Of a stretch of DNA of 64,000 bases, positions 1 to 64,000 are shown piece by piece. Origin of the DNA: Symbiodinium natans (Eukaryota > Sar > Dinophyceae > Suessiales > Symbiodiniaceae); assembly GCA_905221605.1 (NCBI GenBank), contig CAJNDS010002630.1, forward strand, positions 273,704 through 337,703. Direction: 5' to 3'. The position numbers and the translations under genes are program-made. The first letter of the stretch is position 1. Every line of letters starts with the position of its first letter. The notes under the pieces are model-generated. The model did no database searches. It saw only the letters and a program-made list of their open reading frames with translations, and was not told where the DNA came from.

Positions 1-270
1 AAGATGGTGAGCGTGAGCCTCAGGCGACCTCCACGGCGAGAGGAATGAACTCAAGGGGCCTATGGTAAGTGGGTATGTGGGATCAGTCTTTCAAGCACTG
101 CTTGGTCTGAGGCCACCTTCAGAGGAGGCCATCGACGACATGCTGCGAACGTCCGCAAGTCAGATTTTGAAGCCTCTGGGGTCAGGAGCCAATAGAGGCA
201 GCAAGTGGCTCCGACTGTCCCTAGCGGGAGTTGCAGAGGGGAGTTTCGTGCAGATGCGTGTTTAGCTTTT
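1..270 (+). CDS. possible exons of unidentified gene at left edge
   Basis: A textbook donor (GTAAGT) lies at 65-70, so bases 1-64 could be the end of an exon. Bases 95-265 form a second open segment that reads SEEAIDDMLRT in frame and looks coding by composition, with AG at 119-120 as a possible acceptor. No family is recognised. The gene may begin outside the window. Confidence 0.22.
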
Positions 271-886
271 GATGGCGTTGTAGGCTCTCAAGTGCTCTTG
301 TGGCTAAAGCTGTTACCGGGGAGTGTCTGAGTCGTATCGCTTTTGATTCTGGCTGGCGGGGAGGAAGCAGACGCATCATTCTTGCCATGAATCCCATGAC
401 CCTGGGACCCTGAGCGCTCAGGCCTCGATCCCGAGCACCCTCAAACCTCCGAAGTCCAAAGTTTCCCAGTCACAAAAAAGCTGTAGAGCTTCGGGTTTCA
501 TGCAAAACGAGCTTATGGATCTTTTCCGAGATGCTTGAAGATCCTTTTCCACGTAAGCTGTTGGAATTTCGCCCCTCCTCGACTCATGTTTGTGCGTTGC
601 AAGCTCACGGCATCTCTCGCAACTCGTGCACTTGTGCTGGAAATCCTGATCAGGATGTCACAGGGGCCAACTGCATCAGAGGCAGGATGCCCTTTTCGTC
701 GGTCCTGAATGATTACTTTTCGGAATGTTTGATTCAGGTGTTCTGAACTGGGAACTCCTGCTAGAGGAGGAGTTGGGTGGTGCGCGGGTGTGAGCGAGCG
801 TGCGTGGCAGGCTTCGCCTGGAGTTGGGAAGCGAAGTGGGGAGAGGGGGAAGGGGGGAGGCTCTGCGCGGGTGTGTGCGGGTGCCT
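271..886. other. no supportable gene
   Basis: Short open frames exist on both strands but none has a recognisable domain or convincing splice context. I see no structured RNA or repeat here. Confidence 0.3.
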
Positions 887-1152
887 GGCTTGGCCCGGCG
901 TTTGGCTGCAGAGTGCTTTGGGCATTGCGAGGCTGATGAGCAGATGCAGAAGAGACTGGGGCTTGCCGGAGACACTCTTGGCAGCAGCCTCAGAAGGCTT
1001 CTCCTACGGCTCCCTGATCCCACCCAAGTGAACTTTAAATGCTTCGACATGACATGTGCATTCCAACTGCTTCGCCGTCCCTTTCAGATGAACTGGCTGC
1101 AGGAAAGGCCGTTGAGAACGTCGTCAGCGGCAAATTGTTTGACAAGTCTTAG
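887..1152 (+). CDS. exon-like segment, unidentified
   Basis: The + frame through about 905-1030 reads EADEQMQKRLGLAGDTL and then a leucine/arginine-rich helix-like stretch, the composition of a real exon. Other frames are also open here, so frame choice is uncertain. No family is recognised and splice edges are not clear. Confidence 0.22.
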
Positions 1153-1286
1153 CTGATGGACGACGCACGGAGAACTGCACAAAAAGGGGCGTCTCTGCAG
1201 ATTCCTTGGGCACGCACCGGGGTAAAGAGTACCTACGTACCTACTTCACTCCCAGCTTGAATGCCGCGGCCCTGAGTCAGCTGAAC

Positions 1287-1556
1287 ATGACCCGCATTGA
1301 CCCCGGCATCGCCGAATGGGTACTATGGAGTTGTTTTCTGGTCTTTTGTTTCGCAGTATTCGCAATAGACACTCCGACGAAGAACCAACTGCTATTATCT
1401 TCGGAAGTGGTTGCTCAGCCATATCATTTTATGTACCGGTGGTGCCCGAAGTGCCATCTGAATGTCCTCGGCTGCGAATGCCATCGCGGCGGCGGCAGTT
1501 GCCAACATCCGGGCAACGCCCTCAGAAGCCAAAGTGCGGGAAATGCAATGCTGTGA
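1287..1556 (+). CDS. small hypothetical ORF with one membrane span
   Basis: An ATG at 1287 opens an 89-codon frame. Its N-terminal part has a strongly hydrophobic run (WVLWSCFLVFCFAVFAI) that would make one transmembrane helix, followed by a cysteine-rich tail with CPKC and CEC motifs. No family is recognised. A second + frame overlaps it, so this may be an exon fragment or chance. Confidence 0.22.
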   Translation: MTRIDPGIAEWVLWSCFLVFCFAVFAIDTPTKNQLLLSSEVVAQPYHFMYRWCPKCHLNVLGCECHRGGGSCQHPGNALRSQSAGNAML

Positions 1557-2759
1557 GGGATGGATCAAGTCTGCCTAACGTTGACCGCTGCCTATTCATG
1601 GTGCTGTCGTTTCGATCCTTCATGGTCAGAAGCACACTAGTGGTTTCTGCCGGTACGTTGGCTACTGTGCCGAAATCGGTTTTCGCGAGCGGTTGTTTGC
1701 AAGCTTTGAAATAGCAAGTGCAACTGCAGACGACGCATGCAACTGGCTGGGCAGATGTTGTTTGTAATCGGCTGACCGTCTGCACCAGTTGGAATTGTTT
1801 CCCGGCCATAGTTTGAAATTGTGCTTTCTCGCGCTGGAGTCGCATGCTGAGATACCCCATTTATGTCCAATGCACCCTGTGCCTCCCGCAGATTCTTCCA
1901 ACTGCAGCCTGACAGGCAACCGCTGCGGAGGCCCTGGCACGAGAGCGGCAATCTGATGACCCGCACTCAGCTTTGGCATTGGCAGTTGGTTGATTGACAG
2001 AAAATCCACCTGTGGCTCTGGAAAATGAAAGAAGCATGTGCAGAAGGCAATAGAGAGCAAACAAGCGATAGCAGGTTCTTGGTAACTTGAAGAAGCACAC
2101 GGCGTGGGGCGTGCTGAAGCGGAGAGGCATAATCGGAGGCAGAGTGAGGCCAGCTCGAAGAACTGGCAAGCTGCTTCGATAGCCTACGCACCAAGCTCAC
2201 ACGCACGGACATGAGTTGGACAAGACGACACCCGCACCCAACGGCGGACCCGTGTGGCGCGACAAAGAAAAGCCACCAAGAAGGGATAAAACACAGACAA
2301 CTGCAAATAACATGCTTGCTTAATCCACATGCAATATCGCGCAAGCTAGGTACATGTTGGGCCTACTGAGGCCTCTGCAGCCGAGTTGCTGCAGCCACGG
2401 CCAAAGGAAGCACCGGAGGCACCAGCAAAGTCCGGCTACAGGCCCTGAGGGGTCACGAGCATGTTGTGGAACTGTGCGACAGAGCGTCATGGGGCCTGCC
2501 CATCCATGTGTCCATTGCCCAGTGACGTCAAAAAACCTGTGCCTGTCCTGGAAAGTTGAGCCTCGTAGCAGTCGTAGCAAGACCGCCGGGTGTTTTGCTG
2601 ACGACGTCAGTTTCCAGAAGTTGAGCCCCGCGGAGCAAGCGGCGCCGGAAGCCTAGAGCTCGAGGTGCCAAGTTCTGTGCATCCAGGGCGAGGAAAGCAG
2701 AGCAAGCCCCAGCTCCCCCAGTCGCAGATGCGCAGCCATTGTGGCTTGTACGCTTGTGC
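1557..2759. other. mostly unassigned; weak exon-like segments
   Basis: Several minus-strand frames overlap at 1520-2340 without recognisable domains. On the + strand a segment at about 2365-2430 reads ELLQPRPKEAPEAPAK and one at 2600-2655 reads KLSPAEQAAPEA before a stop. Both look like exon pieces, but no gene can be assembled. Confidence 0.25.
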
Positions 2760-2850
2760 TTGGAGGTTCATGGGTAGTTATAAGTCGGGTTAGATATAGG
2801 CCTACTTAGGGTACTTATCGCCCTACTTATAACTACCCATGAACCTCCAA
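2760..2850. mobile_element. MITE-like foldback element, family B copy 1
   Basis: Perfect 26-bp terminal inverted repeats at 2760-2785 and 2825-2850 (GGAGGTTCATGGGTAG at the outer end) enclose 39 bp. A diverged second copy with the same terminal motif is at 6730-6875. No protein is encoded. The arrangement fits a non-autonomous foldback or MITE. A target duplication is not obvious. Confidence 0.65.
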
Positions 2851-3330
2851 TTAGCTCGTGGAGCATGATGTCTTCACACGACGATAGTTTGAAGTTTGAA
2901 GGGTTTGGAAAGCGCACATGTGAGCACCTGGAGGGAGTTGTTCAATCTAACTAAACTTCCTGGCAGCTGACGCTATCTGAAGGTGTCAGTAGGTGTCAAG
3001 CAGACGCCGGCTAGCTTGAGGGCTAACTTAAATGGCCTAAAATCATGAGCAGGTCCTCTACTTGTCCGGGCTTGGCCCAGTCTTTGGCTACACGGCAACT
3101 CTGTACATCTTAGAGCCACGACATTCCACGACCCGCAGCCCAAAAGTCCTTCGGCTTAGTTCCTGGACCGGTGCAGCAATGACGGCCGGCCACAAGGTGC
3201 CCACGCTGGCGGCTACCTGGTGCAGTAATGTGCAGCACACGAGAGTTCCTGAAAATTCCTATCCTACCGAAACGGCGGACGAAGAGAAGGGTTGCCCTTC
3301 AGGGCTTCAAAATTTTTTTTGCTTTGACCT

Positions 3331-3435
3331 GAAGACGCTCCAAAGGATTTGCTGGAGCAGCTGGATGAAGAGGAGCGCCGCGAAGAGGCGAGCTGCTCCA
3401 AGCCGCCACTGGGCCTGATGAGCTTGTCTTTCTAG
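3331..3435 (+). CDS. acidic exon-like segment, unidentified
   Basis: The frame reads EDAPKDLLEQLDEEERREEA, a charged, helix-forming stretch typical of real protein, and is preceded by a T-rich tract (3313-3320) that could serve an acceptor. It ends at TAG 3433-3435. No family is recognised. Confidence 0.33.
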   Translation, partial: EDAPKDLLEQLDEEERREEASCSKPPLGLMSLSF

Positions 3436-4502
3436 GAGGTTCTAAGACAAGTGTGTATGTGCACACACGTGCGTGTATATTTGTACATGTTTTTCTTTGC
3501 ATACAGTAGATACAGACCGTGTATATCTTCAAGCATTGCAGCATGTTCGAAGATGTGTGGGATGTGCGTGTGTGCGCGTGCGCACGAACCGTCGATGCGA
3601 TTCCAAGTATGGTGCCGTTGCAAACCAGGGGGCACAAAACCATTCCTTCGTATGTGGCCTGAAGCATTGGCAGTAAGCCTGAGTCCGGCAAGAGAAGCAG
3701 CTGGCAAGGCCCTAAGAAGTCTTACTTGAAAGTTTCATTGAGAAAGAGATTCTGTTACGAGGCAGTTTCATGTGAATCAAATGAGACTTGTAATATTTGA
3801 GTGATTTTCATCTCAAAACCTGGCTGGCGAACTCATGTAATTATGTTGGCATGTGCGCCCCAAGTGACGGGGCTTCTTTCATAGAGAAGCATTTAAAAGC
3901 TTCCGGGAAAGTCCACATACGTCGGTGAGAAGGTTTGGGGACATGCCATATTGAAGTTGGACGATATGAATCTGAATCCTCCAGCTTGCCCTGCTAACTC
4001 AAGTTTGCATACGGTTGCATATTTGTGCGGTGCGGACAACCCATTCAGCACGGGAGGGTTGGCTCATGTTTGGGACGAAGCATCCGAAATTGGCTGGGAT
4101 GCGCATCTTGCGATCAGAACACGAGCTGCCACGATTCCCTAGGCTTGTGGTCCACGATGGGCGAGCTGAGCACGATGCCGATGTGAGCGGAAACGTTGCT
4201 TCTACTAGCTATATAAGTTGCTTTCACTTGAAGTTGAAGAGGCTGCGTGCCTTTGCAGCTTACTCGCGGAACCCGATGAGGATGCATGCAGCTGCTGCTC
4301 AATGCGGCCGACATTGACGCAGCTCAAGCGATTGCCTTTTGCGGGCTTCCGCTGCTGGCACCTTTGCTGCCACTACGGTCGACCGGTGGAACCGTAGTAG
4401 CTTCGCGCGACACACCAAGCTTCGCTTGGGTACAGTCGGCTTGAAACTGATCTCCGCGGGCCGGAGGTTTTAAGATCTGCACAGGTGCACCCATTGTTGC
4501 AG
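3436..4502. other. low-information stretch with GT-rich and open segments
   Basis: Bases 3450-3580 hold imperfect GT/CA dinucleotide sequence. A + frame at 3966-4142 is open and contains a glycine/tryptophan-rich segment (FSTGGLAHVWDEASEIGWD) that could be an exon, but no domain or splice context supports a gene. Confidence 0.25.
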
Positions 4503-6053
4503 AGCCTCTTCAGTGGCGATTCGCTGGAGGAGGTGCGGGTTGAGCTCATGGCTTCCACCACTTAAGCCCCTTTGCTTGGTGTGCAGAGGCTCTCCAGCAG
4601 GTGCAAGGGCGGATCGGCCAGGTGTCGCCGGCCAGGCTTCTGCAGGAGCCCAGTTCTGGGGTGCCTCCCAATTCTGAGGGCTTCCACGGCATATTTGGGT
4701 TTTCGGTCGTGTGCCAGTCGGCATGGAGTGGTGAGCTGCACTGACTGAAGAATATATAACCAAGCATGTAACTTTTGAGCCATGCGACAGTGGACACTGA
4801 GCCAACTTTGCCGCAAGATGCCACTGCCCTAGTGTCGGTGGTAGGCGTGCATTGAAGTACCTTGAAGGAGCTGGAAGACAAAGAGCCCAGCATCCTTTTG
4901 CGCACCAAGGCTTTGGGGGGATCGTGGCTCAGGCTTCAGGATCTTCAGCAGTTGTTCAACTTGAGTTCTTTTCCCCAGGACTCGGGGCTGATAAACTAAG
5001 GCAGCGTCTGACATCATCGAGCGTCAACTTTTTTTTGTCATCCACGGCCTGAACCGTAGCTCAAAGAATGGTCTCAGCTCAGCCAACAGCTCAATGATAC
5101 TCGTGTGGGCCTTGTGCAACAGGAGCTGTCCGAAGGCAAGCTGGCACAGGAGGTCTTGCAGTTGGATGGATGGCGCGGGCAGGCGTGTGTGGACTCTCGT
5201 TGCGCGAGAACAAGAACAACAGCACTGACAACAACAGAAGGGCAGCAGTACTGTAACAATCGCAAACTACATGTCTCATCAAAATTGCGGCTACTATGAA
5301 TGCCAGAATCGCGAATGTCCAAATGCCAGAAGGACAACTCAACCACCAACGGCAGCAACAGCACACCGACCGACATCAGCAGCTCGCAGAAGTGGGAAAA
5401 GCCACGGCAAGGAGCAGGTCAAGACCATACATGCAAGATACACTGAGGTTTAGGGTTTAGGGGTAGGGCTGGGGTTTAGGGTTTGGGGTTACGGTTTAGG
5501 GTATGGTTCTCTTGCCAGGTGGCGGCGCGATTGCTGCTGATCGAGAAGCAGCTGGCCCTGGAGATGTTGGGACCTGCCACGCATGAACAACGTAGATTTC
5601 CAATTTTAGGCATTCTAGTGGCAAGTCTGCTTCGATTCTGCGGATGCAGAGTTGCTGCATTGATGCAAGCATTATGTAGAGGCCAGGCGGCAGCTTTTCC
5701 CATGGTTACTGCAGGACTTGCGCAGTCAGCCGACAGCACATCCATCACAAAGGCCTTCAAGAGACGCGCCGTGGAGCTACATCCTGACAAAGGTCCCTTG
5801 GGGATAGCAGCGGATAGCAGTAATAGCAGTGGTGCTTTCGGTATCGGAGAGTCATTCAGCAATTCAGCCAACATGTCCAGGCAGTTTGATGACGCTGTTG
5901 TTGATGGGGCTTCTGCGGTCCCTGCAGGGGGCGACCAGGAGGAGTTTCAGCTTCTCCAGCAGATGAAGGATGTCCTGCTGGGTTCGAAGGCATCGGCCGA
6001 GAAGCAGGATGACGAGACTGGAGTCAGCGCGACGCTGAACGGCAAATTACATG
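4503..6053 (+). CDS. coiled-coil J-domain (DnaJ/HSP40-like) protein, multi-exon
   Basis: Joined exons encode a J domain, the module that stimulates ATP hydrolysis by Hsp70 chaperones. Proposed exons are 4503-4550, 4589-4705, 4868-4978, 5078-5182, 5519-5570, 5715-5792 and 5928-6053. All joins are in phase. The last three give LALEMLGLAQSADS, then KAFKRRAVELHPDKG with the invariant HPD loop, then GDQEEFQLLQQMKDVLL (helices III-IV). The exons upstream are rich in Q, L and E and look like a coiled coil. Donors are GC (4551, 5183), GT (4706, 5793) and GA (4979, 5571), all ending AG. Intron 5793-5927 is 135 nt without a stop, so the frame falsely appears continuous. The intron before 5519 ends in degenerate telomere-like repeats. 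The first exon is not fixed. An acidic/basic segment at 6150-6230 (KRSSEAFGDSQDTDDEID) may be a further exon. The J-domain call is firm; the coiled-coil linkage is inference. Confidence 0.75.
5448..5506 (+). repeat. degenerate telomere-like array inside intron
   Basis: TTTAGGG-related units (GTTTAGGG, TTTAGGGG, GGTTTGGGG) run up to the acceptor TTGCCAG at 5512-5518 that precedes a J-domain gene exon. Confidence 0.7.
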
Positions 6054-6398
6054 GTCAATGTTTGACTAGTGGGCTGACCGGTCTTCCCAGCCATGCACAA
6101 ACCCTCAAGCCTAAGAAAGAGATCTCTGCGTGAGCCAGCGAGCAGTCAGGTCGCCGCGAAAAAGAAGCAGCGAAGCATTTGGAGACTCCCAAGACACTGA
6201 CGATGAGATCGACAATTTGCTTAGGAATCGAGGCTGTGGCGGGATTTTGTGGGTTCTGCACTTGGAGGAATTCCATACTGTGAAAGCCTGGCAGTTTCGC
6301 AAGCATCCCCCCTCACCGGCATGAATGAAGAAGCCCAGCAGTATCGGACCTCACCAACAGGAGCCGCTGATGAGGCCACGCCGGCCCAAAGCCGCACC

Positions 6399-6546
6399 AG
6401 CCGCGGCTTGCTTTCAGTTGGGTGTGCAGTTCTACTGCTAGCTTTTCCTGCCTCTCGCGGTTGAGTTCGCGGAAAGTCCCCATGTCAAGCCACTCAGCCC
6501 CTCCAAGCCAAGCGCCAGCTCTCCGAGCATCTTGCCGAAAGCGCAA
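6399..6546 (-). CDS. possible minus-strand helical segment
   Basis: The minus frame reads GTFRELNRERQEKLAVELHT, a charged helix unlike random sequence. It is the only minus-strand segment in this part with that character. No family is recognised and a (CCCTAAA)n array lies just to its right, so this may be an exon or chance. Confidence 0.2.
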
Positions 6547-6574
6547 GCTGAGCTTAGCAGCATGTGCGGAGTTG

Positions 6575-6633
6575 ACCCTAAACCCTAAACCCTAAACCCT
6601 AAACCCTAAACCCTAAACCCTAAACCCTAAACC
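6575..6633 (-). repeat. interstitial telomere-like array (CCCTAAA)8
   Basis: About eight nearly perfect CCCTAAA units on the + strand, equivalent to TTTAGGG on the minus strand. Confidence 0.9.
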
Positions 6634-6729
6634 GCCGTTTCCAGGCAAGGCTGGACTGCAGGCCAGCCGCGTGAAGCTGCACCAAGCCGCCGCCTGGCAG
6701 GGATGTCATGTTGCGCCATGAGCACCTGG

Positions 6730-6875
6730 CGGTTCATGGGCAGCTATAAGTAGGGTTTAGGGTTTAGGGTTTAGGCTTTAAGCTATAAGTAGGGTTATAA
6801 GTATGGTACTTATTCTTATAACCGCAGTTAGGGCACTTATGACCGTGCTTAGAGCTACCTCATGAACCTCGGGTA
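6730..6875. mobile_element. MITE-like foldback element, family B copy 2, carrying telomere-like units
   Basis: The ends GGTTCATGGGCAGCTATAAG (6731-6750) and the complement of CTCATGAACC near 6860-6870 match family B copy 1 at 2760-2850 but are diverged. Internal sequence repeats the TATAAGTAGGGTTATAAG motif and includes four TTTAGGG units at 6751-6778. Confidence 0.5.
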
Positions 6876-6948
6876 ACAGTGTGCAGGAATTGGTCAGGTT
6901 GGGTGAGACTCCGTGGGGTGAAGACTTGGCTGCGTTCTTTTTTTGCAG

Positions 6949-7558
6949 GGTTCGTGCCTACGTATTGCTAGGATCAGTTGTGCTCTACCGCGAAGACGGT
7001 TCAATGCCGCAAGCTTCCGCAGACTTTGAGGTGTCCCACGCTTGGTCCCGTTGCGGGCGGCTGTGCTCGCAGCTGTCCAGATACAAGCAGGCGGGAGAAG
7101 GATCGCTTTGCATGCTTTGCACAGGGCCACTGAAGAAGAGCCTCACTCAGGGCCCACTCGCGTGCTGAGTCAGGCAGGTCAAGGCCCGCATGCTGATCTT
7201 TTGCTGGCGCCTCTGGAAACCTTCCTTGCCAAGTTTGAGCAGGAGATGGAGTTCTGGGACCCACACGCTAATTAGGGGGTCTTCGGTGCAGCTGTAGACA
7301 TGTTGTAGAGGTTCTAAAACTATAACCCTATAACCCTATAACCCTAAACCCTAAAACCCTAAAACCCTAGGGAACCAAGACCTTCCTGAATGATCACCCA
7401 GGCCCAAGGCCCACAGTCCTGCGCACCAGTTTAGGGTTTAGGGTTTAGGGTTTAGGCTTTAGGACCAGTCCACAGGAGGGCGAAGAGCCGCGATGTGCGC
7501 CCGATGGCTCACGCCTGGGCTTGTTGGTTTCACGAGGCCTTCCTCCCAAAATCCTTGG
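6949..7558 (+). CDS. unidentified multi-exon gene with a telomere-like mini-intron
   Basis: A T-rich acceptor (TTTTTTTGCAG at 6938-6948) opens a frame reading RAYVLLGSVVLYREDG and then a cysteine/serine-rich stretch. Two further segments, 7371-7428 and 7463-7558, join in phase to give TKTFLNDHPGPRPTVLRT followed by RAKSRDVRPMAHAWACWFHE. The 34-nt gap between them (7429-7462) begins GTTTAGGG and ends CTTTAG, so it reads as an intron built of telomere units. The first of the two segments is preceded by AG at the end of a CCCTAAA-type array. No family is recognised. Exons between 7150 and 7371 are uncertain. Confidence 0.4.
7321..7370 (-). repeat. degenerate C-strand telomere-like array
   Basis: Units drift from CCCTATAA to CCCTAAA to CCCTAAAA, ending CCCTAG immediately before a coding-like segment at 7371. 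Confidence 0.8.
7429..7462 (+). repeat. 34-nt telomere-unit array, candidate intron
   Basis: Four to five GTTTAGG-type units starting GT and ending TTTAG, placed exactly between two coding-like segments that join in phase. Confidence 0.75.
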
Positions 7559-7677
7559 GTTTAGGGTTTAGTGTTGAGGGTTTAGGGTTAGGGTTTAGGG
7601 TGTAGGGTGTAGGGTGTAGGGTTTAGGGTTCAGGGTTTAGGGTTTAGGGTTTAGGGTTTAGGGTTTAGGGTTTAGGG
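7557..7677 (+). repeat. interstitial telomere-like array, variant-rich
   Basis: About 17 units, mostly TTTAGGG with variants GTGTAGG, TTCAGGG and TTAGTGTTGAGGG toward the left. The right end is pure TTTAGGG and stops two bases before the spliced-leader relict at 7680. Confidence 0.9.
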
Positions 7678-7679
7678 GC

Positions 7680-7701
7680 ACCGTAGCCATTTTGGCTCAA
7701 G
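7680..7701 (+). other. dinoflagellate spliced-leader (DinoSL) relict, full length
   Basis: All 22 positions match the dinoflagellate spliced leader consensus (ACCGTAGCC at the 5' end, GGCTCAAG at the 3' end). It is followed by more leader-derived sequence, not by a splice donor, so it is a genomic relict of a trans-spliced mRNA and not an SL RNA gene. Such relicts mark retroposed cDNAs in dinoflagellates. Confidence 0.95.
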
Positions 7702-7730
7702 CCATTTTGGCTCAAGCCATTTCTGCTACG
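7702..7730 (+). other. second truncated DinoSL relict and possible third
   Basis: Bases 7702-7716 repeat the last 15 nt of the leader exactly (CCATTTTGGCTCAAG). Bases 7717-7730 (CCATTTCTGCTACG) resemble it a third time with changes. Nested leaders with the complete one outermost are expected when a recycled cDNA is trans-spliced and reinserted again. Confidence 0.9.
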
Positions 7731-8412
7731 AGGCCATAATCTGGCAAAATCCCAATTCGTGCATTCCCCAAGTGAGCTGCAATGGAGCGACGGTTGACGT
7801 CCTGTGTTGCCTACGCCTTGCGTGTATCCTACAAGATGGAGGTGCCAAGTGTGACAGAACACCTGAAGTCTGCGTTACACTGCGTTCGGACAGGATTTTG
7901 CACATGTCCATCTGGATGAAGCTGTTGCCCAGCGCCAGATCGTCAGGTTGTATGATGCTTTGCAAGATTGCAAGACGCAGCATCTTGCCGACGCGTCCAT
8001 ACAAACCGAAGCAAACATGTGCACTGAGATGGAGTGCAAGGCTGTTGCTGAAGGAGTGTTGAAGACTGCTCAGGCTCGATTCGAGAAGCTTCTTGCGCAG
8101 ACAGAGATGATCATTCAAGACCGAGATGCAACCATTCACCGCATGGAGATTGATCTTGACTCACGGATTAGTCAGATGCAGGCACTGGTGCATGGTATGA
8201 AAGTCTCCACGGATGTATGTCTGCCAGAAGTTGGGACTACAGCTCGGGCAAGCAGCGTCGCAACATCACAACCTCTTCATGAGAGTCCGCTGGACCTGCC
8301 GGAAGGAAATCATCAGTTCCTGATTGATCAACATAGGAAACATCGGATGGAGACGAAGCAAAGAAGGAAAGCAGAACGATTGCAGCGCCTACAGGAATAT
8401 GGAGATGGATGA
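7717..8412 (+). CDS. SL-tagged retrogene encoding a coiled-coil protein
   Basis: This is a processed, intronless copy downstream of nested spliced-leader relicts. The frame 7867-8412 (stop TGA 8410-8412) has no ATG until 8017, giving 131 residues. Open sequence upstream of that ATG continues the same composition. The product is charged and helix-forming (KTAQARFEKLLAQTEMIIQD; C-terminal KQRRKAERLQRLQEYGDG), so a coiled coil is likely. A second frame opens at ATG 7782 (MERRLTSCVAYALRVS) and ends near 7917; a one-base shift around 7880-7890 would join the two, so the copy may carry a frameshift. No family is recognised. Whether it is expressed cannot be told from sequence. Confidence 0.6.
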
Positions 8413-8510
8413 GTGAGTGTGTGTGAGTGTGCCTTGTGTTTCAAGCTTTAGTTCATGCCTCGTGATGCACGAGCCATATAGCACAGATTGCGTCAGATTG
8501 CGTGATGTGA

Positions 8511-8572
8511 CTTCTGAGAAGCTGCATGCTTGCCGGCAGCCCCCAAAGTCCGTTGCTCAAAAGGGTTTAGGG
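8511..8572 (+). repeat. 62-bp dispersed repeat R1, copy 1
   Basis: The stretch is 62 bp with about four differences from 20606-20667, and both end in TTGCTCAAAAGGGTTTAGGG. A shorter piece of its 3' end recurs at 52416-52437. Confidence 0.85.
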
Positions 8573-8950
8573 GCGTAGTAGGTTGTTGTATGTTGTAGGG
8601 TCGTTTGGTTGGTTCGTTGCTGGTACGCTGGCATGACGTGTTGGTGACTGGTCACCCGATATCAGTCCGAAGCGGAAGACGAGATTTGATTGGAAATCCG
8701 TAGTGCGTAAGCTGCAGGAGAGTGATATGGGGGAGGAGGGGCGGGGGGGGGGGGCTTCTCTAAATTCAGATCCCTTTCAGGGGTGACTGTTTTCAGGCGA
8801 CCCGCAACATTTAGGGCACCCAAAGGGGGACCATAATTTTGAGAACTGACCATAGCGCCTTGGGGGCGCTTCCTTCCCTGTCAGGTGCAGAGTTCCTGGG
8901 TGCCGCCGCCCTCCTGGACCCCGAGGTGCCACAACAAAAGCACAGCACAG
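8573..8950. other. no gene seen
   Basis: The stretch contains a short G-run (8744-8753) and no domain-bearing frame. Confidence 0.3.
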
Positions 8951-9081
8951 CGTTTAGCGTTTAGCGTTTAGCGTTTAGCGTTTAGCGTTTAGCGTTTAGC
9001 GTTTAGGGTTTAGGGTTTAGGGTTTAGGGTTTAGGGTTTAGGGTTTAGGGTTTAGGGTTTAGGGTTTAGGGTTTAGGGTTT
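8951..9081 (+). repeat. two-part array: GTTTAGC variant then GTTTAGG
   Basis: Seven perfect GTTTAGC units (8952-9000) switch at one point to about eleven and a half perfect GTTTAGG units (9001-9081). Each half is homogeneous. Confidence 0.95.
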
Positions 9082-9774
9082 GAGGACTCACACTGGCACA
9101 AAGCGGGGGAGGCTGCTTTTCGACTCTCAGGGATTAGGGTTGAGGGTTTAGGGTTTCGAAGGAAAATGATACAGCCTATTGTATGTAATGGCAGCACTTG
9201 TACTAACGGATTGCGCCTCCGCCTCGGCCTCTGGGGTACAGACGTAAGTTGGAGGACGCAGGTCAAAGACTTGAAGAACCTTCCGCATTCAAGAAGCTGA
9301 CTTGATGCCGACTTTTTGCCCACAACGATCATGAAGCTCTGCTGGGCTTGCGACGGGCTGCAAAACGGGATGCTCTGAGGCACAGTATGGGACCGCCATG
9401 GACACCCCCTCACCACCCCCGGCCCACCACTGGGAAATTGAGACCTCCTCCGGGTGATGTCCTGTCCTAAAGAGTCTCCGGTTCTCGACTCGTACTTCGT
9501 GCGCTTGGCTCTGCAGGCACTTCCCCCTTTGTGAAGTGCATTGAGAAACAAGGAAGAGAGCACTCCCGGAGGGCAAGGAGCAGATGGAATTTGTGATCAA
9601 GCCCATGAGCCCTGCAGCTGGCAGAGAGCCCCAACAACCGCAGCGGCACTGCCCGAGCGCTACAGATTCTAAAGCCACAACGCTGGCCAAGGTAGGGGCT
9701 CCAGGACCAGAAGTATAGGACCTGGCTTCCAAGGACAGGGGCTCGATCAAGAAGCGTCATGGACTTCAAAATCG
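9082..9774. other. exon-like segments without an assignable gene
   Basis: On the + strand 9238-9302 reads RRKLEDAGQRLEEPSAFKKL after an AG, and 9310-9380 is also open and charged. Minus-strand frames of 137-165 codons overlap here with no recognisable domain. I cannot build a gene. Confidence 0.28.
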
Positions 9775-9846
9775 TGGGGAGGGGGGGGGGGGGAAGGGGA
9801 GGGGAAGGAAGGGGGGAAGGGGGGGGAGGGGAAGGGGGGGGTGAGA
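9775..9846 (+). repeat. G-rich polypurine tract
   Basis: About 70 nt of almost only G with scattered A, including a 14-G run. It could form G-quadruplex or triplex structures. The complementary strand gives a spurious proline-rich frame. Confidence 0.9.
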
Positions 9847-10187
9847 GGGTCTCGCGAACCTGTTGAAACCTAATGCACAACAGGGCTTGAATCAGCTATG
9901 ATGTTAGATCAATGAACGAGGGTGTCGACCGAAATGGCAGTTGCCAGAAAGCACATTTCCTGCGCAGGCAACTCTTGCAGTCCTGACGAAGAGTGGCCAC
10001 ATGTCAGAGATCCAGGAGCATGAGGGGTGGCCGCGACTGATGCTCGGATGCGACTAGAGGTTGCGGGATGCAAAACACAGGTGGCGAACACCGATGCCCG
10101 CCAAGGATTGAATCAATGCGCAGGCTCCCATCACAGGAGCTGCCCTGAGTTGAATGATCATTGGGCTGAGGCTCCAGACGCCTGCAG

Positions 10188-11245
10188 GATACTCAGAGAC
10201 TCCTTGAGGCCACTGCTCAAAAGACTGAGGTAGAGTCCTTCTTAGCTTCAACCCAGCAGCTCGGCCTTGAGGGCGCTCCTGTGGCGAAGCCTGCAAAGGA
10301 AGCTGAGCCCGGCCTCTTGACATTCACAGAGAAGTCTTCAGCATCATTTTCCAGGGTTTAGGGTTTAGGGTTTAGGGTTTAATCATTTTCCCTTGTTGGA
10401 CTGGATTTTGCCGTAAGCGGGAGCCACCTGTAGCTTGCTTCATGCCAAACGCCCCTCCCCCCACCTGCCGCCCTTGTCTATATCCCTTTGATAATTGTTT
10501 TTTTGTTTTTGTTGATTTAGCGGCTAGCGCCAGTGCCGCCGACCCCAGACAGGGCATTAGGGTTCACTAGTCCGGCAGAGGTAGGCTAGTGTAGGCTAGC
10601 CGAGCGGCTGAGCGTGCGCCGCAGGCTAGGACTAGGCGGGACAGAGGCATCGCAGCAGGAAGGGCCAAGGTTTAGAGTTGAAGTGCCAGGGCAGGGCTTG
10701 TAAGGGTAAAGTGTTGGGGACTGGGGTGGAGGGCTAAGCTAAGTACATCCTGAACTCAAAGTCCTATAGACACTCCCCGGCAGCTGCGCTCGAGCCCGAG
10801 GTTTTGAACCCCACGCCCCACTTAGAATACCTGAAAGCCCAAACCCTACCAACCACCTCATACCCACACTCACTGTCATTACCTCCAAAACCCTAGAATC
10901 CTGACAGCTTTAACCTTTGGCAACCTTCAGCCCTCAGACGTTTATGAGGTTTGGGGCTTCAAGGGCTTCAAGCGCCTCAGCCCCAGAAGCCTGAAGCTCG
11001 AAGGGAGCCCTTGGTCGGCAGCAGCGACAGTGCTGCCACTTCGTCGGCCAAGTGCCGGCCTGCCGTTGGGTTTAGGGTCTTTGGGGTTTGTACTGAAAGC
11101 TCCAAAAAACCCTAATCCAGAAACCCTAAACCGTAAACCCTGAACCCACACATCCCGAAACCTTAAGCCTCAAACCCAGCATCCCAGACTCGAAGTTGCA
11201 TGGTGATCCGGAACCAAGCTGGGACCATCCTCCAACGGTTTGCGC
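10188..11245 (+). CDS. proline-rich/helical multi-exon protein, unidentified
   Basis: Four in-phase exon candidates are visible. Exon 10188-10355 (56 codons) follows CCTGCAG and reads QRLLEATAQKTEVESFLAS and later KPAKEAEPGLLTFTEK. Exon 10521-10580 (20 codons) follows a strong T-rich acceptor (GTTTTTGTTGATTTAG) and reads APVPPTPDRALGFTSPAE before a GTAGGC donor. Exon 10981-11069 reads PEARREPLVGSSDSAATSSA. Exon 11180-11245 reads IPDSKLHGDPEPSWDHPP. The first and third end exactly at GTTTAGGG sequence. Phases agree at the 10355/10521 and 11069/11180 joins. The N-terminal part is coiled-coil-like, the rest proline-rich. No domain is recognised and both gene ends are open. Confidence 0.5.
10356..10382 (+). 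repeat. telomere-like array at exon end
   Basis: Nearly four GTTTAGG units begin exactly where the coding-like segment 10188-10355 ends. The following T-rich acceptor at 10520 closes a possible 165-nt intron. Confidence 0.85.
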
Positions 11246-11369
11246 CCGGAGAGGGGGTAGAGGGTAGAGGGGTGTGCGGGGAAGGGGTTGGGGAAGGGTA
11301 GGTTGGGCGTGACGGGAACGCCAGAGACGAAGCGCTAAAGAAGGGTAGGGGGGGGAAGGGAACTGGGGG

Positions 11370-11470
11370 GGCTTTAGGGTTTAGAGTTTGGGGGGTTTCG
11401 GGTTTAGGTTTGGGGTTTAGGGTTTAAGGTTCAGGGTTTAAAGTTTAGGGTTGAGGGTTTGGGGTTGGGG
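11370..11470 (+). repeat. degenerate telomere-like repeats
   Basis: TTTAGGG, TTTGGGG, TTTAAGG and TTCAGGG units are mixed, followed by G-rich sequence to about 11640. Confidence 0.8.
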
Positions 11471-11708
11471 CACGGAGGGCATGGGGTGCTAGAGAAGGGC
11501 TTAGGGTGGGGCAGGGGGGCGTAAACGGGCAGAGGGGCTGGGGGTAGAGGGCAAGGGAAGGGCTTAGGGTGGGGGGGAAAACAAGTGGGGGCCGGAGGGG
11601 TGGGCGGAGGGGGGATGGGGGGTGGGGCGGGGGGTGGTAGGCTACCGACCCCCATGTTGTGGGAGCGATCTGGGTCGGCTTGCGCCGTCGAGGTCGAAGG
11701 GCTTAAGC

Positions 11709-11734
11709 GCCGCCCCCCAATGTAGGGGGGCGGC
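11709..11734. repeat. short perfect inverted repeat
   Basis: A 10-bp GC-only stem (GCCGCCCCCC) flanks a 6-nt loop. Confidence 0.7.
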
Positions 11735-11916
11735 CTAGGCCCTGAGTTTGGGGTTTAGTTTAGGGTAGGAGTCAGTCAGGCAGGTGGGAAACAAAAACCC
11801 TTACACCCTAACCCTGAAATCCCCTAAGCCCGCCCTGAACCCTAGAAGTGTAGCCCTCAACCCCGAGCCTTAATTTAATCCCTAGCTCCGTGCCAGTATC
11901 TATACTCATCCTTGCA

Positions 11917-12066
11917 GGTTCAGAGGTGGAATCAGCTTGTTTTTCTCAAGTCATGCTACACGTCCGTGGGGACATAAGGTAAGTTCGCCTAGTTCTCTAT
12001 TTCACGTTCACTGAACTGAAGTTCCCATTCACTTTTGCGCCATTCTTCGTCAAGTCTTGTCGCCAG
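11917..12066 (+). promoter_or_regulatory. possible leader acceptor and 5'UTR intron of the FNIP-repeat gene
   Basis: CCTTGCAG ending near 11917 could be a trans-splice acceptor. GTAAG at 11979 with AG at 12065-12066 would remove an 88-nt intron and place the ATG one base after the junction. This is inference from splice-like motifs only. Confidence 0.3.
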
Positions 12067-12067
12067 C

Positions 12068-14323
12068 ATGCGGCCGTTGACCATACGCTGTCTTGCCGGC
12101 TCCACGTTTGAGCTTCATGTGGACGATGCGGAAACGGGGCTGGATGTGCGGAGACGCATCGCAGGAAGTGTCGGCCTTTCCGCAGGGTCAATCGTGCTGA
12201 CTTCAGGTGAGCATCTCCTCGAACTGCACCAGCCGCTGCTGCGACAAACTCAGAACCAAGAACTCACATATGTGGTGCGTAAACGTGGCGCAGGCTGCGC
12301 GGCACGCAGCATGAAGCGAGCATTAGAGAACACCGGATTGGATCAAGACACGGATGCCATGGATGTCATTGTTGCCTTGACCTTCCACAGCTACAACCGG
12401 AGCTTGGAAGGGCTGCAGATTCCCAGCAGCCTACAGGCCTTGACCTTCGGCCATAATTTCAATCAGAGCTTGGAAGGGGCGCAGCTTCCCAGCGGCCTAC
12501 AGACTTTGACCTTCGGCCATAATTTCAACCTGAGCTTGGAAGGGGTGCAGCTTCCCAGCAGCCTACAGACCTTGACCTTCGGCTCTAAGTTCAACCAGAG
12601 CTTGGAAGGGGTGCAGCTTCCCAGCGGCCTACGGACCTTGACCTTTGGCTTCAGCTTCGACCAGAGCTTGGAAGGGGTGCAGCTTCCCAGCGGCCTACAG
12701 ACCTTGACCTTCGGGCACAGATGCAACCAGAGCTTGGAAGGGGTGCAGCTTCCCAGCAGCCTGCAGACCTTGACCTTCAGCTCTGATTTCAACCAGAGTT
12801 TGGAAGGGGTGCAGCTTCCCAGCGGCCTACAGGCCTTGACCTTCGGCGACGGCTTTGACCAGAGCTTGGAAAGGGTGGAGCTTCCCAGCGGCCTACAGAC
12901 CTTGACCTTCGGCGATGGCTTCGACCAGAGCTTGGAAGGGGTGCAGCTTCCCAGCGGCCTACAGATCTTGACCTTCGGCTATGAATTCAACCAGAGTTTG
13001 GAAGGGGTGCAGCTTCCCAGCGGCCTACAGACCTTGACCTTCGGCCATAATTTCAACCTGAGCTTGGAAGGGGTGCAGCTTCCCAGCGGCCTACAGACCT
13101 TGACCTTCGGCTCTGAATTCAACCAGAGTTTGGAAGGGGTGCAGCTTCCCAGCGGCCTACAGACCTTGACCTTCGGCTATGATTTCAACCAGAGCTTGGA
13201 AGGGGTGCAGCTTCCCAGCGGCCTACAGATCTTGACCTTCGGCCATAATTTCAATCAGAGCTTGGAAGGGGCGCAGCTTCCCAGCGGCCTACAGACCTTG
13301 ACCTTCGGCCACAGATTCAACCAGCGCTTGGAAGGGGTGCAGCTTCCCAGCAGCCTACAGACCTTGACCTTTGGCTTCAGCTTCGACCAGAGCTTGGAAG
13401 GGGTGCAGCTTCCCAGCGGCCTACAGACCTTGACCTTCGGCTGTGAATTCAACCAGAGCTTGGAAGGGGTGCAGCTTCCCAGCGGCCTACAGATCTTGAC
13501 CTTCGGCTATGATTTCAACCAGAGCTTGGAAGGGGTGCAGCTTCCCAGCGGCCTACAGACCTTGACCTTCGGCCACAGATTCAACCAGCGCTTGGAAGGG
13601 GTGCAGCTTCCCAGCAGCCTACAGACCTTGACCTTTGGCTTCAGCTTCGACCAGAGCTTGGAAGGGGTGCAGCTTCCCAGCGGCCTACAGATCTTGACCT
13701 TCGGCTCTGAATTCAACCAGAGCTTGGAAGGGGTGCAGCTTCCCAGCGGCCTACAGATCTTGACCTTCAGCTATGATTTCAACCAGAGCTTGGAAGGGGT
13801 GCAGCTTCCCAGCGGCCTACAGACCTTGACCTTCGGCTCTGAATTCAACCAGAGCTTGGAAGGGGTGCAGCTTCCCAGCGGCCTACAGACCTTGACCTTC
13901 GGCTATGATTTCAACCAGAGCTTGGAAGGGGTGCAGCTTCCCAGCGGCCTACAGATCTTGACCTTCGGCTATGATTTCAACCAGAGCTTGGAAGGGGTGC
14001 AGCTTCCCAGCGGCCTACAGACCTTGACCTTCGGCCACAGATTCAACCAGCGCTTGGAAGGGGTGCAGCTTCCCAGCAGCCTACAGACCTTGACCTTTGG
14101 CTTCAGCTTCGACCAGAGCTTGGAAGGGGTGCAGCTTCCCAGCGGCCTACAGACCTTGACCTTCGGCTGTGAATTCAACCAGAGCTTGGAAGGGGTGCAG
14201 CTTCCCAGCGGCCTACAGGCCTTGACCTTCGGCGACGTCTTCGACCAGAGCTTGGAAGGGGTGAAGTTTCCCAGCTCATTGCGGCACTTCTCCTCGCGCG
14301 TGTTTGAGGTAGAGACCCGTTAA
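12068..14323 (+). CDS. ubiquitin-like domain plus FNIP-repeat protein
   Basis: This is a 751-residue uninterrupted ORF, the longest in the window. The frame is open further upstream, but 12068 is its first ATG. Residues 1-75 (MRPLTIRCLAGSTFELHVDD, then a hydrophobic beta-rich pattern ending LTYVVRK) look like a ubiquitin-like fold. After a linker, 28 complete 22-residue repeats (DNA 12392-14239, 66-bp period) and one partial follow. The consensus is FNQSLEGVQLPSGLQTLTFG plus two variable residues, matching the FNIP repeat family known from Dictyostelium and giant viruses, which forms a leucine-rich solenoid and usually binds proteins. Repeats are nearly identical in DNA, with a 4-unit block duplicated three times, so the array expanded or was homogenised recently. 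The C-terminal 15 residues break the pattern. A partner is unknown; a scaffold or ubiquitin-pathway adaptor role is inference. Confidence 0.88.
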   Translation: MRPLTIRCLAGSTFELHVDDAETGLDVRRRIAGSVGLSAGSIVLTSGEHLLELHQPLLRQTQNQELTYVVRKRGAGCAARSMKRALENTGLDQDTDAMDVIVALTFHSYNRSLEGLQIPSSLQALTFGHNFNQSLEGAQLPSGLQTLTFGHNFNLSLEGVQLPSSLQTLTFGSKFNQSLEGVQLPSGLRTLTFGFSFDQSLEGVQLPSGLQTLTFGHRCNQSLEGVQLPSSLQTLTFSSDFNQSLEGVQLPSGLQALTFGDGFDQSLERVELPSGLQTLTFGDGFDQSLEGVQLPSGLQILTFGYEFNQSLEGVQLPSGLQTLTFGHNFNLSLEGVQLPSGLQTLTFGSEFNQSLEGVQLPSGLQTLTFGYDFNQSLEGVQLPSGLQILTFGHNFNQSLEGAQLPSGLQTLTFGHRFNQRLEGVQLPSSLQTLTFGFSFDQSLEGVQLPSGLQTLTFGCEFNQSLEGVQLPSGLQILTFGYDFNQSLEGVQLPSGLQTLTFGHRFNQRLEGVQLPSSLQTLTFGFSFDQSLEGVQLPSGLQILTFGSEFNQSLEGVQLPSGLQILTFSYDFNQSLEGVQLPSGLQTLTFGSEFNQSLEGVQLPSGLQTLTFGYDFNQSLEGVQLPSGLQILTFGYDFNQSLEGVQLPSGLQTLTFGHRFNQRLEGVQLPSSLQTLTFGFSFDQSLEGVQLPSGLQTLTFGCEFNQSLEGVQLPSGLQALTFGDVFDQSLEGVKFPSSLRHFSSRVFEVETR
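12392..14239 (+). repeat. 28-copy 66-bp coding minisatellite
   Basis: Exact 66-bp period. Higher-order 264-bp blocks at 13250-13513, 13514-13777 and 13976-14239 share the same order of variant units (those ending HR, FS, CE or SE, and YD or DV). Confidence 0.95.
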
Positions 14324-14420
14324 TCTCCGAGGGCGCAGATGGAAAAGGAGCTTGATCACATGCGCAGTCGATCTCACATGTGACGGGGCTTAGGGTTCAG
14401 GGTTTGGGGTTTAATTAGTG

Positions 14421-14506
14421 GCTTTGAGGGTACGGATCAGGCAGATCTGCTTCGCTATGCCATCACCCCGGCAGCCCAGCTGGTTCAGATGGACAACCAG
14501 GACTAA
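14421..14506 (+). CDS. terminal-exon-like segment
   Basis: After TTAATTAG the frame reads GFEGTDQADLLRYAITPAAQ and ends at TAA 14504-14506. The composition is strongly protein-like. It lies 100 bp past the FNIP-repeat stop and just before degenerate CCC-type repeats. It may be the last exon of another transcript or an alternative 3' exon of the FNIP gene. Confidence 0.35.
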
Positions 14507-14632
14507 ACCGAAAACCCGAAAACACTAAAGCCCTAAAAAAACCCTAAAACCCCCAAAACCCCGAAACCCCAAAACCGTAAAACCGCAAAAGCCCCAAAAC
14601 ACCAAAACCCCCTAAACCCCAAGCCCGAAACG
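14507..14632 (-). repeat. highly degenerate C-strand telomere-like tract
   Basis: Units such as CCCTAAAA, CCCCAAAA, CCGAAAA and CCGTAAAA fill about 125 bp. Confidence 0.8.
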
Positions 14633-15030
14633 CCAAGCATTGCCGTGATCGGCCCTCATTTGAGGGGCTTTGGGTTCTTTGTAAGAGATACTATGACCCA
14701 GAGGGTGTCGATTTGGGGGGGGGGGGGGTGGGGGGGGTCGGGGTAGGGAAGGGAGCGCTGAGAGCGGGGGTGGCGCGGGGGTTGGGCATGCACTGGACGC
14801 TGTAGATGAAGCACTAAAGGCATGGGGTGCTAGAGGGTAAGGGAAGGGCTTAGGTGGGGGCGGGGAGGGGGGCTGGGGGGTGAGGGCGGTACTAAGAAGC
14901 AGTGGGTCTTCACTGACGCCGCCCCTGGCTGGGGTCGGCGGATATAAAACCCAAGAGGATATTAAAATTACTATTATCTTTAGTCAGGTTCTAAGGGGAG
15001 TATAGTTGTTGGCCTTGCCGACGTCCCTGG
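14633..15030. other. G-rich spacer, no gene
   Basis: It contains a G-run region at 14717-14740 and GGGG-rich sequence to 14890. Confidence 0.4.
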
Positions 15031-15655
15031 TTGGGCGAGGCACCTCGATGCTCGTACCTCGGGAGTCCGCTTTGCAAGAGGCCTCTTTCTCAATTTGCTC
15101 CTTTGCATTGGCTGCTTAAAGGGAAATACAGTACAAGTGTCCAAACATGTCCAAGCCTTGAAGTGATCAACATGTACCGTGCCATCTTCACTCCAGTCTC
15201 TCCATTTCAGCACTGGCCTTCCTGTGTGAGAGACAGAGAGCGACTAGTACTAGCATCTCATACATTTCCTGGCAGGTTGAAGCTGCGGCTGCTGCCACTG
15301 CCGTCCAATGCGAGGGAGCGCCGAAACTGGCGACCTGCGACGGGCAGCCGCATAAACCAGGACGCTTGCTTACCACTGGTGCGAGCTGCCAGAGGATCCG
15401 ACCGGAAGCATCCATCAGCTTGGCAACGGCTAAAGTGGTGCAAATCAGCACACATGACAGCACAGTTGTCAAGGGACATTAAGAAGAAAGAAGTACTTTT
15501 GAACGTAACCCCTTCGAATGCCCAGGATGCGTTTGCACCAAATGCTTGCGCCGTCGCTGGGGCTTCCAGAAAGTGGAACCACCCGGCAGAGGGTACAGAG
15601 GCTTTTAATGGTTCAACAGCAGTGCCTAAGAGCTGGGTTATGGTGTTGCTGTGAT
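15031..15655 (+). CDS. overlapping open frames, coding status unclear
   Basis: Two + frames and one minus frame are open. The + frame through 15270-15480 follows GGCAG and reads GAPKLATCDGQPHKPGRLL and then SISLATAKVVQISTHDSTVV, which looks the most protein-like, but the longest frame (207 codons) is a different one. No domain is recognised. Confidence 0.22.
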
Positions 15656-17235
15656 CTCTTTGCGCTGGAGCCGCTGGAAGCTACATGCCTGAGGCGCGGA
15701 GGGTGCTTCGACGCTGCCTTTAGTTGCTGATAAACGCAGGCAGTTTGTCCCTCTCATTGATGCATAAAGTTTCCCAAGCCGATGCAGCATAGGTGTTTGC
15801 ACAGAACAGGTGGCGGAGCTGCTGCCTGTGTGGAACGTGCACGTCACCAGCGCTGGCAAATCAAAAGTGCTTGCCGTGCGCTTCGTCCTATGTGGGGGTC
15901 TGGGGTTTATGTTCCCACTGCGCACGCTTGACCTGCAGTCAATCCAGCAGCCCGATATGACCGGATGTGCCGCCGACGAATTCGAAAAGTTGCAGTGCCT
16001 TTTCACAGTGCGAGGTTCCAGTCACCGTATGCCCTCGCGTATTTTGGCACGGCTGCCCAGTCGTTACACGCAGTCGACTTGTCTGCAAGTTTGTTGCGGC
16101 CAAGAATAGGCTACTACACGCCAAGGTGCAACTGCCAACCAAGACCATGAGGACGAGGTCAGGTCACATTGAAAATGTTCATTCCTTTTAGACTCGGAAC
16201 CTGTTAGGTCGTGGACGGCGATCAGACTTTAGGTATGCTCAAGAAATGACTCTGTCAAGGACTGTGTCGACTATGGACAGTCTTCGGCTCGGTTCAAGTG
16301 TATCCATGTTTGCCATTGAACAGATGACCCCAGTAGGTATGGGACGCGGGAAATTGGGACAATCGGACTTTGCTCCAAGACCCGAGGGCCCAGAGGGCTC
16401 CACTTCCTCCGTGCCCTAAGGTACACGCTGCCAGAAGATGCGATTTTTGAAGCGGAGGAGTTCATCCGACCATCCCAAGCTGCGAAGCTGCACTTGACAT
16501 GTGCTACGATGCGCGCATAATGCACGCTCTTGGCAGTCACTGGCGTTGTCCTTTGGGCACAAGTGTTTGCCCTAGATGGCAGCATAGTGTCAGGGTAACG
16601 TTTGTCAGCCATGTCGACCCGAGATGAAAGCCCGAAGCATGTGCTCACCACACAAGACATCGAGGAGCACCAGGCGTCATCGCCATCTTGGCCCAGAAAA
16701 TGAGGTCAGCCAGAGTGCAGTCCACGCGACAACCTAGGACACCACCCACAAAAGCTTCACCCAGCACCACTGCACAAGATGGCCGAGCTGCAGACCCCGT
16801 TAAGCTCGAAACGCATGCCACATGCTGACCAGCTACGCGGGCATGTGTCTAAATTGGCAAAGCTGCAGCATTCTTCAACCTGAAAGCTGCCATAAGCTCC
16901 TGCACAGAGCCGCCCACCTGAGACCCAGTGGCCAGCTCCTCCACAGCCGTCTACCTCCGACCCAATGCCAGACTGCTCCGCAGCAGCTCGTACACCTGTC
17001 ACGTTCCAGGTTGAGGATGTCGAAGCACTCCTACGATAAAATCGGTCGCAGGCCAATGTCAGTCGGCAACATGCGCGAGAGTTTCGTACCTTGCCGGACA
17101 CGCGCATGAACGAGATCACGATGAAACGACAGAACTGGGCACGCGGGGGCAATTCGTTGAAGCTCTCGAGAATGGAGCCAGTTTCTTTTCCTCCTCAATG
17201 TTATATTAAATTTTTGATCGTTTGAAAAACTACAA
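15656..17235. other. no supportable gene
   Basis: Overlapping short frames occur on both strands at 15640-16190, 16270-16660 and 16757-17150. None has a domain or clear splice context. Confidence 0.3.
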
Positions 17236-17676
17236 ATGTATTCTCACTCACGTGGAGGATATTTCCACGGGGGTTCTTACGCGACGCCATCTTGGTTTAG
17301 GGCTTGGGCCAGGATGCCCAAGTCAGGAGAGCGGTCTCTTACCAGGATACCAAGTCTTCTCGAAGGCTCGAAAAAAACTCAGGTATGGAGGAACAATTTC
17401 ATCAAAGTCGAGGCGCGTGCATCACAGATGGGCTTGAGTAATGTAATCGAGTTGCGTGGTGCTTATGGAGGCAAGCGGATGCTCAAGATCGACAAATCAT
17501 CTATCAAATTCCAGAGTAAGCGCGTCAAATACTTGAGGATACTTGAGGGAAGTGATGGGCACCATAGACAGGTACATGTCGAAACTCCAGGTGATCGGCT
17601 TGCTGCTCGCTACGTCAAGCAAACGGTCTCCTTGCCGAGACTAAGTTCCGTGCTTGACCCGAGGCCAAACGGTTGA
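17236..17676 (+). CDS. hypothetical ORF, basic protein
   Basis: An ATG at 17236 opens 146 codons to TGA 17674-17676. The product is basic and mixed in composition (KRMLKIDKSSIKFQSKRVKY; YVKQTVSLPRL), less biased than neighbouring chance frames. No family, signal peptide or membrane span is seen. It could be a single-exon gene or a fortuitous frame. Confidence 0.3.
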   Translation: MYSHSRGGYFHGGSYATPSWFRAWARMPKSGERSLTRIPSLLEGSKKTQVWRNNFIKVEARASQMGLSNVIELRGAYGGKRMLKIDKSSIKFQSKRVKYLRILEGSDGHHRQVHVETPGDRLAARYVKQTVSLPRLSSVLDPRPNG

Positions 17677-20140
17677 TAATACCAGATCGCCAAGTGGCGA
17701 CTACATCGCAGACTTTTTCGACACACAAAGTATTTTTTGGGTGTTATTATTACACAGACGCTCAGTATGAAGTAGGCACGCGGAAACATAGAAAAACACT
17801 GCCCGGAGGCAGTATATCACGTTCAAACACACTGCAAGAAGTGCTCTTTCTCGACAGCACGAGATGCCGCCGGGGGCCAGAGTACCCTCTGTGAGAGGGC
17901 CGCGCGGTTATGGAGAGAAAAGCTGGCCAAGGCTGAGCCCGTAGTAAGGCGAAGCCTACGGCCAAGGCGAGACAGCAGCAACCTATGTTCTTCCCGAAGT
18001 GCAAGTGAGATACAGCTTGCAGATCTATCGCATGCGCCACGAACGCAGAAAAAAGGTACAGCTTCCAATAGGCTTTCAGACAGAACAGAAATACTACTGA
18101 AATACTGCTTCCAATAAGATGTGCTAACATGCTAAGCAATGCCAAAGACGGCTGGTGCACCTGGGTTGGCTGCGTGTGGCCGCTGCCACTTCCAGGCCAG
18201 ACGACGGACTTGCAAAGAGTATGTTGCAGCAAGCTTAACTCTGCAGCACTCCTCTTCATTCAGCAAACGGCACTTGCAGACTTTGCAGTCTTTAGAGGCC
18301 TCACAGCACCGAAAGTGCTCAGGTGGATAACTCGGACCTTCAAGCAGATGCACCAGGCTTTGCAGTCTGTGAGCAGGGTTTGTCGGTCGTCATGCTCAGC
18401 GGTCCCATTCCTTGTTTCCAGTCGCTTTCTCGATGGCAAAAAACCCCTTCTGCGAGAGCAAGGAGTGGCTTTCCGATTCAGCCAGCAGCTTGACGACCGC
18501 CCCGACCCCGGCACCTTCAGCTGCGCAACCAGCAGTCTCGGACTTGTGGTTTTATTGTGCTCGTCCAACTTTCGACGTAAACTGAACGGATGGGTCTGCG
18601 AGAAGATTGGACTTGATTTCGCTGCTTGTCAAATATGGTAGCTTAAGAGAGGGACCTGCAAAATCGACTCACTGCGGCTCCCAGGATCCGGAATTTTCGC
18701 ACAAATCACGACAGGAGCATCGTAGAGGTCTTGGAGTTGTGATTCCGCGCCGGGACTCAGGCGATGACGTGCGGCCTGTGGCGCAGTGGGGGTCCATCGT
18801 CACGGGAGAGGACGGCCTGTAGTGTCTGAGTGCGCGCCTTGTATATAGACTAGAGGGCCTAGATCACCCGCGATGCAGGACAAGGGGAATGGATGGGTTC
18901 AGGCACGGCCGCATGACAGTCAAAGGTTTTCACACTAGCGGCTTCGAAGCTGGTACTCCAGATGATGGCCCAGCACTGACAAGCATGGCTCATTCATAAC
19001 ATGACTCATCTTCCGTCACCCACAGCCGCAAGCCACGTGCAACTTTCAGGGCATTGTGGTAGTGTAGTTGGCTGTTTCATACCGGTTTTTGCAGTTGCAG
19101 CGCGGCTCTCAGAAACCTTGATGTCAAAGGGTGGTCTCAAAACCAACTAGTGCAATGCACTAGTGGAGAACGAGTTGAATGAATCAAACTCAGCGAATGC
19201 GTGTTCCCTGCATTCACGTGTAACGGCTGGTCTGCTTTGCCAAAGAAAGGTGTGCCCTGAGGAAACAAAACTCATCTGATCTCAAGCCTCACATCATCTC
19301 GCATCTGTTTGGCTGGATAGCCAAACAAGATGGGCTCTCCGCCTAGATTCGCCTTCGCTCACTGGCAAGACCTGGAACTGTCCACATACATTGATCGGAT
19401 CCAACGAAAACGTGCTCAATGGAAATATCCAAGCTTGGTTGGCATCATGCACGGACCCCAAGCGGTAGTTCCCGCTCATGCGCTCGGGCAAATTCGGACA
19501 GAGTCTGGGTCCTCTAGGCTCGGTAAAGGTGATTGAGAACCAAAAACGCGACTCGCAAAGTGCCCAGCTTTAGTCTGCGTTGCCTGGGCAGATTGGCGAT
19601 CGATTTCTTCCTATCGAAGTGGGTGGCAGGAAGGCCATCTGAGCACTTCCTTGCAAGCCGATGTAGCGGACACGTTTGTCACTTGCAGCATTCCCAGGCG
19701 CTCATTCCTCGTCACTGCTTGGGAAGTACTGCGCAAGACCACTGCAAGACCACATGCATCGCAGGTTTTGCTGGAGCGGGCCCCATCGAAGTTTCGGGCT
19801 GAAGATCGCCCAAACCTCAGCAGCCTAGAAGACTCCTGCGCGCTGCTTGTCACATCAGCTTCGCTGAGAGCAACGCCCCGGCCCCAGAGCACTCATGAGC
19901 TGCTTCTGTCCCCGATTTTGAGGTCTAGACGACCTGGAGGATCTAGATGAGGCCGCAAGAGCTGTCGTATGCGTGCAGGGAACAAGACGGACCACACGCA
20001 AGCTGGATTTGCAAAAGGGGTGTGACAGAGCAGCATCACAATCAATGTCTTCTCAGTGTCAAGGAAACTCACAAAGAAGATTTTGTCAGCCTAGAGTCCT
20101 CATGCACGTGCGCCAGAGAGAATCATGGCTGGTTATCTGC
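17677..20140. other. no supportable gene
   Basis: Frames of up to 170 codons overlap on both strands at 17760-18650 and short ones at 18600-20160, without recognisable domains. No tandem repeats are obvious. Confidence 0.3.
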
Positions 20141-20141
20141 T

Positions 20142-20243
20142 AATTGCTTAAGAACCCAGAAAAGATAAAATTATATTCCTTAATACTGTAAGGGTAGTAT
20201 TGGGATTATTATGTGTTATTCTTTTGGGGTTGTTTAGCGAATA
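20142..20243. mobile_element. MITE-like foldback element, family A copy 1
   Basis: The left end AATTGCTTAAGAACCC and a right end complementary to it with some changes enclose AT-rich sequence. The same terminal motif bounds 42048-42137 and 52835-52943. Confidence 0.55.
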
Positions 20244-20274
20244 GTAGGTATTGGCTGATGTCTGTGACCGCAAG

Positions 20275-20584
20275 CGGAGAGTGCGCTTTCTGAGGAGGAG
20301 GATGTGGAGCAGTCAGCCGAGCCCTGGAAAGACCCGAAAGAGACAGGCCAATCTCCCGGTTAGGGTTCAGGGTTTAGGGTTTAGGGTTCGCCTCTGGAGA
20401 TCACCCGAATGCTTACACAGGCGTTCACGCAGATGCACGGATTCTTGTCCGCCAGGCAAGCAGCGCGAGACTCCCGAGCAGCCCTTGGCTCAGTCGAGTG
20501 CGAGGTGGATTCCTGCATGCCCCAAAAAGAGAGCTCCACATGAAACCCAGGCCTGGAAACGTCAGGGCCATCAATCCCCAAGAA
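20275..20584 (+). CDS. exon-like segments around a telomere-unit array, unidentified
   Basis: Segment 20275-20358 reads ESALSEEEDVEQSAEPWKD and stops at GTTAGGG. A second segment from about 20390 reads LEITRMLTQAFTQMHGFLSA, then a basic/acidic stretch, and ends at TGA near 20543. Between them lies 20359-20384, made only of telomere-type units. Several frames are open in the second segment, so the joining phase is not certain. Confidence 0.35.
20359..20387 (+). repeat. short telomere-like array
   Basis: Four units (GTTAGGG, TTCAGGG, TTTAGGG, TTTAGGG) between two coding-like segments. Confidence 0.8.
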
Positions 20585-20605
20585 GTTGATTAGGGTTTAG
20601 GGTTT

Positions 20606-20667
20606 CTTCTAAGAAGTTGCATGTTTGCCGGCAGCCTCCAAAGTCCGTTGCTCAAAAGGGTTTAGGG
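20606..20667 (+). repeat. 62-bp dispersed repeat R1, copy 2
   Basis: Same 62 bp as 8511-8572 with about four substitutions, again continuing into telomere-like units. Confidence 0.85.
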
Positions 20668-20847
20668 CTTAGGGTTTAGGATGTGTCAGCGCTATGGGCA
20701 AGTTTGACTCAAGCCGTCTAGAATGAGTTAGAACGGATGCAGCGACACCTTTCAGCTCGTGCAGCTACCCCGACAGCTCGGGAATCTTGCAGAGATGTGT
20801 GCAGTCGATGTGAGAAAAAAAACGCATGGTGGGTTCTCTACATGATC

Positions 20848-20914
20848 GTCCCTTTTTGGGTACCCTAAATGAAAAAGGGGCCCACCTTATCACAAGGACC
20901 CCCAAAAAAGGGAC
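20848..20914. mobile_element. foldback element, family D-like
   Basis: Ends GTCCCTTTTTGGGTACC and the near complement GGACCCCCAAAAAAGGGAC form an imperfect hairpin. A more G-rich foldback follows at 20984-21090 (AAAAAGGGGGGGCG/CGCCCTTTTTTT). Confidence 0.4.
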
Positions 20915-21092
20915 CAGATGTTAGAGAACTCACCGACATGGAGAGAGCCAGGACTGTGATGCAGCTCCCGAAGAAGGAATATGGGGGGCTTGCGTTTAAA
21001 AAGGGGGGGCGCCCTTTTTTTGGGGGGGTCCGTTTTTTTGGGGATTCTATTCTATTTGGGGTAGCAAAGGGGTACCTCCCCTATTTTGGGAA

Positions 21093-21659
21093 GTGCTCAT
21101 GTGGGAAGATGTGGTGAACGCTTGGACGACTGTGGTCATAGCTCTGCCGTGCGTTGGGGCGGAATTAGGAGGATCGCATTTGCATGGCCATCATGGCCAC
21201 ACTGGGCGTCATTCTTGGCCGCCTTGGCTTTCCAGCCCACTTGAGTGTGAAAAGCTCCGGTGGTCCGTGAGTTGCGCTGACCTACGCCTACCGTTCCAGC
21301 AGGCCTTGAGCCTGTCATTGTGTGACAAATTGTGTGGTGCAGTCCACTTCTTCACAGGTTTTCGAAATCACGCATTCTGTCTCAGCAACAACCGAGGTGA
21401 AGAGCATCAAAATGTGGCCATGTGCCTACAGACTACAGATTAGCCCAAGGAACCCACTAGCAGCGTGACGAAGTAGTCCCGATCAAAACTTGGGGGGCTT
21501 TCCACGAATGTTCTGACAAGGAAGGGCCCTGACATTCACCGAAGGCCGTCGATGTTGCATGGCGCCTGCGCAGTACACAGCCCACAGTACAACAAAACCA
21601 TGGGCAGTGATTCCTCATAGACAACGTGGCGGGCGGAAAAGTCTTTTTCCCAAAACAAC
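21093..21659. other. no supportable gene
   Basis: A + frame of 116 codons (21093-21443) is open but has no recognisable domain. Confidence 0.25.
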
Positions 21660-21765
21660 GGGTATAATAGCATAATAGTATAATAGTATAATAGTATAAT
21701 AGTATAATAGTGTAATAGTATAATAGTATAATTGTAAAATGGTATAATTTTATACTTGTATAAGT
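21660..21765 (+). repeat. 8-bp tandem repeat TATAATAG
   Basis: About ten TATAATAG-type units, degenerating on the right. A related 8-bp repeat is at 57581-57745. Confidence 0.9.
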
Positions 21766-21795
21766 TTTACGAACAACAATGGAGACTCGGATGGC

Positions 21796-23213
21796 ATGCC
21801 AAGGCGACGGCAGCGCTTGCAGCGGGCAGAGCAGCTCCGAGCCCAAGACAAGGCAGGAATGGGGTTTAGGGTTTAGGGTTTAGGGTTTAGGGCCTAGGGT
21901 TTAGGGTTTCTTCCTCCGTGGCGGGGGCCAGCGGAGACGCCGAAAAAGGATACAGCTCCGGCGCCAGGAGCACGAGGAGCACGAGCAGCGAAGCCGTGAA
22001 CTCCTCCGCAAACACAAGATGCTGCTGCATGAGTCGGACTCTGAGACACATGGGTTTTGTTGCGGCATCAGATGCACGCAGCTTACTGTTGCCAGAAACG
22101 TGCTGGAGTCACCGTTTATCATCGGTCGGGTTGCAAGCGCCATGCAAGCGTGCACGTTTTGTCTCAGGCCAACCGCAACGCACTATACGGCCGACAGCTC
22201 GGTCAGGTCTTTCCTTGCACAGCATGAGTGCAACATAGAGCAAGCAACCACTATCTTGAGATATCTTGAGATATCCTAAGTCCTGAGGCCTGAGTTGTGA
22301 GTCCCTCCTCGTCTTGAGCCTGAGGTCCTCGGCCTGTCGAAAAATGCCACCTCGGAAGACATCGATCGGGCCTACAAGGCCACTGGTACAGCAATGGAAT
22401 ATTGTGGGGTTCGAGGTGGTGCAAAACTACAAGACGGTCGAGGCTTCTGCGCTTGAGGGGCTGAGGGCCGTGCTAGATTGCGAGATGGAGTGCAGGGCAC
22501 ACATGCTGTCAGTAGCCCCAAGCCTGTTCAGCCCAATGTTTCCAGTTTGGTGTGCCAAGGCACTGTGCAGCCGGTACCATCCAGACAAGGCCGGTTCTGA
22601 GACGTTGGAAGAACACGGGTCCCGACAAAGAACGCTGGAAATGATGGCTCATGATTGCTTCATCGGTTCATTCGGTTCATATGAGTGCCATAACTTATAA
22701 AAACGCTCCCGACTTGAATAGCTGGGTCGCATCACTAGCATGACAATCATGGCCAGAGGAATGTAGCGGAAAGGGTCATTTTCTGGAGACGGTGGCTAAC
22801 ACACAAGCCCCGGAAAGCCACGTTGGCCCTGCAAGTCATGAAAGGGCATGAAGTGCCCCTTTCCGTGTCCCCTTGGACTGCAGCCTGCAGCCACACAGGC
22901 GGCGCAGGCAGATCGGGCCACGCGCACCGCCCTGGAGCGATCCATGGTGGCCTGGCTTTGCCTGGAGAGTGCAAAAAACTATGGCTTTTCGAGGTCCGGA
23001 AGTTCAGGTAAGCCTGGCCTGCAAAGTTCAGTCGCAGACGCACCGACCCTCCTATCCAGTGACACGAGCGATGGCCAAGACGAAGTTGTCTTAGTAGCGG
23101 TAGCATCGGTAGCAAATAGCCGGAAGAGCCCGCAAAGGGGCCTTGGCTGCTAACGTTGCCGAGGCGCAACTCAACGAAGCCTTTGCTGTGCTTTCAAATC
23201 CGAAGCATCGCTG
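21796..23213 (+). CDS. second J-domain (DnaJ-like) protein, multi-exon
   Basis: Three segments rebuild a J domain. Exon about 22295-22378 gives EVLGLSKNATSEDIDRAYK (helices I-II). Exon 22560-22580 or beyond gives ALCSRYHPDK with the HPD loop. Exon 23138-23213 gives ANVAEAQLNEAFAVLSNPKH (helices III-IV). The intron 22379-22559 (181 nt) is GC-AG with AAG|GC at both junctions, and phases agree. Upstream, ATG 21796 starts RRRQRLQRAEQLRAQDKAG, then a telomere-like array, then a very basic segment (about 21930-22010, RRKRIQLRRQEHEEHEQR) leading to a possible helical module (SSVRSFLAQHECNIEQATTI) that resembles a UBA-type helix. Linking these 5' pieces to the J domain is inference. J-domain proteins recruit Hsp70 to clients. 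Confidence 0.62.
21863..21910 (+). repeat. telomere-like array within the J-domain gene
   Basis: About six units, one variant (GCCTAGGG), lying between two coding-like segments. Confidence 0.85.
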
Positions 23214-23856
23214 GGTGCCAAGTCGATGCTGATTGTCGTTCAGGGATGCCTTCTGCCATCTCCTGCATGTGCTTTGCCGGCATGCTTCTACTTGGAAGCT
23301 TGTTTGTTCTGAGCTAGCATGGCATGGTTGACGAGTCTACTCTTTCTACGCTGCCAGTGGCACCGCCCCCAAGCTGAAAGCTCGGTGAGTCAACTCGGGT
23401 AGATGTCGAAATGGAGCATCATGTTTAAACATGCTTCGGAAATTGTTTGCAGCTGGGTATGTTTTCTTGGAGGGCAGAAACGAGGCAGAGGCCAGAGGAG
23501 CGGGCCCGGGGAGGGGGGACGGGGGTGCTTGGCTTTGAGGCTTGTAGCTTTTTGGGCTTCGGGACTTTTGTTTTGGTTCTCAGAGTGGGCCCAAATCGCG
23601 CCAAGTCTCGCGTAGCTACGCGCGGCGAAAACGTCGCGGGCATCCGTTCCAAGGGAATTTGCAGTTGTGAAGTGCAGCACCGTCGCCGCTTTTGACCCTC
23701 CGAGTTTCGCGGAGTGCTCTTGGGGGCATCTTGGAATGGTCTTGATTTTCGCTTGGGCTCTCTTGAAGTGGTCTTGCACTGTCTGGAGTTTACGCCAGCA
23801 TCAACGACTAGGAACACCTCTTATACATTGGTAGCGCAGCTCTATTCTCGCAACGT
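23214..23856. other. no supportable gene
   Basis: Overlapping frames on both strands at 23390-23820 lack domains. Confidence 0.3.
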
Positions 23857-24681
23857 TTGAATGGAAAGTTTGTCCCCAACCCCTCAGCAAACCATGGACA
23901 TCCATGGACCAGAATGAGAACTGGTTGGTTTTGCCGAGTTGTTGATAGCACCTGCCACTGCTTGAAAATCTCAACTGGGCATCTTTCGAAACAATCGCAA
24001 CCTGTACGGAGCGCCACTCTGTCGGCATCGCTTCCCCCAGCCCAGCCCATCGACAACCTCTCCATCGACCCTCCCCGTTGTTGTCCTTTCTCCACATCAC
24101 CTGACCGTACCCGCCCCGCCCGTTGGCCACCTGTCTATCCCACTCTGCACTGTCAGCTCCGTAGAAGCACGTGTCGAGCTGATGCTGCTCACCTCCCAGT
24201 TCTCCCCCACCCCATGCACCCGATCTCACTCACCTCCCCGCTGCCAACGCCCGATTTTGCTCAGCCCCGCCCATGGACCAGGTGGGCATGCGATCTCACC
24301 TCCCGGCTGCGTTTCATCTTCCTCCCCCGCCCGACCGGATGTCGTGTGCCAATGTGGCGCAGGTCGAACCTAAACACGAACGCAAATTCTCCTAGAGCAA
24401 GTTTAGACCTCAAGCCGCTCACAAGCTTTAAGACTGGGACAACTGAGACAACATCCCGTGTGCCAGAGGCTGGAACTACGACCGATCGCTGCCATCCATG
24501 GAGGAGAAGGTTGCGCTTGGAGAGATTTCTGGGTACAGAGCCACTAGCGGGAATCACTTCACCTGGTGCGCAGCTACGACTTCCTGTTCAGTGTGTAGAG
24601 TTGCCCGCGTGTCGCCCACGCATCCCCATGCAGGTCGAGGCGGATCACCTCCACTCAGCCTCACCCCTAGCCACGTGAAAG
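23857..24681 (+). CDS. long C-rich open frame, probably not coding
   Basis: A 273-codon frame spans a strongly C-rich stretch, which reduces stop codons by composition alone. Residue content is dominated by P, S, R and T and no domain is seen. The minus strand is also open. I list it so that the stretch is described; a real gene is unlikely. Confidence 0.15.
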
Positions 24682-26179
24682 AGGGCAGAGATGGACTTGG
24701 TTTTGTCGGATCCTGCCGTGGGCCCTTGGACAGCGGTGGCTCCCCAAATTCTGCGCGATCTTTTTCGCCAGCTTGACCATAAACAAGTAGTGAATAGGTC
24801 GACCTGCCAACGTCCCATAGTTCTCTGGCGCAGAAGGCGGTCATTCACCCTGGCCGAGAGCTTCCCGTCATGGCCTCGATGAGTCAGAACTGAGATCACT
24901 TGGAGAGCTGCGGTGCCAGAAGGGATGTGCATGGATTGGCAGGATTGGTCATCAGACCATTACCTGCTTAACGTACTTGAGCTTCGTAGAGATGATGCCA
25001 TATGATGCCAACCCCTCGCCGGGAAATCATGAACAGCGTTCCACGTGCGTGAACTTGGGGTTCTGCGCAGAGCCGGAAGATTCTGGGCTCGCATCCCGCC
25101 GGCGTGAAAGCGAAGGTTACATGGCGTAGGCTGGTGGAGGCTGGCATGGTTTGAGGCATCGTGAGGCCAGAACTACTTGTAGTTTGGATTCGTCTTACAA
25201 AGCGCTGTTGCAACCAAAGGATGACGGCGATGCAGATTTCGACTTCTCTGGTGATGGCAGGTGGGAAGACAGCTGCTGGGCATCCCGTGTATGTCTGATG
25301 GTCATTGTGGTACGGGCAAGCTTGCGATTGTTTACTGTATGCAGGGCTGGAACCCTGCACTGTCCAAATCACGACAGCGTAGAGGGGCTTCATGTCTATC
25401 TGAGTTGGCAGTGACCTCGACCTCCTCCAAACTTAGACTCTTCTTCCCATCTTATTTCACTCCTGACTCCCGTTTTCTCATCATTGTTCTTGTTTCTGCG
25501 ACTGTGCTTGCGCCTTTGTTCATGATGGCCCCGTCTGCTGGCCTGGCTCTTGACTCTTGACGCACCCAGCTCGAGCAGAGTCACTTTCTGCGCAGGCCAT
25601 TCCGCCGTTGCCGCGGCAAGGCCGCACGGGTTGCCAAAATCTGCGGCAGCCGGGACAAGGCCAGGATGACAATTCTCCTGCGTTTCGGCGAACGCTCAGC
25701 AGGTTGTCATGTCCATGCCAAGGGTCTGCCCAAGCGGACGTGTGCAAGCGTGTTCTAGGTGCGCATGGCGCTGCACCAACTCGCCAGGGCCTTGTTGTGG
25801 CTCGTTGTTTCCTTCGTTGCAAGTGAGCTTGTAAGGTGTAGGCAGCGCCGTGCGCAGTTCGGTGCAATCGAGCTATCAAGTGACCTTTCTTTGAATCGGC
25901 CTGGGGATCCAATGAGAAGGTGGGCAAGTTGCCCATGGAGCTTGCCGACTGCAGTGGGGCCGGGCTCCTTACGCTTGGGGGCTTGGAGCTCCACGGTGCC
26001 ATGCGCTGAGACCTCGAATGGCCAAGCGCGTGCAGGTTGTCCGACATGTGGGGCCCATGACCCCTTTCGGTGGGCTGGGTGAGCTTGCTGCTCAGTCGGT
26101 AGAAGCAGCATCTGAGTTCAACATATAGCACTGATGTGCGATCTGAGAATGTAGGCAGCTCATGTTGCGAGTTGTGCGC
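24682..26179. other. no supportable gene
   Basis: Exon-like + segments occur at 24691-24800 (MDLVLSDPAVGPWTAVAPQI) and 25261-25360 (GIPCMSDGHCGTGKLAIVY), but nothing assembles into a gene. Confidence 0.25.
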
Positions 26180-26206
26180 GTGTGTGTGTGTGTGTGTGTG
26201 TGTGTA
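26180..26206 (+). repeat. (GT)n microsatellite
   Basis: Thirteen GT units. Other (GT)n tracts are at 37525-37542, 41529-41549 and 44827-44846. Confidence 0.95.
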
Positions 26207-26649
26207 CATATATGAGAACGCAGCCTGGAATGTTGCTGGTACCTGCTTCAGACAGCACTGTCCACAAATTGCTTGCGGTGACCTGCCAGATACTGCCTGT
26301 GCATATTTTCAACCAGACTCCGAGGACGACACGGCTGTTGTGTCTGCCTGCCCACCGTTCGTTCAAACTTTGAGGTGCGGCCACTCGAACTGCTTGGCTC
26401 ACCGCCTTCGAAATCCGGAGGCCTGAAATATTCAAAGAGCAGGGCAGTGGACACAGAATGCCATGCACTGGGCAGGTTCGTGCCGGCTTCCGCGACTTTG
26501 TGGTCAAACCCCCGGAAGAGTCACACTTGCTAGAGTCTGCTAGATGCTGTGGCCCTCTCATCCTCTCCACCGTTCCTTCAAGCCTACAGAGGAAGCTCCT
26601 CAGAAAGCCTGAAGCAAAACGAAATTGAGCCGTCACGACTGGGTCGAGG

Positions 26650-27330
26650 TCACCAGCGTGAGAGATGCAGCACGGGCCTCAAACCAGGTTGACCTCTGCC
26701 GATGGTTACGATGTCCCAAAAAAAAAAGCTGAGCTTAGCACATGCGAAACCTCAAGAAGTGTGCGGTGGCAAGGTCCGGACCAACACTCAGTGGTGGGGT
26801 CCAGAAGGACGGATGGATGGATGGGGTTGGCCAGGCATTCAGCATACTCAGCATGAGCACTGGTAACCAACCATCCTGCCAGGCTTGCGCTACACGTCCC
26901 TGGGCTGCGGCGAACTGCTTTTCGACCTGGACCGCATGTCCTGAGTTCCAAACGCAAAACCGTGAAAGGAGCAAAGCCAAGAGAACATACAGAACGAGAG
27001 CGTGGGTTGAGAAATCACTGAATGATGGGTACGCTAGTGTTCTGATGCATAATACATAACTACTATGAGAAATAATGGCATGGTTACTGGGCTACCATAT
27101 CTGTACGATGATTCGCTACATAACCCTGAACACTAAACGTCCCTAAACCCAAGATGCCAAGCGCCTTCAGGAGCTCTTAGAAAGGCTCCGAGAGGAGGCG
27201 TGCGGGCTGGTTTTGGGGCGAAAGATCTTCTGGAGAGACTTAGCTGGAAGAATTCTCTCTAGTGTTCAGCTGGGTCAAGAAGCGACTCCGACCCTTAAGT
27301 GGTCTGAAAATCAGAGAGATAAAGGGCTGT
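26650..27330. other. no supportable gene
   Basis: A + frame at 26742-27059 (105 codons) is open without a domain. A short GGAT repeat lies at 26813-26824. Confidence 0.25.
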
Positions 27331-27405
27331 GGAGGGGGGGGGGGGGCCCTCCCCCCCTTATAGGATTGACAAAATCAATCTTAAGGTGTCCCCCCCCCCC
27401 CTCCT
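27331..27405. mobile_element. foldback with poly-G and poly-C ends
   Basis: GGAGGGGGGGGGGG on the left and CCCCCCCCCCCCTCC on the right pair as a stem, with an inner stem CCTTATAGGATTGA / TCAATCTTAAGG. Confidence 0.55.
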
Positions 27406-28636
27406 TTCAGGGCTGTCAGCCGCGTTTCTAGCTTTCGTGGCCCCGATCTCAAGTTTGAGGGTGGGCGATGTCAGGTGTCTGAGAAGTTGAAGTAGCTTAA
27501 GCCCTGCCATTGCATGTACTGGAGGCAGGTGTGCAGATTGCGCAGATCTGCCTGATTGCCTGCGGCCGAGATGCGGCTTTGTTGGATGAAAGCGGCTTGG
27601 ACCACTTATTAGCGTGTTAGGCAACCAGTGGCGGAGTCCGCTCAGGATAATGGGTATCGGCAGCCTAGCTCGAGCCTGAGACGAGCTACGGCCACGTGCA
27701 CCTCTAAGCTTGGTGAAACAATCAGCTTGTGTGACCCCAAACCCTAAAAAAAACACCATAAACCCTATACCCTAAACGAGCCTCAATCGGAGGCTTGGCA
27801 ACTCGGCGCGCCCTCCGAGAGTTTGCGGACTGGCAGCGCGCCACTGTCCGACTTGCATGTTTGCTACTTTGAGTGTCGCAGCTCGGGGACTGGGCAGGGC
27901 ATCAGCCCGATTAGGCCGCTCTGCGTGTGCATGGCGCAGCAGCCAACAGTACGTATTTTAATCGAAGCTAGGGCGAACCCATCTCGAGCCTGCAGCCGGG
28001 TCGGGTGACCGCGCAGGCGCAGATGAGGCGGGCGCAGCCTTGCGAGATTCTCGTCTTCGGGCACTTGGCCGACTATTCCGAGGCGTGGTTCTCTTTAGCA
28101 CTCCCCAACATGTGAAAAACCTTGAGCTTTGGTTCCAAACAATACGGAGGTATTGGCAGACAAACCCAGACCTTCCAAGAACGGACTGGGGCGAGGGAAC
28201 CGGGTGTGCTGCGTTTTGCTGTGGGAGGGGTGGGGCTTTGTGCCAGGCATCAGCTAAAGGCGGACGTGGCGACCTTAGCTACTTGCCCAAGCCAAGCCGA
28301 TTAGTTGTTTGTTCATAAAAGGCTCTGCCCCGACACCATTCCGATGAGGGTATAGTCCTGGGGCGTGGACAAGGTTTTGGAGCTGCTAGAATTCTGATCT
28401 TCAGAAAAACTGCAGTGGGGTGGGCTGAGGTGCTGCGAACTGCCACGTCTTTGTGCAGTGTGATGCGCGCCTTGGCTTGGATGGTTCCTTGCTCTAGCTG
28501 GTGAACAGGTTCTTCGTCTGCAGAGTGCTTCACATCGATGGCTGCTGAGCACATGTTATCCCACTCCCCGAAGGCACTGGAATGGCAGTGCTGGTGACTG
28601 CAGTCGTCTTGCGAGCCCGGCCCCAGGATTTCTGCT
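27406..28636. other. no supportable gene; scattered CCCTAAA units
   Basis: Degenerate C-strand telomere-like units sit at 27737-27780. Short frames on both strands have no domains. Confidence 0.3.
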
Positions 28637-29190
28637 TTGTTTCGTACACTTCAAGGTAAATACACCGAGGCAAGGCACAAATCAAATAGGATGCTCAGCT
28701 TTAAAACTTTTGAAGCTGCGGAGGCCGCGCCCTTTGCAAGGATGGCCTGCTGGCGCGTCTTGCAGAGAGCCCAGGCACTTACCTCGTTCTACTGGGAGTT
28801 GGTTGAGCATTGTCGAGGTCGGGGGATGGCCTTTCTAGTATGTCGACTGAGCTCTACAACTGTACACCTGCTGACAGATGCCTTGCACGCAGAGCTTCCC
28901 AAGGGTGTCCTGGTGCCGCAGCCTTAGGCACAGACAGTCAGTCAGATCTGAGCCAGTGTGGTCCTAAACCCTAAACCCTAAACCCTAAACCCTAAACCCT
29001 AAACCCTAAACCCCCTACCCCCTACCCCCTAAACCCTAAACCCTAAACCCTAAACCCTAAACCCTAAACCCTAAACCCTAAACCCTAAACCCTAAATCGT
29101 TAAGTTCTTGTGTCCCTCGTTTCCTGCCTCACCCAGGAGCCCATTTCAAGGTGATCTGGAGACACCGCAGGCAGGGCATGGCCGGACATG
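28637..29190 (+). CDS. unidentified exon-like segments around telomere arrays
   Basis: Bases 28690-28927 are open and read MACWRVLQRAQALTSFYWEL and then a leucine-rich stretch. A micro-exon candidate at 29137-29190 has a good acceptor (CCTGCCTCACCCAG) and ends exactly at GTTTAGGG. Its neighbouring intervals would be introns filled by telomere-like arrays (28962-29097 and from 29191). No family is recognised. Confidence 0.3.
28962..29097 (-). repeat. interstitial telomere-like array (CCCTAAA)n
   Basis: About 18 units, perfect except for a central CCCCCTA triplet variant at about 29008-29030. Confidence 0.95.
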
Positions 29191-29286
29191 GTTTAGGGTT
29201 TAGGGTTTAGGGTTTAGGGTTTAGGGTTTAGGGTTTAGGGTTTAGGGTTTAGGGTTTAGGGTTTAGGGTTTAGGGTTTAGGGTTTA
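29191..29286 (+). repeat. interstitial telomere-like array (TTTAGGG)n
   Basis: About 13.5 perfect units, in opposite orientation to 28962-29097 and 93 bp away. Confidence 0.95.
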
Positions 29287-30610
29287 TGTGCACCCTTGCT
29301 GAATCGAAGTTGCCGAAGCTGCAAGACTCAACAGTATTTTCTGGTCGGCACATGGCGCCACTACCCAAAACCGAGAAGCACCTCCATCATCTGAAGCGTT
29401 CTTGCCAGTATCATCGCCTAGAGGCTGAAGACCCAAGCCCCACATTCAGTTCCGATTCCATAGAAGCGTGTGCCCTTTTGACCTTAGCAATGATAACTGA
29501 TAACTTGACAACTGCTTGCAGGAGATGGAGGTCTTTGATGGTTTGGAAGGTGTCCGAGCTAGCTTGAACCCGAGTCTTCCGCCTGAGTCACTTTGTGTCG
29601 CTCGTGTGCGCAAGTTGGGGGGCACCAAGACACTGACATTCCTTTACACTGCTGCGGTGAATCTTGCATACCCACGCGGGTATAGAGTAGAAGCTGCGTT
29701 CTAGCTTGTGGAGCAGCGCTGCATCCTTCCGTGCAAGGGAAACTCGAGAGCTTGAGCTGGAGGAGAAAACGCCACATCCACACACTTGGACTTTTCGATC
29801 CTCCCTCTAGGCTAGGAGGGGACGTCCAGCCATCACCAAAACCCTACGCACTACTCCACGCAGTTCCTGCACTGAAGCAACAAAGGTGACCAGTCCCGCG
29901 TGATCAGCATCGCGTGCGCAGGCGGACTGCATGTGGCACCCTTCTCAGGAATGCTGAGGAACTAAGTAGGTTTGTCAAGACAGCTTGAATCCAGTTTTGG
30001 ACTGAGGGCGAGCCTTTCTTCTCGGCTGCGCCGGCCCCAAGCGGACTGGAGACCTTTAACATTCCTTGTCATCCGCTCACAAAAGGCTTCGTGTTGGCAC
30101 GTCTCACGTCCTCTGCAATGTACAAAAAGTAGAAGGGCGAGGCAGCAACGCGGCATAGGCAGCAGACTTAGATGAAATGGCCAACACATCAAGTCTTGAA
30201 CTAGTATGCGCCTCACCTGGCCAGCGCTGCAAAAACAAGACATGGAACGAGCGCAAGATACGGGGTTAAAAATTAAGACGTGATTGGGTCGCACGGCGCG
30301 TGCGTCTTGCACCGTGCCATAGGCCGCGATCCAAGATTCAACCAGGTCTTGCTTCGCAGGGTGAAAGGGTTTAGCAGGGGTACGCCTCGGCTGTAAGCCT
30401 TTGGAGATGGCCAGCTGCAGATCAGCGAGATCTGCGTCAGCTCCACATCAGATTGCCGCGCGCACATCAGTGACCGGCTGTCTATAGGTGGCCCACAACC
30501 CTTTGTCTGATTTCGGGTCTTTGCTTCCTGTCGGAAGCATGTAGCCTCCCGCGATAGCCCGCGTCAGCGCAACGTCTCAAGTCAGCCCACGAAGAGATGC
30601 AGGAGGCCGT
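29287..30610. other. no supportable gene
   Basis: Short open frames without domains on both strands, for example + 29516-29704 and minus 29962-30312. Confidence 0.3.
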
Positions 30611-30853
30611 GTGAGAGGTCGCGAGAGAACCTTCATAGGAAACGAAAAGTCAAGTGCGAAGTGTGTTGGCTGCAGCTCAGATGCTTTGTCCAAGAGTACG
30701 TCTCGCACTGAAGGCGTGGACGTTATTCGAGTGGCCGCCGGAATTCTTCAAGACCCCATCACTGCAGCCCAAAGAGCATGCCTTGCGGGCGGCTTAGAGC
30801 TTTCCACACCTCATGCAGCACGCGCCTTGACTTTCTGCAGGCAGTCCTCATAA
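30611..30853 (+). CDS. exon-like frame, unidentified
   Basis: The frame contains GVDVIRVAAGILQDPITAAQ, a helical and protein-like stretch, ending at TAA 30851-30853. No family is recognised. Confidence 0.25.
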   Translation: MRGRERTFIGNEKSSAKCVGCSSDALSKSTSRTEGVDVIRVAAGILQDPITAAQRACLAGGLELSTPHAARALTFCRQSS

Positions 30854-31548
30854 CTCAGGCCGAAGCTTGCAGCTTCTCACACTCTTTGCACATGCCTAGC
30901 AAACCCCGCCATCCTCAGAGCGAGAGAATCCGAGCATCAGGTTTGCACTTTGCTTCAAAGATCTGTGGCTCCAGGCTCAGCCGGCGAGAAGAACTCTCTC
31001 GGGCACGGCTCTTGGCCAAGGCCCGGCACCCCAAGCTCTTTTCGAGAGTTTCGGTCGAACTGTCCAACCATATCGACCAACATCCATATGCTTAAGATTG
31101 ACACTTGATGTGTATTGCGGCCCAAGATGTGCGAGAATCGCCGAAGATTGCCGCAAGTGTCTGCATGTCCGAGCTCCACTGCCGCTCCTTTTCGATTCTC
31201 ATCGTGATCTGCCCTGAAGCCTAAACCCCCAAACCCTGGCCGCCTGGCCCGGCGCAAAGCGCAACAACAGGAGCAGGGCCTGGCTGTGTGGCGCGTCACC
31301 TACAAGCCGAGAATTGCGGTTCGCCCCTGAGCAAGTCACCGAATGTGAAGCAAGATGTCGGTCTATCAGCTCACAACAGGGGACCCCTAGGGCCGTCGGA
31401 GTCACCTTGTTTCCCAGGTCCGAGCCGCACCCGATCCGCAGGCACGAGCCGCGCTAGAAAGGGGAAGGGCGTGGCTGACGTTCTTTGACGTTTCCGGGCA
31501 ACGCTTGCATGCTTGAACCTGTTGAATCTGATTCCCCTGTCGCTCGAA

Positions 31549-31660
31549 CCAGGCTCCCATCGTGGACCTCTTCTACGCGGGGGACGAGTTGCTTGCGGCC
31601 AAGTTCTTAGTCGACAGAATGCTTCGTGACTGCTGCGACAACCCCTGCGCAGCGTCAACC
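31549..31660 (+). CDS. exon-like segment, unidentified
   Basis: After GAACCAG the frame reads PIVDLFYAGDELLAAKFLVD and continues RMLRD. The composition is convincing for an exon but short. No family is recognised. Confidence 0.28.
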
Positions 31661-31899
31661 GGCCGGTTTCAAGCAAAGCTCTTTGGCCTTGGGGCCGAAA
31701 AAACAGAGAAAAGCATTTGCAAAACATTCGCGGGTTCGCCCCCCCCCCCCGCCCAGACGCCTGGCGACACACGGGGTCCATGGCTTCGGCTCGCAAAGGC
31801 TGGGCCTGCGCGAGACTTGCTTCGAGAAGAACAATGCAACGATGTAACAATGCACTCGTATACAGTAAACATCCACATTAAAAACATCGTGTAATATGA

Positions 31900-32210
31900 C
31901 ATCAATAACTGCTGGTGGAGGAGTGGTAAGGACTGGCCATCGCTGTCAGATGAACTCGCAGGAAGTGAAGCCACAATTGAAGCCCAGGCAATCTAAAGCC
32001 CGAAGTTTAGAGCACAAACAACGCAAGACTTTCGCAGGCCAGCTGGCCAACCCCGACAGATGCACCTGACGAGGTGAGATCGAGTATGGGTGACCCAGGG
32101 TACGAGATAGTACTGTGTAGGGTTGAAGCTTACAAGGTGTTGTTTTTCAGCTCTTCAGCTTTGTGAGGTTTTTGTCGTGCTGCCGGCTGCTTGTTGTCGG
32201 TAGTTGCGTT
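31900..32210. other. no gene seen
   Basis: No domain-bearing frame and no repeat is seen. Confidence 0.3.
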
Positions 32211-32211
32211 G

Positions 32212-32448
32212 ATGGCTCGCATACTGGTCGACTTCGTTTTCTCGGCTGTCCCTGAGCAGGAAGCTTGGGTGCTCCACGACGGGTCCTCAGCTGGCTTGGG
32301 CACACTCGTGGAGCAGGCGCGCGGACGGTGCCTCAAAGAGAGGTGCAGGACGTACCAGGAGCAACACTCCTCTGGATTCGCTTGTTTGCTTCTGGCTTTT
32401 CATTTGGGTGCCATCCCTGCTTTTGAAGCAGCCAGTAGTGTCACTTGA
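32212..32448 (+). CDS. hypothetical small ORF
   Basis: ATG 32212 opens 78 codons (MARILVDFVFSAVPEQEAWV; later LLAFHLGAIPAFEAASS) ending at TGA. Hydrophobic ends flank a charged middle. No family is recognised. Confidence 0.28.
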   Translation: MARILVDFVFSAVPEQEAWVLHDGSSAGLGTLVEQARGRCLKERCRTYQEQHSSGFACLLLAFHLGAIPAFEAASSVT

Positions 32449-32548
32449 CATGGCAGGTCTACACACCGTCGTGAGAGGAAGTTGGCTTTAGGTCTAGGAA
32501 TCCATGTGTTTTCCCTGAAAAGCGGGGACGCCATATGGAGACAGAGCA

Positions 32549-32803
32549 ATGGCCCGGCACCCTGTTGAGGGCCTCAAAAAGCAACGTACGATGCCGGCAG
32601 AAAAAAGCGAGATTACCACACTCTTAAGGCAGCCTCAGTTGGGACTACGACTACGAGTTGTCAATTCCGACTGGCGGACTGTGTTCATGGCGAACATGAG
32701 CCCCCCGCAAAGTCGCAGCATGCCTTGCCATTTTTGCTGCTTTCGAGAAACTAGACGTAGATGGGCCCGCCACCTGCACCAGCGAGTCTGTCACTCAGAC
32801 TGA
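32549..32803 (+). CDS. hypothetical small ORF, cysteine/histidine-rich C-terminus
   Basis: ATG 32549 opens 84 codons. The C-terminus has a C-x2-C ... H-x3-H-type spacing (PCHFCCFRETRRRWARHLH, then QRVCH) reminiscent of a zinc-binding finger, but the match is not to a named family I can confirm. Confidence 0.28.
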   Translation: MARHPVEGLKKQRTMPAEKSEITTLLRQPQLGLRLRVVNSDWRTVFMANMSPPQSRSMPCHFCCFRETRRRWARHLHQRVCHSD

Positions 32804-33359
32804 GACTGTCCGGCATTGGCCTAGCATACCGATATCCCCCGTCACCTCAGGCTTCTGCTGGCGCCCGTGGGGTTTGATGCAGGGACCCCGGCCGTTGACA
32901 TACACATGTGAATACCCAACACATGCAATCTCGGGGTAGTTTCCTGTCATTTCCCCGAATCTTTGCGGTCAAGCCCAGGGTATATGGAGGAGGACGAGGC
33001 GGCCGAATTTCATGAGCAGAGTTTGCACAAGCTCGTTCTGCTTGTTGTTGATTGCTCACAGCTCGTGTTGACCGCTAAATCCACTCCGCTGCCTTGGGTT
33101 TTTGAATTTCAGGACTCTTCAAGGGTTTAGGGAAGGTGGGCGACGATCTCAGCAGCAAAAAAGGGGCTTTTGGTTTTGGGTGCTGTCATGAGTACGGTGT
33201 CTGCGGAAAGCTGCTGCTGGCGCGATGTTGGAAGCCGGTGGCAAGACGGCTCATGGGCGTGAAACCCTAAACCCTTTACCCTTTCCCGGTAGTCGCGCCT
33301 GGGCTCCGTCGCTGTGTGCCTAGTTCGACTCGGGCAGCTGGTAATCGGAAGAATCAAAC

Positions 33360-33530
33360 CATGGTCATTCCGACATGCAAAATCCACATGTATGTATATA
33401 CACAGGTTATATTTGCATATATATATATATACATATATACATACATACATATACATATATATATATGTGTGTGTGTATACATATTTATTGTACATACTAT
33501 GATGTGTATATGTTTCTATATTCACACATT
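33360..33530. repeat. TA/CATA microsatellite tract
   Basis: Alternating TA, CATA and TG dinucleotide-rich sequence, including a GTGTGTGTGT run. Confidence 0.9.
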
Positions 33531-33724
33531 TGTTCAGTAATTAATGTACCGTTTTAGGCTCCTCTCCTCTGAGCATGCTTCCTGCAGCTGTTGCTCTTGC
33601 ACTGCTTCGCTCGCTCCCCGTTCATTTTCTTGGCCTTCCGCGCGGAAGTGGAGCTGTGCTCAGACGCCAAAGCTGGGCAAAAACAAACCTTACGCAGTTT
33701 GCAACACCGTATCAGACGCACTCA

Positions 33725-33857
33725 CGCAAAGAGGCAGCAGAAAATGACCAAGTCCAAGCTCTGCTTCTGTCAGGCAAACTACGACGATGATGAGCCAGAG
33801 TCGCACACGCAGATCGCTTCTGTGCACTTGTTTGGTGGGTCGGCTAGCATTGTTTGA
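33725..33857 (+). CDS. exon-like segment, unidentified
   Basis: The frame reads KMTKSKLCFCQANYDDDEPE and ends at TGA near 33857. The stretch is acidic and protein-like; no family is recognised. Confidence 0.25.
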
Positions 33858-33859
33858 TC

Positions 33860-34730
33860 CTGCTCCCTTGGAGATGCGCTCGTGGTAGAGGCCAAAGTGA
33901 AAGTACTAGTGGGTAAAAGCAGATGCCGCAGGTCCGAGCGCAACAGGTCAACAATCCATGGTAGCACATAGCAGCTAAGCCCGTGCCACTGGAGTCTTGT
34001 TGATTGACGCTACACCTGCTTCTGCATAAGCACCACATTTCTCGGCCTGCTACAATGTAAGCTTTGCTGGTTCATTCTGCTTCGACATTGTTTGTTGAGA
34101 TCACCTGTTGTAATGCAATCTAAAGTCATCTTTGTCGGTCGTTTAAATAGGAGGGCTACAGTCTGAGACGCTTCTTCCTTCTGCAGGCTCGGGCTTGAGG
34201 GGCCTTTGGCTTAAAGCCTTCTTGATGACCTGAAGTTGTTGTTTGCTTTGCCTGAAGAGAAGAAGAATAAAATGGATATGTTGGAATTTTGTGCACAAGC
34301 CAGCGTTACGAAGAAGCCCACCGATGCGATGGTTGGATTTGAAGTGTTATGCGATGACTCCACAAGCTATTGGAAGGACATCCTTTAGATAAGAAAAACC
34401 AGAGAAAAGGGCGTCATAACGTACAAGAGATGTAGGTTACTGCCTTCATTCATTACATCCATTTCGCTTGCATCTTCGTTCACACGTTTACTGACGTATT
34501 TCATTGCTAGTAGACTACGGTTCTGTTAAACAGAGTTTCAAGCGAGCAAAATGGAAGGCCCCATGAAAGCTCGAATAAATCGCCACGAACGAAGTCTATG
34601 AGTCACGCGTAAAAACCCCCTTTAAGCAGGAAACAGACAGGACATCATGTGTTTTGGAACACAACGTCAAGAGACAACCGCACGGCAGAGATCTGCTTGC
34701 AGATGCCAAAATTGAACTGATGTTCGGCTC
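33860..34730. other. AT-richer stretch, no gene seen
   Basis: The region at 34020-34660 is AT-richer than its surroundings and has no long frame on either strand. Confidence 0.4.
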
Positions 34731-34732
34731 AC

Positions 34733-34785
34733 AGGCCCGACAATGATGACAAAGGCGACGACAAGCCGCAGGAGAGACCTTGGGA
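34733..34785 (+). CDS. acidic exon-like segment ending at telomere units
   Basis: After CTCACAG the frame reads PDNDDKGDDKPQERPWE and stops exactly at GTTTAGGGTC. It could be an upstream exon of the CCCH gene. Confidence 0.35.
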
Positions 34786-34880
34786 GTTTAGGGTCTAGGG
34801 GTCTAGGGGTTTAGGGGTTCAAGGCCTAAACCCGGCAGAGATCAGAGGCCTGGATGTAAAAGGGTTTAGGCCTTAGGGTT
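34786..34880 (+). repeat. degenerate telomere-like units with repeat R2
   Basis: Eight-base variants (TCTAGGGG, TTTAGGGG) at 34786-34820 and more units at 34860-34880. Bases 34841-34870 match 48368-48397 with two differences (repeat R2). Confidence 0.8.
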
Positions 34881-35008
34881 GTTACACCGAGTGGCGGTAA
34901 GACTACAGTCTACCTTTGGTGTGCCACATGAGCTTTCAGACTCTGTGGGCGCTCTAAGTTTGGACGTTGACGCTTTATGGATCGAAGAGTGGCCGATCCC
35001 CATGTAGT

Positions 35009-35100
35009 GGTTTCCGAAATGAGGGGGTACCTTATTGGGGTTTAGGGGTCTATATTAGCAGTCCCTTATTTTCTTCAACCCCCATTTGGATCATGGCTTA
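35009..35100. mobile_element. possible foldback, family D-like
   Basis: Partial inverted similarity between GGTTTCCGAAATGAGGGGGT and the complement of the segment near 35070-35100, with a GGTACC core like other family D copies. Weak. Confidence 0.25.
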
Positions 35101-35115
35101 GGGGAGAGAGGCCCG

Positions 35116-35157
35116 AAACCCCTAAACCCCTAAACCCCTAAACCCCTAACCCCTAGA
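35116..35157 (-). repeat. octamer telomere-variant array (CCCCTAAA)n
   Basis: Five CCCCTAAA units, one base longer than the common heptamer, directly before an acceptor-like CCTGCAG and the exon at 35165. Confidence 0.9.
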
Positions 35158-35164
35158 CCTGCAG

Positions 35165-35950
35165 GCTCAGCCGAAGCAGGGTGCCGGCGCCAAGAAGCGG
35201 CCACGGAGGAGGCCGAAGAACAAGGCGAAGCCCCCGGTCAGCCCCCAGGAGCAGGCCCGGCGCGAAGAGATGAACCTGCAATCTGTGGAGATCATATGAG
35301 TAAAGATTGCGCAGATATTACACAGAACATCTAAACAAATATATATATATGTATAGCGAGAGCGAGCTTATGAGGTCTATTTAGCAACAGGGACTGAAAA
35401 CCTCCATCTCTTGAAGGGAGAGCGACATTGGTTGTCAGGATGTTGTCCGCATCTACAGCTTTTTGAGCCCTGTTGGTGGATTCACAGCAGCCAGGAAGAG
35501 CGGAAGGCGGTTGCGGAGACCATTGCCTGCGGCTCAGACAGCGGCAACAACTCAAAGAGCCGTTCGCCGGATCACATCCCAGCAGCCCAGGGAAGTACAT
35601 CCTGGCGCCCAGGGTTGAACCGAACCCGAAACCCTAAACTGGCCCTAAACCCTAAACCCTAAACCCCCCACTACAAACCGCAGCAAAGAGCAATGCGTCC
35701 AGGGCCGCTCGATCCTCACGGCGAAGATGAAAAAGACAAAGATGTGTGAGTTCCACAAGGAGGGAAGGCGCGCGACCATGCCCGCAACCCTTGCAGTGCT
35801 TCCACGTCACAAATCCCCAAGAATTATTCGGCTTAGGGTTTAGGGTTTAATTAGGGGGAAGGGATTAGCTGAAGCTGACAGGTGCAAATATGGCTCCGAC
35901 TGCGCATTTGCACACACGGAGCCGCCTCCTGAGCTTGGCACACGATGGTT
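35165..35950 (+). CDS. CCCH-type zinc-finger protein (first finger), multi-exon
   Basis: Four exons join in phase. 35165-35287 is highly basic (KKRPRRRPKNKAKPPVSPQE). 35495-35604 reads EERKAVAETIACGSDSGNN. 35684-35767 ends KMKKTKMCEFHKEGR. 35882 onward gives CKYGSDCAFAHTEPPPELG. The last two make a complete C-x7-C-x5-C-x3-H finger, the RNA- or DNA-binding zinc module of CCCH proteins. Introns are 35288-35494 (GA-AG), 35605-35683 (GC-AG, 79 nt, contains CCCTAAA units) and 35768-35881 (GC-AG, 114 nt, contains TTTAGGG units). The basic N-terminal region suggests nucleic-acid binding in the nucleus. The 3' end of exon four and the start of the gene are open. A second finger at 39236-39510 may belong to the same gene. 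Confidence 0.75.
35622..35670 (-). repeat. CCCTAAA units inside CCCH intron
   Basis: Imperfect CCCTAAA units fill most of the 79-nt GC-AG intron. Confidence 0.85.
35832..35851 (+). repeat. TTTAGGG units inside CCCH intron
   Basis: Two to three units within intron 35768-35881, between the halves of one zinc finger. Confidence 0.85.
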
Positions 35951-36369
35951 TCGGGTTTAGGGTTCGAGGCGGGCGAAGTCTCTTGGAAAAGGGTTTAGGG
36001 TAAGAAGATACTTCAGTCCAGTGGCAAAAGACTCAAAGAGAATGAATCCGCCAGGAGCTAGGCATGCCAAGCGACACCGGTTTGTGAAGGTCGCAACCCA
36101 GCTGTGGGGGTAGGTAAGGATGACCCCTGAAACCCCCTCATACCCCCTTTTAGGGTTAGGGGGCCCGCCTTAATGCCCCCCCCCCCTTACACCTGATACC
36201 CTCCCTTATCCCTAAACCTTAGACCCCTAAAAAAAAGAAACCGTATACCGACATGAATCACTGGACTACAGTAGCAGCGCCCGGCAGGTCGGAGTTGCAG
36301 CAGCCCCCCGACCTGCGAAAAACACGGCTGTGCTCGACACTCAAGATTCCTGAACATCCTTGCACATTC

Positions 36370-36470
36370 TTGCACTGGGTAGGGTATATATATATATGTG
36401 TACATGAATACATGTTTGTACACAATTTGTGAATAGAATTTAAATATAAATATATATATATATATCTATG
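36370..36470. repeat. TA-rich microsatellites
   Basis: TATATATATATG and related tracts at 36386-36400 and 36443-36470. Confidence 0.85.
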
Positions 36471-36527
36471 TATAATGTGATCTGGGTGCGGCGAGCCCTC
36501 CACCCCCCCCCCCCCCTTGGTTGTGGG

Positions 36528-36660
36528 TTTAGGGTTTTTGTGTTTAGGGTGTAGAGTTTAGGGTTCAGGGTTCCCCCCGTGGTGTGGTTGTGGGCTGGTT
36601 TTAAGGTCTAGGGTTGTAGGGTTTAGAGTTTAGGATTTAGGGTTTGGGGTTTAGAGAGCC
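36528..36660 (+). repeat. degenerate telomere-like units
   Basis: TTTAGGG mixed with TTTAGAG, TTCAGGG, TGTAGAG and GTTTGGGG over 130 bp. Confidence 0.75.
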
Positions 36661-38136
36661 GGCCTTTGCAGGGTGGGTTTGGGGGGGGATATCATGATAA
36701 AAAAGGGGGGGGCTGGACCGAGAACCGGGATCATATGTATATCTAGGTTTTGGTGGGCCCAAGTCATGTTGCTCGCGCAGCTTTGGGTTGAAGCCTACGT
36801 GTCGAACTCTGTCCCAGTCTTGCTGCGTTCCTGCTTTGCGGAAAGGTCGTGCGTTTCTGTCGGGGACATGGCCTCAGAGCTCTGCTTCGTGATCTCGTCC
36901 GCGTGTGTTACAGAGCTTCTTTGGAAACATCGCGCAGGTTTGAGTCCTGTGCTGAGCCAGGAAGTGCAACGACGCGGAGTGTAAGTTTGCACATGGCGAA
37001 GATGAGCTCAGAGCCCGGTCCTCGTGGAAGACTTCCTCAGAATCGTTCGACAGCCAGCCAAAATGCTCGAAAATGCCTCAAAAGCTCCAAGGCTTCGAAC
37101 ATCTGCTTCAAGACTGTCAGAGCACCCAGATCGGCAAGGGTAACATTTTGCCCATTGATGCTTCCTCTATGTGTGAGCGCGCTCGCTCGCGCATCTCTGT
37201 GTGTGAGTGTGTGTTCCCTCGAGTCGCAAGTCCAAGTCGCTGTTCGCTCGAACACGAACAGTTGGACCAGAACAAGTGTAGATATGTGTACTTCACTGGC
37301 TATGAAGCATGCATGTGTTCATGGGTTCCCTGCAACACACCTTGCCAAAGTTGTACGAAGTGATGAAGGACATCTGCTGGCAACCACACCTGATGCCCCG
37401 AGAAGCTGCTCTGCAGAAAGTGCTTGTTATAGTTATAGCACTTGAGTGTTAAGTCTCTGTTGCGCTCCAGAATCCCGATCGATGCACATGGCATATCATG
37501 GCATGCCCTTGAGCTTTAAAATGTGTGTGTGTGTGTGTGTGTCCCCCTGATCAACGATAAAGCCTGTCCTTCTTCATCGTGGATCCCTCACGGTCCCTCC
37601 ATTCATGTTATGGCTACTTCATTCTCCAAACTCCAAAGTGCATAAACCCCAAACAAACAACCTGTTAAGTTAGACAGCTGTGACTTGTCATTGAGAACCC
37701 CATATCTTGAAAGGATATCTCCAGATGCCTCCGATGAATCCGATGAACATGTTCCTCACTAAGCCTGTGAGCTCTAAGTGTATGTCACGCTCCAAAGCCG
37801 ATATATTTGCATGACATGCCCCAGCACGTACAACATATGCGTATCCCAGATAATATTCTTTCCAAGTATGCATGCAACCCCCGAGAAGGATTCACGTTAT
37901 GGCTGCTTTATTCCCAGAACACCTGGTTGCAGCAACCCCCAGCGAGCAACCTGTTTTTAAGCACGGCGACAGTAACAACCCTTTCTTTTAGTGAGAAGAT
38001 GAAAGGATCACTGAAGAGCGCACCGGCCTTGCATATTCCAACTTGTGTAGCTCGGAGGGCGTGAAGATGTAAGCAATTGGCGTGGGACAGCGCAGTCCCT
38101 CGTGAGGTGCAGTGGGCAGCATATGCATATGTAAGT

Positions 38137-38170
<34 letters not shown>

Positions 38171-38570
38171 TTAATATATGCGCGGAGCACTGCGTTTATA
38201 AACGCTTCTCAACATCTTGGCCCAAGATGCCCGAGAATTGTGAAGACTTTGCGGCTGGGAGAGGACAGGATAGGGGAGGGGTGGGGTTTCCACACTTTGT
38301 CTTGCCACCATACTCTGACATTGCTGCCCCCAGGCTAAACCTTCAGTCGCTGCCGGGAATGTTGGAAAATCATGAGCTAGGACAACCCATGCTTTTGATA
38401 ATTCCCGCAGCAACCAGCGCCCGAATAGTTACCACCTGGCGCGACATTAAGAATCGGTTCCGAGAGGCCAACAACACAGCATAACAGAAGGGCAGATATA
38501 TTGTAAAAAACAAAACACACAGCACTTTTCTGGATAAGGCCCTACACCCCTTCAAGAGAAGCACGCAGCC
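36661..38570. other. no supportable gene; probable intron or spacer
   Basis: A + frame of 198 codons (36849-37445) is open but domain-free. A (TA)n tract is at 38138-38170 and (GT)n at 37525-37542. If the two CCCH halves are one gene, this would be intronic. Confidence 0.25.
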
Positions 38571-38604
38571 CCCATGGCGCACCCCTCTGTAAACACATGT
38601 ATAC

Positions 38605-38768
38605 ATTCAAATGCAGACCTACATACCTACATACCTACATGCCTACATATTTTCCTACATACATACCTACTACATACATACAAATACCTGTACATACATA
38701 CACACATACACACATACACACATACATACATACATACATACATACATACATACATACATACATACATA
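38605..38768. repeat. CATA tetranucleotide microsatellite
   Basis: CATACATA-type units with CACA interruptions at 38685-38768 and looser ACCTACAT units before it. Confidence 0.95.
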
Positions 38769-39235
38769 GCGAGAAGGATGTACGTAAAGGAGTTCGGTCT
38801 TTACCAGCTGGAACCCATCCTGGCAATACGCCCTGCACGACCAAGAGCCACTTAGGGCTAAGGGCTTAAGGTTTTGAGTGGTTAAGGGTTCAAGGACCAC
38901 CCAGGGTTGGATCTTCTTTGACCAAGAGCCAGGACTTGGCTACACACTGTTTATGGCCCACGTCAGTCTTGCGCAATCTACCAGTCCACGAGCTCAAAGC
39001 ACCCTGTAGATCGAACCGATAAATCTCTTCAGTGTCTCTCCCATATATCAGACTGTTTGTCTGCCTATGTGTTTGTCTGTGCCGCCTGTTCGCGCGTGTG
39101 CGTCTGTAACATATGTAGGGCGCGCATGCACTTGTGCGAGGGTGCGTGTCGTGTGGGGTTATGCCTGATGGTTCATACATCTTCAGTATGGTATGGGATG
39201 TTTTGAATACAGATGCTCCCACAAGGGTTTGGGAA

Positions 39236-39511
39236 GCCAGGCCCTTTGCACTTGGTACGAGAAGGGCAATTGCCAAAGCGGCGCTCAATGCCCTTGCCTC
39301 AAAGTGATCGGGTTTGCCGGGATGTGGTCTAGCTCGCAGTTTACCACGTTGCAAAGACATGACAAGCGCTTTTTTCCGTGCCATGAGCCCCGCCACTGCA
39401 ATGTTGCAGAAGTGCTTTTTCTGGGTTCTCGGGGGCTTTGGTACAGTGCATGCTATGTCAGAGGCCGCTTCGCCCATGGGGCCAGCAGCCTCAGTGCTTC
39501 AACTTTCACCT
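39236..39511 (+). CDS. CCCH-type zinc finger (second finger), split by an intron
   Basis: Exon 39236-39289 follows CCAG and encodes LCTWYEKGNCQSGAQ plus the first base of a cysteine codon. Exon from 39464 gives CRFAHGASSLS. Together they make C-x7-C-x5-C-x3-H, the same spacing as the finger at 35.7-35.9 kb. The intron 39290-39463 (174 nt) has a GC donor and an AG acceptor. The frame ends at TGA 39509-39511 unless another donor is used. It may be the second finger of the gene starting at 35165, as paired fingers are common in this family, or a separate gene. Confidence 0.68.
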
Positions 39512-40827
39512 GAAGCTGCAGAGTACCGTCGGGACTGCCGGGGATGTACCGTCGCAGTCGAGAGGGCATGGCCTTGAGGCCGAAGAGCTTCGGGACGATC
39601 CCGACGCTAAGGACCGGAAGGGAAGCATGAAAGAGCATGGCTTGACCAACTGACATTTGCACGCAACCGCTCAGCTTTGCCCAGCACTTCACAGCTTGGT
39701 CTTGTGCAAGCACAAGATTTTGCCGAAACTTTTGGCATCCAGGCCGCTGTTGAGCTGGCGCCCCAGGGCCGAGGAAAGCTGCGAGCGTAGCGTAGGAGTG
39801 CAGGTGCGGGTCTTCAGTGCGCAGGCCCCATCTGGGCTTGGCTAGGTATCGCTGGCATTCAGACAGATTCAGGCAGTTGGGTCTATTGGAGACAAGAAAT
39901 GTTCTTGGTTCACGTTTGTTCAGTGTTCACACTAGTTTCGCACTGCATTTTCGTAATTCCTTTGACAAGCTTGCGACGTGGGTGTCTGGTGCTGAGACTG
40001 AGCTGCGAGGTCCCTGATCAAACATGTTTGACCAATCAGGCAAGCCAGGAAACGACTTGCTGCCACGACCTCAGAACAAAGCACTTCTCACAGCACTTCA
40101 ATCCGACGGCGGGCATGAGTAAGCATGCTGAAGAGGGTCAATGGCACGGAGCCTGCGTCTCCTCTTGCCCAAAACGCCATTACAGAGCGCAGTATCTTTG
40201 AATGTTTTGGCTCGAGCCATGAACAGATAGGAGGGCGCGAGGCACCCTAGGGGAGTCCTTGTGGGCCCAAGCGGGTGGAGCTCACTGCATTCAGCTATGT
40301 TATGCTTCTGGCAGGGTTTGGTGGAGAAGTGAACGGTTTAGTCTAAGAGGCGGTGAGGGCTACCACACATTTGGAAAGCCTCAAGCTTGCATGTGGTTTG
40401 GTTTTGGCCAGGGCACTGGCGGTCTCCTTTGCTTTCAAGTTCAGGATGCGATTGTGCATGGTGTTGGTCACTTTCATGAACCCGTCGTGACGAAGGGCCC
40501 CTACACTGCATATTTCGTACACCCATCTCTCTTACACCATCGCAGTACGAACATGCCGAAGGCATTCTATCTTGCAGCCGTGCCTTGCCACACCTTGCGA
40601 GTCTACTTTTGAATAGCCACGGGACTTAGGCAATAGTCACAAGAGTTTCACAAGTGTCTTGAATCTTTTGAGATGCCGACCCCCAGCATCATCAGCATAC
40701 CTCAAGACATCTCAGGGCAGTGCCCTATGATGCATTCCCTCCATCATCTCTGAATTAGGAGAACCTCACAACAAAGCCACCACAAGAACCTCGCAACGAG
40801 CCCCGTAAGACTTCCCCTGCTTTCCAG
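39512..40827. other. one domain-free open frame; otherwise nothing assigned
   Basis: The + frame 40259-40612 (117 codons, no ATG at its start) is rich in F, G and H (WFGFGQGTGGLLCFQVQDA) and may be an exon. No family is recognised. Confidence 0.28.
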
Positions 40828-40829
40828 GG

Positions 40830-41200
40830 ATGTCGACGGAGCCGGCCTCGCGGAAGCGCAAGGCGGAGGCTGAGCCTGCCGAGGCGAACGTCGAAGTTTC
40901 GGAACGTCCATGGAGGGTTTAGGGTTTAGGGTTTAAGGTTTGGGGTTTGTTTTCAGGATTTGAATGGGTTCGAGGCTTCGGACTCTCGGAAACTTGGGGC
41001 AGAGACGGTAAAGATCTGAGTTCGGCCTCGATTCTGAGGCTGCCGATGCGGTCGGAATTGACTCCAAGCGTCTTGTTGCATCCAAGCCTGCAGCGCTGAG
41101 GATCCGGGGCTCGGTGGGCTGTATGACTTCCTTCCCCCTCCTGATCCGGAGAAGGACAAGGCCAGATGGACCGTCGACTTTGTTGGGGATTTGCTAGGCA
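40830..41200 (+). CDS. small gene with basic N-terminus and telomere-unit intron
   Basis: ATG 40830 follows a good acceptor (CTGCTTTCCAG) that could receive the spliced leader. Exon 40830-40916 encodes MSTEPASRKRKAEAEPAEAN and more, with a likely nuclear localisation motif (RKRK). The next 40 nt (40917-40956) begin GTTTAGGGTTTAGGG and end GTTTGTTTTCAG, a complete short intron. Exon 40957-41007 continues in phase zero as DLNGFEASDSRKLGAET. A further segment from 41021 reads GLDSEAADAVGIDSKRLVAS, but the join from exon two to it is unclear. No family is recognised; a nuclear role is suggested only by the basic motif. Confidence 0.5.
40917..40950 (+). repeat. telomere-like units forming the 5' part of a candidate 40-nt intron
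   Basis: Units GTTTAGG, GTTTAGG, GTTTAAG and GTTTGGG decay into a T-rich acceptor ending TTTTCAG at 40956. Confidence 0.85.
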
Positions 41201-41611
41201 CATGGTAAAAGTGCAAAACCCCGTCTAGACCATCGGTCAGCGACGAGCATGCCAAGTTGCACTTGCAATTAGGCTCTAGATTTGCGCAATGCTGCGCGAC
41301 TGCACACCGCCAATCTTGAAAGCAAACCCTGCCAGTATTGGCAAGTGCACACTTTGAATATTGCTGGACTATTACTGCATCCTTACTACTGCCTCACTAT
41401 AATCTGCATCAGTTTCTGCGGCGCAACGGGCATTGCACCAGGGAGGCTATCGGAAGAGCAGTTCCGCATTTTGCGAACTCGAACTACTTTCGTTCTAAAC
41501 GTCTTTAGATACTGTTGTGAGGCTCCCTGTGTGTGTGTGTGTGTGTGTGGTCAAGTTCACCCGCGCAACTTGAACTTTCACACAACAACCTGCCGCTGTT
41601 GCCGCCTTCTT

Positions 41612-41690
41612 CAGCAAGATTTCCAGCAGGCCACGGCTGCCAAAGCACGCAAAGCCGAGCAGCGGCCGCCTCAGCACGGCATGTCGTTCG
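41612..41690 (+). CDS. exon-like segment ending at a telomere-variant array
   Basis: The frame reads QQATAAKARKAEQRPPQHGM and stops at the first GTTTAGGGC unit. The upstream part of the frame (from about 41400) is hydrophobic and includes a (GT)n tract, so only the last stretch looks coding. Confidence 0.3.
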
Positions 41691-41798
41691 GGTTTAGGGC
41701 TTAGGGCTTAGGGCTTAGGGCTTAGGGCTTAGGGCTTAGGGCTTAGGGCTTAGGGCTTAGGGCTTAGGGTCTAGGGTCTAGGGTTTAGGGTTTAGAAG
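41691..41798 (+). repeat. variant array (TTAGGGC)n
   Basis: Ten homogeneous TTAGGGC units are flanked by TTTAGGG and TCTAGGG units. Confidence 0.95.
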
Positions 41799-42047
41799 CC
41801 GGGGTCAAAGGGTTTAGAAGCTTTGAACCCAACTTTGAACCAAGTGAATGCCTACTGCCCTGCGAAGTGAACGTCAGTTCAGCTCTGCGAGCAGCAAAAA
41901 GCAGCAAAGACTCTACGACCACTGGCTGCCTTGAAAGATGCAATCAGCAAATCCGAATTGCAAAAGGGAAGGCTTCCAAACAAGAGGAGCAAACGCTTCA
42001 CGAGGGCCTTGGGAAAGACCCCAACGACCACGCTGTTTTGCTACTAC

Positions 42048-42137
42048 TTGCTTAAGAACCCCCAAAATATTTAAGAATAATCATCCCTGCCCTTAGAAGG
42101 AAGAATATTTCTGTTTTCTTGGGGGGTTCTTGAGCAA
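42048..42137. mobile_element. MITE-like foldback element, family A copy 2
   Basis: Terminal inverted repeats TTGCTTAAGAACCCCCAAAA and TTGGGGGGTTCTTGAGCAA bound 90 bp of AT-richer sequence. Shares ends with 20142-20243 and 52835-52943. Confidence 0.7.
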
Positions 42138-42215
42138 TTCGCTGTGTTGTGGCCAGGCTGAGCACAAGGCCGAAGCTTCCTCCTGTCGACAGGCGGGACT
42201 TGATTTGCAACATAC

Positions 42216-42326
42216 GGGGGATTTCCGAAGAAAGGGGTGCCCCTCATATACCTTGAAATACTATGATCCTGTCAAAAAGGAACCCGAAAAAGGGTACCCA
42301 TATTTTCGGAAATCCCTATATTTTTT
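42216..42326. mobile_element. MITE-like foldback element, family D
   Basis: GGATTTCCGAAGAAAGGGGT on the left is the imperfect complement of AAAAGGGTACCCATATTTTC and GGAAATCCC on the right. No coding capacity. Confidence 0.5.
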
Positions 42327-42600
42327 GGTTCGTGTTGAAAGGGCTTTCAGATGAGTCGAGATGGCTTTCGGCATTCAAAGGTTCTCTAGGAGCCTCAGGG
42401 TGACGGTTGATGTGAAGATCCTGGCACCAGAAAAAGGAGCTTGTCCTTCGGGCTTTGAAGTGTCGGATGGAGCGTAGTAGCCAAGCATACTATGCGACGC
42501 ATCGGACCTTTAGATTGCCTCAGTTTTCTGGGGCCAGCGCGGGGGGGGTGGGGGGGGAAGAGGGGGAAACTCTTGCACACTCGTGATTTTACATCGAGGT

Positions 42601-43150
<550 letters not shown>

Positions 43151-43159
43151 TTGCTTGAG

Positions 43160-45590
43160 ATCTGAATCCTTCATAAAGTGCAGTCAGGCCATCCCTTATC
43201 ATCGCACATACCGCGCTCGCTCGCTGAGGAACTGCGCTGTCCAACCTGCGGGCCATAGTGCAGCAGCCAGGGACTCACTGTGCTCTCTGTCGATGATACC
43301 GCTCTCTTTGTGCGACTCCAGCATTAGGTGGGCACAGGCCTAACCTCTAAACACGGCCTGCATGTTTTGTGTGGCAAAGTCCGTGTTGCGTGGCTTGTCA
43401 GTACGAGGACGGGCGCTTCCATTGTTCTGTCTTCCGAGTGGCGGCGGAAGGAGGTCCCGGACCTCGGTAACATCCAGAGCCCCCGAGCTCGAACGTGTGG
43501 GCTTTGAGCTTCACAACACTTGCATCTGGTTTGCTTTGTTCCTGTTGCGAGGAGATGAGGGACAACATCCGAAGAACTCTTCAAGCCCAGGTGCACACCC
43601 TGGAACAGTTTCACATCTTTCAATCGGATTGCTACTGGCTCTGGCTCTATTTCGGGATGATGTCCTTAGCTGATGGGACAGCTTGGGCATGGTTTGTCCG
43701 AGCTAAGTGAGCTTAGAGAGGCTCTGCTGTCTGCGTCGTAAGACTATGTGGGGCAGCAGGGGAGGGCCAAAAAGTGCCCCCTCGAGGACGACTCAAGCCC
43801 CCCAAGTTGCAACAGCTACCACCTCTTGACGCAAGACATGTGTAGTGGGCACGGTGGGCCTCCCCTAAACCCTAAACCCTGAGGACATTCCTGGTGTTCA
43901 AGATTCCACGCCGATCTTCCAGCCCTCGGCCGAGCTAGTCAAGCAGAGGCTCGATCAGGCGCCACTGGGGCAGGGAATGCTCGTGTCTCCCCCGGTTCAT
44001 TAGTCCTTATTTAATGATACTATATTGTTATATTGCTATATTGTTATATAAATATGTTGATGTGTCCAGCTTTGGGAGCGCTGTGCGTTGGCGGCTACAG
44101 TGAGACTTTATAATTGAGAGCATTGCGCTGTCTTTCGTTCAAACCATCACGGCCAGGCGATCATTTGGGCAGAGCGGCGTGCGCGGGAGATAGGCAGTTG
44201 GCTGAAGCAGCACAAAGAAGTCAAGGCCGTTGCTTGGACCATGGTGCCCCACCCTGTATTGCATGCACAAGTAGAGCGACCTCTAGCGGTTAACCAGCGT
44301 GTTTCGGCTGTGTCTGAACGATAACCAGCGAGCCGTAGGGAAGGCAAGCCATCGCCTTATAGCTCCCCTTTTGTTGGCCTTGTAAAATCTCTGAACCCTA
44401 AATCCTAAACCCTAATTTCAATCCTAAACCCGAAACCCTAAACCCTGAGAGGCCTGGGTGGCCATCGATGACATCGACTTTAGCTGGGCTGACAGCGTAA
44501 AGGTGTCGGGAACACCGCTGATGAAGTGGGGGGCCCTGGACAGATACCCTAAACCCTAAATCGCGTGGTCGAAAAAACCCAAACCCTCAATATGGTCCCT
44601 ATATAATGATACTATAAAGACCCCCAACCTCGTTCCAATCATTGAGGCCCCTATACTCACCATGCGTTCTGGCATGTGTTGGTTAGGCCGGTGGCTACTG
44701 TGAGCATAAACGCTTGGAGGAGGGTCGGTCTGCACCACGCCTTCGAACCTACGAAGTATGATAGAGCTCTCGGAACTACGGTAGAGTTTGTTTTGGGAAC
44801 TGCGGTACGTTGTGCCTTAGAGAGGTTGTGTGTGTGTGTGTGTGTAGTTCTGTGTTTGTGTTCCTAGCCTGAAATGAACAGGAAACTGGCACACATGGCA
44901 TGCATGAGCCCGGACTAAGCTAGAGCCAAAAGGCTCCTACAAGGGAGGAATCGCCCGAGAGTGAAATGGTTGGGTGGGTGGTGAGATTTGGCTCCGAGTG
45001 CCCACAAAGAGGCCCAAATCTTACGTCGTTGGGTCTTGGCGGGCCTATTTGACCGCCTTGTCCGTATTGACCACTTTGACCGTGTTGACCTGCGACCGCC
45101 TTGTCCACCTCGGGTCCATTGGAAGGAAGGGCCAGAAGGGTCAACAACATAAAGAGGGTCAGAGCCATGTGAAGAAGGGGAACCCAAAAGGACACCCAAT
45201 ATATACACTCACCAATACTAAATGGAACCTTATATACGCTCACCAATAACAGTAATATAAACCCTGCTTCATGTCCACAAGGATCTTCTTACTTGGACTG
45301 GTGCTTCGACTGCGCCACCTTCTTGCGCTTGTAGGGTATCCAGACAGGCCTCAAATAAAAACATTAAACGATCGCGGGTTGGGCGCTCCACAGACCTGCA
45401 ACAGCCGAAGCGCGGCCCTCAAGCCCCTATTTTTATGATTGAAGAACATCTAGCCGTCTTACAATTAGTTAGTTTGAAACTTGCAAGACCCGACAAGTTG
45501 CCAGGCATCGCACAGTCCTCACAAATCCGAAGTACTGCATAACGGAGAAGGACCTTGCCTGTTAAAGTTGCTCCATGCGCCACTTTCCAG
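43160..45590. other. no supportable gene; small arrays and AT microsatellite
   Basis: CCCTAAA units occur at 43863-43884, 44394-44447 and 44545-44561, TTATATTG-type AT repeats at 44015-44055 and (GT)n at 44827-44846. Short + segments such as 43550-43610 (CEEMRDNIRRTLQAQVHTLE) look exon-like but assemble into nothing. Confidence 0.3.
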
Positions 45591-45922
45591 TTGGCCACGC
45601 TTTGGGCACTCTCCGGGTTTGGCAGGATGCCGAAGAGGCTGTCCGCATCCTCCTCAATCCTCCTGTCATCGCCCCTGGCGAGGAGGCAAGACGCGTTTTC
45701 GTGGTTTGTCCAATGTCTTGCGAGTGGTCGTAGGTTGATCCTTGCAGCATCTTCCAGCAGGGGGGGGGATGGGGGGGGGGGGGTCGTTGACTTTCAAATG
45801 GCAGAAATAGACATGCCCAAGTTGTTGCGCCTTTCCCCTGAGATGAAGGCGGATGCAATTGCTGCTGCCAGATACTTGACAGAGGAGGCGTTAGCGAAAT
45901 GCGCGGGGGCTGGCCTGATGTA
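45591..45922 (+). CDS. unidentified gene, two exon-like segments
   Basis: Segment 45591-45729 follows CACTTTCCAG and reads LRVWQDAEEAVRILLNPPVI and then APGEEARRVFVVCPMS, strongly protein-like. A second segment at 45799-45922 reads EIDMPKLLRLSPEMKADAIA and AARYLTEEALAKC before a stop. A G-run (45762-45783) lies between. The join is not fixed. The charged, helical character suggests a soluble protein. No family is recognised. Confidence 0.42.
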
Positions 45923-47171
45923 AGGCATGCGCCGAGCTGACAGCACCTGACAAGCTCCAAGCCCAGAACGGAAGCCTCCGGTGCCTCAAGACCCAAAGAT
46001 GCCATTTACTGCCGGCTGGACAAGCTCGGCAGTTTAGAAACGTAGGCCATGTTGCGTTGGGTTGCAGGTCCAAAACCGAAGATGTCAAGAGGTATGTAAA
46101 CTACGCAAGTCATGTCGCAGCTCGACGAAGTCCTTGTGTAGCCTTGTGTAGCCTAGCATGTCCGACCTCCCACAAAGCCGGAAAGAGTGATCCTAGGCTC
46201 TCTCACCTGAAACAGCATAACTCACAGTGAAGACGAAGAGACTCGCAGACGTTGTCGGCGTAGGCCTCTCAGCATCAAGAGCTTCGGATGTCGGACCCCG
46301 TGCCTGCAAACGAGTAGATGCCAGAAGGCCTATTCTTTTCTTAGCCCCTGGTAGCAAGCCCAAGGCCGCGCCTGTATGATATGTTCGGGATGCACCCATG
46401 AGGATCCCCAAGCCTCAAACTCAACAGTGACGGCAGGGGTCCCACACCATCCGAACTCGCTCCGCAATGCCTTGACGGAAGCCAGCCAGACTCGACTATC
46501 ACTGCCGCGAGGGGAGAAACGGAGCGCAGGGTGTGGAGCGGCTAGGCCTCAGGCCCTTAGCCACCAGGCAAGGACCGTGACAATGACAACCTAGCATGCC
46601 AGGACAGCCTATGAAAGTGCGTTGGGAAAAGACTTCAGGAGTTAGTTCGCCTTGCATGACGGGGGCTTTGCAGACCCGCCAGTATCGGAGCGTCAATGGT
46701 TGACAAAGATAACCAGCGCAGGGAAAGTACTGTATATGGCCAAACAGGTCGAAGGTTGAAGCAACTCACTGCGCACGACAAGATGCCCAGAGTCTACAAT
46801 GATCTTTGCGCCTTGTTTTTTCTGCTAGAAAGGGCAGACACCTGATTTGTTAATATGCCGCCCCACAAAGATCTTGCAAGGTCGACCTTCGTATTTTCAA
46901 GCTCCGAACCGGCGATGGCGGGCTATTTCTTAAGTATAAAACCCCAAAATTCCCCGAAGGGGTTTTAGTATTAGGGGAGTTCTTATCGTTTGTCAGGGTT
47001 TCGGGCTTGCAGGGTCAGGGTAAAGTGGCAACTGAAGAGTTAAGGCTTCAGGCTTCAGTCTGGGAGGCCACAAAGTATATATATATATGTATATATACAT
47101 ATATATATATATACGTATGTATGTAATCCGGCGGCCTATGCGTTGACCCATTCAACACCAATGCTCTGGCC
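45923..47171. other. no supportable gene; weak foldback and TA tract
   Basis: An imperfect hairpin at 46927-46987 (TTCTTAAGTATAAAACCCC ... GGGGTTTTAGTA) resembles foldback family A. A TA-rich palindromic microsatellite is at 47075-47118. Confidence 0.35.
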
Positions 47172-47601
47172 ATGCCAAGGAAAGCTCTGAGGCCCAGAGC
47201 TCGGGGGGATGCTCAGAAGGGTTCCGACTGGTTCGGAAGCTGTCAGGGAATGTAGGGTTTAGGGTTTAGGGTTTAGGGCTTAGGGTAGGATGAGCCAGAC
47301 GGCACTACTGAGAATGGCACGTGCTGGCTCAGCGCTAGTAACGGCCCAACCCACAGGCATCGCACAGAGAAACGCGGGCCTAAAGCCCAAACAACTCACT
47401 GGCCAGGGTCCACAGTTTTGTCGCTGTGCCAGGACGGCCGCTCTAAACGAGCGCGGACCGAATCTGCCATTTGCTATCGCATGGCCCCAAGATGATTTGG
47501 GACAAGCAGAGTCAAAGGAAGGGCGGGTGCAGTTCTCACAGACCGATAATGCATCAAGCCACATGAAGCCTGAGAGTTTCAGCAAATGCTGGATAGCGTG
47601 A
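47172..47601 (+). CDS. two-exon hypothetical gene with telomere-unit intron
   Basis: ATG 47172 starts MPRKALRPRARGDAQKGSDW. The segment ends at 47251, and a second segment 47289-47601 continues in phase with QTALLRMARAGSALVTAQPT, ending at TGA. The 37 nt between (47252-47288) start GTAGGG, contain TTTAGGG units and end GGGTAG. The product is basic at the N-terminus. No family is recognised. The second segment alone would also start at an ATG (47290). Confidence 0.4.
47252..47288 (+). repeat. 37-nt telomere-unit array, candidate intron
   Basis: Five units (GTAGGG, three TTTAGGG, CTTAGGG) plus GTAG, between two segments that join in phase. Confidence 0.8.
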
Positions 47602-48340
47602 CAGCCACGCCTTTCGTCTGCATGCACTGGCACCTCCTAGACTCTTTCTTAGACTCTTAGACGATCTCCAATGGGCTCTTCGCTCAGGCTGTCACTCGAC
47701 TATTGCCACATCGTTGGGCTTGGCCCCCAGCCACCATCAGCCACCTCAGAACCTCTGCAATCCCTTCATGCGAGACAGGGCCATGGAGGTCCGCATGTTC
47801 GCGCAGCCATCGTGTACAGCAATCGGATGGAACTGGTCATTTTTTTGGGCGGAACATCTGAGTCGTTCGAATGATGGCGTGACGTCCCCTGCAACTTGCT
47901 GGTGCTGCCCAGCTTGCTGAATGGTTGTCCATGTCGCAGCGTGTTGCCCACGCCCACACAGCCCGAGGTTACACCATTTGTGCCTTATGCCGCTGCTGAC
48001 CTGCACTAGAATCACTAGAAGGACGCCGTCTTCTAGATGGGACAGGGATCAAAGCAAGCAGCACATCATTCCACAGTTCTTATGCTATGGCCGCTACCAG
48101 CTACAAGCGCATAATGCTGACTATTTTGCCAGCGATCAGGACACACTTGCCTAGTTTGCGCAACATTACTCCTGTAGCAGACTCATTTGAGTGACATTGA
48201 TATAAGAGTCTACGCCTGTTCTTGCTGCAGCATATCCCTGCCCTCTAGCCTGTAGGAATCAGGCTGAGCCCCAGGCCTACAGGATTCGCGGGAAGGATCC
48301 TGGACAGGTACCCAGACTGAGAGCCTGCGCAAAGGTTCTA
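47602..48340. other. no supportable gene
   Basis: Short frames on both strands at 47671-48154 lack domains. Confidence 0.3.
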
Positions 48341-48367
48341 GGGTTTACTTTGGGTTTAGGGCATCCC

Positions 48368-48397
48368 ATCAGGGGCCTGGATGCAAAAGGGTTTAGG
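48368..48397 (+). repeat. 30-bp dispersed repeat R2, copy 2
   Basis: Matches 34841-34870 with two differences, both running into telomere-like units. Confidence 0.75.
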
Positions 48398-48494
48398 GTA
48401 TCACGAAGGGGCCACTCGTGAAGTTCCCGAAGAGCTTTAGACTTATCAAAGTTTAAGAGGAATGAAAACCATGGTTTCTGTCGAATGTCAACGT

Positions 48495-48719
48495 GAAGGT
48501 GCGGGGGTGGGGTGCGGGGGTGGGGTGCGGGGGGTGCGGGTTCGGGGTGCGGGGGGTGCGGGTTCGGGGTGCGGGGGGCGGGTGTCGGAGGGTGCGGGTT
48601 CGGGGTGCGGGGTTGCGGGTTGCCGGTGCCGGTTGGGGGTGCGGAGGGTGCGGGTTCGGGGTGCGGGGGGGTGTGGGTTCGTGGTGCAGGGTGCGGCTTC
48701 CCTCGCACCCTGCACCCAA
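48495..48719 (+). repeat. GGGGTGC low-complexity tract with a small hairpin
   Basis: Irregular GGGGTGC/GGGTTCG units. A perfect 13-bp stem (GGTGCAGGGTGCG at 48683-48695 with its complement at 48704-48716) flanks an 8-nt loop. Confidence 0.85.
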
Positions 48720-48856
48720 CACCCCGCACCCCGCACCCCACACCCCGCACCCGATTTAGCGAAACATTTCCACGATTTAGCGACGCAATGTTTCGCTAAA
48801 TCGTGGAAATGTTTCGCTAAATCGGGTGCGGGGTGCGGGGTGCGGGGTGCGGGGTG
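48720..48856. repeat. near-perfect 64-bp-arm inverted repeat
   Basis: Arms 48720-48783 and 48793-48856 pair with one mismatch around a 9-nt loop. The inner 35 bp are unique sequence containing GATTTAGCGAAACATTTCC; the outer part is GGGGTGC/GCACCCC repeat. Confidence 0.92.
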
Positions 48857-48959
48857 CGGAGTGCGGGTGTGAGGTGCGCTGCACTGCACCCCATGACCCG
48901 CACTGCTGCACCCCAACCCCGCACCACTGCACCCAACCACCCGCACCACTAGACCAAAT

Positions 48960-49530
48960 CCCGGTGTTTTTTGTTTTGCCTTCTTGGCTCCTCAAGGGGT
49001 ATGTTCCCCCGACTGCTCCCTAAGCTTCTTTAAGGTTGCCTAGGTACCTACCCCCATGAACCCCCCCTCCCTTGTAACATCCGGGACCGTCCGTCGCGAA
49101 TCTGAGACCATCTGTCGTAGCGCAGGGAGATGAGATGTTGCAACACAGTGCACCACTAGCATGTGAGGTTTAGTCTTGCAGTCGTCCATGCCTAGCAAAT
49201 GAGAGTGGCTGCCTTTGCAAATCTTGCGGCCAAGGCGGAAAAGCCTCCCTGCAAAATGTGTTCAGATGCGTGGTATTGAGACCACAAGACTGATTGTTCA
49301 TTCCAGTGCTAAAAGGGGTGGGTGTTGCAGAACATTCAACTTGGCATCTGTTAATGACCTGGACCGAGCCAGCCGCTTTGTTTCTGCAGAAGCATGGAAT
49401 CCACCAAGCGCGACCCAGCTCCGGACCAAAGCCTCTAGTCACAAGAGCTAAACCCTAAACCCTTATTTCAAAGTGTTCCCAGGGTCCTTTAATCCGTTGC
49501 TAGATGTCCCTGGGGACCAGCGTGACACTT
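48960..49530. other. no supportable gene
   Basis: A + frame at 49215-49451 is open without a domain. CCCTAAA units follow at 49447-49463. Confidence 0.3.
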
Positions 49531-49545
49531 GAGCACTCGAGCCAT

Positions 49546-49837
49546 GCTGGATACTCCCCGCGGACATCATCACAAGAATCTTGGCCAGCTGGGGTTTAGG
49601 GTTTACGGTTTAGGGTTTAGGGTCTAGGGGTGTGAAGACATTGTTTCGTTTGGTTCGACAAGGTCAACGGCGCTAGGCCAGTCATGCCATCGCAAAGGAC
49701 CGAGGAGTGGCAAGTGCTCGATGGTAAAGCTGGTGGCGCACATGCCCCGATGATGACCAATGCGGATGGTAACCCGGCTTGGCTTGAATCCATGATTTTG
49801 GAAGGCAGTGCTCAAAGAGGCCGTGTTGAAGGTTAGA
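49546..49837 (+). CDS. unidentified gene with telomere-unit intron
   Basis: Segment about 49546-49593 is open up to GTTTAGGG. After the array, 49640-49837 reads RTEEWQVLDGKAGGAHAPMM, then TNADGNPAWLESMILEG, ending at TAG 49835-49837, and is clearly protein-like. Two alternative joins are possible, differing in the acceptor (49627 or about 49637). No family is recognised. Confidence 0.42.
49594..49627 (+). repeat. 34-nt telomere-unit array, candidate intron
   Basis: Units TTTAGGG, TTTACGG, TTTAGGG and TTTAGGG, then TCTAG. Confidence 0.8.
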
Positions 49838-50539
49838 GAAAGTGAGCTTTGAATCCCAAATGTTTGGGGACCGTTCTTGCCCAATCTCAAGAAGAGGGAC
49901 TTGTCGTTGCCTCCGGCTGCCCAGCCATTCCAGGTTCACGTATTCTGAAACCTCTGGATCAAGGCGACAGGCAGGGCAGCGGCAGGGTTGGAACTGGCAC
50001 GTGCCATGACTTTGGGCCATTTTGCGGCTCGTGCACAAATCTTGCAAACGGCCAGAGAAGAAAACGATGTGGCATAGGCATAGTTGTGGCCTGTAACCGT
50101 GTAGTAGTTTCAGGCATGCTGAGATATATCCTGCCTCATTATCAGATGAGTGCTTGACAGTTAGTCCAGTTTGAGACATCAAGCTTAAGCGTGGCTCACC
50201 ATTCCACCCCGTGTCTGAGTGCTTGGCAGGTGCTCCAGAGAGATCGAAGCTTACCGCAGCCTTGCTTGTCCCTGGGCTGGATACCATGAGGGCTCGGTAA
50301 GTAACTACACGGCTGTCTTCCGGCCATGAACTGATGACCGAAACATCGACAAAACATCTTGGAATGATTGCAAAAATCGGCCGGAGGCTGCCTTGTCAGG
50401 GCACAGTCCTGCAGAGCAAAGCAGGCGCACGCGCACGAACGCTCACAAGACAAACGTCCAAGTCCCAAACCGCATCGTGAATAGCTGTCGTCGCCAGCTT
50501 TCCATAACTTGGAGCCTTCACTGAGTTGAGAAGAGTACT
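49838..50539 (-). CDS. open minus-strand frame, coding status doubtful
   Basis: A minus frame of 201 codons (49682-50287) overlaps the better-supported + segment at 49640-49837, which argues against it. It has no recognisable domain. The rest of the stretch has nothing assignable. Confidence 0.12.
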
Positions 50540-51100
50540 CGGGCAGAACGGAAGCACTGTAAAAAGATAAACCGAAACATTTTTACTTCAACAAAAGCAA
50601 CAAAATACAAGCAAAAAGTCAATAATTTGTGGCTTAATTCGGTCCAAATATCATGATGTAAGACGTGTTTTGGACTAATTGCAAATATAATGACAACTAA
50701 TTGACATTACAACAACTGTAATGACTTGATTTATGCAAAGGGCGTATATAACAGGGCACAAAGCGGAGACAAAGAATAAATATTCAATCAAATAAGTCAA
50801 TTAATCATAATAGAAAATACACATTCTTGTGACAAAAGGCAAAACGACTAGCAGAAAATTTGAAGCAGTGTCACGTGTCACAACCTTGTCACACAAGCAT
50901 TATTTATGTTCTGAAAAGAAGGAAGTTTTGCTTCAGGAAGCTGGGTAAAGTAGGAACAACTTCTAAAACCTGCAAAAAAAAACAAGCTAGTTAAAAAGAT
51001 GAGAGGGACAAGAGACTGTACACCAAAGTAGCCGTAACTTTTAACAGAAAATCCAAAGCTAGAACACTGTCAAAACAAGAACACTGGTCACAAAATCCCT
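50540..51100. other. AT-rich stretch without genes
   Basis: A- and T-rich sequence with no long frame, distinct from the GC-richer surroundings. It could be an old insertion or regulatory spacer; nothing recognisable is seen. Confidence 0.5.
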
Positions 51101-51850
51101 CTCATTCCCTCTCAAAATAATCTGGGGCTGGGCACTCCAGGGAACCTCTGGATATACTTGCGGTTGGGCACTCCATGCACCCTTCAAAATACTCTTGGGC
51201 ACTCCTCTTGCGATACTCTGGGGTGGGATACGGGTGACTGGCTAGTTTAAAATCTAACAACCCCACCCCGAGTGGGAAGCAGCGAACAACGTAGGCCCAA
51301 GTCGGCGAATTATCTGCCATGGCACTGGTTCGCTTGCGCGATCTGTTGGAAGGATGCAGCATGATGTAGCTAACCATGGCCACCCAACCCGTAAGCAGAC
51401 GCCCCCGCAATTTCACCTCAGAACATTGCGCCTGTAACCTGCGCCTGTAACCTGCGCAGGTTCGTCGCTGGCGCCATTTCTTTGCGCTTGCCACGGCACT
51501 TGCAAGGTGCAAGGTGCCGCCTCCTGGCGCAGTGAAGGGTGAATACGGCGCTGTTCAAGACATGGCCTTTTTTCATATGCAGCGCAAGAGCAAAGAATAT
51601 GTTCTTCCGACTTCCGACAGTGGAGTTTCAAGGAATACATGGAGCTGGACAGCGCCTACTTCGGCATGACTGGAGCGACCGCCACTCTAGACATCAAGAT
51701 TGGCAAAACGACTTGGGAGGATCACCTGCACGTTACATGACCAGGTTTGGGGTTTCAGAGAAAGGCAGCTTGCCAAAATTTACCGTACAATGACTCTTGA
51801 GGCAGCCGTGGTTGGATTCACGCTCTAGCCGAAGCTTGCCCTTCATCTTT
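51101..51850. other. no supportable gene
   Basis: Overlapping frames (minus 51102-51512, + 51539-51793) have no domain. A GCGCCTGTAACCT duplication is at 51428-51453. Confidence 0.28.
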
Positions 51851-51955
51851 CTGTTGGTTACTAGGGAACGGGGGAAAAGGGTACCATGTATAATCCCTTA
51901 AAGGGTATATAGGGGATGTATGGTACCTTATTCCCCCATTGCCTACTAACGAACA
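51851..51955. mobile_element. MITE-like foldback element, family C copy 1
   Basis: Imperfect inverted ends (CTGTTGGTTACTAGGGAA; complement near 51938-51955) with inner GGTACCAT arms and a central CCCTTAAAGGGTATAT. The centre is shared with 57125-57217. Confidence 0.6.
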
Positions 51956-52023
51956 GTAAGTCATTCGACAGGACCAGGCAGACCCTGCCAAGATCGCGAA
52001 GGAGCACTTGCTAGCGCCCGAAT

Positions 52024-52630
52024 ATGTCTCGGGCCATTTTCGGCCCCAGCCCCACCCTCAACATCCAGGAAGCTTTGGTGAAAGCTGTTGAACCGGTAAG
52101 AATACCTTACTACCTCCCCTAAATCCTAAACCCTAAACCCTACACCCTACACCTTAAACCCTTGGCTAGTCGGGTGGCAAAAAAAAACCCTAAACCCTAA
52201 ACCCTAAACCTTACTACCTCCCCTAAACCCTAACCCCTAAACCCTCAAGGAGTCCAAGAAGTTTGAAGAGGTTTACTCTGCAAGCAGTGCCATGGATGGC
52301 TTTCGCGTGGCCGGGATGAAGGCGGAGACCAGGAGTTTTGCCTTACGGAGAACGGGTGGGTTTAGGGTTTAGGGTTTAGGGTTTAGGGTTTAGGGTTTAG
52401 GGTTTAGGGTTTAGGGTTGCTCAAAAGGGTTTAGGGTTCAGGGTTTAGGGTTTCGGGTTGAGGGGGCATCCTTGAGGCTTCGGGGAATTGCGGGATGTAG
52501 CGTGGCGCCACACTTTCAGTCTGGTGCGCCTGGAGAATGCTGCAAAGGCATCTTGAGTTTGGGCCTCCTAGTAGAGGACCCGCGATTGCTAGAGAACCCT
52601 GCCCACGAGGTTTGCATTGCAGCGTTCTAG
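52024..52630 (+). CDS. unidentified gene, about three exons, introns filled by telomere arrays
   Basis: ATG 52024 begins MSRAIFGPSPTLNIQEALVK; the 24-codon exon ends at a perfect GTAAGA donor (52096). Exon 52250-52359 continues in phase as SKKFEEVYSASSAMDGFRVA and then GMKAETRSFALRRTG, ending at GTTTAGGG. A third segment to TAG 52628-52630 reads GECCKGILSLGLLVEDPRLL, then ENPAHEVCIAAF. Intron one (52096-52249) contains CCCTAAA arrays; intron two contains a TTTAGGG array whose exact acceptor is ambiguous because the heptamer offers AG in all three phases. No family is recognised. Confidence 0.5.
52118..52246 (-). repeat. CCCTAAA arrays within an intron
   Basis: Two clusters (52118-52160, 52187-52246) with variants CCCTACA and CCTTAAA. 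Confidence 0.85.
52360..52455 (+). repeat. TTTAGGG array within a candidate intron
   Basis: Eight perfect units from 52360, then repeat R1's 3' end (TTGCTCAAAAGGGTTTAGGG at 52417-52436) and three more units. Confidence 0.9.
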
Positions 52631-52834
52631 GTGTAGAGCCCTTCACAGTTTGGCCAGGGCAAGCTCTGTCATGCTACCTCATCACCGTTGCATGCAAGCC
52701 CCGTGTAGTGTGATTCTTCAAGCGGCCCGAATCCTAAGCCCTAAACACGAGCCCTGAGCCGTCGAGGCAGGGGAACTCGTGCTAAACTCGACAAACTTGA
52801 AGGCCAGGAGTTGGGTGGGGGGGTTTAGATACGA

Positions 52835-52943
52835 CCAATTGCTTAAGAAGCCCCAAAAAATATAAAACTTTCTTCCTTATAAGGGTATAATGTAGGGATT
52901 ACTGTTTTTTGAACATTTTTGGGGGGAGTTCTGAAGCAAATGG
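52835..52943. mobile_element. MITE-like foldback element, family A copy 3
   Basis: CCAATTGCTTAAGAAGCCCC and its imperfect complement GGGGGGAGTTCTGAAGCAAA bound AT-rich sequence. Confidence 0.65.
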
Positions 52944-53447
52944 TAGTTTATGGGGCGGTTGCTGCAGCCGAAGGTTGCGCTAGCTTAGCGTGAGCCACAG
53001 TGTGCACAACAGCATATCCCAAGCCTTTCCGCACCAGGGGTTCAGGGTTTAGGGTTTAGGGTTTAGGGCAGTTGCTTCTACTGACGATGCTTTCGGCAAA
53101 ACCCCGAGAAACGGCAGGAGAATGTAATTTGTATGAAGGCGCAAAAAGAAATGGTCAAGTTTATCTCACCGAACTAGATGCCGGGCATTATGAGCAAAAG
53201 AAGACAACAAGCCATTGAAGAAACACGAAATGCTTCGAGACCGACCGAGAACTTAAATGAATTTATAGCACTCATCCCTGTATCAAGGCTGGGCCAAACC
53301 CAGTCAGTCTGAAGCTGCGCGAGTTTCCTTCAGCGTGCCCATAATGAAACAGGCTGTATACAGCTGCTCGGCAGGCCACTGTAAAGAGCTAAGCAAGCCC
53401 GGCAGATTCGTAGTATCGAATTGCAGGCCGGTTCCAGCAGTTAAGAT
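52944..53447. other. short TTTAGGG array and no gene
   Basis: Four telomere-like units at 53040-53069. The rest has no domain-bearing frame. Confidence 0.35.
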
Positions 53448-53691
53448 ATGTTGAAGTGTGTTGAAGTGTGGGACAAAAACGCCACAATATTTCGCGATGT
53501 GGTACATGAATGGAGCATGACTGCGACTTGGGAGGCACGTTTCAGCCTCAAGACACACGAGTTCGGAGAGTGGCTGCTACCGGGCTTCGTGGCCTCAGCA
53601 CCTGGCTTTGGATCCTTGAACTTATTTGAGATTTTTTAACTTTGGCATTGTCTCTCAGAGTTCTGCGTCCCACGGATGCTTAGCAAATCAT

Positions 53692-54165
53692 ATGGAAGTG
53701 TTGCAAAGGACCTCTGCCGGAGGGCAGCGCTGGTATGTGTCGCCCGGACAGCCGAGGCGTGATTTCCTGGTGCGACTGTTCTGGTCACTTTCGGCTAGAG
53801 ATTCGTTTCTTAGGAGAGCGCATGTACTCGGAGTGGCATCCATTCCGCTCTCCACCGCAGGTTGCGAACTTGACATGAAGGCGGCTACAGAGATTCTCGC
53901 GAAGCTTAAGGCCATCAGCGCGGCGGCCGAGCAAGGCTTTGGAGGAACGTTGAGAGCAGCCAGCCTTCTTCTCACGCGAGAGATGCGACCGGGCGGTCAT
54001 TGGGCAGTTCACCTGATAGATTTGGCACACTACACGGAGACAGCTGAGAAACGGGATGACAACTTCTGCGATGGTTTGCAGAATTTGGTCCGCACGTGGG
54101 AAGAATGGTGTGCGGCAGATCCCCCACAGTCTTGGTTCACCGTCTGTTGCTTTGCACGCAAGTGA
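53692..54165 (+). CDS. hypothetical single-exon protein, 157 residues
   Basis: ATG 53692 follows a strong T-rich acceptor (TTTGGCATTGTCTCTCAG, ends 53660) that could be a trans- or cis-splice site. The frame runs 157 codons to TGA. The product is mixed and protein-like (RRDFLVRLFWSLSARDSFLR; MKAATEILAKLKAISAAAEQ; LQNLVRTWEEWCAADPPQ), probably soluble and helical. No family is recognised. The minus strand is open in parts but less convincing. Confidence 0.45.
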   Translation: MEVLQRTSAGGQRWYVSPGQPRRDFLVRLFWSLSARDSFLRRAHVLGVASIPLSTAGCELDMKAATEILAKLKAISAAAEQGFGGTLRAASLLLTREMRPGGHWAVHLIDLAHYTETAEKRDDNFCDGLQNLVRTWEEWCAADPPQSWFTVCCFARK

Positions 54166-54349
54166 TCAGTGCACCTCCCATCATGACGCTCAAAAACTGA
54201 GCGCTTGATTTGAATTTTTTGTAAGTAGGCTACGCAGGATGTCGGTTTCCTAGGGTGCAAACAGAACATTGCTGCGGGAGCCTCCGGAGGAAAAAAAAAA
54301 AACAAAAAGGTTGTTGGATGCTTGCTGGGCCACACCATGCCACGCCTGC

Positions 54350-54553
54350 AGGGTTTAGGGTTTAGGGTTTAGGGTTTAGGCCTGCTGTAGAAAGGGTTTA
54401 GGGTTAGGGTTTAGGGTTTAGGGTTTAGGGTTTAGGGTTTAGGGTTTAGGGTTTAGGGTTTAGGGTTTAGGGTTTAGGGTTTAGGGTTTAGGGTTTAGGC
54501 CTCAGCCCAGGGGTTAAACGGGTTTAGGGTTTAGGGTTTAGGGTTTAGGGGCA
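54350..54553 (+). repeat. composite interstitial telomere-like array
   Basis: Three blocks of TTTAGGG (about 4, 16 and 4 units) separated by short unique spacers. Confidence 0.95.
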
Positions 54554-55030
54554 ATTGCCAGTGAAGGCATGACTTGAACAGCAGGGTGAAATGGGTCAGG
54601 GTTTGAGATGTCAGAACCGACGTGAGAGTATGATATACACATCAATGTGGACGAGTCTAGACTTAGGCACTTAGAGATTAACTGGGAGGAGTAAGATACC
54701 CATGTTGTTGCTGATCCCGGGGTTCAAGGTGCATGCAAGAAGCTTGCATCAAGGGAAGGCGCTGTCAGCTCACAGCAAGTAGGCAAAGGCGGCACGGTGC
54801 TGTCTCATTTTCCCAGCCATGTTACGATTCCTCGCCCCCCTTGCCACTGGCATGGGTGGCTTGGCACCGTGAAGCAGAGCCCTTGAGCCTTGAGATCAGC
54901 CGTCAGAAGCCTCCCTTGGAACAATCCTAGTTCGTCTGGCCGGCTATGCCTTCCAGCAAAGGCCTAGGGCCTAGGACCACCAGTTTAACATGTGCATAGC
55001 AGCGATCTTTATACAGCAGCTTTATACCAG
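54554..55030. other. upstream of the transporter; first exons not found
   Basis: The N-terminal exon(s) of the following gene should lie here, but I could not identify them. Confidence 0.3.
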
Positions 55031-58000
55031 GCTTGCTCACTGACAAGTACATGCTCGGTGCCACCAACTTCGTTGAACACTATGCTCAAGATTTTCACGC
55101 CACTCCCGCACAGAAGGACCGCTTAGCAATTGGCAGTGACACGTTGCTGCGCGCCCCTAGTGACGACTCTAGGGGCTTGCGTGCTCAATGCAGGCAAGGG
55201 GGTTTTTGTGCAGTGCTATGGATACATTCTGCCATGGCTTATGTGACAGCGACGTGATGTTTTTTTCACGCTTCGCGGTAGAATGCAGGATTTCGTGAAA
55301 GCGGCGATGTACGCTGGGGCTATTCTGGGCATGCTTGTCATGGGCGGCATTGGCAGCACCATAGTGACTGGAGCATGTCTTGGTCTTGTCGGACGGAATA
55401 CTGAAGAGACCCTAAACCCTAAACCCTAAACCCTACAGGGTCTGCAGGAATGAGTTGTGGCTTGCACTGGCCACTTCAGGTCCGGCGTCTGATTACATTG
55501 GCCGCCGAATGGGGCTGCTTCTATGCTCCCTCATCACACTCATTGGTACCTTGCCTTACGTGAGCTTCAAGGTGAGTTCCCAAAGCCAGCATTGGACCCA
55601 ATTCAAAGACCTTGCAAAAGCTGAGGTGCTTTGCTTTCGGCTTTGGCCTGGAGTGAGAATACCCTCATCGCAGCCCGCTGCTTGGCGAAGAAGAGCTTCA
55701 GCACGACGGCGGCACAGCTACTCAAGCGGAACCCGGGCGTGCGCAACCTGCAAAGGGTTTCAAATAACGGCTAGAATCAGAACAACGTTGTCTGGGACTG
55801 CACGTATCTTGGCCACTCAAGGCAACAGCCGGAGGCAACATAAATGAAGCCCGAATGTACTTGTTAGACCTCCCCAGGCATCATTACTGGAGTCGGCATG
55901 GGTGGCGAATACCCGCTGGCATCTTCGCATTCGGCCGAGACCTCGGAAAAAACCAGTCGCTCTACTGCAGCCCCATGCCCCTCCCACTTTGCAGCGGCCC
56001 CGGGCTTTCAACAGTAGAGATCCACCCACGCTCAAAGGCCATCGCTGTCACAAAACGGTTGCAACACGAATCATTTCTTGTTTCACTGAAAGTTTAAAAT
56101 CACATTTTGAAGAAATATACATGCAAGATTTGACCATGCTGAAGGCATTGCTCAATGCCATCAAGTGCATAGGCTTTGGCGGCATGTCGAACGGATAGTA
56201 AATAGAACCCCAGCGTTTGTACATTTAGTTGCCATCTACTGAAGGCGCAGCTAGCATGTGGAAAGGGGGCACAAAGGAGAGAAGATGCATTAGGGATGCA
56301 CCTTTCTCACGTAGTTCCCTGATGCTGCCACGTGTGATTCGAGGTCCATAGTAGATGGCGCGACTTTGTCGCCCAGTCCTTGCCCAATCCCAGAAAATGA
56401 CTTCGAACCGGATGTCCGTCTTCAAAACTCAGGTGATGGCGCTCGCAATGTAGCTTTGCTCTACCTGTTCGGAAGTGGATTTGGGCAGGCGCTATGCCCA
56501 ATGGTGACCTACGCGATGGACGTGTCTTAGCTGCAGGGAAGATGCGGGAAGTTCTGAATGATTTCTGGGAGCGAAAGCGCTGCAAGTTAGCGGCTGCCTG
56601 CTGGCTGGGCCTGTGAATCCTCCGTCTAGGGGGCTGAGACATGTCCCAAGGATCCCCCGTATATAAAGCCGGCGAGAAGCCATGGCCTGCATTGCACCCA
56701 GCACTCACCTGGGCCCTAGCAAGGGTCAAGAAAAGAGAGCCCTAAACCCTAAACCCACTCTCTAAGGTCGGCGGGGTCCCCCATGAACAGCTGTGGCGAT
56801 GGATCTTTGGAACCTGGGCGGCTTTATTGACATGGGGGTTTCTATGAAAAAAATAGGGTTTAGGGTTTAGGGGGTTTAGGGTTTAGGGTTCAGGGTTTAG
56901 GGTTTAGGGTTCAGGGTTTAGGAAGGCACCCCTAATGTTCGTAAACCCCCTATATGCCATGGCCCTTAAACCCTAAACCCTAGCATACTGCTGCAGACGA
57001 CACACGCCTCAAAGCGCATACCTGCCCCGAGATTGGGTGCCCCTCGAAACAGCGCCCCTCAATCCGAATGCCCCGTCGCTTTCGAAGAAACACGGCGCAC
57101 ACGATCATCGAGACAGTTATCCCCCTGGTTCTTAGTAGGGAATGAGGGCCCTATATAAGTCCTTAAAGGGTATATATATAGGGCCCTCATTCCCTAATTC
57201 CCTCTACGAAGAACCAGCCAGTTATCGCGAAAGTCAGCGGGGCTGGGCTTGAGAGTTTGGTCTTGCTTGCCTTTCGCAAGTACGGCCAAACAAGGTAGGG
57301 CCAAGCTGTGAGCTTGATAGCTTGATTCTGTCATAGGATGGGAGGAGGGGGGGGGGGTGGCAATACTGAACCGTTAGAAGTAATTTTCGTTTTTTGGTCT
57401 GGGGGCTTGATTGTCGAGTTTGGTTTTTACGGCGTCATGGCTTGACTTTCTTGCGCCGCAGCTTTCCTCGGAGTGACTCATCGGCAGAGGCCGCGCCAAG
57501 GAGGTGAACTTTTCTGGGGAACAGCGGCCCGGCACCCCTCTGTCCTCCAAGACATAAAGAACGCGCGAACCCATGGGAATAGCGTAATAGTATAACAGTA
57601 TGATAGTGTAACAGCATAATAGTATAGTAGTATAACAGTATAGCAGTATAACAGTATAACAATATAACAGTAGAACAGTAGAACAGAAAAATAGGAAAAA
57701 CAGTAGACTAGTAGAATAGCAGAATAGAAAAAGGATAGCAGCATAACAGGATAATCGTTGCTTCCCGCGTCATCCTGCAGCCAAGGAGTTGGCGTCATCT
57801 TGTCAGCCCTTGGGCTGGTTTTACGATACCTGACCACCCAGGAGAACCCAGGTTTAGGGTTTAGGGTTTAGGGTTTAGGGTTTAGGGTTTAGGGTTTAGG
57901 GTTTAGGGTTTAGGGTTTAGGGCAGCTTCAAAGTAGACCCTCAGGGAACGCCAGCGCAGGAATTGACGCATGTGTAGCCGAGTCGGGAAGCGGCAAGAAG

Positions 58001-60764
58001 AACAAGTAGCAAGTCATTGCTGCCGGGGAGGACAGCCAGAAGTTTGTGGAGGGCAAAGAGGCTTCGCATGCACGGCTTTGTGTTTGGAGGCTTCAAGGCT
58101 TATGAGCTCGCAAGCTTGTGCCTTGCCTTTTTGCAACATGAAAAAGGTCTCTTGCATGTGTGAGTGTTGCACGGCCAGATGGAGTGGAGCTGATTCAGCA
58201 CTAGGCTCTAGGTGGCAATGCAGTTACAGAAGTGCTGGCGCCACTCAGAGGCAGAACAAAAGCATCACGACACCACCTGGACTATTCTGGCTCCGTACTG
58301 GAGGACAGGGATCTGCGGGCATCCTTGTCGGTCCGTGTTTCGCCGCTTCTGTTGCCGCTATTGAGTATGATTGTGTATCCCATTGTGAAACCTGCTTCAC
58401 GGTGTCCACCTTTTTGGCGGCTCTCAAATGAAAGTTGGCGGCAACGCAAGGATAGGCAAGGCGGACGGATGCAACTTTCGAAGAAACAAGAGTTTTCCGT
58501 CCTTGATTACGACGCTTTCACGACAACCAGATCCTGCACTCGCGGAGGCAACTAGACCTACTTCTTGGGGCTGATAGGTCCTCATGCGCGGTCAGGTCAC
58601 GCAGCAGAAACTCCTACAGGCTCTACACCCTGCAGCCATGAACCGTAAGCAGTGCTGCGGAATTAAAATTTCCAAGGTCTCCGAGGGCTTGCGAGGAAAA
58701 AGTCAGCGGCCTTAATGGCAGCAAGACGGGAGTCACGGCGGGAAGGTGCGGTGGAAGATCTTACAGCCTTCCTTTTGCGCCGTCAACGTGGAATGGTGAC
58801 TATGTAGAGCGGTAAAGGAAAGAAGTACTGTTCAGCTTCCCACTCGTTCTAGTCAGGGCGCTCCTGGGTACTGCCGGATGTTGGCTCTTGTTCGACATCG
58901 TCGAGTACGGCCACCCGGGCTGAAGCAGATCACTCAACTCCGCATGCTGTGGAGCAAGCTTGCGAAAGCTTCACATTTAACCCGAAGACGTAGGATGTAT
59001 CTGTATACATTTCTATATATTATACTAGATACTTCCTCCTGCAATAGACATAAGACACTTTCTATCTGTGTGTATATATACATGTATATATATATATATA
59101 TATGATGCCAGAGCCCCCCAGCAAGGCTTGAAACAAAACGATGCGGCGATCTTCCACTCGGACGACGGTGGCCCTTACTCCGACAGCATCCTCCAAGTAC
59201 CCGAGCTGCGCCTGGGGTTTAGGGTTTAGGGTTTAGGGTTTAGGGTGCCCCCTCTTGAGTGGCATGTTGTCGTCATGGGCAGTGCAGCAGTCCTAGCCGT
59301 AAGGAAGGGTTTAGGGTTTGCTGTTTAGGGTTTAGGGTTTAGAGCTACAGCACCTTCGTGGCTCTTGGCAACATGCTGTGATGTGGTGTAGGGAGACCTC
59401 GGACAAGAGAGCATGGTGTAAAGTGTGGGTCTGTGTGGGATTCGGGTCGGGACGGCTGTAGCAATGGAACCGAGGTGTTGTGGAGCCGCCTCCTTGTGAT
59501 CCCATCGCTACTGAGCAGATCAGAAGACGCAAGCAGTACTTGTTGCAGTCCCTGCTTGAGGATGTGTGACATCAATCAGCCGAGGTTGATCTTTGCGCCA
59601 TGGTTTCTGACAAAGGCACCCATTGGTAAATGCTCCTTTTGAACTGAACGTCTCCGAGTTCCACTAAACAGATGCCCCTCCATCCAACAGAACACCTAAA
59701 CAGGCCCGGCAAGTGACATGTGAGACAGCCCGATGCCTCAGCAGCGGCTTACACCGAAACCGGGCAGAAGCCACATCGGCATTCGGCGTCTTCGCGACAG
59801 CCCGAGCAGTCTGCAAGCTTTGTGGATCCACATGGGCCAGATGAGCTGGGCTCCCCCCAAATGAACCCTAAACCACCCCTGCCCCACGTCCCACAGCACA
59901 CAAGCCTGAAGCCCTGTGTACCTAAGCCCTAAACCCTAGGGCCACCAAAGCCTGCTCAGACCTCCAGCAAGCGCGTTCAGTTCATTGGCTTCTGTGGATG
60001 CGCGGTTGCCAATCTAGTTTTGGCAGCTGCTTTGCGGCAGTGGACCTGTGAAAACCTGCTGTGTTTTACGTGGAACTAGCTGTCGAGTTTGGCTGCCCAA
60101 GGGTTGTAGGCAATGCAGTAGAAAGCAGGTGTAGCTTGGCATTGCTATGCAAGATGAGTCTTGGCTTTCAACCATGCCTTTTGACTCCGATCTCTCTTCT
60201 TGCACAGATTCAGCAAGGTTGCCTTCAAGGAGCTGAGAGAAATGGACTCACTGTTTTTTACGCTCTACATCCTGCAGCTGTCCTTCCAGAGCTTGCCGGG
60301 GGCTGCCTGTCGGGATTTAAAGGGTGCAGATGTCGACATGCCAACTCTCAGCCCACCACTGCCATCTTCGCATGTTCTTTCCGCCAAAGCAAGCATCTGC
60401 ATGTTCGGTTCTGGTGTGTAGGCTTTCGGGATGGGTTGTCATGGACTGTGCGCATGTCGGCCTTTCCTGTTTCGGCAAGAATGACCAGTGCTGGAACCAG
60501 CAAGGTCACAACAATGGCGATCTCTGCAGAGTCCCTCAGCACAAAACATTTTCTGTCAAGGCATGTCAAGGCTTTGGCCGCGGTTCGTAACGGCCCTCTG
60601 CCCAAACTGTGGACTTCCCAGAAGAGGTCTGACCTCTCCAGCCATCACTCTTGCTGTTTTTCGGGCTTCAAAGGATCTACCCCAGCATGGTCCGTGGCAC
60701 CGGCGCCGGCATCAGCGCAGCAGCTGGAAAGCTTGGCGCCACCATCGGCTCCTACTTCTTCTCA
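55031..60764 (+). CDS. PHO84-like major facilitator phosphate transporter, about 14 exons
   Basis: Homology-guided exons join in phase into an MFS protein of the phosphate:H+ symporter type, a plasma-membrane importer with 12 helices. Exons: 55031-55116 (LLTDKYMLGATNFVEHYA), 55289-55352 (KAAMYAGAILGMLVMGG), 55480-55650 (SDYIGRRMGLLLCSLITLIG), 55878-55958 (GVGMGGEYPLASSHSAE), 56433-56514 (LYLFGSGFGQALCP), 57781-57851 (QGVGVILSALG), 58857-58909 (LLGTAGCWLLFDIVEY), 59126-59196 (LKQNDAAIF), 59475-59520 (LWSRLLVIPSLL), 59960-60036 (KRVQFIGF), 60208-60301, a 26-nt mini-exon 60505-60530 (VTTMAISA) and 60674-60764 (IYPSMVRGTGAGISAAAGKL). The D-x3-GRR loop and GGEYPL motif are family hallmarks. Donors mix GT, GC and GA; all acceptors are AG. 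Several introns hold telomere-like units. The region 57852-58857 must contain unplaced exon(s). The start and the last helix (perhaps 60949-61010) are not fixed. The substrate could be another organic anion. Confidence 0.82.
55408..55434 (-). repeat. CCCTAAA units inside transporter intron
   Basis: Nearly four units inside the 127-nt GC-AG intron 55353-55479. Confidence 0.9.
56853..56983. repeat. telomere-like arrays of both orientations inside transporter intron
   Basis: TTTAGGG units at 56853-56924 and CCCTAAA units at 56965-56983 (also 56737-56754), all in intron 56515-57780. Confidence 0.85.
57125..57217. mobile_element. MITE-like foldback element, family C copy 2, in transporter intron
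   Basis: CTGGTTCTTAGTAGGGAATG and AGGGCCCTATATA pair with the right end. The centre CCTTAAAGGGTATATA is shared with 51851-51955. Confidence 0.65.
57581..57745 (+). repeat. 8-bp tandem repeat TATAACAG/TAGAACAG
   Basis: About 18 diverged 8-bp units, related to TATAATAG at 21660-21765, inside transporter intron 56515-57780. Confidence 0.88.
57852..57922 (+). repeat. TTTAGGG array starting at a transporter exon end
   Basis: Ten perfect units begin immediately at the GT donor after exon 57781-57851. Confidence 0.92.
59068..59103. repeat. TA microsatellite in transporter intron
   Basis: GTATATATACATGTATATATATATATATAT-type tract (59072-59102) within intron 58910-59125. Confidence 0.9.
59215..59343 (+). 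repeat. two TTTAGGG arrays in transporter intron
   Basis: Units at 59215-59246 and 59308-59343 lie within the 278-nt GT-AG intron 59197-59474. Confidence 0.9.
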
Positions 60765-61528
60765 GTCACTCAACTGCAAAGGGGCGAAACAGCTCTCAAT
60801 TTCAAACCGTTCCCCGTCACCATTTCATGGCTTACAAGCACTGCCCGCGGCCTTAAGACAGCTGCGCCGTTCCCACTCAGACGCGCTTGCACAAGGGTCC
60901 CAAGAGCTGGGTGAGCATGTGGGGCCTTCCGAGGAGCTTAAGAACCAGGGCCACATCAACGCCATCTTCTGGTGTCCTGGCGCAAATGAACTGCAGATTG
61001 CATTTTGCATGTCAAATCCCGAAACTGCGTGTTGCCACGTCTTCAGCTCAGAAGTTCTTCACCGCCCAGGACAGTGACCGCAACTTCCGCCGCTGCGATG
61101 CTCCTCACGACCTTCAGCCACACGGTTCAGCACAGAGTCTCTGAGACTCAGAGCTTCACAGTGTCGCGGGGTGAAGGGGTGGATGTAGCGGTGATCTTGG
61201 GTCTCATGCCACGGGCTTCTGGCTCGCTTCGGTCTTGTTGCTGACAGGGGACTGCGGTAAGCTACTGGCCGGGTGCCGTTGTGAAAGCTAGCCACCTAAA
61301 CCCTAAACCCTAAACCGAGGGGCTCTTGCGTGTAGTGACCGTAAGGGATGCCTCTCGTGGACCGCCTTGCATATTGGCTCTTGAGAAGCAGGAACTACTG
61401 GAATTCGAAGTCTTATCCGAAGCATCCTGCCTTCAGTTGGTTAGATGAATTATCCGAGGCATTCCTTACTACAACGGCAACACCCTAGACGAAGCTGACG
61501 CGCCACTGGGCTGACAGCACACGTCGCA
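60765..61528. other. 3' region of the transporter; short CCCTAAA array
   Basis: A segment at 60950-61015 reads GHINAIFWCPGANELQIAFC and may encode the last membrane helix, but its reading phase was not reconciled. Three CCCTAAA units are at 61297-61317. Confidence 0.35.
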
Positions 61529-61541
61529 GGAGATGAGAACA

Positions 61542-61820
61542 TGAGTGCCTTTTCCAGGAGGAGCACAGTTGATTTCGGGACAGATCCCAGAAGAACAGTC
61601 GTAGAGAGAGGAGTGGAAGTTTGAGACTCTTGACCTTTTTGAAGTTCTGGATGTTTGTCTTCTTTAAGCAGGGCCGGTGCTGCAGCTGGGCACGGGATAC
61701 ATTGTGATGATACCTGCATGATAGGCAAGGTGGAACAGGCTACATATGTCAAGAAGACCCGTGTCGCTGGGATTTGTAAGGTTGCTTACCCAAAATCAGG
61801 CGATCAATATCCCCCAGCAT
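61542..61820 (+). CDS. exon-like segments, unidentified
   Basis: ATG 61542 reads MSAFSRRSTVDFGTDPRRTV to a stop at 61625. Another segment at 61674-61820 reads DDTCMIGKVEQATYVKKTRV and AGICKVAYPKSGDQYPPA before TAG. Both are protein-like. No family is recognised. Confidence 0.32.
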
Positions 61821-61837
61821 AGCATAGCAACTGCCTC

Positions 61838-61857
61838 CCTAAACCCTAACCCTAAAC
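61838..61857 (-). repeat. short CCCTAAA array
   Basis: Two to three imperfect units. Confidence 0.75.
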
Positions 61858-62034
61858 CGTGCCCAGGCTTGCTCGAGATGGTAAGCCGAAGCAAGCGGCG
61901 ACTTGACCACTGCATTTAGCACGTGCCCGCAGAGCCAGGGCCAACTCCAATGAAAGGTCGTTGTTAGGCTACTTGTTCAGGGCCCAAAGTGTAGTGGGTT
62001 GTGGCGTATGGGGAGTATTTGCCTGTGTTTCCCC

Positions 62035-62345
62035 GCTCCCACCCGCCCGCCCCCCCCCCCCCCCACCCGCCACCCGCCACCCCAACCCCGCACCCCCCGC
62101 CCCCACCCCCCAACCCACTACCGTTCTGCACCCAGACCGACACTCACACCACCCACACCATCTCGACACGCAGAGCACCCACAGCCATAATCAAGCCACG
62201 CACCACGCCCACACCAACATCACCACCATACCGCCACACTACCCGCACTTCCATCCACACCGTGCACAAACTTACACCCAGCTCCACACTGCACCCCCCA
62301 AACAACCCACACCATCCCAAACCATCCAAACCACCCAACACCAGT
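62035..62345 (+). repeat. strand-asymmetric C/A-rich low-complexity tract
   Basis: The + strand is almost free of G over 300 bp, with CCACCC and CACACC motifs and a 14-C run near 62050. Proline/histidine/threonine-rich frames in several phases are compositional artefacts. Confidence 0.85.
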
Positions 62346-62838
62346 CCAGTCAGGAGAAGGTCTTTGCCACGTGGGACAGGCTTGTTTCAGTTCTCGTGTC
62401 TACGGCCACAGCGTGAGTTCAGGACTCCACTTGGGCAACCCCCCCCTTGGAATAACAAGCAGGCCTCAACAGCATGAAAACAGAACGGCTAGCATATCTG
62501 CGCTGTTCACGCAGTCTGCTTTGGCGTCTGTGAGCACACCTTATGACGATGTCTTTGTTCTGTTCAAATGCATTTGAGGATGTCGTGTCCCATCAAGTTG
62601 TGCTAGAAACTTGGGGCTGCGAAGTAGCCAATCTCGCCCTGCAGTCATGTGCTGGGCAATGAGGGCAGCAGTCGAGTTCCTAGTGGAAGAAATAGTTGCA
62701 CAACGACAACCTCAGAGTCGAAACTCTTGGGCGTGTGACATAAAGAAGCCCAACGCCGAGTTGGTGTTTTGGCACTCGGATCGATTCTGGGTTCAAACTG
62801 GGGATGCAGCCTCCCAGAACTCCCCTTCAGCAACACGA

Positions 62839-62935
62839 AGCCCAGCACGAGGTGAAGATACTGTACGGCGGGCCGCTCAAGCACGACGGGTCGAAGTCGG
62901 CCGGATACGACGCCCGACCTGATCGTTGTTTCAGC
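62839..62935 (+). CDS. exon-like segment, unidentified
   Basis: After AAGCCCAG the frame reads HEVKILYGGPLKHDGSKSAG and YDARPDR, clearly protein-like. Flanking exons are not found; a frame at 62611-62922 in another phase overlaps. No family is recognised. Confidence 0.38.
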
Positions 62936-63219
62936 TGGCGTTGCTGGTACCACTGTTCGTGATCAGCTTTAAGCCTTTTACCTTCAAGAGTGGCCGGGCG
63001 CGCGACATGTTTGCAATCGCAGAAGGAAAGCACCCATGATAAAAGTATGAGCCAGGTGGGTTCAGGGTTAAGGATACTTGTGCGCATGCCCCTACTGCTG
63101 CAAGGAGTCGGACGATTGGTCCGAGGAGGAGGAAATTGAAAGCAGCTGAGGCGATCATTTAGGACAACTTGCAGGACCTTTGCCAACGGTCCATGAGATG
63201 ATGCACAGGTTGTTTAGAC

Positions 63220-63555
63220 TTGACTAGCATTTGCAGAACCCAGACACACCTCGGACCTTCAGACGTCAGCAATCACGTTCACAGCTTACGAGAATCGTAC
63301 TCTGCTAATTTTTCATCGCTACGAGCTTCTCGCATGAAAAGCAGATGCTCGTTGCTGGAACGCTGGCGCGATCTGCTCAAAAGAGCCAGCGTATGCCAGC
63401 GTGCTTCCCTCCCCTGGGCGTCTGTGAAGCCGAGGTTTGGTACATTCCTAGATTTGGAAGGTGCTGCTGCTTCACTTGGACCAAGACATTGCGATCTTGC
63501 AGCACCTTCGCGGTCTTTCAGCGCCCTACTGCAAGCCTGCGTCTGCTTGATGTAA
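63220..63555 (+). CDS. hypothetical ORF, coding status unclear
   Basis: A + frame of 111 codons reads KSRCSLLERWRDLLKRASVC and more, ending TGA near 63555. It has no domain, and the minus strand is also open. Confidence 0.22.
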   Translation: MTSICRTQTHLGPSDVSNHVHSLRESYSANFSSLRASRMKSRCSLLERWRDLLKRASVCQRASLPWASVKPRFGTFLDLEGAAASLGPRHCDLAAPSRSFSALLQACVCLM

Positions 63556-63799
63556 TTGAAATCTGGTGCTTTTGTCAGGAATGACACGCCAGAACATGCT
63601 TCACATTCGTCCTCTGAAAATCTCGTGCGTTGCCAGCAGATCTGCTCGCAACCATCTTTGCCAAGACCATCCCTCGGCCTGCCACTTGCACCTAAACAAG
63701 CTGGTAAAACCCTAAACCCTACTTGCACTGTGGCATGCTGAATCAGAAGGATGGCATCCTCATAGTGCTCATTCGCCCGGGCGGCAAAGAGAAAATGAT

Positions 63800-64000
63800 T
63801 TTTACATTCGTATCATATGAGTTCTGCATCGTATTTATTGAGGTTTGGAAGACATTCTAAAATAAGATATATTATTTTAAATCGATATCTATAATTATAG
63901 AAGATATTCATCAAAGACGATTTATAGAATATCTTTGAAACAATTATTTGAATATTGAAATTCTTGGATTTAAATATTTTTATTGATGAAATCATGTTGC
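63800..64000. other. AT-rich terminal segment of unknown origin
   Basis: The last 200 bp are about three-quarters A+T, unlike the GC-richer window. A minus frame (63813-63995) rich in I, K, N and F is open by composition. It could be an insertion, an organelle-derived fragment or an AT-rich intron. Confidence 0.45.

Follow-up and report, generated by a model that had tools for sequence, protein, structure and literature searches.

Short interstitial telomeric sequences (ITSs) arising from the repair of double-strand breaks have been described in human, horse and rodent genomes (PMC7215372, PMC2246262). According to the passages cited here, none of the human ITSs lies in an exon and 31% lie in introns, a share that fits random insertion (PMC7215372, PMC2246262). 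For plant telo boxes, the spread of the motif has been put down to the action of telomerase on free 3' ends; the relevant passages of PMC3022908 report no overall enrichment in introns, and a higher frequency in the first two introns.

We analyzed a 64,000-nt stretch of DNA from Symbiodinium natans (the window), a free-living relative of coral algae. Four genes, all on the + strand, were modelled in the window by spliced alignment to homologous proteins, and 59 introns were used for analysis; the homologues used for splice sites include one transcript-derived sequence. A CCCH zinc-finger gene (33771..40080) was aligned to P0143, P0151, P0145, P0144 and P0153; both ends of this model are uncertain and introns beyond 40039 were left out. 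A HAD-like gene (41101..45920), modelled without a located 5' end, rests on P0153 of Symbiodinium sp. CCMP2456 (251 of 257 residues identical in this part). An inositol polyphosphate kinase gene (49544..54165; PF03770) has 11 introns, across which S. natans P0121 is identical to the window DNA at 296 of 296 residues. A GIT1-type transporter gene (54819..61499) has 20 introns up to 61115, across which S. natans P0001 is identical at 394 of 394 residues; P0006 and P0012 give the same junctions and homologues add one more intron. Paralogues of the transporter are single-exon, so no extra introns came from them, and the CCCH paralogue search yielded no further intron models. The Pfam search (one strand, translated with X for stop, 1-10001, 15001-44502 and 50001-60002) returned one match above the cut-off, the kinase, and weak DnaJ and HAD hints. 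The donors of the 59 introns are GC in 30, GT in 16 and GA in 13 cases, and the acceptor AG is followed by G in 58. The aligner permitted only GT, GC and GA donors, with a slight preference for GT and a small bonus for AG|G; complete identity across the 394 and the 296 residues supports its result. Judged by these GT/GC/GA donors and AG|G acceptors, the modelled introns fit the dinoflagellate spliceosomal type.

The window contains 144 TTTAGGG and 73 CCCTAAA units, where about 4 and 3 are expected from base counts, and local alignment groups them into 50 arrays. Spliced alignment places 24 of these inside the modelled introns, none crossing a splice site, which bears out the original observation that telomere-type arrays lie inside introns of recognisable genes. 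Within the window, introns hold arrays at about twice the density of all other non-exonic DNA (24 arrays in 18,973 nt of intron versus 26 in 41,567 nt; p=0.010 by binomial test), although this other DNA may itself contain unmodelled introns. The intron limits proposed earlier needed partial correction: 35768-35881 and 59197-59474 are exact, while 35605-35683 becomes 35525-35702, the start at 55353 moves to 55344, the start at 57852 moves to 57842, and 56515-57780 resolves into two introns (56522-56766 and 56810-57785).

A further claim was that coding-like segments stop exactly at GTTTAGGG at eight positions, and that an array supplies a GT donor and an AG acceptor. The motif does start directly after seven of the eight positions, and one base later, at 41692, for 41690. 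Homology, however, places the donor at 57842 (GA) and not 57851, at 49576 (GA) and not 49593, at 52322 (GC) and not 52359, and at 41662 (GC) and not 41690, so that all four clear tests go against the claim, the true donors being GA or GC and lying 9-37 nt upstream. The fifth named donor, 34785, probably fails as well on alignment to four homologues: two place it at 34772 (GA), one at 34760 (GA) and one at 34793 inside the array, the last of these aligning there over a poorly matched acidic stretch. The test covers these five positions; no homologue was available for 10355, 11069 and 40916. The apparent exact ends are an effect of translating on beyond a GA or GC donor as far as a stop codon in the array, which exists whatever the frame, since the 7-base repeat contains TAG in all of them. 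The view that arrays were inserted into exons and became introns, themselves giving GT and AG, is hardly tenable. The repeat does hold GT and AG in every phase and one of the four alternative alignments above sets a donor inside an array, but neither boundary of any of the 59 modelled introns falls within one, and for the tested introns spliced alignment refutes arrays as splice sites. In three of the genes (transporter, kinase and HAD) the proteins stay colinear with relatives where the junctions bear arrays, so the arrays there did not turn into introns by interrupting exons. Duplicated splice-site sequence, expected from insertion into exons, is in slight excess (4 versus 1.6 expected at ≥6 nt).

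The intronic arrays of this sample proved, unexpectedly, to be polarised relative to the exons. Eight of the 13 TTTAGGG arrays (+ strand) lie within 35 nt of a donor, where 2.1 are expected: 34780..34816 (8 nt from the donor of intron 34772-35164, as set by two of the four homologues), 35944..35964 (23 nt, 35921-36287), the CTTAGGG-variant array 41686..41795 (24 nt, 41662-42156), 49590..49629 (14 nt, 49576-49697), 52354..52464 (32 nt, 52322-52766), 56832..56922 (22 nt, 56810-57785), 57850..57922 (8 nt, 57842-58030) and 59213..59246 (16 nt, 59197-59474). Among the 11 CCCTAAA arrays (- strand), five lie within 10 nt of an acceptor (0.6 expected): 35112..35159 (5 nt, 34772-35164), 43859..43880 (3 nt, 43591-43883), 44394..44446 (5 nt, 44226-44451), 52097..52245 (4 nt, 52002-52249) and 56740..56756 (10 nt, 56522-56766). 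With TTTAGGG by donors and CCCTAAA by acceptors, the G strand points away from the exon at either end. Farther from their ends are the TTTAGGG arrays 34851..34880 (79 nt from the donor of 34772-35164), 53036..53068 (233 nt, 52803-53534) and 59299..59342 (102 nt, 59197-59474), and the CCCTAAA arrays 35618..35666 (36 nt from the acceptor of 35525-35702), 55409..55435 (44 nt, 55344-55479) and 59919..59938 (21 nt, 59616-59959); the degenerate TTTAGGG array 36517..36654 and the CCCTAAA array 61284..61316 are mid-intron (36332-36845 and 61117-61458). Three of the 24 clearly break the polarity: TTTAGGG at 35833..35849 (65 nt from the donor and 32 nt from the acceptor of 35768-35881), and CCCTAAA at 44544..44560 (18 nt from the donor of 44526-45504) and 56963..56982 (153 nt from the donor and 803 nt from the acceptor of 56810-57785). 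A permutation test on the 24 arrays gives p=0.0004, dropping any single gene gives p=0.0005 to 0.005, and the two genes with identical proteins alone give p=0.0035.

Since the polarity was noticed post hoc and first tested on the data in which it was noticed, it could be a small-sample accident, with the arrays being dispersed repeats in non-coding DNA. Window arrays outside the modelled introns lack the polarity in a coding-side test (13 of 26, or 11 of 23 when only strictly unmodelled DNA is counted), and the genome-wide motif signal is weak: the acceptor-like GCAGG is, relative to the scrambled GACGG, 12% commoner beside CCCTAAA than beside TTTAGGG arrays (9,678/1,836 versus 11,893/2,518, odds ratio 1.12), while the raw GCAGG count is commoner on the wrong side. 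In the local sample, GCAGG counts within 20 nt are 10 versus 3, but CAGG, AAGG and GAGG show no excess (30/31, 23/26 and 17/21). Against an accident, the leave-one-gene-out tests hold, and two tests on another 200 kb, made up of twenty pieces from elsewhere in the genome, agree. Coding-like DNA is stronger 5' of the G strand at 82 of 120 arrays there (p=4e-5; one of 121 was lost at a locus edge), an excess that vanishes 100 nt away, and array pairs at gaps of 25-150 nt face outward in 24 cases and inward in 9. Segments between outward-facing arrays are more coding-like than other gaps (32 versus 32); a single repeat family between them was rejected, with only 4 similar pairs among the 32 segments. 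Beside kinesin exons the nearest arrays fit the polarity in 6 of 8 cases (p=0.14) among arrays scoring ≥14, and in 6 of 9 at ≥12; on the right side of one locus (L062) an array scoring 12 and a second scoring 18 have the same sign, so that 6 of 8 holds. We regard an accident as decidedly unlikely.

A splicing filter could produce the polarity differently, through insertion anywhere and in both orientations followed by the persistence of only those arrays that, as splice signals in the pre-mRNA, reinforce a site. UUUAG|G would be acceptor-like and harmful close to a true acceptor; the AG-free, C-rich CCCUAAA would favour the next downstream AG and be harmless only just before the true acceptor; and G-rich tracts may help weak GC or GA donors. 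This single assumption covers both orientation and closeness to the ends. The CCCTAAA repeats indeed lack AG, with the acceptor 3-10 nt on at 5 of 11, and by plain count, where a TTTAGGG array starts no more than 35 nt from the donor, that donor is GA in 4 of the eight cases, GC in 3 and GT in 1, against GA 13, GC 30 and GT 16 overall. The filter would, however, have to purge an estimated nine in ten intron-interior arrays. Other G-run and C-run clusters in array-bearing introns are unpolarised (12 G-run clusters, p=0.0006 versus telomeric arrays; C-run clusters p=0.064, both comparisons using rounded positions), which makes a general G-run code unlikely; trinucleotides are unpolarised, array-free introns have no residual motif and GGG density, arrays excluded, is alike at both intron ends. 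We rejected the idea that intron ends follow a general code of G runs or C runs. We consider the filter rather unlikely. Very unlikely, in our view, is that the arrays form the termini of a mobile intron, an introner or terminal-inverted-repeat element inserting as TTTAGGG...CCCTAAA. The cited passage reports S. microadriaticum introners that have inverted ends and 4-bp duplications (PMC9860276), and intron 34772-35164 looks inverted-ended: it has arrays close to both ends, with a TCTAGGGG variant in common, and its inverted-repeat score of 30 is the highest. Yet of the 20 introns that bear arrays, no other has one near the donor and another near the acceptor, inverted ends across introns number 3 versus 1.3 expected at a score ≥14, and the in-register direct repeats at splice sites are the four noted above. 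As a class, the introns give little support to an origin as elements with terminal inverted repeats or as recent insertions that duplicated their splice sites. The introner analogy, as originally drawn, is likewise unsupported, with splice sites outside the arrays and little duplicated splice-site sequence. Beyond the intron-to-window matches listed, the introns may share a family.

Telomere-unit tandems occur across the 64-kb window and at many of the listed places on a 3.4-Mb contig (C1). In the whole genome we counted 2,369,589 matches of (TTTAGGG)3, versus 50,335 of (CTTAGGG)3 and just 152 TTAGGG 21-mer matches; the exact unit TTTAGGG, reported as the dinoflagellate telomere unit, is the dominant repeat variant. 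Separately, a scan of viral contigs for the telomere repeat gave nine stretches. Direct repeats of at least 9 bp flank 6 of 170 arrays (0.44 expected; 164 are without), with array limits trimmed to exact 9-mers and 49 of the 50 window arrays retained. An example is a 29-bp TTTAGGG array abutted on both sides by copies of a 10-bp direct repeat (10343..10391, + strand). Such repeats resemble the flanks of inserted DNA, and polarised telomere tracts suggest repaired DNA breaks. As tandem telomere units at internal sites the arrays are ITSs, most likely short telomerase-type tracts inserted at very many places during break repair; in the examined genes they lie inside introns that were probably already present, and would be removed with them through GC/GT/GA-AG sites outside the tract. 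We favour breaks just outside exons, where telomerase would extend the exon-side 3' end, which would then be rejoined to the remaining intron; healing from the exon side may be the reason for the polarity. Each break has two ends, and this reading requires use of the exon end. We give the joint reading, telomerase-type tracts inserted at breaks and healed from the exon side inside pre-existing introns, a probability of roughly 40%. That introns were repeatedly cut at their ends, for example by excision of introner-type DNA transposons, and that exon-side ends were telomerase-capped and then rejoined, seems improbable to us. If so, every exon would stand as a small island from which telomere tracts point outward. 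The tracts would preserve, as fossils, the history of how introns were born and excised, and would mark healed excision sites wherever they sit between duplications of 9-10 bp.

If the polarity holds for all genes, DNA from telomere repair would be a main builder of a dinoflagellate's introns. Extrapolated from the 21-mer count, the tracts would number roughly half a million and amount to about 25 Mb, on the basis of a sample whose density is about half the mean of the genome. For the orientation to be fixed relative to exons, either breaking and healing would have to be linked to intron ends or telomeric RNA sequence would have to influence splicing, and this question is raised by the horse study itself in the passages cited (PMC7215372, PMC2246262). 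In the literature covered on telomeric repeats and introns, dinoflagellates and introners, with most subscription journals outside its scope, none of the titles and abstract openings listed describes exon-polarised arrays.

Compared with introners, as portrayed in the passages cited (PMC9860276; Roy 2023 as cited in PMC11453091), the arrays are alike in being repetitive DNA in dinoflagellate introns. Introners, however, create introns and bring along or co-opt the splice sites, whereas in S. natans the arrays do not include the splice sites and colinearity with relatives is kept at array-bearing junctions in three of the four genes. Plant telo boxes (AAACCCTA; PMC3022908) share the scattering of a telomere-type motif in and near genes; as described there they are single units (one unit and an additional base), concentrated in 5' UTRs and promoters, while the S. 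natans arrays are multi-unit and near intron ends. The arrays also resemble human, horse and rodent ITSs, which in the cited passages are pure internal telomeric tracts, sometimes between duplicated target sequence (PMC7215372, PMC2246262). The share with duplications, 6/170, is near that of horse (3/66) and rodents (6/130) and below that of primates (4/25) as given there. The numbers differ widely: these sources give 83 loci in human, 79 in chimpanzee, 244 in mouse and 250 in rat (the last two being sums of table rows), against 2.37 million overlapping 21-mer matches in S. natans. The same passages report no orientation of ITSs relative to exons, whereas the S. natans arrays in the modelled introns are polarised.

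In the window the unit TTTAGGG occurs 144 times and CCCTAAA 73 times, where about 4 and 3 would be expected from base composition, and local alignment defined 50 tandem arrays. We compared these arrays with four modelled genes, all on the + strand, of Symbiodinium natans, which is described as a free-living dinoflagellate (PMC8045281). Spliced alignment of public S. natans proteins placed a GIT1-type transporter at 54819-61115 (394/394 residues identical, 20 introns) and an inositol polyphosphate kinase at 49544-54162 (296/296 identical, 11 introns); proteins of relatives served as the basis for models of two more genes, a CCCH zinc-finger and a HAD-like one. Three transporter alignments, one of them with the transcript-derived protein P0006, were concordant at every common junction. 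The 59 modelled introns contain 24 of the 50 arrays; no array lies in a modelled exon and none crosses a junction, which bears out the original prediction that arrays lie inside introns. The HAD intron at 42659-43073 is largely occupied by another repeat, a TGCTGT hexamer array of 303 bp (42687-42989). We also observed that the CCCH and HAD parts (33771-45920) are joined in one predicted protein of Symbiodinium sp. CCMP2456 (P0153, 'mex-5'); in the window MSTEPASRKRKAEAEPAEAN, near 40829, could serve as a start of its own, and the fusion may therefore reflect either a misannotation or a difference between lineages. On two contigs (G000 C275:102367-103674 and C2521:127062-128369) the 20-intron transporter has paralogues that match as single uninterrupted open frames and are perhaps retrocopies. 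A further open frame of 767 codons (12020-14323) holds about 28 copies of a 66-bp repeat (SLEGVQLPSGLQTLTFG...), which we take to be of the leucine-rich type.

For the splice sites, the aligner permitted GT, GC and GA as donors and AG as acceptor. Among the 59 modelled introns the donors were GC in 30, GT in 16 and GA in 13 cases, and AG was followed by G at 58 acceptors, a pattern that agrees with the Symbiodiniaceae splice sites presented in a review (PMC11453091). It had been predicted that coding segments end exactly at the sequence GTTTAGGG at eight coordinates. This sequence does directly follow seven of them, and at 41690 it starts one base later. The donors themselves lie elsewhere: instead of 57851, 49593, 52359 and 41690, spliced alignment gave 57842 (GA), 49576 (GA), 52322 (GC) and 41662 (GC). 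Near 34785 the donor was set at 34772 (GA) by two of four homologues, at 34760 by one and at 34793, within the array, by one whose alignment runs over a poorly aligned acidic stretch. The comparison covers these five coordinates, the other three (10355, 11069 and 40916) being without a homologue. Coding segments appear to end exactly at arrays because the frame is read through the unusual donors until the array, which contains stops in all frames, terminates it.

The two array types tended towards opposite ends of introns. The mean relative intron position was 0.21 for the 13 TTTAGGG arrays, near donors, and 0.71 for the 11 CCCTAAA arrays, near acceptors (orientation permutation on the 24 intronic arrays, P = 0.0004), a polarity first noticed in these same data, after the fact. 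Closeness to the intron ends was examined at four distances (10, 20, 35 and 50 nt), with uniform placement in each intron as the expectation. At most 35 nt separates 8 of the 13 TTTAGGG arrays from the donor, where 2.1 would be expected (P = 1.3e-4), and at most 10 nt separates 5 of the 11 CCCTAAA arrays from the acceptor, where 0.57 would be expected (P = 8e-5); the opposite combinations were enriched at none of the four distances. With any single gene omitted the polarity persisted (P between 0.0005 and 0.005), as it did in the two identical-protein genes only (P = 0.0035). Non-telomeric clusters of G-runs (n = 12) and C-runs (n = 9) in the same introns were without polarity (telomeric versus other clusters: P = 0.0006 for G, P = 0.064 for C), and the 39 array-free introns showed no trace of it. 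On either side of an exon the G strand points away from it, and owing to this mirror symmetry the rule can be tested without the gene strand being known. Neighbouring arrays in the window with gaps of at most 200 nt face outward in 8 cases and inward in 2 (P = 0.015); the coding-side test on arrays in unmodelled window DNA was flat (11 of 23).

Outside the window we sampled the same genome in twenty pieces of 10 kb: 16 consecutive ones covering the initial 160 kb of the window's contig, and 4 from another contig of 3.4 Mb (C1), three of the latter picked because arrays were already known there. In these pieces the predicted exon side was more coding-like for 82 of 120 arrays (P = 4e-5); without telomere-like flanks the effect was weaker but present (35/45, P = 0.0009; 22/30, P = 0.026), and at 100 nt from the arrays it was gone. 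With 25-150 nt between them, neighbouring arrays faced outward in 24 cases and inward in 9, a result reached by none of 5,000 permutations; with gaps up to 300 nt the counts were 27 and 18 (P = 0.017). Per-base coding likeness was higher between outward-facing arrays than in other gaps (32 versus 32, P = 4e-4), a comparison that also takes in short loci from the transporter and CCCH paralogue searches. From the 98 kinesin matches listed, 14 were hand-picked for short open frames, roughly in score order and before the flanks were viewed; six pieces held an array, and 6 of 8 nearest arrays at kinesin exons follow the polarity (P = 0.14). In the local sample GCAGG within 20 nt was counted 10 versus 3 times, with no excess of CAGG, AAGG or GAGG. 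Genome-wide, GCAGG shortly follows a CCCTAAA array 9,678 times (scrambled control GACGG, 1,836) and a TTTAGGG array 11,893 times (control, 2,518); the resulting odds ratio, 1.12, agrees with the prediction in sign but is small, and by raw count GCAGG is more frequent on the wrong side. The reason is either that few arrays directly adjoin acceptors or that degenerate repeats next to the G-rich strand make the test less sensitive. Support for the polarity is good within the sample and weak in the genome-wide motif count.

The arrays are abundant throughout the genome: (TTTAGGG)3 has 2,369,589 matches on both strands, compared to 74 for the reversed control, 50,335 for (CTTAGGG)3 and 152 for a TTAGGG 21-mer. 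Such predominance of the perfect telomere unit suggests the action of telomerase. Extrapolation from the 264 kb sampled, where density is about half the genome mean, yields roughly 570,000 perfect runs and 25 Mb in total, true chromosome ends included. Density is uneven: the window's contig has 0-1 arrays per 10 kb between 40 and 110 kb, C1 has 17-30 between 235 and 265 kb, and regional differences are abrupt, spanning 0 to 30 per 10 kb (pieces L026-L032 and L019-L021, respectively). Of 170 arrays, 6 lie between direct repeats of 9 bp or more (0.44 expected from shuffled flank pairs); in two cases (window 10353 and piece L021, 9704) the repeats are exact, 10 bp long and directly border a pure array. 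This share is close to those given for duplications at telomeric insertions in horse (3/66) and rodents (6/130), the primate figure being 4/25 (PMC7215372, PMC2246262). In piece L025, 15-bp direct repeats enclose about 1.8 kb of telomere-type sequence (6239-8011). The 21-mer GTTGCTCAAAAGGGTTTAGGG, at 8552, 20647 and 52416, forms a shared non-telomeric lead-in to telomeric sequence and did not occur in the other 200 kb that were scanned. Several kinds of short palindromic MITE-like elements occur as well (2755-2860, 6725-6880, 51855-51955, 57128-57210, 42040-42145, 52835-52950 and 42215-42335), some within introns; compared pairs are modestly similar.

The transporter, kinase and HAD proteins are colinear with their relatives at array-bearing junctions, and duplications of exon ends exceed expectation only slightly; for these reasons insertion into introns already present fits best. 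As the source of the polarity we prefer breaks near exon edges that would be healed from the exon-side 3' end, since such healing would explain why the pattern is mirror-symmetric and why arrays lie close to either intron end. The main rival is that wrong-way arrays have been purged through their effect on splicing; this would require very strong selection against arrays in the intron interior. Exon-side healing is related to an idea suggested by Gaspin and colleagues for plant telo boxes, in which telomerase acts on transcription-linked free 3' ends (PMC3022908). The S. natans arrays are interstitial telomeric sequences, set apart from those known by their number and by their orientation relative to exons.
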